In this document: piece by piece, positions 1 through 64,000 of the stretch
How positions within the stretch are numbered: position 1 is the stretch's first letter
Layout of the letters: the number at the start of each line of letters is the position of its first letter
Assembly: GCA_026120185.1 (NCBI GenBank)
Contig: JANUWF010001659.1
Coordinates: 2,356,001-2,420,000 of the forward strand
Origin: Voacanga thouarsii
Taxonomy: Eukaryota > Streptophyta > Magnoliopsida > Gentianales > Apocynaceae
Length of the DNA stretch: 64,000 nt
Reading direction: 5' to 3'
Program-made: the position numbers and the translations under genes
Notes under the pieces: model-generated
Seen by the model: the letters and a program-made list of their open reading frames with translations, nothing else
Databases searched by the model: none
What the model was told of the DNA's origin: nothing

Positions 1-157
1 AGGCTTTTCATAGCAATCATATCCTCCACTTTTATTCCAATTAGCCATAGTAAACTTTGCTTTCAAGAGAAGTACCCACAAAATTTTAAGTAGAAGGGTC
101 TATGATAGCTATGAAATAGGCCATTGGGAAAATAAAAAGGAATGTGAGGGGGTTTAT

Positions 158-966
158 GTGGAAGTAGCACAAAAACATTCAAAGGGTAGTTTACAAAGAA
201 GGAATGAAGATGTAGAGAATAGGGAGTTTAAGCACAATGAGAAGTTGGTACCGTTCCATAAGAAGAAAGATTGGGGGGAGAATTATGAATGGGAAAGAAA
301 AATGGAAAATTTGTTTAAATGTTTTGCGCCTAGTGGAAGTTTCAAGGCGAAATGGGCACTAATGAGCTTTTCTAAAAAAATTTTAGAATGGTGGAAGCAA
401 ATGAATGCACAAAAAAGGCGAAGTGGGTATCAAACGGTGAATTCTTGGAAAGAGATGAAAGAATTGATGAGGGAGCGGTTTGACCCCGATGAGTGCCAAA
501 TATGTGAAAGTTTTGCTTATATGTTCCATAATTGTCCAAGAAGTTCTAAGCATGATGAGGGAAATACAATGCGAAATTTTTCAAAAGGATGAATGAGAAG
601 AAAACAAGATTATGTTTGCTCTACTTGTTGGGAATATGGTTATAGTATATGTAATTGCCCAAGATTGAATGATCATGGAAGAAGTTTTAATTTGCAAAAA
701 GGTAGTACAATTCCTTGTGAGCATTGTAGTGGCTATGGGCACAAATCATTTGATTGCCACTAGAAGTTCTCTAAGGAGCAAAGTGAGATTCATAAATTTA
801 AAAAGCATAGAGCTAGACTTGAGACCAAAGTGGCCAAGAACAATGTTGTAGATGTTGAGGAGCCAAGAAGGGTAAGAAATGAAGAAAAGATTGAAAGGGT
901 TCAGCAAGATGAATTACATGGCATTGAGAAGGAAGGGAAGCTAGAAAATGAGGCCAAGTGCCAATG
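158..966 (+). pseudogene. Ty3/gypsy gag remnant with three zinc knuckles
   Basis: This is the decayed C-terminal half of a retrotransposon capsid/nucleocapsid (gag) protein. The first part has the capsid pattern of plant gypsy gag: an aromatic block ending WW, then a SWKEMKELMRERF-type helix, close in style to the gag of element C at 8.4 kb. Three CCHC-type knuckles follow in the same frame at 494-535, 617-658 and 716-757. The third is canonical (C-x2-C-x4-H-x4-C). The first two have Tyr in place of the His. One stop (590-592) breaks the frame between knuckles 1 and 2. A charged tail rich in Glu, Lys and Arg runs to about 966. No protease or RT follows. The 5' part of gag is missing or lies before the window; bases 1-157 hold nothing else I recognise. 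Confidence 0.7.
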
Positions 967-1158
967 AATGCTTAATCATATCAAGTAGTTAGCCAAATCC
1001 TATTAGAATTTTGGTTCTAGTTGTTAAATCACCTAGAGTTCTTATTTTGTAGGCATTGGTGACTAATTCTTGATTCTTATTCTTGAGTTTAATTTTCAAA
1101 TTTTGGTGCTCTCAAGCTCGTATCAAAGTGAACTCCTGGGAGTCAAACTCGTGACCTA

Positions 1159-1170
1159 GCTCTAATACCA
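1159..1170 (-). other. Primer-binding site of TRIM-like LTR
   Basis: Read on the minus strand this is TGGTATTAGAGC, one mismatch from the tRNA-iMet complement TGGTATCAGAGC. It lies 2 nt downstream of the CA end of the 1173-1375 repeat. That position marks the repeat as a 5' LTR in minus orientation. No matching PPT or second LTR was seen between here and the window start, so the rest of the element is lost or diverged. Confidence 0.7.
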
Positions 1171-1172
1171 AA

Positions 1173-1375
1173 TGATATGAGCAAGGCTTGACCAGTTCCA
1201 CTAAAAGCTATAGATGTTAGTAGGGCACATACCCCTCTTATATACACTCGCAGTCACAGGACTGGACTTGTACCACCACAGGGGTTGCCCAATATGCCCT
1301 CCCTTTCACGAGAAGGTTCGACCCCCATTGGCAGCTATAGCTTTAGGTGGAGCTGGTCATGCCTTGCTCATATCA
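1173..1375 (-). repeat. 203-bp LTR (TRIM-like) with long inverted ends
   Basis: The repeat has TG...CA ends and a PBS at its minus-strand 3' side. Its outer ~41 bp on each side are inverted copies of each other with about four mismatches (1173-1213 against 1335-1375). On the minus strand a TATATAAGAGG box lies in the middle and could be the promoter. The small size fits TRIM-type elements. A MITE is the alternative because of the long terminal inverted repeat, but the adjacent tRNA-Met PBS favours an LTR. Confidence 0.65.
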
Positions 1376-1404
1376 GATATATTTGATTCGAAATCATCAT
1401 CTTA

Positions 1405-1680
1405 AAGAGAAGAAATAAGAGAACTCATATTTTAATTAGGAATCCATTAAGCTTTAAAATTGATTTTTTTTTCTTTCCCCAAAAGGAGAATCAGAAGACT
1501 CATTCTTTAGGAATTTCTCCAACTCTTGAATCAACATTTTTTTTCTCCCTTCAAAAGAGGAGAACTGATGTAACTTATCCTTTAATTAGGAAATTTCTTT
1601 TTTTTTTTTTTAAATTTGCAACCTGATCACTAGAGAATGAGAGAGCTCATCCTATAATTATAAATTTCTTCAAAATTTTG
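1405..1680. repeat. Degenerate ~75-bp tandem repeat, four copies
   Basis: Four successive blocks share the order GA(A/G)CTCAT, TTTAATTAGGAATTTCT, then a T/C-rich run and an AAAAGGAGA-like end. They begin near 1410, 1495, 1567 and 1642. Copies are diverged and units vary from about 72 to 85 bp. No coding potential. Confidence 0.5.
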
Positions 1681-2090
1681 TAGTATACTTTTATATATTA
1701 TATATTTATCAATATTTTTATTGTCTCTAATTTTCTTTATTTATAATATATTTTTAAGTATTTTATATTTCATTCAAAATTTTGTTACATACAAATTTCT
1801 TTCCTTGTCAAAATAGTGGTAGGGACCTACTATGGTACGGAAGAAAGATGGTACCACCGGCTTTGCTTGATTGAGTTGAAAGATCCTAGCACAACAATAG
1901 TTTTATTTGTGAGTTAATAAATAAAAAAGATAAAATAGTTTTATTTATTTACTTTTAAGAAAGAATATAAAAATAGTTTAATTTCTAAGTTAATTAGTGA
2001 TTTATTTTTAAAAAATATTTGCTACGTGGCTTTGTCACAGTAAATCTAGATCACAGGTGAGCCCAAACTTGGGTTCACCTAAAGAATTTT
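1681..2090. other. AT-rich sequence, nothing recognised
   Basis: The stretch is strongly AT-rich with short A and T runs and many stops in all frames. I see no domain, LTR end or RNA gene. Confidence 0.5.
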
Positions 2091-2099
2091 CCTTGTACA

Positions 2100-2490
2100 T
2101 GCAACCTATTTGGGTAAAGCAAGTTTTTCTCCAAGCTTTTAATATAATGGTTTGTTAGGATTGAATTTACCTAGATATTCTTCTTGTCAAAGTCCAAGGA
2201 TTGGAATTAATTTTCTTAAATTGCCATCAACTCTTCACTTAGATTTAATTATATTCTATTTGTTTAAATAAGACGTTTATTTATAAAAGTTTAGATATAT
2301 CATACTAAAATATAAAAAATGAATATAATAAATACAATATTTTCTTATTCATTAATAACTTTAGAAGATATAAGCAGTCACATTTATCTTCTGGATAAAA
2401 GGATAACATCGACAATCAAATAATTGCATCTATCTTCAAGATAAATGGATAGTTTCAGAAAATGAATAACCACTTTATTGATTCATAACA
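2100..2490 (-). repeat. Copia element A: start of 3' LTR
   Basis: On the minus strand an LTR begins TGTTATGAATCA at 2490, directly after a purine-rich GAGGAG tract (2491-2503), as expected for a 3' LTR after its PPT. The far end was not located, so the lower limit is approximate. It follows the RNase H end of element A in the right order. Confidence 0.5.
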
Positions 2491-2729
2491 CTCCTCTTAG
2501 ATGTTCATTTTTAAACTCTCAAAAATGCCTCGTTAAAAACTTTCTTAGAAAAAATCCTATAGGACAAAATCTTAGGGAAGGAAAAAAGAATACACTTTTC
2601 ATTCTGAAGGGAACATTACCTTTTTTAAAATCTGACTAAGAAAAAACTCAGAAGGAAAAAATCTTAATTAGGGAAAGAAAAGTATAGTATATGTATATAC
2701 TCCATTTCTTGATAATATCTTCAAGATGA

Positions 2730-3580
2730 CTTCATATCTTTCAACCCACACCTCCCAATTTTATATACTAATTTTTTAAATGAAACAATCAGCAATATCT
2801 TAGTGAATAAATCTGTCAAATTATTACACGGTCAAATTTGTTGCACATCAATTTCACCTCTCTTCTAGAGTTTATGAGAAAAGAAAAATTTTAGTGAAAT
2901 ATATTTCGTCCTATCTCATTTAATATATCTGCCTCTAAATTGAGCTATCATGCTACATTATCTTCATAAAGAGGTATTAGGATTTCCTTTTCAAAAGATA
3001 AGTTATAATTTTCTCGGATAATGGATCATTAATCTCAACCACAAACATTCTCGGCTTGCCTTATGAATACTAATAATTTCAGTATAATTAGAAGAAATGG
3101 CTAATATATATTATTTTGTAAAGCACCATGATATAACGGTACTACTGCATGTAAATAAATAACTAATTTGAGAACGTACTTTATGTGGATCAGATACATA
3201 ACCAATATCTGCATAACCAATCAACATTGGGCTATTTTCATTTGAATAAAATGATTTTGAGATCAATTGTTTTTAGAGATATCTCAGGACATGTTTAATA
3301 CTATTTCAATGTCGTTGTGTGAGAGAAGAACTAAGCTTTACTAATAAATTTACAGAAAATACTTTATTAGGTCGAATGTTATTAGCATGGTACATCAGTG
3401 TACCAATTATATTGAAATATGGTACTTTATGATCAAGAAGCCCTTCATTATCTTTTCGAGGTTAGAAAGGTTTTTTATTTATATCTAATGACCTGACAAC
3501 TATTGAAATACTCAGTGGATGTGTTTTGTTCATGTAAAACCTTAGTTAGTGAAAGTATATATTTTTCGATGGTAGCTTAG
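2730..3580 (-). pseudogene. Copia element A: end of RT and RNase H
   Basis: This is the decayed C-terminal pol of a Ty1/copia element, read on the minus strand. In order from 3580 downwards I can read RT/connection motifs (RFYMNKTHPLS, GTLMYH, HWNSIKHVLRYL) and RNase H motifs (IGYADIGYVSDPH, then VISW). Near 2750 is the family's closing motif for the PPT-proximal end. RNase H would degrade the RNA of the RNA:DNA hybrid during reverse transcription in the virus-like particle. Several stops interrupt it. Integrase, gag and the 5' LTR are not present above 3.6 kb, so this is a truncated 3' half. Confidence 0.75.
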
Positions 3581-3610
3581 TTAGTGAAAGTATATATTTT
3601 TCACCAGACA
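3541..3610. repeat. Direct tandem duplication, 35-bp unit x2
   Basis: Two adjacent copies start CTTAGTTAGTGAAAGTATAT at 3541 and 3576. The match is nearly perfect, so the duplication is recent compared with the pseudogene it lies beside. Confidence 0.8.
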
Positions 3611-3619
3611 AGAGGTTCC

Positions 3620-5339
3620 AAGTTTGTTAACATTTTCCTTCTTTAATATATTAAAAAAAAAAGTTTATTTTTTTGGAAGTGAAAGTCTGTGACCAAGTTT
3701 TTGGACTAATAAAGGATCTTTGCATGATAGGCTATCTGATCAAGAACGCACTAAAGAATAATCTTCTATAGAATGTAGAATGGTTTGGAAGAAATGTTGA
3801 AGCCTAACAAGATAGAGATTACCTAAAACTAAAGTCTGCTTAATCGCTTTTATAATCGTATTATATCTGGTCATTCTACCGAAAACTGGAATGTCCTTAA
3901 AGGAAAAATGGCCCCAAATCCATTATTTAGCCTATTTGTTTTTTTTAAAAAAAGAAAACATGTTGCAAGGCTCACATGATGAAAAGAAAAGGGCGGGGGG
4001 GGGGAAGAGGCCCATTTAAAAAAGAAATCATAAAAAAAAAAACTTTTAAAAAGCCTATTATTCTTTGTTAAAAAAACTATAAAAGCCCTTAAAAAAAAAA
4101 AAAACATATACAGAAGAGGCTATTCTTTCGGGTTTTTTTTTTTTCCTTTCCCTCTTTTTTTTTAACCATTTGTTACCTTAGTAAGTGAGACAATTATGTA
4201 AAGGATTTAAAGGAAGAGCTTCCTTCATCAGCTTTATTTGCAATTAATTTATTTTTTAATTATAAATTCTCTTCTTACTCTTCATTGATCGTCTTTTCTT
4301 TCTCGTTCTATCATTACCATGAGCGAATTAAAGTTGGTCTATTTTTGTGAACTATCATTGGCATCATTAAATGAATTGATTTATATTATCGATCGAGAGC
4401 AAAATGTTAGAAATATAAATTATAAAACAATAATAAATGATCTTGCAACTTAAAAAATTAGAAGAATAAATAAAAAAATTAGAAGACTTAGATCTTCCTA
4501 AGAGAACGTTTGGTAAGTTGGAATGGATTGCCTTTCCAACTTCTCTTTTCACTTTAGAGTTTGATTGAAAAAATTAAAATAAGAAAAGTCATTTTACGGA
4601 AGCCCAGTGGAAAAGGCATTTCTATCATCTCATAACTAATAATTTTACTTTTATTTTTTACTTATTGATGTACTTCAAAGTATAATTCATATAACAAATA
4701 CAAAAATTTTAAATTATGTCTTCAATAGAAAAGATATCAATAAAAAGTATATCCTGCTAAAATATTAACAATAAATTAAAATTAAGAGAAATTGTTAAAG
4801 AATAAGTAAATATATTAAATAAACATATATTATTTATTATGATATTAATACATAGATGACTTACATTTTCATATGTTCTTTTACAACTTACACACACACA
4901 TGTATGTATGTATGTATATAAAACATTTTCTAACATAAATATATTTTTATAAAGTATTAAAAAAGAATAGTTTTTTTTTCTAAAATGTAATAATAAAAAT
5001 GTTGTGAAATTTTAAAGAAGAGAGGAGGTCTTTACTATACTTAAAAAAAAAAAAAGAAAAAGAAAGAAAACTTCGAGAGAGATCAATTCAAATAATACTA
5101 AATAATTTAATAATTTTACTTGTAAATCGTTGTATTAAAAGATAAATATATTATAGTGTAGCATAATAAAAAGTAATTTATTCAAATTAATTTTGAAAAA
5201 AAGTTTAAAAACGTAATTTATCCTTTCTTTGTAATATAAACTTCTTAATTACTAAAAAAGGTATTTTGTGTCCTTGTTGTCACAACAAATGAACTTTCTC
5301 TCTCTAAAATACTTCCTGAGCCTTTCTCTTCAGATACTG
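3620..5339. other. AT-rich spacer with homopolymer and microsatellite tracts
   Basis: No gene is recognised in this 1.7 kb. It contains A- and T-runs (3910-4150), a G9-type run near 4000, and a CA then TATG microsatellite (about 4890-4920). The block at 3720-3900 is less AT-rich and might be an old exon or element fragment, but no protein family was recognised in any frame. Confidence 0.45.
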
Positions 5340-5681
5340 TCACCAGCCAGCCAAGCAACTATGATGGGCGGATAACATGGTCGATAGTGAAAGCAGAACA
5401 GAAGATATGGACACAGGAGTGTAAAGAAATTCAAGACGAGATTCAACGAAGGAGGAATTTTGCTGGAAATTGAGAACCCCCAGATTGATTTGTGGGGAGA
5501 AAGATAATTTGCAGGAGTTGTGCAAAATTTTACTAGGATTGCCGAGTTCTACATTGGCGAAGGATTGAACGAATTTGATGATGGTGATTTAATGCGTGAA
5601 TGATCTGAAAAGATTAGCTCTGCTAACATGTAAGGAGAGTCACCATGGCCAATTGTTGGCATCTCTCCAGATGAATGCAAA
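5340..5681 (+). other. Unrecognised fragment, possibly upstream LINE sequence
   Basis: The composition is more gene-like than its surroundings, with short open stretches in two plus frames and one minus frame, but no domain I recognise. It abuts the TSD of copia element B. On the other side of B the flank (15427) continues as a plus-strand LINE ORF1. By position this could therefore be the 5' end of the same LINE, which is inference only. Confidence 0.3.
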
Positions 5682-5686
5682 TAGAG

Positions 5687-6026
5687 TCTTGGGATAGGTA
5701 ACGAAATGAACATGCAAATATATAGAAAGAGGAAAGAAAAATAAATAAATAAAATAAAACATGAAAATTTTAATATGGTTCGGTTTCTCAATTAGACTTG
5801 CATCTACGACCTCGAAAGGAAACACTCTACTATATTATTTTTGAACGGAGAAAATTACAAAACCTCACAAAATAACTCAAAGTCAAAAAATCTTCCAATT
5901 TACTAGGTTTAATGAGTTGGTGCGCTCCCCCAAAAAAACACTAATATAGGAGGTGCCTATTTATCGGGAAATCCTCTCTTACTCTTTTTTTAAGCTATCC
6001 GATGTGAGATTGAGAAAAACTCAACA
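5687..6026 (-). repeat. Copia B 3' LTR
   Basis: The minus strand begins TGTTGAGTTTTTCTCAA at 6026 and ends near 5687, where the terminal CA is mutated (plus strand TCTTGGG against TGTTGGG in the partner). It aligns along its length with 15081-15421. The PPT lies just above, split by element C. Confidence 0.85.
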
Positions 6027-6270
6027 TATCTTCTGATGAGACTCCACTTCATCATGGAGGACAAGGTCCAATGACAAGAGCTAGGTCCAAGAAGTTTCAA
6101 GATGATTTTCAATTGATCATCAAACCATGCTTGAGAATAAAAGAGGATTGGAAGGTTGAGGAAGCTAGCCAAGAGTTCATGTTGATGACCATCCACAAAG
6201 GACCCCAACAAGAAGTCAAGCCGGCAGCAAAGGTGGATGAAACTTGACCAAGGGAAGCTTTCCAGAGGAC

Positions 6271-6405
6271 AGCCGGCGCCGGCTCCTAGCAACCAAACCG
6301 GTGCCGGCTTAAATCTACCCCAGCAGCAGCCTTAAATCACAACAAGACCGGTTTGAAGACAGAACCCAGCCGGCGTCGGCTGTGATGTCCAAACTAACAC
6401 CGGCT
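6271..6405 (+). repeat. Two GC-rich bipartite units in the LTR of C
   Basis: Unit 1 (6271-6309) begins with the 14-bp palindrome AGCCGGCGCCGGCT and ends GTGCCGGCT. Unit 2 (6368-6405) begins AGCCGGCGTCGGCT and ends CACCGGCT. Both lie upstream of the TATA box, so in U3. Similar ~38-bp units occur in the LTRs of copia F and element K. Confidence 0.75.
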
Positions 6406-6543
6406 TCCCCCTGGGCAGCCAACGATTGCCCCTCATTTTTAATGTTTTCTCCGATTTTCTTCAATTTTAATTGTTTGTAAAGACTTATTATGACCCTAAA
6501 CTGTAATTAAATATCAGGGATTACTTAGCTAGGGTTAGGATAT

Positions 6544-6552
6544 TATAAATAG
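6544..6552 (+). promoter_or_regulatory. TATA box, 5' LTR of C
   Basis: TATAAATAG lies in the middle of the LTR and is conserved at the same place in the 3' LTR (13085-13093). It is the likely core promoter of the element and places the GC-rich units about 140-270 bp upstream. Confidence 0.65.
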
Positions 6553-7046
6553 TACATTTAGTGATTTGACAAGACAATACACTTTACTTGAATTCAAATT
6601 TGAGAGAAAATCTTGAGAGGCCCTAGCCTCCTTGTTCATCTTGTTCAAGACCAAGCTTAAGGGTTAGTCCTCCTTATGTATGAGTCTATAAATTTTTTGA
6701 ATAATCCAATGTTGTTTTATTTGAATGTGTCTTAGTTGCTTTGTTCTTCTAAGTTTTGTTTGAAATCCAATATTTGGGTGCCTATTTTCTCTATTCTATT
6801 TATTTTTATTTGCTTTTGTTGCTTCAAGGATATTGGAGTGAGATTATAGTAGAACTATCTACTTTTCTTGAGAGTCTTTGAAGCTTAGTTCTTCAAGGGT
6901 TTGATAGAGTTTATGTTGTTATTTCGGTTTCTCCTTTTTATCACAAGAATCTCTATTTTTGGTCCCTTTGAGTTGAGCTGAACACATAGCCAACTAGAAC
7001 ACCCACAACACCAAGAAAAGCCACACAAGATTCGTATCAAAGAGTT

Positions 7047-7058
7047 TGGTATCAGAGT
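7047..7058 (+). other. Primer-binding site of C (tRNA-Met)
   Basis: TGGTATCAGAG follows the LTR end after 7 nt and matches the 3' end of initiator tRNA-Met, the usual primer of plant chromoviruses. Confidence 0.85.
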
Positions 7059-7794
7059 AAGGAAAAGCTTGATTCTCATCAAAGCTTGAAAGTAAGAAAA
7101 AGAACCCTACAAAGTTGAAGAAAAGGGAAAACAGGGAAATCCTGTCACTCAAAAACTTGCTCCAAAAAGATCTTGAAATTTTTATTATATCTTGATTTTT
7201 CTATTGGGAAATTGCTCATTGATGTTACTATAATCCTTGGGAACAAATTTATCTTGTGATTGTGGTGAAAATTGGCTTGAATATGGGTGAAAATACTGGT
7301 TGTTCTTAAGTGACGAGGTTGCATCTAAGGAGTTTGATCATCTTGTTCTTCATAATCCTAGTTCTAGTTGTTCTTGCTAATTCTTATTCGTTTCTTGCTT
7401 AGAAGTGTTTCTTGTGCATCTAGTGTTTGTTTTGTGTTGATTGAATCTACATTTCTTGAAATTCTTGATTAAAAACTTCTTTGCTTGATGTGCCCAACAA
7501 GTGTTTATTGAAATTCCCCTAAGACCCCTAATTGGAAAATTCTTTTGATTTGTGTGATTCACTAAGTTGGACTAAAGCTTTAGCCATTGGGGAGAATTGG
7601 GATTGAACAAGAAGGCTTGAGTGTTGAGAAAAAGGTAAGAGGGTGAGCTTATTATTAGAAGAGCCTAAGAGAGCAAACACGAGCGTAGAGTGAACAACAT
7701 TGAGAGCTAACTTGTAAGAAAGTGAAGTGAGGATATGTTTTTCTTTCTAATCACTTTTGTTTTGCAGGTATAAGTAAGTAGATATTCCATCACC

Positions 7795-9246
7795 ATGGCC
7801 CATGAACAAGAGATCTCTAGGCCTAACCCAAGTGGACCTAGTAGACCTCAAGAAGAACAAATTGATGCTAGGGGACTGTGTGATGACTTGCAAGCTATGA
7901 TGAGGACTATACAAAGTGAATTTCAAAACATGACAAGGGAGTTGATAAATCATCTTGGACAATCTTCTACCGTTGCACAAAGGAGAGGCCAAGAGTGATT
8001 TGAAATGCCAAGTCCAAGGATGAGGGATAGTGGTGCCCATACTCCTCCGTTACATGCCCAATAAAGGGAAGAATGGGATGAATACTCTATTGGGGGTTTC
8101 CAATAAGCTCCTATGAGAGGAGGAAGACATGGTTTGAGAGGAGGACGAGGAAGGGGCCAAGGAAGGAATGGATGGAACAATATAAGGGGGCTAGAAAGAG
8201 AGTTTGAGGGAGTTGATGAATGGTATGAGGGGAAACAAGTTGAGGCCTTTGGGGAACATCATAGAGGATGGGGTAATAGAGGAGGAAGGAGAGAAGGAAA
8301 TGAAGTGGAGAGGGAGTTGAGCTATATTAAATTGAAAATGCCCATATTCTATGGCAAGAGTGATCCCGAAGCTTATTTTGAGTGGGAGAGCAAGATAGAG
8401 ATATTCCTAGAAAGTCATACTTATAGTGAGAGGTCAAAGGTGAGATTGGTTATCTTGGGATTTTCGGAGTATGCGTTGGTATGGTGGGAGCAAGTTAGCG
8501 CTCAAAGGAAACAAATGGGAGTGGAAACCATGGCTAGTTGGAATTTGTTAAAAGATATGACGAGGGCAAGGTTTATACCACACCATTACTACAACGATCT
8601 TTACCAAAGGCTCCAATCACTCAAGAAAGGGAATAAGAGTGTGAAAGATTACCATAAAGAGATGGAAGTTATGTTGATGAGAGCTTAAATTAATAAGGAT
8701 CTTAGAGCAACAAGAGCAAGGTTCTTGGGAGGATTAAATAGAGAGATTGCTAATTTGGTGGAATTGCACCCCTATGATCGATTGGAGGATATGGTACATG
8801 CTGCTATGAAGATTGAGAGGTAATTGAAGAGGAGGGCATTTACTAGACCACTACTTCCAAACCCCAACACTACTAGTAAGGTGCCAATTAAGAAGGATGA
8901 AGCCCCTAAGCCGTTCCAAAGGGACTTCAACAAACCTAGGGAAGGATGGAAACCTAGAGAAGATTGAAAGCCTAGGGAGGATTGGAAACCTAGGGAATGA
9001 TAGAACAAGGATAAGGGAAAAGCCATGGAGATGCCATAAAGGAATAAGGATATCAAATATTTTAAGTGCATTGGATATGGACATACTTTCGATGAGTGTC
9101 CAAGCAAGAAAACGATGTATACTAATCCCTATGGTGAGGTCTCTACCGATGAGGAAAAAAAGGGAGAAAGATACTAAGGAGACCAAGAGGGAAATGGAGA
9201 TGAGGAGAGTGATAAAGGAGAAGTTGTTGGTCAAGAATACTTATTA
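7795..9246 (+). pseudogene. Gypsy C gag
   Basis: This encodes a capsid/nucleocapsid polyprotein for virus-like particles. It begins with the ATG at 7795, the first good start after the PBS leader. A Gly/Arg-rich linker follows (about 8110-8300). Then comes a retrotransposon gag capsid domain (8330-8820) with WESKIEIFL, YALVWW and ARFIPHHYY motifs, a KPRE repeat-rich linker (8930-9000), and a single zinc knuckle near 9058-9100. The first Cys of the knuckle appears replaced by Tyr (YFKC...GH...C). Stops at 7996, near 8062 and 8103, after 8685 and in the linker break it. Several are explained by one C-to-T or G-to-A change. The capsid sequence resembles CRM-type gag. Confidence 0.85.
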
Positions 9247-9329
9247 GTGGGAGTCACAAGAAGGTCATTAAATTCACAAGCTATTGAGGATCAAGATCAC
9301 CAACAAAGAGAGAACATTTTCTAAACTAA

Positions 9330-9620
9330 GTGTCTAATCAACAAGACTCCTTGTAGTGTCATTGTGGATAGTCGGAGTTACACTAACGTGATTAGTGCAA
9401 ACTTGGTTGAAGAATTGGACATGAGTTGGATTAAACATCCCAAGCCCTACAAATTATAATGGTTGAATGATACTGGGGAAATGAGAGTAAACAAGCAAGT
9501 GTTGGTGTCATTTGAAATGGGGAAGTACAAGGATGATGTGCTATGTGATGTGGTACCCATGCAAGCGGGTCACTTACTACTAGGGAGGCCTTGACAATAT
9601 AATAGGCATGTAAAATATGA
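9330..9620 (+). pseudogene. Gypsy C aspartic protease region
   Basis: This is the retropepsin domain that would cut the polyprotein. The active-site segment reads VDSRSYTNVIS, where D-[ST]-G is expected, so the catalytic Gly is replaced by Arg. The later hydrophobic LLLGRP motif of the family is present near 9570-9595. A Lys/Glu-rich linker follows to 9820. It lies between gag and RT as usual in gypsy elements. Confidence 0.65.
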
Positions 9621-9818
9621 TGGGAGGAAGAACACTTATTCCCTACTCAAGGAGGGAACTAAGTTTACCCTCACCCCTATGGCCCCTAGTGAGGTAAACA
9701 AAGACCAATGAATCATGAAGAAGAAAGAAAAGAAGAAAGGAGTGCAAGATGTTAAGCAAAAGCAAGAAATTGAGAGGAAAGAAAAAGAAATGCAAGAAAA
9801 AGAGTTGAGAGAGAGAGG

Positions 9819-11342
9819 ATGGATAAACAAGTGCCATTGACAATCAAGGATAGGAGTGAGCAAGGACAAGAGAAGGGAGGTAAAAGAAGAGTGAATTTTT
9901 TTACAAAAGAAAGTGAGGTCATTGAGGCTATAGAAGCTAAGGAACCAGTTATTTTTCTTTTATGCAAAAGTTCTTATGTTTCTACTAATGATTCCACATT
10001 GTCTTTGCCATATGAAATTGCAGTTATTCTTCAAGAATTTGAAGACATTTTCCCAAATGAGGTGCCCGGAGGACTACCACCCTTAAGAGAAATTGAGCAT
10101 CAAATCGATTTTGTGCCCAGAGCCATCATCCCCAACCGACCGGCATATAGAAGTAACCCGAAGGAATCCAAGGAGTTGCAAAAGCAAGTAGAGGCATTGC
10201 TTGAGAAGGGACATGTGAGAGAGAGCCTAAGCCCATGTACGGTTCTGGTTCTCTTGGTGCCCAAAAAGAATGGGACATGGCATATATGTGTGGACTGTCG
10301 CGCTATCAACAACATAACAGTAAAATACCACTATCCCATTCCTAGGCTAGATGACTTGCTTGATGAGTTATTTGGTGCATGCATATTCTCAAAAATTAAT
10401 TTGAAATCCTGTTATCACCAAATTAGAATAAGAGAAGGGGATGAATGGAAAACGGATTTTAAGACTAAACAAGAGTTGTATGAGTAACTTGTCATGCCCT
10501 TTAGATTGTCTAATGCTCTTAGTACTTTCATGCGATTAATGCACCATGTTTTGAGAGAATTCATTGGGAAATTTGTTTTTGTATACTTTGATGATATATT
10601 AATCTATAACAAATCATATGTGGATCATTTGAATCATGTTCAAAGTGTGCTTGTTGCCCTCTGAAGCGAGAGATTGTATGCTAATCTGGAGAAATGCTCT
10701 TTTTGTTTGGAGAGGATTATATTTCTTGGGTATGTTGTGAGTGCCAAAGGGATTGAGGTTGATGAGGGAAAAGTAAAAGCCATCCAAGATTGGCCAACCC
10801 CTACTTCCATTACCCAACTCTGTAGTTTCCATGGGCTAGCTAGTTTCTATAGGAGGTTCATCCAAAATTTTAGCACTATAGCAGCCCCTCTAACCGAAGT
10901 GGTAAAGAAAAAGGTGGGATTTAGGTGGGAGGAAGCCCAACAACAAGCCTTTCAAGCCCTCAAAGATAAATTAAGCCAAGTTCTAATTCTTATTCTTCCT
11001 AATTTTGAGAAGGCTTTTGAGATAGAGTGTGATGCAAGTGGGATGGGAATAGGTGTGGTCTTGACCCAAGATAGAAAACCCATTACATACTTTAGCGAGA
11101 AATTGTCCGGGGCAGCCCTCAACTATTCTACCTATGACAAAGAGCTTTTTGCCTTGGTGAGGACCCTAGAATATTGGCAACACTACCTTTTGTCAAGAGA
11201 GTTTGTCATTCATATCGATCATGGGACCTTTAAATACCTCAAAAGCCAACAAAATTTGAACAAAAGGCATGCGAGGTGGATGGAGTTTATTGGGACATTT
11301 CCATATGTCATTCAATACAAGAACGGTAAGGAAAGGTTTTGA
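9819..11342 (+). pseudogene. Gypsy C reverse transcriptase and RNase H
   Basis: The RT domain (about 10000-10780) copies element RNA into DNA. I see the entry motif VLLVPKKNGTWHICVDCRAIN, the YPIPRLDDL segment, and the catalytic YFDD box at 10584-10595, intact. The RNase H domain (about 10990-11330) has [11 protein letters not shown], the [10 protein letters not shown] segment and [10 protein letters not shown]. All of this lies in one frame, interrupted by stops at 10485 and about 10662 and closed by a stop at 11340. A +1 shift leads into the integrase. Length and order match the gypsy family. Confidence 0.9.
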
Positions 11343-12789
11343 ATTTGTGAAAGATTTGTATGTTGATGATGAGGAGTTTGTGGATATTTTCCATGCTTGT
11401 GAGAAAGGTGCATTTGCCAAATATTATAGGCATGATGGTTTCTTGTTTAGGGAGGCAAGGCTTTGTGTGCCAAAGGATTCTATTAGGGTGTTACTAGTTA
11501 GGGAGGCCTATAGTGGGGGACTAATGGGGCATTTTGGTATTGCAAAAACCTTAGGCATCCTTAAGGAACATTTCTTTTGGAAAAAAAATGAGAAAGGATG
11601 TGGAGAGACATTGTTCTCAATGCATTATTTGTAGGCGAGCTAAGTCTAGATCTCTTCCACATGGTCTTCATACTACTTTGCCCACATCTAATGTACCTTG
11701 GGTTGATATTTAAATGGACTTCATCTTAGGATTGCCTAGGTCCAAGGACTCTATATTTGCGTTTGTTGATAGATTTTCCAAAATGGCTCATTTTGTGGCT
11801 TGTTCCAAGACTAATGATGCGTCTTATATTACAGATTTATTTTTTAAGGAAGTGGTGAGAATGCACGGGTTTTCAAGGACTATTATCTCAGATAGGGATA
11901 CTAAGTTCCTTAGCCACTTTTGGAGAGTTTTATGGAACAAACTTGGAACTAATCTCTTGTTTTCCACAGTTTGTCATCTCCAAACGGACGGACGAACGGA
12001 GGTAGTCAACCGAACACTCACCTAACTCTTGCGAACCATAATTAAGAAGAACTTGAAAAATCGGAAGGAGTGCTTGCCTTACGTTGAGTTTGCTTATAAA
12101 AGGGCTATTCACTCTACCACCTCTATTCTTCTTTTGAAATTGTATATGGTTTTAATCCTCTAACTCCTTTAAATTTGGTTCCATTGCCTATAGATGAGCA
12201 GTTGAACCTTGATGGAGCTAAGAAGGCAGAGATGGTGAAGGAACTCCATGAGAAGGTGAAAGCAACCATTGTAAAACGCAACGAAGAGATCGCCACTAAG
12301 TGCAATCAAGGAAGGAAAAATGTGTCCTTTGAGCTGAGCGATTGGGTATGGGTGCACCTTCGTAAGGAGAGATTCCCCACGCAATGACGGAGCAAACTAG
12401 ATCTAAAAGGGGATGGTCCATTTCAAATTCTTTCCAAAGTTGGAGATAACGCTTACATGATAGATTTACCCGGTGAGTATCATGTTAGTGCCACCTTTAA
12501 TGTTAGTGACCTCTCTCCCTTTGATATAGATGATGGCGATGATTCGAAGATGAATCCTTTTCAAGGAGGGGGAGATGATGAGACTCCATTTCATCATAGA
12601 GGACAAGGTCCAATGACAGGAGCTAGGTCTAAGAAGCTTTTAGACAATTTTCAATTGATCATCAAATCATGCTTAAGGATAAACGAGGATTGGAAGGTTG
12701 AGGAAGCTAGCCAAGAGTTCATATTGATGACCATCCGCAAAGGACTCCAACAAGAAGTCAAGTCGACAGCAAAGGTAGACGAAACTTGA
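11343..12789 (+). pseudogene. Gypsy C integrase, running into 3' LTR
   Basis: Integrase inserts the DNA copy into the genome. A zinc-binding N-terminal part (around 11400-11640) is followed by the catalytic core from about 11714. All three acidic residues are still visible in context: [15 protein letters not shown] and DGRTEVVNR. The C-terminal GPF/Y-type module (GPFQILSKVGDNAYMIDLPG, about 12413-12480) follows. The reading then passes the PPT and enters the 3' LTR, with a GPMTGARSKK motif, to the stop at 12787. No classical chromodomain is seen. Frame changes near 11340, 11640-11710 and 12030-12170 and several stops make it inactive. Confidence 0.85.
12563..12575 (+). other. Polypurine tract of C
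   Basis: AAGGAGGGGGAGA lies directly before the TG of the 3' LTR, the standard start of plus-strand synthesis. It also sits within the codons for the C-terminal tail of pol. Confidence 0.85.
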
Positions 12790-13580
12790 CAAGGGAAGCT
12801 TTCCAGAGGACAGCCGGCGCCGGCTCCTAGCAGCCAAACTGGCGTCGGCTTAAATCTACCCCAGCAGTAGCCTCAAATCACAACAAGACCAGATTGAAGA
12901 CAGAACCCAGTCGGCACCGGCTGTGATGTCCAAACTAGCACCGGCTTTCTCTTGGGCAGCCAACGATTGCCCCTTATTTTTAATGTTTTCTGCAATTTTC
13001 TTCAATTTTAATTGCTTGTAAAGACTTATTATGACCCTAAACTGTAATTAAATCTCAGGGATTACTTAGCTAGGGTTAGGATAGTATAAATAGCACATTT
13101 AGTGATTTGACAAGACAATACACTTTACTTGAATTCAAATTTGAGAGAGAATCTTGAGAGGCCCTAGCCTCCTTGTTCATCTTGTTCAAGACCAAGCTTA
13201 AGGGTTAGTCCTCTTTATGTATGAGTCTATAAATCTTTTGAATAATCCAATGTTGTTTTCTTTGAATGGGTCTTAGTTACTTTGTTCTTCTAAGTTTTGT
13301 TTGAAATCCAATATTTGGGTGCCTATTTTCTCTATTCTATTTATTTTTATTTGCCTTTATTGCTTCAAGGATATTGGAGTGAGATTATAGTAGAACTATC
13401 TACTTTTCTTGAGAGTTTTTGAAGCTTAGTTCTTCAAGGGTTTAATAGAGTGTAGGTTGTTATTTTGATTTCTCCTTTTTGTCACAAGAATCTCTATTTT
13501 TGGTCCCTTTGAATTGAGCTAAACACATCGCCAACTAGAACACCCACAACACCAAGAAAAGACACACAAGATTCGTATCA
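12576..13580 (+). repeat. Gypsy C 3' LTR
   Basis: It matches 6034-7039 over its whole length, from TGATGAGACTCC to GATTCGTATCA. GC-rich units lie at 12812-12850 and 12909-12946, and TATAAATAG at 13085-13093. The first ~210 bp also code for the end of pol. Confidence 0.92.
12812..12946 (+). repeat. GC-rich bipartite units in 3' LTR of C
   Basis: These are the copies of the units at 6271-6405. Unit 1 keeps the perfect palindrome AGCCGGCGCCGGCT. Unit 2 has drifted (AGTCGGCACCGGCT). Confidence 0.75.
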
Positions 13581-13639
13581 TCTTCCCTTTTCTCAATTTT
13601 TCAAATTACAACAGAATCTAAAAATATAACTTTATTCAA

Positions 13640-14100
13640 AGTCCTTGCATTCTTATTCTCTATTGCTTCTTCAGTTTTACTTCCTTCAAGTTATTTCTTT
13701 AAGGAATGACCATCAAGATGGTAGATGTTTTTTCTCTTATTTTTTCCTTGCATAACTAGATAGTTCCCTTTGTATATTTTGTAAGATTTTCCAACTCCAA
13801 CATACTTATATCCTTTTGATGGCATAACACCTAATAAAATAATATTGACACTAGAAGCAGGAACATACCTTACATCAGGAAGTATTTTGACTTCATCATT
13901 GTAGAGCTTAAGGCAGATTCGTCCAACACCTTCAACCTTCATCTTAGAGTTGTTTCCCACGTTGATGTGGCCAATGTTCCTCAATTGCAAATCATTGAAC
14001 ATGTCTTGGTTCTAGCAAATATACAAGTTTGATGCAAAATCGATTATCCAATTTGAATACTTCTCATCAGCATTATCATCTGAACATCTCATCAATAATA
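13640..14100 (-). pseudogene. Copia B aspartic protease region
   Basis: The minus-strand open stretch 14002-13691 shows the copia protease and following segment: NIGHINVGNNSKMKVEGVG, then LPDVRYVPASSVNIILLG and KNIYHLDGHS. Just upstream the active-site position reads WIIDFAS where WI(L/I)DSGA is usual, so the catalytic motif is lost. After it the sequence runs within about 100 bp to the polypurine tract; the GAG-pre-integrase and integrase domains that normally follow are absent. Confidence 0.75.
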
Positions 14101-14139
14101 GATCATCTCCTATAACGATATTTGTAAAGGAATCACTTA

Positions 14140-15000
14140 CTTTGGCCTTGCCCTTTATTTGTTCTTTTAGAGTTCTTAAATCCTCTTTCATTTTTGGGCA
14201 ACGCCTTTGGAAGTGACCAATCTTTCCACAATAATAGTACTCAAGGTTGCTATTATCACTTTGTTGGGATTTTCCTTTTCCTTGGTCACCTCTTCTTCTG
14301 CTTCGACTCCTCTCTTTTCTCCAACTCTCAATAGCTAGTACTCAACTATTTTCAAATTGATTTTCTTTTATCATCTGGTGATTTTTTTTAAAGATTTAGA
14401 CACCTTAATCAGTTGTAGTGTGCTTTTTCCTGCTAATAATGACTGCACTAGTGGCGTGTAAGATTTAGGTCGAGAAACTAACAAGAGCAATGCTTGCTTC
14501 TCATCTTCAATCTCATTCTCTGAATTTTTAAGTCGAGATACCAACTCATTAAATTTATCTATGTGATCAATAATGTAACCTCTTTCTTTCATCTTAAGTG
14601 AATATAGATCCATCTTCATCTTCAAGAGGTTAGTCAGTGTTTTTTATGCATGATTTTTATCTAAAATCTCCCACATATTCTTAGGTGATGTCTTATTCAA
14701 CATTATAAATTTAATATGTGGAGCCAATACTAACCGAATAGTACTAACTGCCCTTTTCTGAATATTACTCCAATCTAAATCCTTCATCCCTTCTGGCTTC
14801 CATCTTCTAATGCAGAATCAAGACCTTACTGCACTAAGTAGTCTTGAAATATGTATTGCTGTAGAGTGAAGTCAATCTTTCCATCAAACAATGGAAGTAA
14901 ATCCCATTCTTCATATATGTTATATTTAAAGAATCCATAATAAAATACCTTACCTCTACGTGACACAAAAAATTACCTCTTATTCAAAACTGCTGAAGAA
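14140..15000 (-). pseudogene. Copia B gag
   Basis: This is a copia-type capsid protein (UBN2-like family) on the minus strand. It has the segment KNMWEIL, the open stretch 14625-14371 (MKMKMDLYSLKMKERGYI, then LVSRLKNSENEIEDE, then LLVSRPKSYTPLVQSLL) and a zinc knuckle around 14200-14245. There the first Cys reads Tyr (YYYCGKIGHFQRRC), one G-to-A change. Stops and frame changes occur on both sides. The gene starts shortly after the PBS at 15063. Confidence 0.75.
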
Positions 15001-15062
15001 GCATCTCCTGCTCATTTTCTCTCCTCTTGAGACTTAAATCTTGCTCTTCTCCTAAGCTAAAA

Positions 15063-15080
15063 CCTGGCTCTGATATCACT
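15063..15080 (-). other. Primer-binding site of copia B
   Basis: The minus-strand sequence ends TGATATCAGAGCCAGG, one mismatch from the tRNA-Met complement, and directly follows the CA end of the 5' LTR. Confidence 0.8.
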
Positions 15081-15421
15081 TGTTGGGATAGGCAACAGAA
15101 GCAACATACAAATATATAGAAAAAGAAAAGAAAATTAAATAAATAATTTAAAAAATGAAAATTTAATGTGGTTCAGTCTCTCAATTAGACCTACATTTAC
15201 AACTCCGAAAGGAAACACTCCACTATGTAATTTTTGGAAGGACAAAATTACAAACTCTCACAAAATAACTCAAAGCCTAAAAATCTCTTAGTTTATTAGG
15301 CTGAATGAGTTGGTGCGCTCCCCCCAAAAACAATACTAACATCAGAGGTACTTATTTATAGGAAAATCCTCCCTTACCATTTTTTTAAGTTATCCCATGT
15401 AGAATTGAGAAAAACTCAACA
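15081..15421 (-). repeat. Copia B 5' LTR
   Basis: It is 341 bp with TG...CA ends on the minus strand (TGTTGAGTTTTTCTC to CTATCCCAACA). It pairs with 5687-6026 and is followed by the TSD TAGAG. Confidence 0.88.
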
Positions 15422-15426
15422 TAGAG

Positions 15427-15953
15427 GTGGAGACAATAGAAGAGAGCCCTCATTAGCAAAATTTTGTGAAGCATGGTAAGCTTTAAACTTTTGAATCAAA
15501 AGGTTAGATAGCCTTGAGGCCTATCATAGGGCTATAATATTATTGATCTAGAGAATGGTTTTTTTTTTTTTTTAATTTTGGAGGTGAGATTACTTGTTAA
15601 GAAACACTATATTAGGGTGCTTGAAGAAGGCCTATGGATTGTTTTTGCCAAATGGAAACCTAATTTTTGGTCGTCTATGGAAGTAATTCCCAATACCCAT
15701 ATTTGGGTTAAACTGCTATAGCTTCCTTTGGATTTATTTGACGAAGATCTGCTACTTAGGATAGGGAATTGCATTGATAAGGTTTTCAAATGTTATTAAA
15801 GTATGCATGTATATGCGTGGAGGCTGATTTGTATAAAAATTTATGCCCGTTTTAAAGCTTTTTGTTCATTCCCAAGCAGTGGAATACAAAGGTCTCAATC
15901 ATATATGTTTGCAGTGTGGTAGATACGGGCACTACTCTGAGGAGTGCGGGTAC
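15427..15953 (+). pseudogene. LINE (L1-type) ORF1: DUF4283 and zinc knuckle
   Basis: This is the ORF1 nucleic-acid-binding protein of a plant L1 LINE. DUF4283 features are readable in pieces: a VLEEGLWIVF segment near 15620, KWKPNFWSS, IWVKLL, LPLDLFDEDLL and RIGNCIDKVF. The family's terminal knuckle follows at about 15885-15950 (VEYKGLNHICLQCGRYGHYS). A T-run at 15550-15575 and several stops or shifts show decay. The reading stops exactly at the gypsy D insertion (15953) and resumes at 31750. Its 5' side is cut by copia B. Confidence 0.7.
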
Positions 15954-16978
15954 TGTCATGAGTCATTTTCTCACAAATCGACTAATCGTGATGCATATAA
16001 CTTGGTTAGGCCTGAGCCAACATCACACGACCTTTTTTGAACTCGTTCGAACACTTGAAAGTATGCATGAGTGGGTTCGTAGCGGGTCACAATGAAAACG
16101 ATTGAAAATGACAATGAACGATATGAAAATGACAGAAAATGGAAGTTAACCAGTACTTAATTGCATGAAAGTAGTTATTCCATTGAATTGAAAGTGATTA
16201 TAAAGTATTTACAATAAGTATTGGTGAGGCAGAACATTAATGTTTACAACCAATTTCATTTGCTTGTATCCAATCTTGTTTTCTTTTGACCCTTATAATA
16301 AATGTGGTAAACTTTTTCCAAGTTACAGTAGTAGATACCATTTTTCCAAGAAGGTTGGAAAAGTTTGCCGATTTTCTCTAGACCAAGTACAAAAAACTAA
16401 CTATGAAAATCTATATGCATAGCCTTCAAGGTCTTAAGAAAATTTTAAAATATAACAAAAGCATATCTACATATTTACACAAGAAAATTGAGGAATCGAT
16501 AGTTCTAGTCAATGGCTAACTATTGGCTCCTTACTAGTTCCAGTTACTGGTCGACCGCTGGGCACGAGGCTCAGTTCGGGCGCATGACACTAGCACAACA
16601 CATTAGGCTGGCGCATAGCTCTGATATATTCGGTTGGTCTCGGGCATCTAGGCTGGGCCTTGGGCACCGGCATGACAGGCTGGCTTGGTCTTAGGTCGTT
16701 CCATGTTATTTTTCACCCTCCATCTTGGGCCTTCGGCTAAGGACGCTCGAGTGTCTTTAAAATTATCTAGGATATCCTTGGCCAGGTCATAAATGTTCTT
16801 AGGTATACTCAGTCTAACCGTAAAAGGTAGTCAAGTACGCTTAGAAACATTCGGTCCCTTCAATTTCCTAGACAAGTTCGAAGTCACATAAGTGTTTCGT
16901 TGGCACTTCGGGCACTAAAGTTGGGTATGGGCAAGGTCTTGCCAACGCGAGTGAATTGTCATAAGTCGGCTTATGACA
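15954..16978 (-). repeat. Gypsy D 3' LTR
   Basis: It is 1025 bp, with minus-strand start TGTCATAAGCCGAC at 16978. The lower 330 bp match 20986-21325 and the upper 690 bp match 31041-31749. This identifies those two blocks as one split 5' LTR. Confidence 0.8.
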
Positions 16979-16993
16979 TTTCTCCCTACTTGA
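16979..16993 (-). other. Polypurine tract of D
   Basis: The minus strand reads TCAAGTAGGGAGAAA immediately before the LTR start, as expected for plus-strand priming. Confidence 0.7.
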
Positions 16994-17007
16994 TTTAGCT
17001 ATATCTT

Positions 17008-18842
17008 TGAAGGATCGCGGGAAAAATAAATACGTAGCGGAAGACAGCAAATTAAAATTTTTTAAGAGTGAAAGTCTAGGAATACTTACTTCTAGGGCGA
17101 TTAACTTTAGTAACTGGAGTCGGATTCGAGTTCAACGACACTTGTTGAATAGGAACGTCTACTTGTTCTACAGGGACACCAGCTAACTGTCAGCTCTTTC
17201 GCATCAATCACTTACCATGTTTGCAAATTCTTAACCTTCCAGAGTATTCTCTAACCATTATAGACATCTACTGGCGAAAGTAGATTTAGGGTGAACAGAA
17301 TTGGAACAAAAACAGAAGAGCTAAATGTTAAAGAAAAATAAAGGAAAATTAAAACCCAAGAAAAATGGTGGCCTTTTTTTAATTCCAAGAAAATTTTACT
17401 TAACCCTTTTTTGCTCATGAGATTCCTTTTAAATAACTAAAGCAGTTTCCTATTTTTTTTCAAACAAAAAACTAGCCACTCATTTTTCTTTTTAATTTCC
17501 TTTTTCATTTCCTATTAATTTCTTTGCACATTGCAACTTCATAAAAAAACCCTGATGAGCCATGTGATATTAATTAGTCCAATGACTAATTAAATAGCTC
17601 TCTTATTAATGAATTAATCCACTTGAGCTTAATATACAATTACCTAAGATAATTACTTAACTAAATTAGTTCTTTTATTAATTAATTAAAATACTTGGGC
17701 CTAATATAAAATTATCCAAGATAATTAATTAAATTGGCATAATTAATTATTCTAGTCAAATAAATAATTGGAATCCTAGAATAATTCTTCCAATAATAAT
17801 TTCACTCAATAAGCTCATACAGTAAATAAATTTACTAAGGTTATTTGAGCTACTCTGGGACCAAAAGACATATTATTCTTGACTACTAAAATGATAAAAA
17901 TATCCCTGCTAATAAATAGCTGTATTTTAATCATTTTAAATCTTTCATTTATCACTATATGGAAATATTGACCTCGAGAATAATATTGCAATTGCAGTGC
18001 CTTCGATCTATAGGTATAATAATGAAAATACTCTTGTACGTAACACCTGTCCTTGAGATAGAAAAATAGTACTAACACATTTCTCAACGACATCTACTAT
18101 CCTTTGATAACTAGTCCGATAATCCACGACTTCCAATATGTATCCACTTTTCACAAGGAGCTACCCAAAATTGTATATACTTAGTCATGTTTCTTAGGTC
18201 TCTAGATTATTAGATTATCTTAGACAATCACAAGGGGGTGATTTGTTCACGTAATGAAGTATAGAAACTCTATTGTATAAGTCTGTCTTAGTTAACTAGA
18301 GTCATACACCCAACGTATAAGGTTATTAGCCTTACGATAAAACCTCACCCAATATACATTAAAGTGTACAAGTCCAGCTTCACCATACCACCAACTTATA
18401 CTCAAATCTGAGGGTACTCGTCCATGTAGTAGCTGTGATAAATCGGTCTTTTTTTTATTTTAGTACTTTGATAAAGATTATTATCACATGGTTCAGTTCT
18501 AGATAATCCAAATACTTTTACACTATTGGTGTGAGTGGACTACTTACTGGTTAAAAATAAACTATTCCTCATTTAGCAACTATAGTGTAATGATCTAAAC
18601 CTTGATAAAGTGTCCAATTTCATCAATCGATCATGAATAATTTTTTCACTTATGTTTATCTGTTAGTAGCCCATAATCTATACTTACTGTGAAAATACGA
18701 CCCAATCATGTAGATTACTTACTAACATACTTAGACTTTTAATGTGCAAATATGTTTAAACAAACAATCATTAATGAATGAAACTTTTATTAATTTCCAA
18801 TATACAGAAATACGCAATACATTTTGGACATATATTCCAACA
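17008..18842 (-). repeat. Copia solo LTR 1 (1.8 kb)
   Basis: The minus strand starts TGTTGGAATATATGTCC at 18842 and ends GATCCTTCA at 17008. The flanking 5-mers are ATCTT (17003-17007) and ATCCT (18843-18847), a TSD with one change. No coding sequence or second LTR is present, so it is a solo LTR left by LTR-LTR recombination. It belongs to the long-LTR copia group also seen at 21491, 26316 and 34451. Confidence 0.75.
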
Positions 18843-18879
18843 ATCCTCAGTGCCACCTTTTCCATGAAGCTCCTGTGAT

Positions 18880-19480
18880 TTCTTGTACTGTTAGGGTGTT
18901 TCACCAAACGTTATTGGCCTTGCCACCTTTGAGATGGACGTCCCCTCAGGTGACTGGGTCTGGTAGCAAAGTCTATGACCCTGGACTTGTCTTTTCTTGT
19001 TGAAGCTTGGTACATGTCATTCCTATATTCTCCCTCAAACATGTACAAAGTCGATAGCCTGTACCATCTGCTAGATTTTTTTTTAGAAGTACGGCAGGAA
19101 TGACACAAGGTTTTCTTCCTAACATTACCCTTGCATTCGCATATGGGATCATGGACATGCTGAAGTCTCTAAAAAACTTCAGGCTCAGAATGAGCTGAAG
19201 TCATCCATCTTCACCACAGTGAACATAGTCATGCTATCCACGGGTCAGAATTTGACCTTTGCTTCAAGAACAACTCCTACAATTGATTTGGCTGCCATGT
19301 TCACGACTTAACTAAGCTTGTATGCTTCTCTAGTACTAGGCCTAACTGCTCAATTTTTGACTCACCAAGTAATTTTGAGATGCTCCTGTGTCCATTGATG
19401 CTCTCACAAGTCCACTATTCACTTGAACATCTATCATCACCAGTCTCTTCGGTATTGCGCTTCTCTTTGGAACTGGTTAG
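18880..19480 (-). pseudogene. Gypsy D aspartic protease
   Basis: On the minus strand a retropepsin domain is readable. The active-site segment MDTGAS is intact (Asp-Thr-Gly at 19384-19392). Further on comes a FTVVKMDDF segment typical of this family. The reading decays towards 18880 and is followed by PPT and LTR once solo LTR 1 is removed, so the pol enzymes are absent. The catalytic triad is kept although surrounding frames have stops. Confidence 0.65.
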
Positions 19481-19499
19481 TACATCATGGCAAGGGTTC

Positions 19500-20650
19500 A
19501 AGCACCTCCCTAGTCCTTCTCATTTACTTCGTCTTTAGCAAATTCTTCGTAGGGTGTCATATCCACAAGATATTACCCTAATGTAGCTGTTCTCTTCATT
19601 ATTTTTAGTTCCATTGAGACCTCTATCCCAAGTGTTAGCTCCCATAGCTTTCACTAATACTACCAAGGTACCCGGTTCGATCAATGTATTTATCAATTAT
19701 TTTTTAATGTCCTTTCTGGGGTAATCCCAAATGAGATATGGTTCTTACACAAGAAACATCCATATGCCCTTCACTGTTGCCCACCATCCTTCTTTCATTT
19801 CTGTTCCATCCCTCTCTTGGTGTAGACAGCTCGTCTCCCGCACTTAAACTTATTCTAGGCTAAAAAGTTTTCTTGAAAAGCCTCTCGATTCCACCATTCT
19901 CTCCTGAGGTTTAGTCAGATTCTTGCCCTGTACTCGCTCTTCTGGGGTTCTATCTCAGCAATGTACACCCTCCACCATAGTTTGGCATCGTCTTCCAAGT
20001 AAATGGTAGCATTGTCTACTTTCAAGAGCTTCTCAGTTATCCCAACCATCATGAAGTATTGGCTGAGGTTGAAGAAGAAGTTCTCCATCTTCTTAGCATC
20101 TCATACTCCTTTGGAGCTTCTCAGCTCTTTAACTTTCGACTTCGGAGCTTGCACGATCTTTATTGTCACTTGTCCCTCAATATTAACCTATCCTATGGCT
20201 AATTTGAGTGTCTGTAGATCCATCTAGATCTCTTCTAGCATGCCTTGTACCTTTTTCACAACACGGGCATTGACTACTACCGATATGCGTACCTCCTGTA
20301 GCACAACATAATGCTGGTCGTGCCTGATTTCATGCGATCTTGTCATGGCAACCATCTCTTTTAGTGCACTGACCACTTCGTCAACCCAGCCGCTAAGATG
20401 CACAACGTCCAACTCTATGAAATCTACATACTTCACTAGCAACCAAATGTCTATCAAGATCTCTCCTATGCATTTGGCACTGATTTTGTTCACAGTGGCC
20501 TCCAGCACCTCCAGTTGGTTCTTTATTGTATTTCACCTGATAATGGTCTAACCGTCGCCATTACAGGCTTGCTAGGTCCAATCTCGATCACAGGCTTACT
20601 CGAACTTGTCTCATTAGCCATTTTCTGTCCAAAATAATCAAAATTCGAAT
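19500..20650 (-). pseudogene. Gypsy D gag
   Basis: This is a capsid protein on the minus strand, with an N-terminal region in the open stretch 20508-20224 and then the motif KVKELRSSKGV (about 20130). A segment NFFFNLSQYF...AKLWWR of the plant chromovirus capsid follows (about 20080-19950). A decayed zinc knuckle (CFLCKNHISF) lies near 19750. Several stops and shifts are present. The arrangement parallels the gag of E. Confidence 0.65.
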
Positions 20651-20969
20651 CCACCTCTGTAGTTACTACCACGTCTCAACTAAGGTCCTTCCACACTAGC
20701 CAATATAACTAGGGTCCAGACCTCTGATATCTTTCTACCTCTATGCTAGTCTCTGGCTAGTTGATGCGATTGCCCACTAAGCACTCATCTGGCTCTTGGA
20801 CGAAAATTGTTCACTGCTTGCTCAAAAACCAACAACCCACGTCTTCTAAATCTAACTCCCAATAGCTTTGAGAAATTTTACACTGCACTGTCACTAACTC
20901 TCGATAGTGGTGGTAGCACATTTACTAGTCTCTAATACCGACTCCCACTCAATCTAATAGCATAGCTAT

Positions 20970-20984
20970 GAGTTTTGATGCCAA
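20970..20984 (-). other. Degenerate primer-binding site of D
   Basis: The minus strand reads TTGGCATCAAAACTC right after the end of the 5' LTR. It resembles the tRNA-Met PBS (TTGGTATCAGAGCTC) with transitions. The position supports it more than the match. Confidence 0.5.
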
Positions 20985-20985
20985 C

Positions 20986-21325
20986 TATCACAGGTTGTTT
21001 TCCCATAAATTGACTAAATGTGATCCCTACACTTAGCTAGGCCTGAACCAATATTACACTAGCCTCTTTTAAACTCATTCGAACATTTAAAAGTAAGCTT
21101 GAGCGGTTTCACAATGGATTATACTGAAAATGATTGAGAATGACAAAAAGAACTACTTAAACAAAAGTTAATCGTCACTCAATTATATGAAAGTAGTTAT
21201 TTTATTGAATTGAAAGTAATTACAAAGTATTTATAATAAGTATTGGTGAGTCAGAACACCAATATTTATAACCGATTTTGTTTACTTCTACCCAATCTCC
21301 TTTTTATTCGTCCTCTATAATAGAC
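20986..21325 (-). repeat. Gypsy D 5' LTR, lower part
   Basis: It aligns with 15954-16285 of the 3' LTR. It breaks off at 21325, where E starts, and continues at 31041. Confidence 0.75.
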
Positions 21326-23627
21326 TGCTATATAGGGTCATTCTCACACGTACAACCTAACCAAGTATCCTCGGTTAGTTAGCCTTCTAATCCATTCTTA
21401 ATGTGCTTAAATGATAAACAAAACATAAAAGTAAAGGGGTAAAGTGTTTACAGGAGAAATTCCCAACCTTGCTTTACTTCAAATAAGAACTGTTAGAATT
21501 CGTGGACTCCTGAATGCGGAAAACATCCACGAATTCCTTCCGAGGATCCAAGTAAACGATTAAGAAGATCGTAGGTTTGCAGATTTACCTCTGTTATGTG
21601 TAATCGATATCCATCAGTTCCGATTGTGCTGCTATGTGTGCAACCCGAACGATCACCAGACGCTGCAGTTGTGCGAACGTCCTCTATCGGATACACACTG
21701 CGAACTCACTCGTCACCTGGGGAGTGCTAGCGCCTAGGGTTTTTGAGAGGCTTATTTTTCTGGTGGATGAAGGCACAAATTTTTACAACAGAATTGGCAC
21801 ACACAAAAAGACGGCTAGGGTTTTTCTTAAAAACCCACTCCGAACCTCTTAGAGTCCAACCCTAATAATATCTTATCGTATTTTAATTTAAATTCAAATT
21901 AAATTAAAACTGATACGATAAAATTATGCCATTATCTCGATAATTTAACTAATTAATTTACCGAGTCAGATTCTTATAATCTGGACATCATTTAGATACA
22001 TCGAATGTGGACATATTTCCAGATTCATTGTATCTGGTAGATTTGCTAAGTTCGATTAACTTAGACATGTTTCCAAATTCATCGAATCCGGTTACCAGAA
22101 AAATAACCTAACAAGTTCGCTTATTGTGTGACCCTATAGGTTCATTTAACACTGGCAATGTGCGCAAATCATATTTAAATGGCCCACAAGTTATAAGCGA
22201 TTTCTAGCAAAACATTACAACTATCCAGGTTAAATGAAGATCGGTGATCTCTTTGAACCAAACCATAATTTTATATTTAGTCCTTTTGTCACATGATATC
22301 CAGATTAAGCATAAGGCACGGAGCATGTCATCCTTATTAAGCTCAATCAATTATTTCTTGATTTCATAGTAGACTGTTCAAACAAATGATATCAATATCT
22401 TAGATTGATATATTTGATCACGACCATGAATTTTAACAGTCTAACTTATCAAGGGGCCCATAGATATCTCTCCCATAATTGAGAGGGACAAATTCTTTCA
22501 CAATCAATCATATTCATCTCCTCGATTTATTCTATATTCAACAGTAGTCTAATTTATTATTTAATTAAAGACAATTTTAGACAATGTCAAAATATAGAAT
22601 TTATCAAGTAGGAAACTATGATGAATTTAGGTCAAAGGACTTTTAATATTATTATGGCTAGAAAGTACTTATGACATGTTCCATGAAGTACTCTCACAGT
22701 GGGTCATATCCAATATAATGTTCTCTAACATTTATTTATGTTTTGACTTGATATCACAAATATCCATAACCAGTAAGACATAGCCATCCAGTCACAAACA
22801 TACTAATTTTAATTTATTATTGTTCCAATAATAATAAACGATCAGGGACAGATTTAGAACAGTCATTGTATTCATTGTTGGGTTTTACTATCAAGTCACG
22901 TACTTAATGACCCCAAAACAAAACGCACTATTCATGGAAAGGAAAGCCTCATATTATTATATAAAATAGAACGAAAATAGTATAAGTACAAATTGACTAG
23001 GGCATATCCCCAACAAGAACATTATAAGGAAACGTAAATACACCAGACTAGGGCCTTTTGCCTACTCACTATCTGTGACTAAGAGTAATGCTCAATACAA
23101 CATTCCACAAGCTTGGCTAATATGCCCAGAGTTTATATTTAAAGCTAATCTAAAATTAATTACTCAAAAAGACCAATTAATTAGCTTCAGTAATGTCCCA
23201 CAAAAGTCTAAGCTGTATAGCCACTATCATATAACTATCAGTAACTGACCATACATTCTCTGGTACCCCAACTACTGACAACCGACTATGTATCTTGTCC
23301 AACATTCATACACAAGGTTGTTTCTATTATCCTAGATGTCGTCTAGATGCATTGAGGTTTGGTTAACCGATACCAGCCTATGCTCCAGCTATGCATGTGC
23401 CGTTCGGGTCTGTTCCATGCGTTTGGCTAGGCACCAACCCGCATGCCCAACAACTAGCTCCATCTCGTGGGTCTATCTCCTGTCTTAGCCCTAGCTATCT
23501 CATATCCATCTTAGCCATCCTTATTTTGTCTCATGCTGGCTCTAGCACTGCACTCCCAGCACATGCAATGCTAAGGGAAGCATAGGTGCGCCTGGGCACC
23601 AAGGGTCGATGGTCACCCATTGGCTCA
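21326..23627 (-). repeat. Gypsy E 3' LTR, split by copia solo LTR 2
   Basis: The parts 21326-21490 and 23016-23627 align with 29954-31040 less its MITE-like insert. The minus strand starts TGAGCCAATGGG at 23627, right after the PPT. Confidence 0.8.
21491..23015 (-). repeat. Copia solo LTR 2 (1.5 kb)
   Basis: The minus strand starts TGTTGGGGATATGCCC at 23015 and ends GAATTCTAACA at 21491. The TSD AGAAC is perfect (21486-21490 and 23016-23020). It interrupts the 3' LTR of E, whose two parts rejoin cleanly when it is removed. There is no internal region. Confidence 0.9.
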
Positions 23628-23642
23628 ATTTTACTCCCCTTT
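23628..23642 (-). other. Polypurine tract of E
   Basis: The minus strand reads AAAGGGGAGTAAAAT directly before the LTR start at 23627. Confidence 0.75.
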
Positions 23643-23689
23643 ATAAACTTCTTCCCATTTGAGAGCTTGATACCCTCATCAAGGGGTTT

Positions 23690-25029
23690 TGCTTGGCCCA
23701 TCAATACTCTCTAAGCTTATCTCAAATTGCCACAAATGTTCAGCTTTTTCCCATGTTGTGTTCACCATTGAACCAAATAATCTGTCATTTGATTAAAGGT
23801 GCTGGAAGCTTGGGTCTTATGAGCTAACACTTTAGTCATTTTCCTGTCATATTACTTCTGGATTGTAGGAAATGCTCATTTCACCAACTACCTATCTGCA
23901 TCCAACTTATCCTTGTTATATGGCTTGAGGAAACTTGCACGAAATATTAGATGAATCTTCAACCGATCAGGGAGCTTGAGTCGGTAGGCCACCCGTCCTA
24001 CTCTTTGTAATACCTCGAAGGGACCATTATATCTCTGAATTAGGCCACGATGTACACTCTTAGTATCAATCTTCTTCCAGATTTGGGGAGTTAACTTTAA
24101 CATCACCAAATCACCAACCTGAAATTCCACATCCCATCGGTAACTGTCAGCATATTCTTTATGAGAAATTGTGCAATAGCTAAGCTATTTTTTACCTCAT
24201 CAATCAGCTCTTGCTTGGCCTAAGCAAGCTGGTAAGTAGGGGGACATTGATTTATCTATGCTCAATAGTGATCTTGTAAGGTGTCATTAGTTACTATCTG
24301 TTAGCCAACTCGAAGGGACTATGCCTGGTAGCAAAAGATTGTGAAATCCACCCCAGTTCTTTTGGCTAGCTATCACATAATGCCTCAAATACTCCTCTAA
24401 TAGGCTATTAATTTGTTTTGTCTACCTGTTAATTTATGGGTATGCAGCAGTGGAGAACTTGAGTTTTGAGCCAAGCAACTTGAGCAATATGGTCCAAAAT
24501 AGTCTAATGAACAACTTAATAATAACATTACCCGAACAAGGTTTTGGAGTAGGAATAAATACTCTATACTTTAAAAACCTGTCAACCACAACCAGAACAC
24601 TAGATATACTATCAACTTTAGGAAAATTGGTAATGAAATCCATAGAGATAGACCGCCGCATTCGATTTAGGATAGGCAATGGTTACAACAAACTGGCTTT
24701 CTTCCGTTTTTCTACTTTATCTTGCTAGTAGATTAGACAAGACCTTACAAAGCGTCAATGTCCTCCTCCATCTTTGGCCAAATGAACCTTCGGGACAATA
24801 TGGTACGAGTCCATTCTATGCTTGGATGGCCAGCCCACTGTGCATAGTGTGTTTCTCTCAATAATTTTTGTCTCAAGTCACCGCATCTGGGAACATACAC
24901 TTTGTAATTTTTGGCAATCAACAGACCATCCTCAAGCCAATATCTGCAAACAAGTCCATGAGCAACTTGTTGTATCAATCGTTGATAACTGACATCGTTT
25001 TTTAGCATGGGTTTTATTGTCTTCAACAA
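23690..25029 (-). pseudogene. Gypsy E integrase with chromodomain
   Basis: On the minus strand, from 25029 down, come the zinc-binding HHCC region (HYAQWAGHPSIEWT, then FIWPKMEEDI) and the catalytic core at 24679-24434 (SISMDFITNF, VVVDRF). The GPF/Y module follows at 24130-23888 (GPFEVLQRVGRVAYRLKLP, then HLIFRASFLKPY). A decayed chromodomain follows at about 23880-23690 (KVLAHKT...TDYLVQW). Such chromodomains bind modified histone tails and steer chromoviruses into heterochromatin. Part of the core, including the second and third acidic residues, is disrupted by stops and shifts between 24430 and 24140. Confidence 0.8.
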
Positions 25030-25099
25030 AGTCTGACAGCGCCGTGCTTAAAGTAGCAACGAACTTAGTCACAGTTTTCCAACTCAAAGCATTTGTCAC

Positions 25100-26310
25100 A
25101 GCATTGTCACGCCCTAGTCTTTGAACCAACTTAAAGTCAAATTCTGCCAAAAATTCTTACCAACGTGCTTGCTTCGGGGTCAATTTTTTCTAGGACTTGA
25201 AGTATGTGTTAGCAACGTTCTTAATCACAACAATGAACTTGGAATCCAACAGATAGTATTTTCATGTTTGGAGATAGTGAATGACTCCCTCATCTCCTTC
25301 TTATTGGTGTTGTACCGCTTTTTAGCATCCTTTAGCTTTTTGCTCTCGAAAGCAATCGGATGTTTTTCTTGTACCAATGAACTAACAATAGCCCGGTCAG
25401 AAGCATCTGTATACAAATCCAATGGCAATGTAGAGTTAGGCAACCTAAGAACCAGTTCTAAGGAAATGGCTTCTTTCAGCTTTTCGAATGCACCCTCCTG
25501 GTTCGCACTCCATTCCTATGGCTGGTCTTTTTTCAATAAGTCAGTCAAAAGGGCAATAATCTTGGAGTAGCCATTGACAAACCACCGGTAGTAATTATCT
25601 AAACTAAGGAATGACTGCAATTTAGTTGCTTTCGTTGGAACCTACCAATCTATAATAGCATCTACCTTCCGTTTGTCTATCAACACTTTCTCTTAATTGA
25701 TTACATGACTAAGGAAAGTGATTTCCTGCATACAAAACTCACACTTCTTTTTCTTAATATATAACTTATGTTCTCTCAGCATAGAGAATACAAGCTTCAA
25801 ATAACCAACATAGTCTTCTAAATTTTTACTATAAATTACAACATTATCTAGATAAACAATAACAAACTTATCTAGAAAACCGTAAAATACATCGTTCATC
25901 AAATACATAATGTAGCTAGGCCATTAGTTAAGCCAAACGGTATAACCAAAAACTCAAACGAGCTATATTGTATTACAACCATTGTTTTGGCCTTGTCTTT
26001 CTTAGCAATACGAACTTACCAATATCTTGAACGAAAATCAATCTTTGTGTAATACCTAGCATGCAAAAGTCTATCAAATAAATTAAAAGTGTCAGGAATA
26101 GGATACTTATTTTTTTATAGTTTTTTTGTTCAAGGCACGGTAGTCTACATAGAAACAAAGGGAATCATCAGGCTTTTTCTAAAATAATGCTGGAACACAG
26201 TAAAGAGCTTCAGATGGCTTTGTTAACCCACCTTCCAGCAACTCATCTAACTGTTTTCGTAGTTCTACCAATTCTGCTAGAGACATTCTGGATGGGACTT
26301 CTGCTGGTGG
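25100..26310 (-). pseudogene. Gypsy E reverse transcriptase and RNase H
   Basis: RT starts with RPPAEVPSRMSLAELVELRK near 26310 and continues through GGLTKPSEALY and VDYRALN. Its catalytic box at 25843-25854 reads YLDN instead of YLDD. RNase H follows at 25443-25225 with LYTDASDRAIVSSLVQ and the KKRYNTNKKEM segment. Stops occur throughout, for example around 25975 and 25690. The N-terminal link to protease is separated by solo LTR 3 (26316-28091). Confidence 0.85.
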
Positions 26311-26315
26311 ACGGG

Positions 26316-28091
26316 TGTTGGGTATCTCACACATATCATATATGGCGCAACGGAAAGAATAAGAACAAGATACCAACCCAAGATCCACATACGTGTGAAA
26401 AACAAGACATAAAGAGAACAAAGATAACAGCTTTATCTTTCTTTGAGCATCTAAAAAATAAAGTTTTTCCTTCTTCAAGTCGAGGCGCGATCCAGCAATC
26501 CTCTTGATCAAACACCATGAGGGTTGAATGTCCAATCACTATAATCACAGTATGTGATTATCTCTAACAAAAATCCACACGGAAGATGACACTCAAGAGC
26601 CAAGATTTTCTGTGCTAACAAAAAAACAGCAATGGTGGCTAGGGTTCTTCTTTTTTTTTTAGAAAAACGAGAGAGAGAGAAAGATAAAGAAGAAGAATGT
26701 CTTGTATGCCCTAAGGTTTTGAGTTCCTTTCGTGTGAGTTGCTCACCCTGAGGAACTGTGCATATATCCTATATAATGCACGACAAATCCTGATGAAAAT
26801 CACTCTATCTGAGAATTCTAAAACAGTTAGAATTACCTAATTGTAATTGGAAACATTAAGTTCTCACTATTATAATTTGAACCATAAATTATAACTAATT
26901 ATAATTTGGCCACAACAACTTCTCTTTCTCGCAATTAACCCCACTATGTTATCAAATAACATCTTGAGTATATAATCTTCTATTGTGTGTGACCTATTAG
27001 GTTTCCCAGTCAATTGGTAGCGATCATGAATTAATCCAAAGTCTTTGAGATTAATAATCCATAATTGTCTTTGAGATTAATAATCTATAATTAATTAGAA
27101 TTAATCCTATTAATTCTAATCAAGATTGGTTTATTAATTTATCAATTAATATACCTACATTCTCAGATCATGAGTAGTATCTAGCAACACATCATGACCA
27201 TCCAAGAGTCCAGGAAGTCAAGTGACTTAACATAAACCCTTTAATAACAAACTACAGTGCAATTAACTCATTTCATCATACAATATCTCATTTGGTTTGG
27301 AGTACAAAATTAGTGTCAATTCCCACCAGAATATATTAATTCTTGCCTGAATATAATAGTACTTGTACTAGGAACCCACTACTCTAGATGTGTATCAATT
27401 GAAATTATTTCCAATACACAGTCGCTTTGGCCAAGGACTTCTCGAGTAGTAATTCCTACAAGTAGCCATGAGATATTTGCTCCTACTATTAGGAGTGGTG
27501 AATCCTTTATTGACCCTCTCAACTACTTTTGTTTACCTCACAATGTATCCAATATCCATCCCATAGGCGGCCCTCGATCTGGCTCCAGAGATTGGAATCA
27601 AAGCACAATGCTCAGCAAATAAAGTACATTGGAGATCTCAAGTCTAAGGATACTTGCATGTCTGATATATTGAGATTATATCACTGGCACTAAATAGTTA
27701 TCCATGTGATTATCTCATAGCTAAGTCATCTAATGTACTTGTTCTATTAACAAGCATCCACGTGTTAACTTTGAGTATCTTAATACTCACGGATATAAGA
27801 ACCACTGCCTGATCAAATCAGGAAGTCTAACACATGCTAGTCTTAAAGCATTAATGATATCCTGTATCATTAATACTACGACTAGAGACTATTTAAGTAC
27901 TAAAACTATATAGTGTAGTAGGAATCTCATATCATGATTTCCTTAACATAATGTTGTACTAGGGACTTTATTTAATAGTTATATTACATAAAGTAAACAA
28001 AAGAAACTTTAAGATAAATAATGCTTTTTATTAAAATAAAATATGTCATATACAATATATAAGTAATTGCCTTTAGTGCATAACACTAACA
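26316..28091 (-). repeat. Copia solo LTR 3 (1.8 kb)
   Basis: The minus strand starts TGTTAGTGTTATGCAC at 28091 and ends GAGATACCCAACA at 26316. Flanks are ACGGG (26311-26315) and ACGAG (28092-28096), a 5-bp TSD with one change. It splits the protease-RT linker of E exactly between the residues before RPPAEVP. It carries no internal region. Confidence 0.85.
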
Positions 28092-28720
28092 ACGAGAATC
28101 AGGCACTAAGTCTATCGATGGTTCGTGGGACGTTTGGGTAGGAATTCTTTAGGTAGTTCTGTGCGTATAATATCTTTGAACTTCTCAAGAAAATCGACTA
28201 TTTGATCTGGGACTTCGTGGAACTAATTTGTCTTGACTTCCACCAAAGTAGCCAAATATGTTTCCTTTCACTTCTTTAAACTAGCCTTCATTTACAAGGT
28301 AGAAATGACACATTTCTCTTCAAAAAGTAGTTTCTTGTCAAAGGTTGTACTCACAAAGCCTAAGCGCCGACCTTCGCTAATAGTAAACCCACCCAATCAT
28401 AGAGATACAAAAACTTTATTTTCTAATATAAAGTCAATACTAAGAATTAAATCGAAATTATCAAGGAAAACAACCATCAAATTACAAATACCTCTTCATG
28501 GGATGACAGAGAGCTAAGCCTTTGATGATCCTTGAATCAGCAAGGCACTTGAATTCACTCCTTTCATTTTGTAGGTGGTTCGTTTCATGCTAAGCTTTAG
28601 CCTATTACTTTACATTCAATAACAAAATTGTAAGTTGCACCCATATCCAACATGGTTAAGGCTTGTACCCCATTCACTAGTATATTCACGTACATCAGAC
28701 CATATTGTTCTGGTGGCTTA
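28092..28720 (-). pseudogene. Gypsy E protease and linker to RT
   Basis: The retropepsin active site at about 28640-28655 (minus) reads MLDMGATY, where DTG is expected. Met for Thr is a single C-to-T change at a CpG. The linker to RT (FKDIIRTELPKEFLP, near 28180-28140) leads into the solo LTR 3 insertion. Frameshifts lie between. Confidence 0.7.
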
Positions 28721-28799
28721 TCTTCCTCGGAGGTTATGGCATTCAACAAATGAATTGGGTTTATGCATAGAGCTTAGTCTTTTTTGTCACCCTCCTCCT

Positions 28800-29750
28800 C
28801 CAGAACAAGAACATTTAACTTTTCTGTCTTTAAATAATTCTTCATGACATGAGGGCTGCCATAGATAAAGTACACGTCGCCTTTAGATTTGCTGGTAAAT
28901 GGTTGGTCTCTATCATGGGTGGTCTCACTAGTTGATGTCTTGACCACCTTCTTCTTTTTCTTGCCAAAAGGTTTGCCATCATTCAGCTTCTTATCTTTCT
29001 CTTTCTATCCAGGCTTCTGTTTCTCATCTTGACCTAAGGATGTCTTTAAGTTTACAAGCTGATCAGCTATTATGATAGCTTGCAACTATGTCTTGACTCT
29101 TTGTCTCCAAAGTTTAACCTGTACCCAAGGTTGTAAACTGGCTAAGAAATTAAACAACTTATCTTCCTCAGACATCCTATGCACATCCAAAAATAATGAA
29201 CTAAACTCTTGGACATACTCCCGAACGGTGCCAAAATTCTTTAGTTTTTTTATTACTTCATAGGCCACCTACGAGATGTACGTAGGAAGGAACAAATCCT
29301 TCTTCTCTTGTTTAAAGGCTTCCCACATTTCAATCACTAGAAGGGACTCTTCTGAGGCTCTAGTTTGCCACTAGAGTTTTGCATCACCGGACAAGTACAT
29401 GTTTGCAAAGAATACTTGTTTTCTAGTGGGAATATGGGCTATACAGAAGTACTACTCAACATTCCACAGAAAATTCTCCAACTTATTTAGGAACTTTAAA
29501 ATGGGACTTACCTTGATCCAAGGTTTCCGTCTATTGAGCCATAACCTTTTTTAGTAGGTTGAGTTCCTCCTATACAGTATCAAACCTAGCCATGGCACAT
29601 CTCATAGTTGCAATCTCTGTTTCAGAACTGCCCATTTCTAAGACGATCATTAACCGAGATACCCATAGATCTTTTAGGGACATCAATGTTCTTAAGTCGA
29701 CCAACAACAGTAGCAACTTACTTGAGTCGATTAGGTAACAACGGGTAAGA
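28800..29750 (-). pseudogene. Gypsy E gag
   Basis: This is a chromovirus capsid protein. From 29750 down I see the N-terminal region with EELNLLKKVMAQ, a decayed central part, then the open stretch 29268-29086 (LKNFGTVREYVQEFSSLFLD, then MSEEDKLFNFLASLQPWVQ). A Lys-rich linker and a zinc knuckle near 28860 (first Cys read as Phe/Tyr, GSPHVMKN) follow. Gag packages element RNA. Multiple stops are present. Confidence 0.75.
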
Positions 29751-29940
29751 AGTTACATGTTCATGGTCTTCCAAGGACTTGAAAATAGCACCAACATGAT
29801 CCTCCAATATAGCAATCCAATCTGCCGTCTTGTGACTAGTAGTCACCATGGATTATGCACAAAAGCACCAACATGGGACACCACTGAGCCAAATGGCACT
29901 GTACACGAGCCAAATAGTGCCACACATAAGCCAAACCTAT

Positions 29941-29952
29941 CTCTGATACTAA
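29941..29952 (-). other. Primer-binding site of E
   Basis: The minus strand reads TTAGTATCAGAG, a one-change match to the tRNA-Met PBS, 1 nt after the ...TAACA end of the 5' LTR. Confidence 0.7.
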
Positions 29953-30047
29953 CTGTTACATAAGGTCTTTCCTACACATACGGCCTAACCAAGCATCCTC
30001 AGTTAGTCATCTTTCTAATCCGTTCTCAATGTGCTTAAATGATAAAA

Positions 30048-30050
<3 letters not shown>

Positions 30051-30084
<34 letters not shown>
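30051..30084. repeat. AC microsatellite, 17 units
   Basis: A perfect AC run after a short A tract. The partner LTR of E has only ACAAAACATAAAAG at this place (about 21418), so the run grew after insertion. Confidence 0.95.
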
Positions 30085-30089
<5 letters not shown>

Positions 30090-30675
30090 TAAAGGAACAC
30101 AGTGTTTAGAGGTAAAACGCCCAACCTTTCTTTACGTCAAACAAGAACGTTACAAGGAAACATAAATACACCAAACTAGAGCCTTTGCCTACTCTCTATC
30201 TGTAACTAAAAGTAATGCTCAATGTAACAATCCACAACCCTGGCTAAGATGCCCAGAGTCTATATTTAAATCTAATCCAAAATAAATTGCTTAAAAAGAC
30301 CAACTAATCAACTTGAATAACGTCCCACAAAAGTCTGAGCTATATTGCCACAATTACAAAACTGCCAATAATCGATCGTGCATTTTTTGGTACCCAAAAT
30401 GTTGATAATTGACCCTATATCTTGTCCAACATTCATATCCAAGCCTGTTCCCACTATCCTAGATGTCATCTAGGTGTATTAAGGTTTAGTTAATCGATAA
30501 CAACCTATGTTCTAGCCATGCATATTATTCCATGCATTTGGCTAGGCACCAGCCCGTGTGCCCAATAACTAACTCTCTCTTATCAGTCTATCTCGTGTCT
30601 TGGCCTTAACTATCTCGTATCCATCTTGGCTAGCCTTGTTCAATCTCATGTTGGCCCCAACATATGTAATGCTAA

Positions 30676-30984
30676 GGCTTGGTTTGGTTAGAGTGTAAAT
30701 AGGAAGGAAAAAAGAAAAGGAAGTAAATTAGGAGGTAAATTCAAGATTTACCTCATTTGGTTGGAATGTAAAGAGAATGAGAAGTAAATGCAGAAGGGGA
30801 GTTGTTCCCCTCCATATCAGCAAATCTCTCCCTTTCGATTTAGATGGAAACCATATTTACTTTCTGTTTTCACTCATACTAAACATGATAGAAATGAATG
30901 TATTTACTTCCTCTAGTACAAATAAAATGTGCCACTTCTTCTCCCCTTTCCTCTCCCCCTCCCTTTCGCGAATTAAGACAAGCT
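30676..30984. mobile_element. MITE-like insertion (possibly PIF/Harbinger)
   Basis: This 309-bp block is absent from the partner LTR of E, which reads straight through GCTAAGGGAAGC. It is flanked by TAA (30673-30675 and 30985-30987). Its ends, GGCTTGGTTTGG and, inverted, AGCTTGTCTTAA, are only partly alike. TAA duplication and the GGCTTGGTTTGG start suggest a PIF/Harbinger MITE, but the inverted repeat is weak. Confidence 0.45.
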
Positions 30985-31040
30985 TAAGGGAAGCCTAGGT
31001 GTACCTTGGTGCCAAGGGTTGACGGTTGCTTGTTAGCTCA

Positions 31041-31749
31041 ATTTTATTCTCCCTTTATAATAGATGTGGAAAACTTTTCTCTAGTTACTGCAACAAATAC
31101 TATATTTCTGAGGAGGTGGAAAAATTTTGTCGATTTTCTCTAAACCTAAATATAAAGAATCTCTATGAAGATCTACATGCATGTCCTTCAAGGCCTTAGG
31201 AAAATTTTAAAAAATAATAAAAGTCTATCTAAATAACTACACAAGAAAATGGAGGGGCCGATATTTTTGGTCGTTGGTTGACCATCAACTCATTACAGAG
31301 CACAATCACCTGTCAATCGCTAGATGTGCGGTATGGATACGGGGCTAGGCTCAGTTCGGGCATACAACATGAGTACGACACATTAGGCTGGAGCATGACT
31401 TTGTCACATTTGGTTGGTCTTAGGCACCTCGGCTGAGCATTGAGCGTGAGCATCGGGTACAATGGGCTGGTCTATGCCATCTTTCACCCTCCGTATTAAG
31501 CCTTAGGCTAAGGACACTCGAGTGTCCTTAAACTTGTTTAAGACATCCTTAACAAGGTCACAGACATTCCTAGGTATACTCTACCAAACCATACGAGGTG
31601 GCCAAGTACATTTTGAAACGTTTGATCCTTTCGGTTTCCTAGATAAGTCTGAAGACACACGAGCATTTTGTTGCCATTTCAAGAACGGAAGTCGGCTATG
31701 GGCAAGGTCTTGCCCATGCGAGCAAATTGTTAGGGGTCAGCTTGTGACA
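31041..31749 (-). repeat. Gypsy D 5' LTR, upper part
   Basis: It aligns with 16290-16978 and ends with the LTR terminus (TGACA on plus). LINE ORF1 resumes right after, preceded by the GTACC flank. Confidence 0.78.
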
Positions 31750-32210
31750 GTACCAAAACAGTGGAAGCTATAAATCAAAAGGTCAAAATGGGGTATTGGA
31801 TTTTTTTTTTCTAGTGAGATACCAGAGATCAAGGGCTCTTTTGATGAACAACATAGATGTTTTGGTCCTTGGATATTGTCAAAATTAAACAGGCATAGGA
31901 AACAACGACATTAGTAAAAATGAATTAAATAATAGGGCAGAAACAAGAGGGATAGATACCACAATCAAGTGTGGAGAGGAAGAAACACAAGCTGAATAGT
32001 CGAGGAAGGGAATAATAGGAGAACATTTCAGAGAAAGGTTTTTGATAATTTGATAGGTGGTTCAAGATTTGATGTCTCGCAATACTTGGAAGAGGAAAAG
32101 TGCCTAGGAGAAAAACTTGAAAATTGGAGGCAAAAATTCTTGGCCATCCTAAACCCAACCTCTCATGTTAGTTTTAGGGCTATAAACTTAGAAAAAGGCA
32201 AACGTAGTGA
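31750..32210 (+). pseudogene. LINE ORF1, continuation after D
   Basis: The ORF1 broken at 15953 resumes here. A cFGPWIL segment (about 31855) and GGSRFDVSQYLEE (about 32055) are typical of the part behind the zinc knuckle in plant L1 ORF1 proteins. A T-run near 31800 and stops show decay. The reading ends where a minus-strand Athila fragment starts. ORF2 (endonuclease/RT) is not seen in this window. Confidence 0.6.
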
Positions 32211-34450
32211 TAATGTTTCAAGATGTTCGCACTTTCTGTGAAATCCACACGTCTTTGAATAATTTGATCCGCACAATACTTGAACAAGTAAGGATCTTTA
32301 CAAAAGTAATGCTTTACTTCGAAGAGAAATTTCTTCTTTTGTTACACCGTGAAATCCTCAGGGACAATTCCCGCAACCAAGTAATTAGCAAAATCCTCAA
32401 AACCAAGGAGTTTGAAAAATCTCACCATCAACAAGTAGAAGTTATTCATCCAGGAAGGTGTCATTGTTGTCTTCTTCGGCCAATGGTTCTAAGATGGGAT
32501 TTTCCAACCTAGATAAGTGATCTGCAGCTAAATTTTCTACTCCATTCCTTTTTATCCTTAATTTCCAAATCAAATTCCTATAAAAATAAAACCTATCTTA
32601 TCAATCTTGGTTTAGAATTATACTTGGTTAGTAGGTATTTAAGGGCAGAATGGTCTGTATACACAATGAATTTGGACAAAATAAGATAAGAACGGAATTT
32701 ATCAAAAGCAAATACTATTGCAAGCAATTCTTCTTTCGTTGTAGTGTAGTTCTCTTGTGTCGCCATAAGAGATTTGCTTGCATAGTAGATTGGTTGAAAA
32801 TGCTTATTCCTCCTTTGTCCAAGCACCTTGCCTACTACATAATCACTTTCATCACACATTAATTCAAAAGGAAGAGACCATTTCGGTGCAATTAAAATAG
32901 GAGAGTTGATCAATTTCATTTTAAGCACATGAAAAGCATTAAAACATTTATCATCAAAATCAAAAACATCTTTTTCAAGTAAAGAAGTTAGAGGTTTAGA
33001 AATTTTTGAGAAATCCAAGATAAACCTCCTATAAAAACCCGTATGACCAAGAAAGCTTCGGATAGCCTTTACTGAAGTGGGAGGAAGAAGTTTCTCAATT
33101 GTCTCAATTTTTGCTCTATCGACCTCAATACATTTTCTTGAAATATTGTGTTTCAATACAATACCTTCTTGCACTATGAAGTGACATTTTTCCCAATTAC
33201 GTATGAGGTTAGTCTCTTCACACATTTAAAGAACTTTTTCTAAATTGGCCAAACACAATTCAAAAGAATAACCAAAAATAGAAAAACCATCCACAAATAC
33301 CTCCATGATGTCTCCCACAAGTCCTTCGAAGATAGCCATCATACATCTTTAAAAAGTTCCTAGATTATTGCATAGACCAAAATGTACACAATGACATGCA
33401 AAAATACCAAAAAGGTACGTGAATGTAGTCTTCTCTTGATCCTCTGATGCTATGGGAATCTGAAAGTAATCAAAAAAACTTTCTAAGAAATAATAAAACT
33501 CATGTTTGGCTAATCTTTCTAACATTTGATCAATGAAAGAGAGAGGAAAATGGTCCTTCCTAGTCGCCTCATATAATTTCCTATAATTAATGTAAACCCT
33601 CCTACCAGTTACCATCTCATTAGGATCAACTCATTTTTTTCATTTGGGCTCACCGTCATTCCTCCCTTTTTTAATACCATTTTTGTTGGAACTACACAAA
33701 TACTATCAGAAATGGGGTAAATGATGCCTGAATCTAAGAGTTTCATCATCTCACCTTTTACCATATAGCTCATATTTAGATTCAACCTATGTTGGGGTTG
33801 CACTACGAGCTTTGCTCCCTCTTCTAACAATATTTTGTGAGTGTAAAATGAAGGGCTAATTCCCTTAATATACGTGATCTTCCATGATATGACTCCCTGA
33901 TATTTTCCAATAAACTTACCAATGTAGTCTTTTATTCACAAGTAAGGTCTTTTGCTATAATCACTAGCAGTTTTCTTCCGTTAGCCAAAAATACATATTC
34001 CAAGTGCTCGAGGAGGTTTTTTAGGTCCAATTCTGGTGGTTCCTCAATAGATGACTTCATCATTCCTAAACCACTTTGTTCAATTTCTTTAAACTCTCCC
34101 AACTCATGGGCCTTATTTGAATCCTCAAAATATGCAATTAATTGTTCCATCAAGTCCATAAAGAAATTAGCAAATGATTTCTGCATAAAATCAAAGATGG
34201 ACTCACCAAGAATATCAATCCTTAAACAAGAATCATCAGAAGATATAAGATGTTACATCCTTTTGTGAATTTTAATAATGACTTCTTCATCCCCTATCAT
34301 AAGTAATTGGCAGTAACTAGAAAGGGTTGGCTTAGGATTAAGGGAACTTTAGAATCTTCATCTATATAAGAATAATAAAATTCACAAGAAATATGAATCT
34401 ATCCACTTTAACCAATACATCTTTAAATACTCCTTTAAGGTATTTAATAG
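32211..34450 (-). pseudogene. Athila-type pol fragment: protease to integrase start
   Basis: This is a minus-strand Athila-like Ty3/gypsy pol. From 34450 down I read the end of the protease region (LVKVDRFIF) and the linker EPPELDLKNLLEHLEYVFL (34186-33932). RT runs from about 33830 (GIIYPISDS, YINYRKLYEATRKDHFPL, DQMLERLAKHEFY). RNase H lies at about 32900-32650 (LMCDESDYVVGKVLGQRRNK, VYTDHSALKYLLTK). The start of integrase continues to about 32220 ([23 protein letters not shown]). The RT catalytic box lies in a decayed stretch near 33300. It is cut on the upper side by copia F and ends against LINE sequence. LTRs and gag are absent. Confidence 0.85.
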
Positions 34451-36231
34451 TGTTGGGAAATATGCCCTCTTAGACTAGTTTTCTGATGTAAATATTGAAT
34501 ATTTTAATAAAAGAATTTATTTTCAAAAATCATTTGTAAATTTACATTTTATTTGTGCACAATTACGTTTGGAAAAGACTCATTGTGTTTAAGTAAGTGG
34601 TCCATGTGAATGGAGGTCTTTCACAGTAAGGTATGGATCACGGGTTACTTAACACAAACTTTTGTTCTTAACTAATTGATGAGAATGAGAATTTCATCAT
34701 GTTTAAGTTATTATGTTCTGAATTCTAAATGGGAAATAGTTTACCTTTAGCCAGTGAGTAGTCCACTCACTTCATGACATAAGCGTATTTCGAATACATA
34801 GAACAGGACCTGTAATAATGGTTTCTAAAAGTATTATATGGTAGAAATTTAGACTACTACTGCTACAGCGTTGACTAGTACTTTACGACCTGAGTATGAG
34901 TTGGTGGTCTGACGAAGCTCGAAGCATCTTCTTTAATATGCTATAGTTGAGGTTCTATCATAGGACCAATATACTTGCATGTTGGATATATGTGACTAGT
35001 TAGTTAAACAAACTTGTACAAGATAATTTCTATACTATATCGCCCTTTGTGGTTGTCTGAGTGATCTAAATATCCAGAGCCCTTGGATGTTTGCTTTAGG
35101 GTAGCTCCCTTGGAAAGCGGAAACAGTCCATGAAGTTATGGATTGTTGGATTAGAAGTCTAAGGATGGTAGATGTCATTTAGAGAGGTGTTAGTACATTT
35201 TTTCCTCTTTAATGTACGACGATGTAGAGAGGGGTATTTTAGTTATTACACCTGTAGGTCGGAGACTTTGCTAATGCAGCATTGTCCTCGGGGTCAATAT
35301 TTCCTTATAGTGATATTATGAAATATTTAAAATGCAAAATATAGCTATTTATATGCAAGGGTATTTTAGTCATTTTAGTAGTCAAGGCAGTGTGTCTTTT
35401 GGTCTCCAATATAGACCGTGAGTCTTAATTAAAAATAGGCTAAGGAATTGATCTTAAATTAAATGGAATTTATTTTATTTAAGTAGTCTGATTTAATTAT
35501 TGGGCTAGAATAAAATAAATGTCCATAGAGAGAAAGAATTAATTAAATTAGTTTGGTGGGTTAATTAATTATTCAGGGTTTTGGCCTAGTGTGAATAATT
35601 AAAGATAAACCTGGGACTAAACTAATATAGGCTTATTTATTGAACTAGTTTATTTGGGCTGAAAAATTAATTATTAATTGGGCCAATTATTTGGTTCTAA
35701 TTAGAATAATTAATTAAGTCCAAAAGGCTAAACTAAGAGTCCAATGGGTCAGTCCAGTTTAACCTAGGGTTTTTTTTAGGTTAAACAGGAGGATTGGAAA
35801 CAACGTTGTTTTTGACAGACTCTTCTCTGTGGAAAAAAAAAACACATGTTTCTCTCTCCCTCTCTCCAAAAAATATTCTTTAGTTCTGTTAGTTGTTCAC
35901 CAAATAGAATTAGGCAGGCCATATGCTGGAAGATCAAGAGTTTAGCATTCACCTACATGCAAAGATGGAGTAGGAGGCTTGTAGGAATCACACCAAAGGT
36001 TTCCACCAGCACACCTACCTCGGTTCCACACATTCTGATCCATCCAATTCTTAGAACGAGGAAAAAATGTAAAAATTTTAAACCTCAGAACCTGTGCAGA
36101 GTGCAACCGGTGCTGGCTCGGGCTGCCGAAGCTAGTGCTGGCTCTATTCGGAGTTCCCTCTTCTTCAGTTCTTCCAGTTTTTTTTTTCGCTTCCACTGCG
36201 TGCCCTGTGTTTTTCCCTTTCTATGCCTTCA
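34451..36231 (+). repeat. Copia F 5' LTR
   Basis: It starts TGTTGGGAAATATGCCC and ends ATGCCTTCA, followed at once by the PBS. It contains one GC-rich bipartite unit at 36105-36143 near its end. Confidence 0.8.
36105..36143 (+). repeat. GC-rich bipartite unit in copia F LTR
   Basis: The 39-bp unit starts AACCGGTGCTGGCTC and ends GTGCTGGCT with GCTGCCGAAG between. It matches the unit order found in the LTRs of gypsy C and element K. Here it lies near the LTR 3' end rather than upstream of a TATA box. Confidence 0.7.
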
Positions 36232-36233
36232 AT

Positions 36234-36245
36234 TGGTATCAGAGC
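36234..36245 (+). other. Primer-binding site of copia F
   Basis: TGGTATCAGAGC, an exact tRNA-Met complement, 2 nt after the 5' LTR. Confidence 0.88.
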
Positions 36246-36865
36246 ATGAAGGTTTTGTGAAAATATAGGGAGCATGCATCTAGTTGAATAAAATTAGACA
36301 CATTAATGTGTTTAATTCTATTATATGGGCACTTTGGTTTGAAAATAGAAAAGCATGAAAACGTCTACTGTTTTCTAGTATGCTATTTATTTTTATGTAC
36401 CTATGTGCATGTTTTCTCAAAGACCAAAGTCTTTGGGAATATTTTTGACAAAGAAAATATTTTTCTACAAATTAAATGGTTATTTTAACTTGAACAAAAA
36501 TTAATCCTTAGATATTTTCTCAAAGGATTTAATCCTTGACATTGAAAATATATTAGATTTAGATATTTTTGTAAGTTAAAATAGAAAGCCATTTTGTTTT
36601 ATTTTGGCACAAGAAAATTTTTTTTTTGAGACTAAAGTCTCTAGAAAGTTTTAATTGGAAATTTTTGAAATCATTAAGTTTTTAACTTAAATAAAATTAG
36701 TCCATGAAAAAATCTCTCAAAGGATATAAACCTTAACATAGAGATTTTAATGGATTTAGACATTTTTATTTTTGAGTTAAAGAGAAAATTTAATGAAAAT
36801 TTTCAAAATGATATTTTTCAAAAAACCCTTGTTTTAAAAGACTAAGCAGGAGAGGGGTTCCAACG
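36246..36865 (+). other. Copia F leader, no coding domain
   Basis: AT-rich sequence between PBS and the first coding remnant, with many stops. No domain is recognised. It takes the place of the 5' leader. Confidence 0.55.
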
Positions 36866-36869
36866 GCTC

Positions 36870-38500
36870 TATGGCTTCCATCACAATCCTCACTAAAGGT
36901 TCAACAAGGTTGGAACTCGAAGAGAAGTTATCTTTTGAATCAACTTTTCCTAACCCGATTATAGAACAAAAAGAGGCACGGCCTTAGGAACCTATATAAA
37001 TAGAGCCTCATCGTAGTGGGAGGATATCTACAGTTTCAGAAAAATGGATTGGAGAGGCTTTTGACCTAGTCTCTAACCATCAAGAACAAGATCCCACTAG
37101 ATACGAGCAAGCTATTGCTAATGCCGACGCAAACTTATGACATGAAGCAATTAAAGTCGAGATTAAGTCTATATACTTCAATCAGGTTTGGGATCTTCTA
37201 GCTTCACCTGAAGGAATAAAACTAATTGGGTGTAATTGGGTGTACAAGAGGAAGAGGGGAGCGGGATGAGAAGGTGGAAACCTTCAAAGCTAGGCTTGTG
37301 GCAAAAGGGTATACACAGAAAGAAATGATTGACTATGAGGAAACCTTTTCCCCGGTAGCCATGCTTAAGTCCATCCGTATCCTCCTTGCCATCGCATGTC
37401 ATTATGACTATGAGATATGGCAAATGGATGTTAATACGACATTTTAAATGGCCATCTTAATGAAGATATCCATATATCCCAACCAGAAGGCTTTGTTGCT
37501 AATGGCAAAAAATATATGGTTGTAAGCTTAAGAAATCCATTTATGAACTTAAGCAGGCATCCAGAGCATGGAATATTCATTTTGATGAGATTATAAAGTC
37601 TTACGGTTTCATTCAAAATGAGAATGAACCATGTGTGTATAGGAAACTGGAAGGCATAAATGTGATTTTTCTTGTCTTGTATGTGTATGACATTCTACTC
37701 ATTGGAAATGATGTAGGGACACTATCATCTACTAAGGTTTGACTATCTAGTCAATTTAGAATGAAGGACTTAGGTGAAGCCAGTTATATTCTTGAAATAA
37801 AAAGGACTGTCCAAAGTCTCAAGAAGAAAAGAATAGAATGAGTATGATTCCCTATACTTCAGCTGTGGGAAGTCTCATATATGTCATGTTGTGTACTAGG
37901 TCAGATATCTGTTTTGCTGTGGGGATAATTAGAATATATTAGTCAAACCTTGGGAGGTTCATTGGCAGGCTGTAAAGTATATTCTCAAGTATCTTAAAAG
38001 TATAAGAGATTATATGTTGGTTTACAAGGCTGATGACTTGGTTCCTGCAAGATACACGAACTCAGACTTCCTAGCAGAAAAGGATGAGAGAAAATCTACT
38101 AGTAGATATATCTTCACATTGTCTGGAGGAACCATTTCATGGAGGAGTATCAAGAAATCTTGCATTGCTGACTCAACCATAGAAGTTGAGATGTGGCAGT
38201 TTCGGAGGCATTCAAGGAAGTAGTTTAGCTCTAGAAGTTCCTTTTGGAACTTGGAGTCATTCCACAAATGGACAAATCAGTTGTGATGTATTGCGACAAC
38301 ACTGGTGCAATCTCACAATCCAAAGAACCTAGGAACCATAAAAAGGGAAAGCACATAGATAAGAAGTACCACCTAATCCAGGATTTCATCTAGAGATGAA
38401 AAGTCGTGGTAGAACAGATTACCTCAGAGAACAATCTAGCAAATCCTTTCACTAAGCCTTTGGTGGAGAGAATCTTTAAAAGACACTTAGATGCCATAGA
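36870..38500 (+). pseudogene. Copia F: gag start joined to RT and RNase H
   Basis: An ATG at 36871 opens MASITILTKGSTRLELEEKL, which could be the N-terminus of gag. About 50 codons on, the reading is already in the pre-RT region (SGRISTVSEKWIGEAFDL) and RT (NQVWDLLASPEGIKLIGCNW, about 37170). Gag body, protease and integrase are therefore deleted. The RT catalytic box at 37680-37691 reads YVYD instead of YVDD. RNase H is at about 38040-38460 (ESTSRYIFTLSGGTISWRS-like, then CIADST and YCDN). Stops and frame changes are frequent, for example at 37445. Confidence 0.8.
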
Positions 38501-38538
38501 GGTGGGCACCTATGGACTTACTTAGTCTTAGAGTGCAA

Positions 38539-38547
38539 GTGGGAGAT
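38539..38547 (+). other. Polypurine tract of copia F
   Basis: GTGGGAGAT directly precedes TGTTGC, the start of the 3' LTR. Confidence 0.65.
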
Positions 38548-41500
38548 TGTTGCAATGTATACCCTTGTAAACTAAGTTTCTGATGTAATTTTGACTTATA
38601 TTAAAAAAGTATTTTTCTCAGAATTTGTTTGTGAAATCTTCTTTATATTTGTTCAAGATTTTATTAGAAAATACCCATTATGTTTAAGTAAATGGTTCAT
38701 GTGAATAGAGGTCTTTTACAGTAAGGTATGAACCAGGGAATACTTAACACATAAACTATTGTTCTTAACCAGATGATGAGAATGGGAATCTCATCTTGGC
38801 AAGGTTAGTGTGTTATGAATTCTAAATAGGGAACGGTTTACCTTTAGCCAATGAGTAGTTTACTCATTTCATAACATAAGCGTATTTCGAATACATAGAA
38901 CAGGACCTATAGTAGTGGTTTCTAAAAGTACTATGTGATAGAAACCCAGACTACTATTGCTATAACATAGACTTGTACTCTACAACTTGAGTGTAAGTTG
39001 GTGGTATGACGAAGCTAGAAGTATATGTTTTGATATACTATAGTTAAGGTTCTTGAGAAGGACCAATACACTTGTATGTTGGGTATATGTAACTAGTTAG
39101 TTAACATAGACTTATACAAGATACTGTCTATACTATATCATTCCTTATGGCTATCCGAATGATCTAATTATCCAAGGTCCTATGGAACATGACTTGGATA
39201 TTGACTTTAAGGTAGCTCCTGGAAAACAGAAATATTCCAAGAAGTCATAGATCATTGGACTAGAAGTCTAAGGATGGTAGATGTATTTTAGAGAGGTGTT
39301 AGTACACTCTTTCATCTCTAAATACACGGCGATGTGTAGAGGAGTATTTTGGTCATTTCAACTATAGGTCAAAGACATAGCTAACACAGTATTGTCCTTG
39401 CGGTCAATATTTCTTTATAGTGATATTAGAAAATATTTAAAATGTAAAATATAGCTATTTATATAGTAAATGTATTTTGGTTATTTTAGTAGCCAAAGTG
39501 ATGTGTCTTTTTAGTCCTCGAAATAGCCCGTAAGTCCTAATTATTTTAGGTCGAGGAAATAGTCACAATAAAAAAGGATTTTATTTTATTCAGGAAGTTT
39601 AATTTATTTTTCGGATTGGAATAAAATAAAGGAATGAGAGAAATTAATTTTATTGTCTAATTTAATTGGTTAATTAATTATTCAGGGCCTAAGCCAGATT
39701 GAATAATTAAGAAATAGCAACCTTGTAATACCATGCTACCTAGGCCCAACAGAGCTGGGGATGTCGCCCCGTCCAAAGGACAAGGGGTCTTTATAACTAG
39801 GTCACACAATCAAAATAATGGAATAAAAATAATACTTTAAACTTAAAACTTATTACAACCCAAGAATCTAAAATATAGATCCAAAATAAAATTGTTCACT
39901 CTCAACTTTCAAAGCATTACACAAAATAAATATCAGAAAATCTTCCAAGGCAGACAACAACTAGCTACTCATCCCCCACAGCAGGATCGACCTGAAATCA
40001 TGGTAAAAAGGGTGATGAGATAAAAATCTCAATAAGTCCGTGTTTGCTTTGAGTGTCCAGTGAAAATAGTTCGTGAATACAAAGTGTAAAATCTTCATAA
40101 GGGAAATAATGGCAAGTAATAAACAATAGTCAAAATCAAGAGTGGTGTTTTGGCTTTTCCTATCATATATGTTCAATAAAATCAACCACTCAAAAAGGTG
40201 GTCATGGGTTACCACACATTGGGCCCCATAACCATACAACTGTCAGAATGCCACACTTTGTGCAGACTGACAAATAGTAGGTGATCGGCCTACCGGGTAA
40301 GATATTCCTCCTTCTCTATACCTAAACAAAACTGGTTGTCCATTCCGGCAACACACCGTCTACTTGACTGAAAACTGCTAGCTCGGACCGGCACGACTTA
40401 CTGAACTGACATCTTATCCGGGAAGGACTCACCCCTCAGAGGTGGCCACCTACTGAGAGACTTACCCTAACCCTTCAAAGACTGGTCCTAGCAGTCCACC
40501 CTTATTGAGTACTCAACGTAATTTATCCCACTTGGAAAAAATGAATAAAACATAGTTCCACTTGAAAATGGCAATTAAGGATTTCCAAAATTTGGGGCAA
40601 AAATGGTTTTAGAAAGAGTTTTAGGGTTTGAGTAAAACTGCCCCTTGATTTTTAAATAATTTGTTTGTCTGAAATGAGAAATGAGATAGTCCTCAATTAC
40701 TTTTGCAGAAGTGAGTGTCCACGCACTTTACATTTGGCTTGCCATAGTAATCATTTTGCATCAAACAGGTTTTATGCAGGAGCTTACCTGATCCTTGCTC
40801 AAAATAAAGGTCTCCAACAGCTGGCCTAACCCCGCCTGGGGTAAATATAAACCATAATTAAATTCGAGCCAAAATTCACTTTCACAAATAAAACTATCTC
40901 AACTTACTACAACCATGACCCTAGTGTCCCAAACTTTAAGGCTAGATAACAAATAAAGGGTCTATAAGATGAGTCTAGTTTGATATTAAAATAATTAGGG
41001 TTTTGGGAAATAGGTACTAATAAGTTGAAGGTTTAAATCTTGCTATAAATAAATTAGAGTTTATTTGATGAAGGGTCCTAGGTGGTATTATGTAAAAAAA
41101 TAATCTATTATTAATTAGTTGTTAGAAAATAATTGGTAACTAAAACTAGTTGTAAGTAAGTTTTAGTGGTTTCGATTGAAAGATAATAAGTAAATTTTAA
41201 TAGGTTTTGATTAAAAGACAATAAATAAATAGGTTTTGATTAAAAGACAATAAATAAATTTTAATAGTATTTATGAATATAAGATTTACCAAATTAATAT
41301 TTCACTTAGTATGATTATTTAGGGAAAAGGGCTTTATTATTATTTTCTATATATTTTATTTCTTTAATAAAATCTATAAATTATTTAACTAAAATATCCT
41401 TATTTTATATATAATAGTCCAAATCCACTTTTCCTAGGGTTTTTGAAATTTACTAGAAGTTATAGTATTAATCATTTTATTGATGAAATAAAATTAATTT

Positions 41501-42097
41501 AGGGACAACAAGGTCATGATCATATTTTTATTGCTAACCATAATCATGAACATACACTCCACACCAATTCATCAAATCATCCAAATCATGAATAAGGCAT
41601 AGATCTAAATTTACCAAGGCATGATCCAAACTCTACTAACATAAACATATTCATGGCCTTAACAATCATACATGAACATAAACCCTATTAACCAAATGTG
41701 ACATAATCTCTATCATGCTTGATCACATATACCACCCACGACATGGAGAGCATGCAACAAAACTCTAAAAACCATAAAATTCAACCAAGATAATCAACTC
41801 ATGCATCAATTCCATCTCCATTATACACACACATTTATTCATGCTTCAATCTCAACTCCATCACAACAATACATGTTCGAACCCTAATCACAATCTATCT
41901 TCTTCCAATAACATCCTAGAGACATGAATCTAGAATTTAAAGAGAAGATGGAAGAAACTTACTTGAATGATGACTACCTTGGGGACGTTTCTAGAGAATC
42001 CTCTCGCTAGGAGACTTGATCCGACAAGAGAGAAGAAGAAAATTTGGCCATAGTTGAAGTAACCATTTGGCTAAGAGATAGAGAGAGAGCATTCAGC

Positions 42098-42100
<3 letters not shown>

Positions 42101-42141
<41 letters not shown>

Positions 42142-42158
42142 AAAGAGAGTCCATTAGT

Positions 42159-42184
<26 letters not shown>
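42101..42184. repeat. GA and TA microsatellites in G1
   Basis: A GA run (42101-42139) and a TA run (42160-42184) are separated by about 20 bp. The corresponding place in G2 has a shorter CT run (47845-47868). Confidence 0.95.
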
Positions 42185-42192
<8 letters not shown>

Positions 42193-43757
42193 TCATTAGA
42201 AATTGAAGATGAGTGAAGATGGAGATGATTGATCATGCTCACCTTGAAGGTATTCTTGAGCCTTCACGAAAATACTGGTTTTTTGTTCCAAAAGACGGAC
42301 TTTGATTTCGGTATTTGATGTTAAAAATTGTAGAAGTGGATTCAAGGGGTTGAGTAGGTGTAATCTGGAGTTTTTGGAGAAGATTGGAGTGGTCTTAGGC
42401 GTGAGAGGGTTAGTAGGTGTTCTTGGTTTGGAGAGAATGGAGAGATTAGGGAGAGAGCTAGCTGAAATTCTGTGGGATTAGGGTGGCCAAATTGTTTGAG
42501 GGGTTTTGGCAATTGAATTTTCTGGTTTGAAAGGAAAAGAAAAGATGGTTGTTTGAAATCCAAAAAGAATATTTTTGGGAATCAATTTTGAAAACAAAAT
42601 ATGGTAAAAAGATCTTGGTCAATGGAGAGCTTTTAGAAGCTCCAATGGCCGGTTGTTTGTCTGTGATTTTTGATGGAATGAAAGTTGTTTGAAGGAGCTT
42701 AATGGTGGCCAAAAATATGGTGCACAATGATGAAGGGATTTTTAGTTGTTTGAGGAATGATTTATGGAAGTTTACTAAATATGTTTGCTGGAATTTTGGT
42801 CTTCAATCAATGGCTTGATTGGAGTAATTCATGGAGATATTTTAAGAGCAGCCATGGATTAGTTTTCGAGTAGAATTCTGGGGAAGATGATGAAGTTCAA
42901 TTCATGGCTGTTCAAGGGGAGTTTGTACAGAAAAATGGTGGAGGTTTTGGACATTGCTGAAGAAGGAACAAAGCTGGAAAATTCTGTTAAGCTTTTTCGC
43001 AAGTTTGTTGGAATTCCTGGGGAGATTTTTCTGCCATTTTTCCAGTCAGCTTGTAGAAGATTTGAAGGGATATTTAGAGGTCTTTCAAGGCTGGTTTCTA
43101 GCCTTCTTTATGGAGGAAAAATGTGGCTAAGATGCTGGGTGAAAAACTAGAAAAAATAGCTTGGTTTAGGCTCACCAATGCTACGAAAGTTGTCCAAAAA
43201 ATTTTCTAGTTCACACAAATTTTGTGCAGCTCGGTTTTGGCTGAGATTTTCAGTCTTCAAGCTGAGTGAAATGGCCATTTTTTTGGCAGCATTTGGGAGG
43301 AAAAGATGGCTGAAATTTTCGACACTTGGACTGAACAAGAAGTTGGAAAAATTTTTCAGTTTACGACATGAAGAAAATGAACACAGCTAGGTTGGAGTTT
43401 TGAAGGTTCAACCATGGAGATTAATTCTCTTGGGAACCTTCCAAAACTCCTCCCCATTTTCGGCCAACAAGATGACTCATATGGACAATTTCGAAACCTT
43501 CAAAGCCACAACACTTTTCTGGAATTTTTCTGGAATAAAATTGGCTTGAATAAATCAAACAACCTAATTGTCTAAGAATTAAGGAAAGCTAGAGCTTAAA
43601 AAGAGTATGAGTCCCTTAGAAGTTTTGTAGGGCACAAGAGTAGGATTAGGACATTCCTATCATGTCTCCCCTAGGACAACACTCCTATTCTTCCCTAAAT
43701 GATGCAAGGGCCGAAATATAGCCTTCCTACACAAAAATAAAACTTAATCATGCTAAA

Positions 43758-43834
43758 GCTCCAATGATGGAATTTGAACCAAAGACCTTAAGAATTAATT
43801 CCAAAACTCTAATCACTAAACCACAATAACTCTT
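43758..43834 (-). repeat. tRNA-like block in G1 with A and B boxes
   Basis: Read on minus, an A-box-like TTTAGTGATTAGAG (43807-43820) is followed 26 nt later by a B-box-like GGTTCAAATTCC (43769-43780). The spacing is as in tRNA genes. The same block is present in G2. A cloverleaf is only partly possible, so it is not called as a tRNA gene. Confidence 0.6.
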
Positions 43835-44730
43835 GTCCTTATTTTCTCTCCCAAATATTTCTCCTATTTAATCTTCAAGCTATCTCCCTATTTTCATCTC
43901 AAGCAAAAATTACTATTTTGCCCTTCTTACTCAATAAACACATTTAAGCCTTCTAGACTATAAATCACATATCTAAAACACATAAAATCATATAAAAATA
44001 TATTTATACATACAATAAAATATGATATGCACCCCAACCCCCTTACTCTAAGGTTGGTTTTAATTGGGGTTTCACAAACCTAGCTTAAACTAATTAATAA
44101 AAAGCTTAATAATTATTTTAGTTCATTTGGGCTCATTAATTATTTATTAGGTTATTTTAATAGGCTCAAAAAATAAATAATTAATGATTATTATTTTTGG
44201 GCTCATTGGGACAAAAAAAATAATAAATTATTTTGGCCCAATAACCTGGACTAAAGGGTTATTTTTATTCACAGTACAAAAGAGTTAAGGATTACTCAAA
44301 CCTCTTCTGTTGATAACTTCCGGATGATTTGAAATATTATCTGGTTGAGTGAATAGTCATGGCTTTCAGTTGAACAAAAGACACACGAAAAAAAAAAAAA
44401 AAAACTAAAGCCTTCTCGTTCATTTTTTCCTTTCTTTTGTTCCTCTTGATTTTGCTAATCAATAGCAAAAACTGAAGAAGTGCCATTCCTCACATAGGTT
44501 GTTTCACTAACATAGATTAGGTGGAGGAATATTCTGAGAAGTGAAAAGCTTCGCGCACATGCCAAGGAGAAGCTAAAGGATCGCTAATTTTTTGCCGGAA
44601 TCATCGTCGAGACAAGTAGCCACACCAGTGGTTAGTACCTCTTCTTCTCAGCTAAACAGACCAAGGACACGGAAAGGTATTGTTTTTTGCTTTTTGTTGC
44701 ACCGTGTCTGGTGCTTTTTCTGGTTTTACA

Positions 44731-45894
44731 GTGTTGAATGCATGGCTTCTTCTGTATTCATTAGCTTCATTAGATACACATTGGGAAAAAGGATAAGAAA
44801 TGGATATAGACTTGGATTAGTTCAAGTAATGCATTTCTATTTCTCATAAGAAATGAGAAAAGTTAGGAATTAGTAATTCTTTATGAATATATTTTATTAG
44901 TAATATATGTTAGTTGTGAACCTTAGAATACTAAGTTAGGTCTAAAATGATCCTTGATATAGGTTGTCCACCTTAAGGATTTTTTGAAGATCTAGGAACA
45001 ATACATATATTGCTACATCGAAATAGCATACAAGGTGAGTACCTTGAATTTTCTTGAAATAGCCAATTAGAATTGAATATTTTTATTTCACTAAGTGATG
45101 CATTGTAAATCCTTTAGTTTCTCTAAATAAAAGTATAGTTTTTTCTAAGAAAGAAATGATATTATTCCATACTAGGTTTAAATGAGATATATGAATTATT
45201 CATATTCGGAGACTAATTCCCTAAAGCATGATGATAATATGGTTAATGGATCTTTACATTTTTCTAAACAAAATTAGGTTTCTCTGAATGGGAAATTTCT
45301 GGAGACTTTCGGGAATGATGTTTTCTCCAAGGAATTATGTGTCACTTAAAAATTTAAAATAATGAATAATTCTTATATTCAAATGCTTATTTAAAAGCTT
45401 TCTTCTTCCCTGTTATATGATGAAATGATAACTTATTTTGTTCAAATATTCAGTGCTTCATTTTAAAGATCAAAACCTATGAATATGTGAAGTCTTGGCT
45501 TTAATAGAACAATAAATGGTTTCCAAAATTTGAGGCACGGTGATATATGGAATCCTTAATTTTTATTCTTTTTCTAGACTTAGAATTTTGAATTTTCTTA
45601 ATAGAAGTCTTTTTGGACTCAGGTATATGTAATTTGTAAAAATACCCTCAAAGAATTATTTTATCATGTAAGATCCTTCTTCACTATGATTCTGGAGACT
45701 GATTTCTTGGTAGAAGATCAACATTTGGAAAATGATAGTTTAGCTATTTTCTTGGAATTTCCTCGGGAATATGATATCGATATTGGTCTTATGAACCAGT
45801 AAAAAAGTTAAGTACTCAGTAAGGGCTTTTATCACTATACTTGCTCGTATTAGAGATAAACAACTCCAAGTAACCTATCTAATTCTAGGGATTG
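44731..45894 (+). repeat. Probable 5' part of the LTR of element H
   Basis: No coding sequence. The segment near 45810 (AAGTACTCAGTAAGGGCTTT) resembles the 49645 region of G2. The reading continues across the G2 insertion into 50587-51490, which ends at a PBS. It is therefore inferred to be a related Tekay-like LTR. Its true start was not found. Confidence 0.45.
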
Positions 45895-46137
45895 TGTGAA
45901 ACCCCAGTCGAAACCAACCTTAGAGTAAGGGGGTTGGGATGCATATCATATTTTATTTCATGTTTAAATATATTTTTATATGGTTTTAGGTGCATTAAAT
46001 TTGTGTTTTATAGTCTAGAGGGCTTGATTGTGATTATTGAGTGGGAAGGGCAAAATGGTAATTTTTACCTAAGGTGGAAAAAGGGAGATAGATTGGGGAT
46101 TGAATAGGAAAATATTTTTAGAGAGGAGATAAGAATA

Positions 46138-46213
46138 AGAGTTGTTGTGGTGTAGTGGTTAGAGCCTTAGAATTGATTCTTAAGGTCTTGGGTTCAAATT
46201 CCATTATTAGAGC
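46138..46213 (+). repeat. tRNA-like block in G2 with A and B boxes
   Basis: A-box-like TGTAGTGGTTAGAG (46151-46164) and B-box-like GGTTCAAATTCC (46191-46202), 26 nt apart. Between them CCTTAGAA and TTCTTAAGG form an anticodon-arm-like hairpin. The block lies about 245 bp from the LTR start, in LTR orientation, as in G1. It could be a tRNA pseudogene or SINE head captured by the ancestor of both LTRs. Confidence 0.6.
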
Positions 46214-47844
46214 TATAGCATGATTAAATTTTATTTTTGCTTGGGAAGTATCATTGTCGGCCTTAGTGGTGTTTGGAGTAGGGTAGAGATGTTATCCTAT
46301 GAGAGACATGATAGGCGTCTTCAAATCCTACTCTTTTGCTCTACACAAAATTCCTAAGGGGAATTCATTTCCTCTTGATCCTTAATTTTTCCTGTTTCTC
46401 AATTCATTAGTTTGTTCATTTCGTTCAAGCCAATTTTATTCTAGAAAATTTCAAACAATGTACTGTGGCTTTGAAGGTTCAAAATTTCTTAGTAAAAGAC
46501 ATCTCATGGACCGAAACAATGGAAGGATTTCAAGTGAATTAAATTCCTTAGTGAATTTTCTAAAAATTCACTCCAGCTAGGTTTATTTCCCTTCATGTAT
46601 TGAACTGAAAATTTCCAACTTCTTGTGCCTTCAAGGTGTCGAAATTCTTAGCCATTATTCCATCCCAAATGCTTCCAGAAAATGGCCCTTTTGATCAGCT
46701 TGAAATCTGAATTTTTCTGGCCATTTTCGGACTGCACAAATACTGTGCAAAACCAGAAAAATTTCTGGGCAGATTAGCAGCTTTGGAGGTCCGAAACCAA
46801 GCTGTTTTCTTCCAAGTTTTGTTCAGCACCTTAGCCATGTTTTTCCTCCATGAAGTAGGCTGGAAACCAGCCTTGAAAGCCCCAGAAATTTTCCTTCAAA
46901 GCCTCTACAAATCTCCTGGAAAAGGGCAGCTGAAAACTGCCCAGGAAATTCCAGCCTTGCGAAAATGCTGTGCAGAATTTTGTCCAGCTTTGTTTCCTAA
47001 TTCAACCCTAGCCGAAACTCCATCCTTTTTCTGCAAAAACCACCCTTAAACCTCCATTAACTGAACTCCATTGTCCTCCCTAAGTTCTGCACAAAAATCC
47101 AGCCATGGCTACCAAAAAGATTTCCAAAAAAAAATAAAATTCTACAATCGTGCCTTGATTTGGATACCAAAATTTCAGCCACCATGATTTAACAACTTTC
47201 CATAAAATATACCTCAAACAACCAGACCTTCCCTTCACTATTAGACTCCTTAATTTCAGCCACCATTAGCCTCCTTCAACCAGCTTTCATCCAGCCAAAA
47301 TTCTGCACAAGCAGTCGGCCATGGCAGATTTCCAAGAGCTCTTCCATAATCAAAGATATTCTTGAACATTTAGTTTCCAAATTTGCTTCATAAAAATATT
47401 CTTCAATGATTCCAACAACTAGCCTTTCCTTTTCCCTTCCAAACCAGAAAAACCATCTACCTAAACCCTACAGAAAATTGGCAACCCTAATCCTCATAGA
47501 ATTTCGGCAGCCTCCATCCAAAAGCTCTCTACTCTCTTCAACATTCAAGAATACATAGTACACCAAGAACACCTACTCATTCCTTTCACCTAATACCTCT
47601 CCAAATCACTTCAAACTACCTCTAAAAATTCCAGATTTCATCTATTCATTGCTGTGAGTCCATCCGTACCATTTTTTAACATCAAACTCCAAAATCCAAC
47701 TTGCACTTTTGGATAAAAAATTAGAAATTTTGTGAAGGCTCAAGAACACTTTCAAGGTAGGTTTGTTCAATCAACTTCATCTTCGCTAATCTTTGATCTC
47801 TAATGAATATATATGTGTTTAAACATGATAATAGACTCTTTTCT

Positions 47845-47868
47845 CGCTCTCTCTCTCTCTCTCTCTTG
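47845..47868. repeat. CT microsatellite in G2
   Basis: Nearly perfect CT run, at the place of the longer GA run of G1. Confidence 0.9.
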
Positions 47869-50586
47869 GCCGAATGATTTCATCAACCATGGCCATGCTT
47901 CCTTCATCTCCTTTGGACGGATTTAGGCATCTAGGGGTTTAGATTCATTCGAAACTCCTTCAAGGTATTCATCAATCAAGTAAGCCTTTTTAACCCTTTT
48001 TTTTTAAAATTCTAGACTCATGTCTCTAGGATGATGTTGATAGAAGATGAATCATGAATAGGGTTAAGTATCTATTGTTGTGATGAGTTGAGATTGAAGC
48101 ATGAATATATGTATGAATATGTTGGAAATGGGATTTTTGCATGAGTTGCTTATCTTGGTTGAATATATGGTGTTCTAGGGTTTGATGTATGTCTCCATAA
48201 TCAAGTATGCTAGAGATTATGTTATCTATGATGAATAGGAATTATATTCTTGTGTGATTATTGAAGCTATGATTATATTTATGCTAGTAATAGTTAGATC
48301 ACGCCTTAGTAAGTCTAGATTTATGCTTATATACATGATTTGGATGATTTAATGAATTGAAGGATTGTATATGCTCATGATTGTGTGGTTAGCCATAGAA
48401 ATATGATCATGACCTAGTTGTCCCTAAGCTAATTTTTATTTCATGAATAAAATATTTCATAATGGGATTTTGCTAGTAATTTCCAAAAAAAAAAAACCCT
48501 AGGAGGGGTAAATTTCGATTATTATATATAAACGGATATTTTAGTCAAATAAATAATAAATGTTGCTAGAAAATAAAATATATAGATATTATATATAGAT
48601 TGATAATATCAAATAAAGCCTTTTATGGAAATAATCATAATTAGTAAAATATTTATTACTAAAAATTTAATTATTATCTTTTAATCAAAACCCATTAAAA
48701 ATTTATTTATTATCTTTCAAGTAAGACTCGTTAAATTTATTTTCAACTAATTTTAGTTATCAATTATTTTCTAACAACTAAATTATTAATAAATCATTAT
48801 TTTACCTAATTCCACCTAGGCCTCTTCATCAAATAAACTCTAAATCTTTCTTAGCAAGATTTAAACCTTCAACTTATTAGTACGTATTTTCCAAAACACT
48901 AATTATTCTAAATATCAAATTAGACTTAGCTTATAAACCCTTTTTATTTATTATTTGGCCTTAAAGCTTGGGACACTAGGATCATGGTAGTAGTGAGTTG
49001 AGTTTGTTTTCTTTGTGAAAGTCGATTTTGGACTTGATTTTCTTTTGGGATGATCTAGAAAGTGTTGTAATTAATTTATATGAACTCTTTGATAAATTTA
49101 GAAGATTGTCAAGGGTAAGGACCAACTTACTAGAGTTCATACCCTAAGCTTAAGGATAAGGTAAGTTTCCTTGCATTCATGAAATTGATTTTATTTTATT
49201 ATCTTGGTTTGAAAGTAAGGTTGGTGAGTATCTCTTGCAAATACGAAATTTTAGCACGGTAGCTAATTTTGAAAACCTCTATATTTGGAACCTTTTTATT
49301 TTGGAAACTTTCTACATTCGAAAAACTTCTAATTTTAGAAACTTCTAGATTTATAAATTTTTAAAATGTGTCAGGCATGACTTAGGAGCCAAGCATCAAA
49401 CATTTTGATTTGTTTTGAATATGCAAGAGATAAATTTTTGGGCATGCATCTAATTTTTGAAAATCACAACGTGACTTATTTGAGCATGTGGCTCCTCTAC
49501 TATGAATTTGTGGAATAAATTATTGACTTAAAACCATGCCTTTTAAAATTTTTGTACGAGTTGAAAAATGTTGTTTGGAACTGTATTGAGCTAATTTTGT
49601 AGGTTTCACCTTGGAGCCTTATGAATTGTGAAGATTGAATAACATTGAGTACTCAATGGGGGCTAGGCCTTTATACTAGCCTTTGGTTGGTCTGAGGATA
49701 TCTCTCGGCAGGTGGCCACCTCTGAGAGGTTGACACTTTTTGATCAGGGCGTCAGTATAGAAGGTTGAGCTGTCCTCAGCTAGCGACGGGGTTCTAGTAG
49801 AATCGACGGCTGGAAGTGGGACAACCGGTTTGGATTTTGTGATAGATGGAGGAGTATCTCATTCGGTAGGATGTACACCTACCAGGAGTGAGAGCCACCT
49901 CTGTGCCCTTTCACCATCTGTCGGGGGGTCAAGTGCTTCACCTGGTGTGAGAGCCACCGCTGTGCCCTATCAGATTAACTTGGTTGCTTTAATTGATGAG
50001 TTATTTTCGTGGAACTGTTCTAAAGTGTCATTGGAATTTTATTCGAAGCTTAAAATCTTTTAATTATTCATATATTTCCAAACATAATATTTTAAGAGCA
50101 TTTTGCTCCATGACTTCTCACTACTATCTTCCAAGAAGTGAGAGTTAAATTTGTAAAGAAGACATGACAAGCTTTTGATATACTGCTAGTGCATGCATCA
50201 TGAAAAGTGTTTTGTCTTTTTAGCCCAACTCACACACGGGGCTTACTGAGATTTCTGTCTCATCACGCTTTTTACCATGATTTCAGGTCGATCCTGCTAT
50301 GGGGATGAGTAGCTAGTGTTATCTGCCTTGGAAGAGAATGTTGTCATTTATTCTTATATATTGTTTTGAGGAGTTGAGAGTGGATAATTTTTATTTATGG
50401 ATTTTTATTTGGGAATTCATGGATTTATTCTTAGATTTATTCTTGGGATATAATAAATTTTTGAGTTAAAGAATTATTTTAATCCGCTATTTTATTTGGG
50501 TAACCTAGTTATAAAGACTCCTTGTCCTTTGGAGGGACGACATCCCCGGCCTTGGCGGGCCTAGGTAGTGGGGGTGTTACAGATTG

Positions 50587-51490
50587 TCATACACAAAGCA
50601 AAGCGGTAGAATATTGAGATTAGCCATTTAGTGCCTAGCAACTGCCTTATGCCTATATGCATATTGCTTATGGGTTTTTCAACTGGGTAAGGACACTTGG
50701 TGTGTTCAATCTTTTGCTGCCTTAATGGTAATTAACATTAGGATTGGGACCCCTGGTTTATGGTGGCAAGTAAAATATTTCAATTTTGAAGTAATGTGCT
50801 TGTATGCACTTACCGCTCCGGCAATACACCGTTGATTGCTGTAGGTCTGTTCCTTAGCATAATATAACTATAATAATTAAAGGCAAAGCTTCATATGCTT
50901 TGCACATAACCCTACTTTCTATTGAGAAAAATGCCTATATTTTCTAGAAATTGGGGCAAATATTGATAAAACTCGATTTTCTAAACTTGCCTAAAAATTC
51001 TAGACAACTCTAGAGAAAACTTTTTTTTCATCAATAGTAGAGTTATTTTTAGTTCTGCAGTGGTTTACAAGACAAACCCGATAAATCCTTACTTTTTCAT
51101 GTTTTTGCAAAAACATTAGCATACATGGGGCTTATTGAGTGATTTTCACTCATACATGTATTTTACTCTATTTTCTTAGGATCTAGAGCTGAGGGATGAG
51201 TTAAGGGTCAACCTTACTGACGATAGTGCCATACTTAAGTATGTAGATTCTACAACTTGTATATATAATATTGTAGTCGTAGTGAGCATGCTGAGGTACC
51301 TTGAGCTATGTTTCTTTTGGATTGCATATCAATGTATAAGCTTTCGGGCAGCTTTCATGTATTAGAAGTTTTGTTTATTTTCTTTCTTATGGTTTTGATT
51401 GTTATAAGGATCCCTTATTTGGCAATTAGATAGGGTGATCCCCAAATCTATTACACATTTCTAATATTATTATTATGGGAGTACTAAAAT
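50587..51490 (+). repeat. 3' part of the LTR of element H
   Basis: It continues the sequence interrupted by G2. It contains a GGGGCTTATTGAGTG segment that parallels GGGGCTTACTGAGAT of G2. It ends right before a perfect PBS, so it is the end of a 5' LTR. The terminal CA is not clear. Confidence 0.6.
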
Positions 51491-51504
51491 TGGTATCAGA
51501 GCCA
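51491..51504 (+). other. Primer-binding site of element H
   Basis: TGGTATCAGAGCCA, an exact tRNA-Met complement, between LTR-like sequence and the gag region. Confidence 0.85.
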
Positions 51505-51564
51505 TAGTAGTTGATTATTTGCAATATGGTCATAGAGACTGATAGAATTTTCCTATTTTGTAGA

Positions 51565-52270
51565 TATGTCGAGTAGAGACAACAAGGGCAAGAAACCTAT
51601 AGATGATCAAGGTAAAGTTAAGAAAAAGATGGAAAAAGGCAAAATTTCTCGATCTAAGAAAAAAATAGGAAGATATAGATTGGGCTTAGACCGAGTTGTT
51701 TTTATGTAGAGACAGGAAAAGGTCCTAGGCACTGATCCCTACCTCATGTGACCCGAGCTAGCCTTTTTTTGACCCTACCTCGAGGCCCACCAACTAAGAG
51801 GAATTTGATAGATATTACTAGTTGCGACAAGACTGACAATGATACTATGGAGCTTGGAGAGTTTAGCGATGGGAAGGTGATGGATACTTTCTTAGACCTG
51901 TTGGATGGTACTATGGGAGCTATAGTGGTAGAGGTTTAGCGAGAGTCTAAGGTGATTCCCTCAAATATGTCTTCAGATGAAGAGGAGCTAATTCAGGGAG
52001 AGGCTGAGAAAGAGATTCCCGGAGAAGTCGAGAAGGAAAAGGTTGGGATTGAGGAGATTGAATTGGATACAGAAACCGTGGTAGAAATTGTGGAAGGTTC
52101 AGAGAATGATAAAAACCCTAAAGAGGTCGAGGCGGATGATGAGGCTAAGGTGCAATAGAAAGTTGAGATTATTGGGGAGGTTGAGGTGGAGCAAGAAGTA
52201 GAAGTGATAGACGTTCTAGAGGGCTATCCAAATCTTAGTGATAACGATGTTGAGCACAAGTTTGACTAGG
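51565..52270 (+). pseudogene. Element H: acidic region before gag
   Basis: An ATG at 51565 opens a short basic stretch rich in Lys. After several stops comes a strongly acidic Glu/Val-rich region (51952-52260) with repeated E-x-E-V-E patterns, for example EKEIPGEVEKEKVGIEE. I recognise no domain. Acidic low-complexity sequence of this length is unusual ahead of a plant gypsy gag. It is either an N-terminal gag extension or a small separate reading frame, now broken by stops at 52156 and 52267. Confidence 0.5.
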
Positions 52271-52274
52271 GGGA

Positions 52275-52735
52275 ATTGGATAGCCACAAGCCTAATGCAC
52301 TTGAGTACTATAGTGTTTCCTCTAACTCAGGGCCCCTTATATTAGACAGTAGTGATGCAGATGAGTAGGATGATGTATATGTAGTATGATGTATATAGTA
52401 CGGTGTTTGTATATTAGTTATGTACCGATAGGTTTAGGTATGTTGTGCCCATAATTTTGTACTGACACTATGTTTTGATGAAGGATAAATATATGTTATG
52501 TTTCTTATTATTTATGAAATGTTTACTCTTATATTGTTCGATTGAGATATATTATAGACATTTTTCATTAAAGTCATGTGAAACGTACAAATGCAACCTA
52601 AACATGTCACTAGACACCATCCTGAATCACCAGCTGAAAACCCCTCAGTACAGAGAACCCAACTTACACATTTGGATAATGTTATGATGCAAACCTTCCA
52701 AAGAATACCAGACATATTATAGCATTTGGCGAAAA
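52275..52735 (+). other. AT-rich stretch inside H, little seen
   Basis: It lies between the acidic region and the recognisable gag. The end (about 52600-52735) reads as the start of gag in one frame (RTQLTHLDNVMMQTF). The rest has no recognised content. Confidence 0.4.
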
Positions 52736-52739
52736 ACTC

Positions 52740-53480
52740 TAATCAATAGGGGCGAAGGGGTGAAGTTGAGGCTGACCAAGCTCTAGAACGCTTCTTAAAG
52801 TTTCATTCTCCACAATTTCATGGTAAACTTGATCAAGAACAGGAGGCTGAGGTATGGATCGAACAGATGGAGAACTTTTTTGCTGCTCTAAATTACTCAG
52901 AGCAAAGAAAAGTACGATTTGGAACTTTTTGAATCCAAGGACCCGCGAGAGATTGGGGGAATCGAGAGAAAGTGCGGTGAGAATGGGTTTGGATAGATTT
53001 CAAAACTAGATTCAAAAGGGAATTTATCCTTTGTTAGGTGGTAGAACAGAAGGAGGATGAATTTCAAAATTTTAATTAGAAAGGCTGAATGGTAGGGCAG
53101 TATGCAACAGACTTTACTCGTCTGTCAAAATGCTATCCTCTCTTGGTACATTTAGAGTCTGATAGAACAAGACAATTTGTGAAGGGACTGCGACCTAAAT
53201 TAAGATGACTGATGTTAAGTATGGCCCCAACTAGTTATAGTGCTATAGTAGAAATTGCATCAAGAATTGAAGGTGAAGATATAGAGCAGGCCAAACAAAG
53301 AAATAAGGGTGGATTCAAAAATGCCTCGAAAGAGACCTGGAGGACCCCAATAGCAAAAAAAGGGAAAGGTCCTAAAGAATGGAGGTACAATTGGAAGAAA
53401 ATAACAACTACTAAGATGCTTTAATTGCAGAGAAGTGGGTCATAAAATTGTTAAATACTCGCATCCCTGATGGTCATCTA
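52740..53480 (+). pseudogene. Element H gag
   Basis: This is the capsid protein of a Ty3/gypsy element. It has the segments ADQALERFLKFHSPQFHGK, EVWIEQMENFFAALNYSEQR (52760-52920) and FKTRFKREFIP. The stretch around 53100-53200 (ATDFTRLSKCYP, RQFVKGLRPKLR) and PTSYSAIVEIASRIEGE (53226) follow. A decayed zinc knuckle (NCREVGHKI) lies near 53430. Single stops and shifts occur at 52930, 53080 and 53205. The type matches Tekay/Reina-like chromoviruses (inferred). Confidence 0.75.
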
Positions 53481-53589
53481 GATGGGTTAATCCAATTAGG
53501 AGGCAATGTAGAACAAAGACTAGGACAAATGAGAAGAAATCAAGGGCAAGCTTCTACATCCAATCCAGAATCTAATAAACCATAAGTGA

Positions 53590-53970
53590 ATGCTCGATTG
53601 GTCGCACTGATAAGACAAATTTTGATGCTACTACTGTTGTAGAAGGTACGCACTCTATTTTTATAAAGCAGCTAAAATTCTAATAGATTTAGGTTCTCTA
53701 CATTCCTTTATTGCAAATTCTTTCTTGAAACTATGGGAATTAATGGTGAAGAGGTTCCTTATAAATGATTGTTAGTATACCATGGGAAAACAAATGAGTA
53801 GTGACAAAATGCACTTAGGATGCAAGATTTTGGTGGATGACATAGTACTAGAAGGAGAATTAATATATCTACCCATAGAAGATTATGATGCTATTTTGGG
53901 GATAGATTGGTTGTCCTAACATCATGCCTGGTTTGACTGTAGACATAAGGTTGTGTAATTTTATAGATCT
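53590..53970 (+). pseudogene. Element H protease
   Basis: Pieces of the retropepsin domain are visible: a LIDLGSLHSFI-type active-site area near 53680 with frame change, and the YDAILGIDWLS motif at 53886-53918 that closes this domain in chromoviruses. Stops interrupt it. Confidence 0.65.
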
Positions 53971-54059
53971 AGGAAGACTATACTAGAATTTTAGGGGAAG
54001 CTGGGATGAAGGTAACTTTTTGATATCAAGGATTAAAGTGGGAAAGTTAATCTAAAAAG

Positions 54060-54694
54060 GATGTGTTGGATATTTGGAGTACATTATGAATAAGCGACGT
54101 GAATTAAAAAAGCTAGAAGATATACCTATAATGTGTGAATATTTAGATATTTTCCCTGTAGAATTAAAGAAACTACCTTTGGAAAAGGAAGTGGAATTCA
54201 CTATTGACTTGGTACCAATGACAAAACTAACTTCAAGAACTCCTAATAGAATGGTACTGACGGAGTTGAAGGAACTTAAGAAATAGCTATAGGAATTATT
54301 GGAATAAGGATTTGTGCAACATAGTACATCTCTTTGGGTAGCACCTACACTATTTGTTAAGAAAAATGATGGAACATTAAGAATGTATATAGATTATCAT
54401 AGATTAAATACGGTGATGGTATAAAATAAATATCCATTGCCTATGATTGATGAATTGTTTGATCTATTATAAGGAGCATAATGTTTTTCTAAATTAGACT
54501 TAAGGCAAGGCTATTATTAGGTATGAATTCGGGAAAAAGATATCTAGAAAACTACGTTTAATATGTGATACAAACATTTTGAGTTTATAGTGATGGCATT
54601 TGGCATTACCAATGCCCTTACTACATTTATGGATTTGATACATCCAGTATTTTAACCATACTTAGATAGCTTTGCCATTGTCTTCATAGATGAT
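54060..54694 (+). pseudogene. Element H reverse transcriptase, truncated
   Basis: RT begins with the pre-RT segment YLDIFPVELKKLPLEKEVEF (54140-54200). It continues through [43 protein letters not shown] and MAFGITNALTTF. It stops inside the catalytic region just after VFIDD (54694). There a copia LTR begins. RNase H and integrase of H are not in the window, so they are cut off or lie beyond 64 kb. About nine in-frame stops are present. Confidence 0.85.
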
Positions 54695-55015
54695 TGATAG
54701 TGGATTATGGCATAAACACAGAAAACATGCGGAAAAGGAACTTAAAAATGTATAGTGGAAAGCTTTTGAAACATTTATACCTCTACATTTCATTCTGTGA
54801 AGATGCAGTTGCTTTGGTTGAACAACAGGGGTTTGACCGACTACTAGGATGCTTCCACTGGCTTCTAGTTCAAAACTTACTAGACATTAACTTCATCTTT
54901 ATATAAAGACAATATCTTTCGATTCTCAGAATATGACCCTGCCTAATTTAGCCAGTGAAAGCTTTTAAAGGAAAAGAATAGAATGGTCATTCTTTTTAAA
55001 CATCTACTATAAAAC
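54695..55015 (-). repeat. Copia LTR J, lower part
   Basis: It starts (plus) TGATAGTGGATTATGGC with CATGCGGAAAAGGAAC close by. This is the same layout as the lower ends of copia solo LTRs 1-3, so it reads as the 3' end of a minus-strand copia LTR inserted into the H RT. It is interrupted by element K at 55016. The last five bases (55011-55015) are the TSD of K. Confidence 0.6.
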
Positions 55016-55295
55016 TGATAGGGGCTAAATTAGTTATATTTTTCCTAGTTATTTGAGGCTCTTTTGTGATACATTTTGTTTAATAACTAGCCATATTCCT
55101 TCATATTTGAGATTTTAACCTTGGAAAGGTATTTTGTTTATTATTTCAGATTTTAAGGGTAAAACGAAGCAAAAACGTCGCAAAACAGACTAGAGGCGAT
55201 GCCGGCCAGGATAGAGGAACCGGAACCGGCCATGTGCTGATGACACGAACTTCAAAGTGACAAAAAATTATAGAAATGAGACTAGAACAGAATGG

Positions 55296-55333
55296 AACCG
55301 GCATCGACTCCAGTAGCCAAGGCGGCACCAACT
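55296..55333 (+). repeat. GC-rich bipartite unit, 5' LTR of K
   Basis: It starts AACCGGCATCGACTC, then CAGTAGCCAAGG and CGGCACCAACT. It is a hybrid: the left side matches unit 1 and the right side unit 2 of the 3' LTR. That points to recombination between two units. It lies about 130 bp upstream of the TATA box. Confidence 0.75.
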
Positions 55334-55461
55334 GTGCCTTGAAGTTAAGGCGGTGCTTTGATTTTTCTACACGGTTTTTGGTAATCTATAGAATTTTAGT
55401 ATCTTCCTACTTCTACTCGGCTAAGAACCTTACACCAACGAGTTTAGACACTTCCTAAGCC

Positions 55462-55470
55462 TATAAATAG
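55462..55470 (+). promoter_or_regulatory. TATA box, 5' LTR of K
   Basis: TATAAATAG, conserved at 62853-62861 in the 3' LTR. Likely core promoter. Confidence 0.65.
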
Positions 55471-55793
55471 ATGGAAAACACAAGGGAAAATGAGAGAATT
55501 TATTGATCATCATAGAAAATCACTCAAATCAAAGGAGGAATTCTTCAATTCAAGGAGGGTTGTACAATAAGGTCTTCAAAGGAAGAAGAAGGAGGCTTGT
55601 CTATGAGTGCTTTCTTTTACTTTGTTTTCTTTTTCTTGAACAATGATGTATTAATTGTTTTATTGTAATTTGACATTGTTTTAGATATTCATGATTTTTA
55701 GAGTTATTCAATCTTTTGATTAATTGATTATTCTTTTTGGTATTTGATTACTTGTGCTTATTACGAGATTAGTTAGTTGTTTCTCTCCATTAG

Positions 55794-55921
55794 CTTACTG
55801 GACCAAGGGGGTTGATGGTGGTTTCAAGTCATTGATTTCATATCTGTTGGCTATTAACTTACTGGACCAAGGGGGTTGATGGTGGTTTCAAGTCATTGAT
55901 TTCATATCTGTTGGCTATTAA
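55794..55921 (+). repeat. 64-bp tandem duplication in 5' LTR of K
   Basis: Two perfect 64-bp copies start CTTACTGGACCAAGGGGG at 55794 and 55858; a partial third start follows at 55922. The 3' LTR has a single copy. Each carries a GACCAAGGG box that recurs several times further on in both LTRs. Confidence 0.92.
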
Positions 55922-56520
55922 CTTACTGGACTAAGGGGGTTAATTGCTTAGAACTAGTAATTAAAGGTTAATTGATGTCTTCCAAGACCAAGGGTTCATT
56001 GATTAATTTCATGTTTTAAATTCGCCAAGACCAAGGGAATTTGATTAAGGATTGTGTTTAATGTATCTTTTGGATAAATTAGTTGAGACGAGACCAAGTG
56101 ATTCTAATTTATCGAGAAAATAGTAATTTCATGGATTGACCAAAGAAGTGAATCTACCTTAATCCTTCATGATGCCAAGAGAATAATTAATTATGATAAT
56201 GATTAGGTACTTTTAGGTCATTTATGTCAAAATAATGGTTTAAGTTATGTACTTTTCCATCATTGACATGTATATATTTTGTTTTTATTTTATTTTATTT
56301 TATTTCATTTCTTTTTCACTTTATAAAAATACTGAAAGAATGGTGATTAATATCTACTTGTTCCTTGAGGATCGACTCTCATTTGAACCCTATGCTCTGT
56401 TAATAATGAGTACGCTTGCTCATATGTGTAATTTGGATTTAACGTTTTAATATAAACTTGATTAAGAATGTGCTTATTTTTGTATTATTTTTATACCCAA
56501 ATAAAATACACATCAAGGTT

Positions 56521-56538
56521 TTAGCACCGTTGCCGGGG
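56521..56538 (+). other. Primer-binding site of K (tRNA-Asp type)
   Basis: TTAGCACCGTTGCCGGGG, 5 nt after the LTR end. Athila-type elements usually show TGGCGCCGTTGCCGGGGA here, complementary to tRNA-Asp. The two differences are G-to-A. Confidence 0.8.
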
Positions 56539-56873
56539 AACAATTGCATGAAAGTTTGGATTTTGTTGATTTAACCATGTAAATATGTAACTATATAAAT
56601 ATGTATAATTGTTCTTTTCGCAAAAATGTGTTTTCTTTTGTATTTGTGTGTATCTTGTATACCCTTGTAACCTAACCTACTAACTTTGACTAACATTTAC
56701 TAACTTTGTAATCTTTTAATTTTGTTTTAATCTAACTTGCTTCTCGTGCTCTTAGGTGTTATCTTTGGTACATGACCTAAAAATCTGAAGGCAAGATAGT
56801 CGATTTTGATCCTAAAATCGAAAGGATACTGTCAAAGATACACCGGACAATCCAAATGAACTTGATAGTCGAC

Positions 56874-58148
56874 ATGGAGGGTGCTCAAAATAACAATGTT
56901 GGGAATAATCGGAGGGTTATGGATGACTTTGTGAAACCCGCAATCTCGGGCATAGGCTCAAGTATCACTAGGCCTAGGGTGGATGCAAATAATTTTGAAA
57001 TAAAGCTCAATATTATCTAGATGGTTCAAAATATAGTTCAACTTGACGGGCTACCTAAAAAAGATCCCAATGCTTATTTAGCTAGTTTCCTTAAGATTTG
57101 TGATACTTTTAAGATGAATGGTGTTTCTGAGGATGCCATAAAATTAAGACTTTTTCCCTTTTCTTTGAGAGATAGAGCCAAATCTTGGTTAAAGTCTTTA
57201 TCTACCGACTCCATCACTACTTGGAATGCCCTAGCTGAAAAATTTCTGGCCAAATATTTTCCTCCAACTAGGACAGCCAAACTTAGGAACGAGATCTTTG
57301 CCTTCCAACAATTAGATTTTGAGCTTTTGTATGAAAGTTAGGAGAGATTCAAGGAGATGCTAAGGAAATGCCCATACCACGGATTTGAGCTAGGAATGCA
57401 TATGCTAATCTTTTTAAATGGCCTTACGTTCACAACACGTCAAGTGGTGGACTCTTCTGTGGGGGGTTCCATCAATTATAAGACCCTGGAACAGGTATTC
57501 GATCTTATTGAAAATCTAGCTTCTAATAACTATTCTTGGGGAAGTACAAGGTCTAGAGCTCGTGTGCAAGAAGTACACAAAGTGGATGCTGTGGCAGCAT
57601 TAGAGGCCAAGGTGGATGCCTTAACTCAGAAGATGGAACAAATGGTGATGCTGCAAGGTCAAGTATTTAATGTAAGTTGTGATTTTTGTAGAAAGGGACA
57701 CTCGAATCATGAATGTCAAAACATAGGGTCACTCCAAGAAACCACGGAACAAGTGGCCTTTGTAGGTAAAGTTCGGCCAGGTAACAACCCTTATAGCTCT
57801 ACTTATAATCATGGTTGAAGAAATCACCCTAATTTCTCTTGGAGCAACAGAAATCAACCTAAGCAGGGTTCTTTCAATTTTGGAGGAAATCAAGGGAACC
57901 AAAACCTCATGAACAATAATGCAGTGCCTTCCAAGCCACCATTGGAAGAATTGATTGGCCAATTGGTAAGTACAACAGAGACTAAGTTTCAAGGGGTCGA
58001 TGTTACAATAAGGAACCTAGAGGCCTCGATGCGCAACTTGGAAAACCAAAATGGTCAACTGGCTAAATTACTGGGGGATCGTCAAGTCTGGACATTACCA
58101 GGAAATACTGAGAAAAATCCACGGGATCAAAGCCGTGGAAAACATTAA
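56874..58148 (+). pseudogene. Element K gag (Athila type)
   Basis: This is a capsid protein of about 425 codons in a single frame, broken only by stops at 57018, 57339 and 57816. Each is one C-to-T or G-to-A change from Gln or Trp in context. Motifs in order: [71 protein letters not shown], then the C-terminal helix region GGSINYKTLEQVFDLIENLA. A zinc knuckle near 57679-57720 (CDFCRKGHSNHEC) follows, then an Asn/Gln-rich tail with a coiled-coil-like stretch. The start at 56874 is chosen because MEGAQNNN continues the gag frame. Gag then ends near its usual junction to protease, which is missing. Confidence 0.88.
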
Positions 58149-59235
58149 AGTTTTTTCTTTTACTTTACTTTCAACTTTTGTGATTGAGACAATTTTTATT
58201 CCTGTCGTTTGGGTGATTATTTTTCATGAATTAGAGTGCATTGTTCATCATTATTGTATTTTTCGCATTTTTATTAATTTAAAATATATATATTTTTTGG
58301 AGAACCGGATAGAATGCAGTCGGTGCCGACTGTGGCTATGACCGACGTCAGTTCCTATCGGGTAAGGTGCATAAGATAGGCCATTTTGGCCACTTTTTTA
58401 TTCAAAATCTGCAACTCCCTCTCAAATTCTCTCTAACCCGCGCCGGCTTCACCTCCCCAACTTCCCAAATTTTGATTTTTCACCTCCTAATCACTTCTAT
58501 AACATCTATCTTCCTCTCTTTTGTTGATCATACGAATCAAAAATCTCAAAATCCTCTATTTTGCATTGCAAACTCATCTTCAATCCACAAGCAAGGAGTT
58601 TGGATTTTTGCAAAAAGCTTACATCTTTTACTTACCTATGCATACACGAGCTCAAAGATACGATTTTTATTCCAGTCCTACAGTTAAAATGGTGTATATG
58701 ACTCTTTCTAATTTTAGGGACAATTTTGGCCAAAAATTAGGATTGTTTATGCTATCTTGAATTGTGCATTACTCCTTGAACTTTATGATTTTGAATACAT
58801 TAGGAGTTAACGGTTCTTGATACTTGCCTCATACACATGATCATTAGAAACTTCATGTATATATATTTAAGGTTAGATTTGTGGCTATTTGTGATGGTTA
58901 AATAATTACTACATATGCACTTCGCATTATTTTTCACGTAATGCCATAATAATACCTTCATTCACATGGTCATGTATACTCGAATGCATTGGGGATATTC
59001 AACACATTTGTTCTTTGTAGTGAGCTTTACATGTATTGTTGCAGGTTATGTTGGATTGATTGGAGGAGATTGAATTGATTGTTGATTGGAGTGTATACAT
59101 TGTAGGAGTTTGGGCTTTGTGGTTGTGAGATTGGTTGAGGGTTGAGTGAGAGTTGAGATTGTGTTTACACCCTGTTTGAAATCTTTGAGCTCATTAGTTA
59201 TAACCTCCTATGTTCACCACTCCTTATTTGATACC
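58149..59235 (+). other. Non-coding section between gag and ORF2 of K
   Basis: No domain recognised. It contains a GC-rich unit (58318-58352), a CCGCGCCGGCTT site near 58438 and AT-rich sequence. A TTGTTGCAGGT site near 59038 looks like a 3' splice site. It replaces the pol genes of autonomous Athila elements and may be a captured 5' region of ORF2 with an intron, which is inference. Confidence 0.5.
58318..58352 (+). repeat. GC-rich bipartite unit, internal region of K
   Basis: It starts with the palindrome AGTCGGTGCCGACT, then GTGGCTATGA and CCGACGTCAGT. It resembles unit 2 of gypsy C (palindrome followed by GTG and a second half-site). Confidence 0.55.
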
Positions 59236-60433
59236 ATGTCTAGAACACGGGGTCATTCCTCTAAAAGGGCGAGAGCTTCCTCTTCTTCGGCCCCTTCATC
59301 CATTGATCCCTTGTTCCTTAGACCAACTGAGTTTATTGATCCATTTTGTGAGAAATGGTACAATAGGAAAGCATCCAATCAAATAATTGTAGAACATACT
59401 TTCGCACCTACCTTAGACCGTGCATTTAAGTTAGGAATGATGTTTAGGAGGCTAGGATGGGGTTCGATAGTGCAGCTAAAAGAGAAGTATTGTCCCGTGC
59501 TCATTAAGGAATTTTATGCCAATATGGTTGACAAAGGCAATAAACACCTTCCACATATTGAAACAAGAGTGAAAGGAATCCCCATAGTCATCACAAAATC
59601 AATTAGCTAACCTTCTCCAGGTGTTTGATGATGATTCATGGCAAGGGGTAGACATGAACAATCAAAAAATTCTTTCTGACCCAAATTGGGATGCCCGAGG
59701 GACTAGAGCCAATCTAGGGTTGTATAAGCATAATGCCTTTCAAGCCAATAGTTTCTATTCGAACAATAATCTGGCTGCCCACTTTAGAACTCTAGTCTAT
59801 ATGTTTGGGTTTAATGTTGTACCCCGTGCTAGTGGTTTTAATAAGACTCGACTTATTGACACTTATATTTTGCATCAGATGATGAACACTCTGTCTATCC
59901 CTCTTGCACCCTTGATTATTCAATCCATTAGGGATGTGGTTCATCACCATCTTTCTACAAAAGCCTTCGTCTTTCCCCTAGTTATAATGAAAATTCTAAA
60001 AGACTTTGGTGTTAGTCTTGAGAAAGAACTGATGGAAGCTACCATTGAGCACGCTATGGTGACAGAACAAACATTGACAAGTTGTGGGTACAAGTACAAC
60101 CCGAAATTGAAAAAATGGCTAACCCCATATGAGGTCAGACATCCCGGATAGGTTAGGCCACCCACCAAGGAGGAGGAGCACCCCCTACCGCTGTCGGTAC
60201 GTGCACGTGCTAGCAGTTCTCAGTCCCAACCCCAGACTGACTTTGAGACTACCGTGCTGGGACGATTAGACCAGCAAACAGAGATGCTCCTTCGCTTGCA
60301 GGGATGTATGGATGACATGGCAAGACGACAAGCTATTATGGAGCAGCAATTGGCGAAATTGCGGCAGCAATCTTTCGGGCAACATGGTGGTGAGGGAACT
60401 TCTGCACCAGCTGATGATGATGAGGAGGATTGA
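59236..60433 (+). pseudogene. Element K ORF2, putative plant transposon protein
   Basis: It starts MSRTRGHSSKRARASSSSA (ATG 59236), a basic Ser-rich N-terminus common in the plant family annotated as putative plant transposon protein (Pfam Transposase_32-like). The family's segments follow: FRRLGWGSI, VLIKEFYANM, RVKGIPIVI, then, after a one-base shift at 59595-59615, DDSWQGVD and the helical part to KKWLTPYEVRHPG. One stop (60149) precedes a coiled-coil-like tail and an acidic end (PADDDEED, stop 60431). About 400 residues with only two lesions, so it is better kept than the pol genes elsewhere in the window. Biochemical function is unknown; no catalytic motif is recognised. Confidence 0.7.
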
Positions 60434-60774
60434 TTGTGCCATATTTTCTCTTCTTGTTAACTCTTGTTTTCCTTTTCTCTTTTAATGTCTTTTCTAGTTA
60501 GTTTTTGATTTCTTTCCTTTATTGTACTATTTTCTTTCTTTATTTTTTAGTTTATTTCTCTTTTCTAGTTTTTATGCTTTGGTGTGCTCTTTTGTATTTG
60601 TCTTTTTAGGTACTTTGCCAATACCTAATTCTTCAAGCATTCGGAGCTTGTACAACACATTACACCATCTATGGAAGTATTGACTTTCTTATCTCTTCTC
60701 ATGTATATTTTTTGTCCCATGGCATTGTTTAATTCTTGTTCTTTTTATTAGGCCATTGAGGACAATATCCAGTT

Positions 60775-60790
60775 TAAGTGTGGGGGAGTG
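60775..60790 (+). other. Internal PPT-like box of K
   Basis: TAAGTGTGGGGGAGTG, preceded by TTGAGGACAA. It is nearly the same as the terminal PPT at 62286-62301, which has the same preceding motif. No LTR follows it. Confidence 0.6.
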
Positions 60791-61420
60791 ATTTGATTAA
60801 AAATTCTTCTTATGCATATACTCTAGCCTTTTCTTGTGCATATACTCTAGACTTCTTGTGAGAAAAATTTTCAAAATTTTTTTCTGATTGTCTTTGAGAT
60901 TTCAAGCTATATTTTTAATGCATGTCTTTATGATGGATTATAGAGTATATGTTCTAGATCATTTATGGCTTATGCATGACTTTTTGCACTCACTTGGATG
61001 AAGTAGTTCTTGATCAAATGCTTTACATTGTTCTTAAACCTTGTTTTCTACTAAAATTCATGGAGCATTCTAGAACTTACTTGAATACCTCTCGAGGAGA
61101 AATAAGAAAGACAATCATGATTTAACTTAGGGATGATGGTAATAGGCCTTCTTTGGATAGTTTGAGCTTTTCAAGCGTACCTATTTTCATATGATCCATA
61201 GTGCCTATTTTGAGCCTAAATTGTTGATTTCTTTCTTTAAAACCCGTTACAATACTTTGTCCATTACTTATTTTTGAGAGTTTGAATAATTTTCCAAATC
61301 TTTATACTCTTAATGGATGAAAGTGCATGAAGGAGAATGTGAGGGAGAGGACTTGTAGAAAGATCATGACTCGTTACTTGCAGTCATGAATCAAAAGTTG
61401 AGTTGAGCTGGAAAGTGAAA

Positions 61421-61625
61421 AGAAATCAAGGAAAGAAAAGAAAGAGAAAGAGAGATTGAACACAAGAAAAGAAAAGAAAAGCTGCTAGAAAAGATGGAAA
61501 AGAAGAAACTGAGAAAGAAAAGAAAGGCAGCAGTGAATGACAAAAGAAGAGAGAGAGAAAAAAAAAGAGAAAGAAAAGAAAAATTGTTCAGAAAAAAAGG
61601 AAGAAAAGAAAGATCACAAAAAGAA
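61421..61625 (+). repeat. Purine-rich GAAA tract in K
   Basis: About 200 bases that are almost all A and G, built of irregular GAAAA/AGAAA units with short interruptions (GCTGCTAG, GCAGCAG). Low-complexity, non-coding. Confidence 0.85.
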
Positions 61626-62285
61626 TGGTGATTGAGTTGTAATAGTTGAGTTCATATCAAGTCCTTAACACCATTGCTGAAAATTTAAGTAATCTTGTGG
61701 AAAAAAATAGGGAAGAGTTGATGAAAAGAGACAAGAAAAAGAAAAAAATGCGAGATTTGCTTGAGTTGCACTAGAGTTGCTAAATAAGGTTATGGGTATT
61801 GATTTATTTTGGAATAGGAGAGCAAGAAGAGTTAGAAATTATTGATACATTTTGTTTATCCTTTTCTTGCGAACTCTCAGCATCTTTGATATTTGATTCT
61901 CCTATATTCTTCATTTAATAAGCTACATTACAAGCCTTTAGCCTTACATTACAAACTTAAAAGTCCTACTTGATCTAAGTAGAATCATAATATATCTCGG
62001 ATTAGTGGAGAGAGTTATGAAAGTAAGCTTATGGAATGCAATTCTTTTTTTAACTAAATTCTTTCCACTGGTTTGAGTATATTGTCAAGTATTGGGATGG
62101 TTCTACTAAGTCATTATTCACTTACACAAGTCTTGCATTTGTTGTGAAAGATGCATAGCATGTGTTTTATGTTCTTGAATGAAGAAAGTATTGAAGATAT
62201 TGTTTTGAAATTGATTGAGTGATTTGATGAAACCTTGTGTTTTCCTACTTGCCTTTGATACTTTGCTTGAGGACAAGCAAAGAGC

Positions 62286-62301
62286 TAAGTGTGGGGGAAT
62301 G
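62286..62301 (+). other. Polypurine tract of K
   Basis: TAAGTGTGGGGGAATG directly before the 3' LTR start TGATAGGGG, the form usual in Athila and Tat elements. Confidence 0.85.
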
Positions 62302-62583
62302 TGATAGGGGCTAAATTAGTCATATTTTTTCTAGTTATTTGAGGCTATTTTGTGATACATTTTGTTTAATAACTAGCCATATTCCTTCATATTTGAGATT
62401 TTACTCTTGGAAAGGTATTTTATTCATTATTTCAGATTTTAAGGATAAACGAAGCAAAAACATCGCAAAACAGACTAGAAGCGGCGATGGCGGCCAGGAC
62501 AAAGAAACCAGTGCCGGCCATGTGCTGATGACACGAACTTCAAAGTGACAAAAATTTGTTGAAACGAGACCAGAATAGAATAG

Positions 62584-62724
62584 AACCGGCACCGGCTCTA
62601 GTAGCCAAGGCAGTGCCGGCTGCACTCTGGACAACATGGTGCTGAAATCAAGAAAAAATCGGCGAATGATTGAAGAAACAAAACACAACCGGCGCTAGCT
62701 CCAGTAGCCAAGGCGGCGCCGGCT
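62584..62724 (+). repeat. Two GC-rich bipartite units, 3' LTR of K
   Basis: Unit 1 (62584-62621) starts AACCGGCACCGGCTC, with TAGTAGCCAAGG, and ends CAGTGCCGGCT. Unit 2 (62687-62724) starts AACCGGCGCTAGCTC, with CAGTAGCCAAGG, and ends CGGCGCCGGCT. Spacing between starts is 103 bp. The second ends about 130 bp before the TATA box. Confidence 0.78.
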
Positions 62725-62852
62725 ATGCCCAGAAGTTAAGGCAGTGCTTTGATTTTTCTACGCGACTTTTGGTAATCTACAGAATTTTAGTATCTTCCTA
62801 CTTTTACTCGGCCAAGAACCTTACACCAACGAGTTTAGGCACTTCCTAAACC

Positions 62853-62861
62853 TATAAATAG
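62853..62861 (+). promoter_or_regulatory. TATA box, 3' LTR of K
   Basis: TATAAATAG at the same place as 55462-55470. Confidence 0.65.
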
Positions 62862-63866
62862 ATGGAAAACACAAAGGAAAATGGGAGAATTCATTTATCA
62901 TCATAGAAAATCACTCAAATCAAAGGAGGAATTCTTCAATTCAAGGAGGGTTGTACAAGAAGGTCTTCAAAGGAAGAAGAAGGAGGCTTGTCTATGTGTG
63001 CTTTCTTTTACTTTGTTTTCTTTTTCTTGAACAATGATGTATTAATTGTTTTATTGTAATTTGACATTGTTTTAGATATTCATGATTTTTAGAGTTATTC
63101 AATTTTTTGATTAATTGATTGTTCTTCTTGGTATTTGATTACTTGTGCTTATTACGATATTAGTTGGTTGTTTCTCTCCATTAACTTACTGGACCAAAGG
63201 GGTTGATGGTGGTTTCAAGTCATTGATTTCATATCTGTTGGCTATTAACTTACTGGACCAAGGGAGTTAATTGCTTAGAACTGGTAATTAAAGGTTAATT
63301 GATGTCTTCCGAGACCAAGGGTTCATTGATTAATTTCATGTTTTAAATTCACCGAGACCAAGGGAATTTAATTAAGGATTGTGTTTAATGTATCCTTTGG
63401 ATGAATTAGTTGAGACAAGACCAAGTGATTCTAATTTATAGAGAAGATACTGATTTCACGGATTGACCAAAGAAGTGAATCTACCTTAATCCTTCATGAT
63501 GCCAAGAGAATAATTAATTATGATAATGATTAGGTACTTTAAGGTCATGTATGTCAAATTCATGTATGTCAAAATAATGGTTTAAGTTACATACTTCCTC
63601 ATCCTTGACATGTATATATTTTTGTTTTTATTTTCTTTTGTTTTATTTTATTTCTTTTTCACTTTATAGAGTCGGTTAAACAATGAAAGAATGGTGATTA
63701 ATGTCCACTTGTTTCTTGAGGATCGACACTCGTTTGAACCCTATGCTCTGTTAATGATGAGTATGCTTGCTCATATGTGTAATTTGGGTTTAACGTTTTA
63801 ATTTAAACTTGATTAGAAATGTGCTTATTTTTGTATGATTTTTATACCCAAATAAAATACACATAA

Positions 63867-64000
63867 AAAACATAATCAAGGAAAAATTACTAGCTTCTCT
63901 TTAGGAAGACAAAACTGAGAGAAAGAGAGAGTTTTTCCTTAGGCTAAATTACGTGATCACAAGAACCACTGGCCAATGAAGTCTGATAAAGCTCACAACT
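63867..64000 (-). repeat. Copia LTR J, upper part
   Basis: It begins with the second copy of the K TSD (AAAAC) and continues the LTR interrupted at 55015. A GAGAGAAAGAGAGAG stretch near 63930 parallels the GAGAGAGAGAAAG stretch of copia solo LTR 3 (about 26670). The LTR runs out of the window. Confidence 0.5.

Follow-up and report, generated by a model that had tools for sequence, protein, structure and literature searches.

Palindromic units in the retrotransposons of the window

The window, by which we mean the whole stretch of 64,000 nucleotides of Voacanga thouarsii DNA that was analysed, has a G+C content of 35.4% and is thus AT-rich, as an earlier sequence-only reading had described it. 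That reading listed nine GC-rich units in long terminal repeats (LTRs) and one internal region, all of which were found where it had placed them and with the make-up it had given. The units belong to elements designated C, F and K, and a fourth element, D, carries the same unit elsewhere in the genome (coordinates below refer to the forward strand unless indicated).

Element C was assigned to gypsy by its RVT_1 and RNase H domains, and also carries a Tf2-1-like SH3 domain. Its 5' LTR (6034-7039) shows a 93.8% match to 12576-13580, and both outer flanks read TCTTC, a 5-bp target-site duplication. The primer binding site (PBS), TGGTATCAGAGT at 7047, is of the tRNA-iMet type with one mismatch; it was read directly in the sequence and is absent from the word-search listing. 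The 5' LTR contains two units, 6271-6309, with two palindromes 25 bp apart, and 6368-6405, followed by TATAAATAG at 6544. The 3' LTR repeats this arrangement with units at 12812-12850, which is also a profile match, and 12909-12946, and with TATAAATAG at 13085. The unit-to-TATAAATAG distances are 138 and 234 bp, and in some C copies the unit has collapsed to one palindrome.

Element K was classified as gypsy-type by Retrotrans_gag and its PBS only, no reverse transcriptase being seen in it. The 5' LTR (55017-56517) is followed by a PBS-like sequence, TAGCACCGTTGCC at 56522, with two mismatches to the tRNA-Asp-type word, and contains a degenerate upstream unit (55194-55231), absent from the earlier list, and a unit at 55296-55333 that appears to be a fusion of two neighbouring units with the exchange inside the unit. 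About 103 bp of the 3' LTR, equal to one unit-to-unit period, are missing here, and the inter-LTR offset, 7288 at first, becomes 7391 within the unit. The 3' LTR carries a degenerate upstream unit (62482-62519), a middle unit (62584-62621) and a promoter-proximal unit (62687-62724), with TATAAATAG at 62853 and unit-to-TATAAATAG distances of 128 and 231 bp. Each K LTR has a third, degenerate unit, which the earlier list did not include. The internal K unit (58318-58352) lies where it was listed, but its second half is weak in the window copy; it is situated between the gag ORF (57021-57338, PF03732) and ORF pieces (59146-60148) with below-cut-off matches to Transposase_32, and a single palindrome, another profile match, is found nearby at 58435-58448. 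Four full palindrome pairs were found in four sampled relatives of this internal region (L024, L043, L056 and L084).

Elements F and D are of the copia type, both being assigned by RVT_2, which for F lies downstream of the PBS on the same strand in the genome copies L017 and L021. The F 5' LTR (34452-36230, about 1.78 kb) is followed by the PBS TGGTATCAGAGC at 36234, and its unit (36105-36143) lies some 90 bp short of the 3' end of this repeat; no TATAAA, TATATA or TATAAT was found in this LTR. For fourteen of the sampled copies, the alignment to F runs through the unit. D is represented in the window by an LTR on the reverse strand (26316-28091) that matches the D LTRs of the genome copies L020, L012 and L013. 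D carries the unit in its leader, with four palindromes in L020, and the window copy has no palindrome at the expected leader position (25657-26067).

The unit is located, depending on the family, in U3 before the TATA box, at the LTR 3' end, in the leader or between two ORFs, all of them non-coding positions. A U3 enhancer position, which the sequence-only reading had proposed, is seen in C and K (128-234 bp before TATAAATAG, in agreement with the distances given there), but not in F or D. In the 3' LTRs of the window, the unit arrays hold 16 of the 30 CpGs of K and 8 of the 15 of C, in 16% of the length.

Architecture and genome-wide abundance

The unit consists of two 14-bp palindromes placed 24-25 bp apart and outer arms of about 9 bp, about 56-58 bp in total; a length of 35-39 bp, as first described, leaves out the arms on either side. 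Its order is a CAGARCA-like outer arm, the palindrome ARCCGGYGCYGGCT, 10-11 bp, a second 14-bp palindrome and an inverted TGYTCTG-like arm. Among the 121 distances of up to 60 bp between palindromes at 80 sampled loci, 106 were 24 or 25 bp. Positions 2-9 of the outer arms matched at 37-60% in all ten pairs of the five groups compared, as against 26-33% at the control positions 20-27 and 26-33% after permutation in the same pairs, and at positions 11-18 the match between groups (19-31%) was down to background. Dyad symmetry of the outer arms was not found in C (0.307 observed, 0.307 in the control). The middle, CCAAG(n)AGCCA, is similar in K, the K internal unit and C.

In the 1.35-Gb assembly, CCGGYGCYGGCTC has 6,579 matches (3,296 and 3,283 by strand), compared with 6 (3 and 3) for its mirror control, and the bipartite form has 2,656 (1,329 and 1,327), compared with none on either strand for its control; these counts cover both strands, and a perfectly palindromic site can score once on each. 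Within the window, a 14-mer profile gave 39 matches above 12 bits, where first-order Markov sequence gave 1.85 on average, again with both strands counted, so that a palindrome can score twice; since this profile was trained on the units of the same window, it is the comparison with the mirror control that serves as the independent test. Profile searches scored above shuffles at 76 of the 76 loci run, four loci of three small groups having been left out, but the loci were picked by the motif, which makes this result partly circular, and it was not used as proof.

Four families, K, C, F and D, account for 63 of the 80 sampled places. In copies that had not been chosen by the motif, the palindrome was present in 9 of 12 K (7 of them with a pair at 24 or 25 bp), 2 of 2 C, 2 of 2 F and 0 of 1 D, small numbers that include the window's own copies (two of the K, both C, one F and the D); in random 500-bp segments it was present in 51 of 1,347.

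Occurrence in unrelated families

These data support the view that the same unit is common to at least four unrelated LTR-retrotransposon families: K, gypsy-type, with the unit in the LTR and internally; C, gypsy, in the LTR; F, copia, in the LTR; and D, copia, in the leader. Sharing among three unrelated families had been claimed before and is borne out here, with D added. Nested insertion of one family, one of the two circumstances that had been named as fatal to the claim, is excluded by the flanks, which divide the sampled copies into separate families, and by alignments with a single copy of each family.

In these alignments, the best cross-family match fell on the unit in four of the six pairs (C-D, C-K, F-K and K-D), where 0-8 of 300 shuffles did as well. 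No significant match was obtained for C-F and F-D, and the K internal stretch of the window had no match to other families at E below 0.1. K and D both show a unit spacing of 102 bp; however, homology of the whole arrays was rejected after trimming the unit arms (9 nt), as the inter-unit sequence was then not homologous (z of -1.4 and -1.3), which speaks against the transfer of a longer block.

Units within K and C turn over. With the selected unit masked, core mismatch in K was 0.164 at other sites and 0.307 at CpG-like sites, where the flank had 0.123 and 0.220, respectively; the corresponding values for C were 0.194 and 0.265 against 0.173 and 0.200, the comparison covering K and C, as F was not measurable. 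Better conservation of the units than of the LTR flanks was thus not found within K and C; an apparent effect of this kind was due to ascertainment, the loci being motif-picked, and was gone once the selected unit was masked.

Comparison with known systems

Literature searches with the exact unit strings matched only unrelated papers, and motif searches found no paper on the unit; work on Sireviruses, Del elements and VANC proteins came closest. The unit is best read as resembling the repeated motif (RM) boxes in the LTRs of Sireviruses, a Ty1/copia group (Bousios et al. 2010, PMC2829016), though here it is spread over copia and gypsy. Like the RMs described there, it is palindromic and CpG-dense, has a CGG-CCG core (ARCCGGYGCYGGCT) and diverging flanks and, in C and K but not in F and D, clusters upstream of the TATA box, within the upper LTR half (the nearest unit is 138 bp from TATAAATAG in C and 128 bp in K). 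Extra RM copies are reported in that text upstream of an env-like gene, and the internal K unit precedes a second ORF, whose below-cut-off Transposase_32 matches do not show it to be env-like.

PMC2829016 calls the RM Sirevirus-specific and absent from the classic retrotransposons compared there, whereas the unit described here is carried by two families of copia and two of gypsy type. The Sirevirus polypurine tract given in it, AGGGGGAG, lies 10 bp before the 3' LTR, while F and D have GTGGGAG-type tracts instead; with C being gypsy and K having Retrotrans_gag and a tRNA-Asp-like PBS, none of the carriers was found to be a Sirevirus. Unlike the RM as described in that source, the unit combines two palindromes, 24-25 bp apart, with outer arms. 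At least eight RMs per Sirevirus element are cited there, compared with 2-6 palindromes per LTR in the window copies; per element, C has four and F two (window), D has four (L020) and K about eight if the six of the LTR and the internal ones are added.

Maize Sireviruses have palindromic cis-regions (Bousios et al. 2016, as summarised in passages of PMC10760457 and PMC5311732) that are likewise arrays in the LTR regulatory region with high variability, and for which a link to small RNAs has been proposed; the maize palindrome differs in sequence from our unit, and according to PMC10760457 it was also the motif met most often in the structured regions of Helitrons. The CpG islands of Del (Ty3/gypsy) LTRs are similar as GC-rich stretches of variable length within the 5' half of gypsy LTRs, but the passages of PMC4029996 consulted describe no palindromic unit common to superfamilies, and the eudicot Del elements reported there lacked the island. 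The targets of VANC anti-silencing proteins in VANDAL transposons, as presented in PMC5735166, are also short motifs, repeated in non-coding regions and evolving through tandem duplication and turnover. The VANC21 motif, however, is described there as enriched in VANDAL21 and rare elsewhere, and the protein that binds it is encoded by the element, while the present unit, found in copia and gypsy families, is not private to one related group.

Possible function and origin

We consider it probable that the unit, with its 56-58 bp or so, serves as a cis-regulatory module acting at the level of DNA, similar to the RM boxes of Sireviruses with their palindromic CGG-CCG core. A sequence-specific protein, which would be of the host rather than element-coded, would bind it as a dimer of dimers and would control, by activation or by silencing, the transcription that starts at LTR or internal promoters close by, in several LTR-retrotransposon families that are not related to one another. 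This reading is supported by the genome-wide excess, the fixed 24/25-bp spacing, the shared outer arms and the cross-family alignments on the unit, as well as by the non-coding positions, the CpG-dense arrays, the palindromes in unselected copies and the precedent of PMC2829016. It is weakened because units are no better conserved than their flanks and differ in position among families, because the C-F, F-D and K-internal alignments are null, because the C arms are without dyad symmetry and because the window copy of D is without the unit.

A more specific form of this reading, which we put forward tentatively, is that unrelated copia and gypsy lineages of a single plant have each acquired a portable composite dyad cassette of 56-58 bp and placed it at different promoter-linked sites, where one trans-acting factor, of the host or coded by one element and exploited by the others, co-regulates the families. 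The control sequences of LTRs are regarded as evolving rapidly and independently in every family. If one were held in common by copia and gypsy, a single factor would switch or silence several families together, and palindromic boxes of the Sirevirus type would represent a broader class of control element in retrotransposons, instead of a peculiarity of Sireviruses.

As to origin, a small cassette may have moved between families by template switching, gene conversion or micro-insertion and then been kept, which is compatible with the regulatory module but which we regard as a possibility rather than as the expected course, convergence being the alternative. It would account for the recurrence of a five-part composite (arm, palindrome, spacer, palindrome, arm) in four unrelated families and for the likeness of the middle sequence in K, the K internal unit and C, and recombination between units is indicated by the fusion in the K 5' LTR and the collapsed C copies. 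Against such movement, the shared sequence fades at an equal distance in all pairs and the inter-unit sequence is not homologous. No target-site duplication of 5-8 bp was found at the unit ends (119 units, offsets 6-15), on which ground a MITE or other micro-insertion with such a duplication was rejected; a slight excess of 2-3-bp duplications was seen at offsets 8 and 10 in these units (at most 0.40 against 0.28).

It is rather unlikely that the unit is primarily a host silencing target or small-RNA source, its palindromes and dense CG/CHG sites drawing methylation and siRNA and being kept only for promoter service. In maize Sireviruses, according to PMC10760457 and PMC5311732, the palindromic regions of the LTRs are hotspots of small RNAs, and the R/Y variation of the core fits CpG decay (in K, 0.307 at CpG-like sites against 0.164 at the rest), though the flank tends the same way (0.220 against 0.123). 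A pure liability would be expected to be lost, yet the palindromes are kept in 9 of the 12 unselected K copies. The keeping of silencing-prone palindromes for promoter use is the tug-of-war that has been proposed for maize.

The suggestion of the sequence-only reading that the unit is a dimerisation or packaging hairpin of the genomic RNA appears very improbable. Together, the palindromes and arms would be able to form a stem of some 22 bp, closed by a 10-11-nt loop, and the unit lies in the 5' part of the RNA in D, and in F if transcription starts upstream of it. In C and K, however, the units of the LTR precede the TATA box and so would be absent from the 5' leader, and unit positions differ among families. 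An arm-pairing test on five groups, two of them from K, one from F and two from D (units were too few in C and the K internal group), gave no sign of arm covariation, the pairing of arms with their own partners being reached by 63, 313, 364, 190 and 454 of 500 partner shuffles. The mean folding z of five families ranged from -1.1 to -2.0. A hairpin of the two arms appeared in 33 of 57 folds, which covered 57 of 107 units and, for K, the first 20 of 70.

Chance, a base-composition artefact or the nesting of one family in others is ruled out for practical purposes by the mirror controls (6 against 6,579; 0 against 2,656), the separate flanks and the protein domains.

Units and elements in the window

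The sequence-only reading had placed nine GC-rich units in unrelated retrotransposon families, eight of them in LTRs and one internal to element K, and all nine are present where the sequence was read at those coordinates. Eight consist of two 14-bp near-palindromes, the starts of which are 24 or 25 bp apart; the ninth (58318-58352), internal to element K, has a weak second half. A scan of the window added a degenerate third unit to each K LTR (55194-55231 in the 5' and 62482-62519 in the 3' LTR), as well as a lone palindrome at 58435, near the K internal unit.

Element C is a gypsy retrotransposon with LTRs at 6034-7039 and 12576-13580 (93.8% alike), TCTTC flanking its two outer ends, and ORF pieces matching Retrotrans_gag, RVT_1, RNase H, integrase H2C2 and a Tf2-1-like SH3 domain, with an rve match below the cut-off. 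Element F is a copia retrotransposon, the 5' LTR of which extends from 34452 to about 36230 and is followed by an iMet-type PBS at 36234; RVT_2 was found in its genome copies L017 and L021. A large inverted structure (39736-50568) begins just past the end of the F 3' LTR match (39730); its ends, about 310-340 bp, are 76.6% alike, and inside them lie two arms, each about 3.2 kb long (40860-44076 and 45895-49041), that are 72.6% alike.

Element K (LTRs 55017-56517 and 62303-63867) carries a tRNA-Asp-like PBS with two mismatches and a Retrotrans_gag match, and no reverse transcriptase was seen among the ORFs scanned; we take its layout to be 'Athila-like'. Its 5' LTR is short by about 103 bp, which is one unit-to-unit period, and the offset between the LTRs shifts from 7288 to 7391 inside a unit, so that this 5' LTR unit appears to be a fusion of two adjacent ones. 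Downstream of the K internal unit are two overlapping ORF pieces (59146-60148) with partial matches to Transposase_32 (PF20167), below the curated cut-off.

Genome-wide occurrence and carrier families

In the 1.3457-Gb assembly containing the window, CCGGYGCYGGCTC gave 3,296 and 3,283 matches on the two strands, and its mirrored control 3 and 3; the bipartite GGYGCYGGCT-N14/15-GGYGCYGGCT gave 1,329 and 1,327 against 0 and 0. Summed over the strands, the counts are 6,579 vs 6 and 2,656 vs 0, where perfectly palindromic sites may score on each strand.

Stretches centred on 80 of the first 100 matches listed, from the first contigs, were assigned to families by alignments running through the unit; the remaining 20 include same-site duplicates and close neighbours. 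Inter-palindrome distances of up to 60 bp were 24 or 25 in 106 of 121 cases. Assignment succeeded for 63 loci (K LTR 29, F LTR 14, D 9, C LTR 7, K internal 4). Another 12 align beside the unit only (tentatively K 5, C 3, F internal 2, F 1, K internal 1): here the alignment covers LTR sequence on at least one flank but not the unit region, and yet units are present. Five had no family by alignment, namely L067, later placed in D by hand, L013, found next to a D-type LTR at the position where D carries its units, and L038, L060 and L073, which were given none. Family D, with RVT_2 and gag_pre-integrs matches, is copia, and its units lie in the leader, some 440 bp beyond the end of the LTR (L020). 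The claim that unrelated families share the unit is supported by sampled copies in gypsy C, copia F, copia D and K.

The paired palindromes of L013 lie at the same distance of about 440 bp past the LTR, in a leader that does not align with L012 or L020, both of them D copies. Extra leader sequence, which the window copy is without, holds a second palindrome or unit in some F copies: L053, L072 and, at about 470 bp from the first unit, L017 and L021. L035, L045, L086 and L087 form a K-related LTR group, the unit region of which is unalignable to K; the paired palindromes of L035, L045 and L087 have 25-bp rather than 24-bp spacing.

Unit anatomy and turnover

On each side of the palindromes, arm positions 2-9 are 37-60% identical in every one of the ten pairings of K, F, C, D and K internal, against 26-33% both at control positions 20-27 and for permuted arms; at positions 11-18 beyond the palindromes identity between groups is 19-31%. 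Left and right arms are mutually inverse in K and D (0.56 vs 0.24-0.30); this symmetry is weaker in F (0.43) and K internal (0.44, from four units), and C lacks it, its 0.31 being equal to the control. Some K-internal outer arms, e.g. in L024, contain TGTCGG/CCGACA, a candidate strong auxin-response-factor site.

When each family was represented by a single copy, the top alignment between families fell on the unit for C-D, C-K, F-K and K-D (0-8 of 300 shuffles as good); C-F and F-D gave no significant match, and the window's K-internal stretch matched no other family at E <0.1.

Since loci were picked by motif, the selected unit was masked before conservation was measured. The fraction of cells differing from the window copy was 0.164 (other) and 0.307 (CpG-like) for the cores of the remaining K units, and 0.123 and 0.220 for the surrounding LTR; the corresponding values are 0.389 and 0.248 for the middles between the palindromes, and 0.327 and 0.176 for the outer arms. 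C cores differ in 0.194 and 0.265, against 0.173 and 0.200. Conservation above LTR background was thus not found among K and C copies; the units are not outstandingly conserved, and the array turns over within families. A pair is reduced to one palindrome in several C copies (L014, L025, L054). Among copies not chosen by motif, including the window's own (2 K, 2 C, 1 F and the D copy), a palindrome occupies the expected place in 9/12 K (a 24/25 pair in 7), 2/2 C, 2/2 F and 0/1 D, against a background of 51 of 1,347 random segments.

Possible role and origin

The reading we consider moderately likely, close variants included, is that a putative host DNA-binding protein would recognise the paired palindromes and, once bound, would set the activity of the promoter nearby. 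The nearest described counterpart, as far as the available text of the source goes, is the RM box of Sireviruses, which is palindromic with a CGG-CCG core, clusters in the LTR before the TATA, has further copies before ENV, and is reported there as Sirevirus-specific (PMC2829016). The present unit may be likened to it, but its carriers are non-Sireviruses and its composite geometry differs, suggesting a variant of the RM-type kind. In the available part of the maize work, such palindromes are linked to small RNAs, and the same palindrome is also reported from Helitrons, an earlier instance of sharing between classes of element (PMC10760457).

As to origin, the unit may have spread by exchange or may have arisen repeatedly under selection for the same factor. 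The common unit boundary across families and the non-homologous spacers both favour selection on a compact module. Unit spacing is about 102 bp in both K and D, and their inter-unit likeness (z 4.4 and 4.9 whole) is confined to near the unit, falling to -1.4 and -1.3 once 9 bp per end is trimmed; within K, the same trimming leaves a clear tandem duplicate (z 20). Other evidence, namely the five-part composite and the middle common to K, K-internal and C, favours a common origin.

The RNA dimer or packaging hairpin suggested earlier is disfavoured, as arm pairing of own partners exceeded that of shuffled partners in none of five groups (two of K, one of F and two of D; in the best group, 63 of 500 shuffles attain the own-partner value; C and K-internal had too few units to be included) and the position of the unit relative to the transcript varies. 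Folding energies were on average 1.1-2.0 s.d. below shuffles (57/107 units folded). A DNA-level role fits better: the array makes up 16% of the 3' LTR in the window's K and C elements and contains about half of its CpGs.
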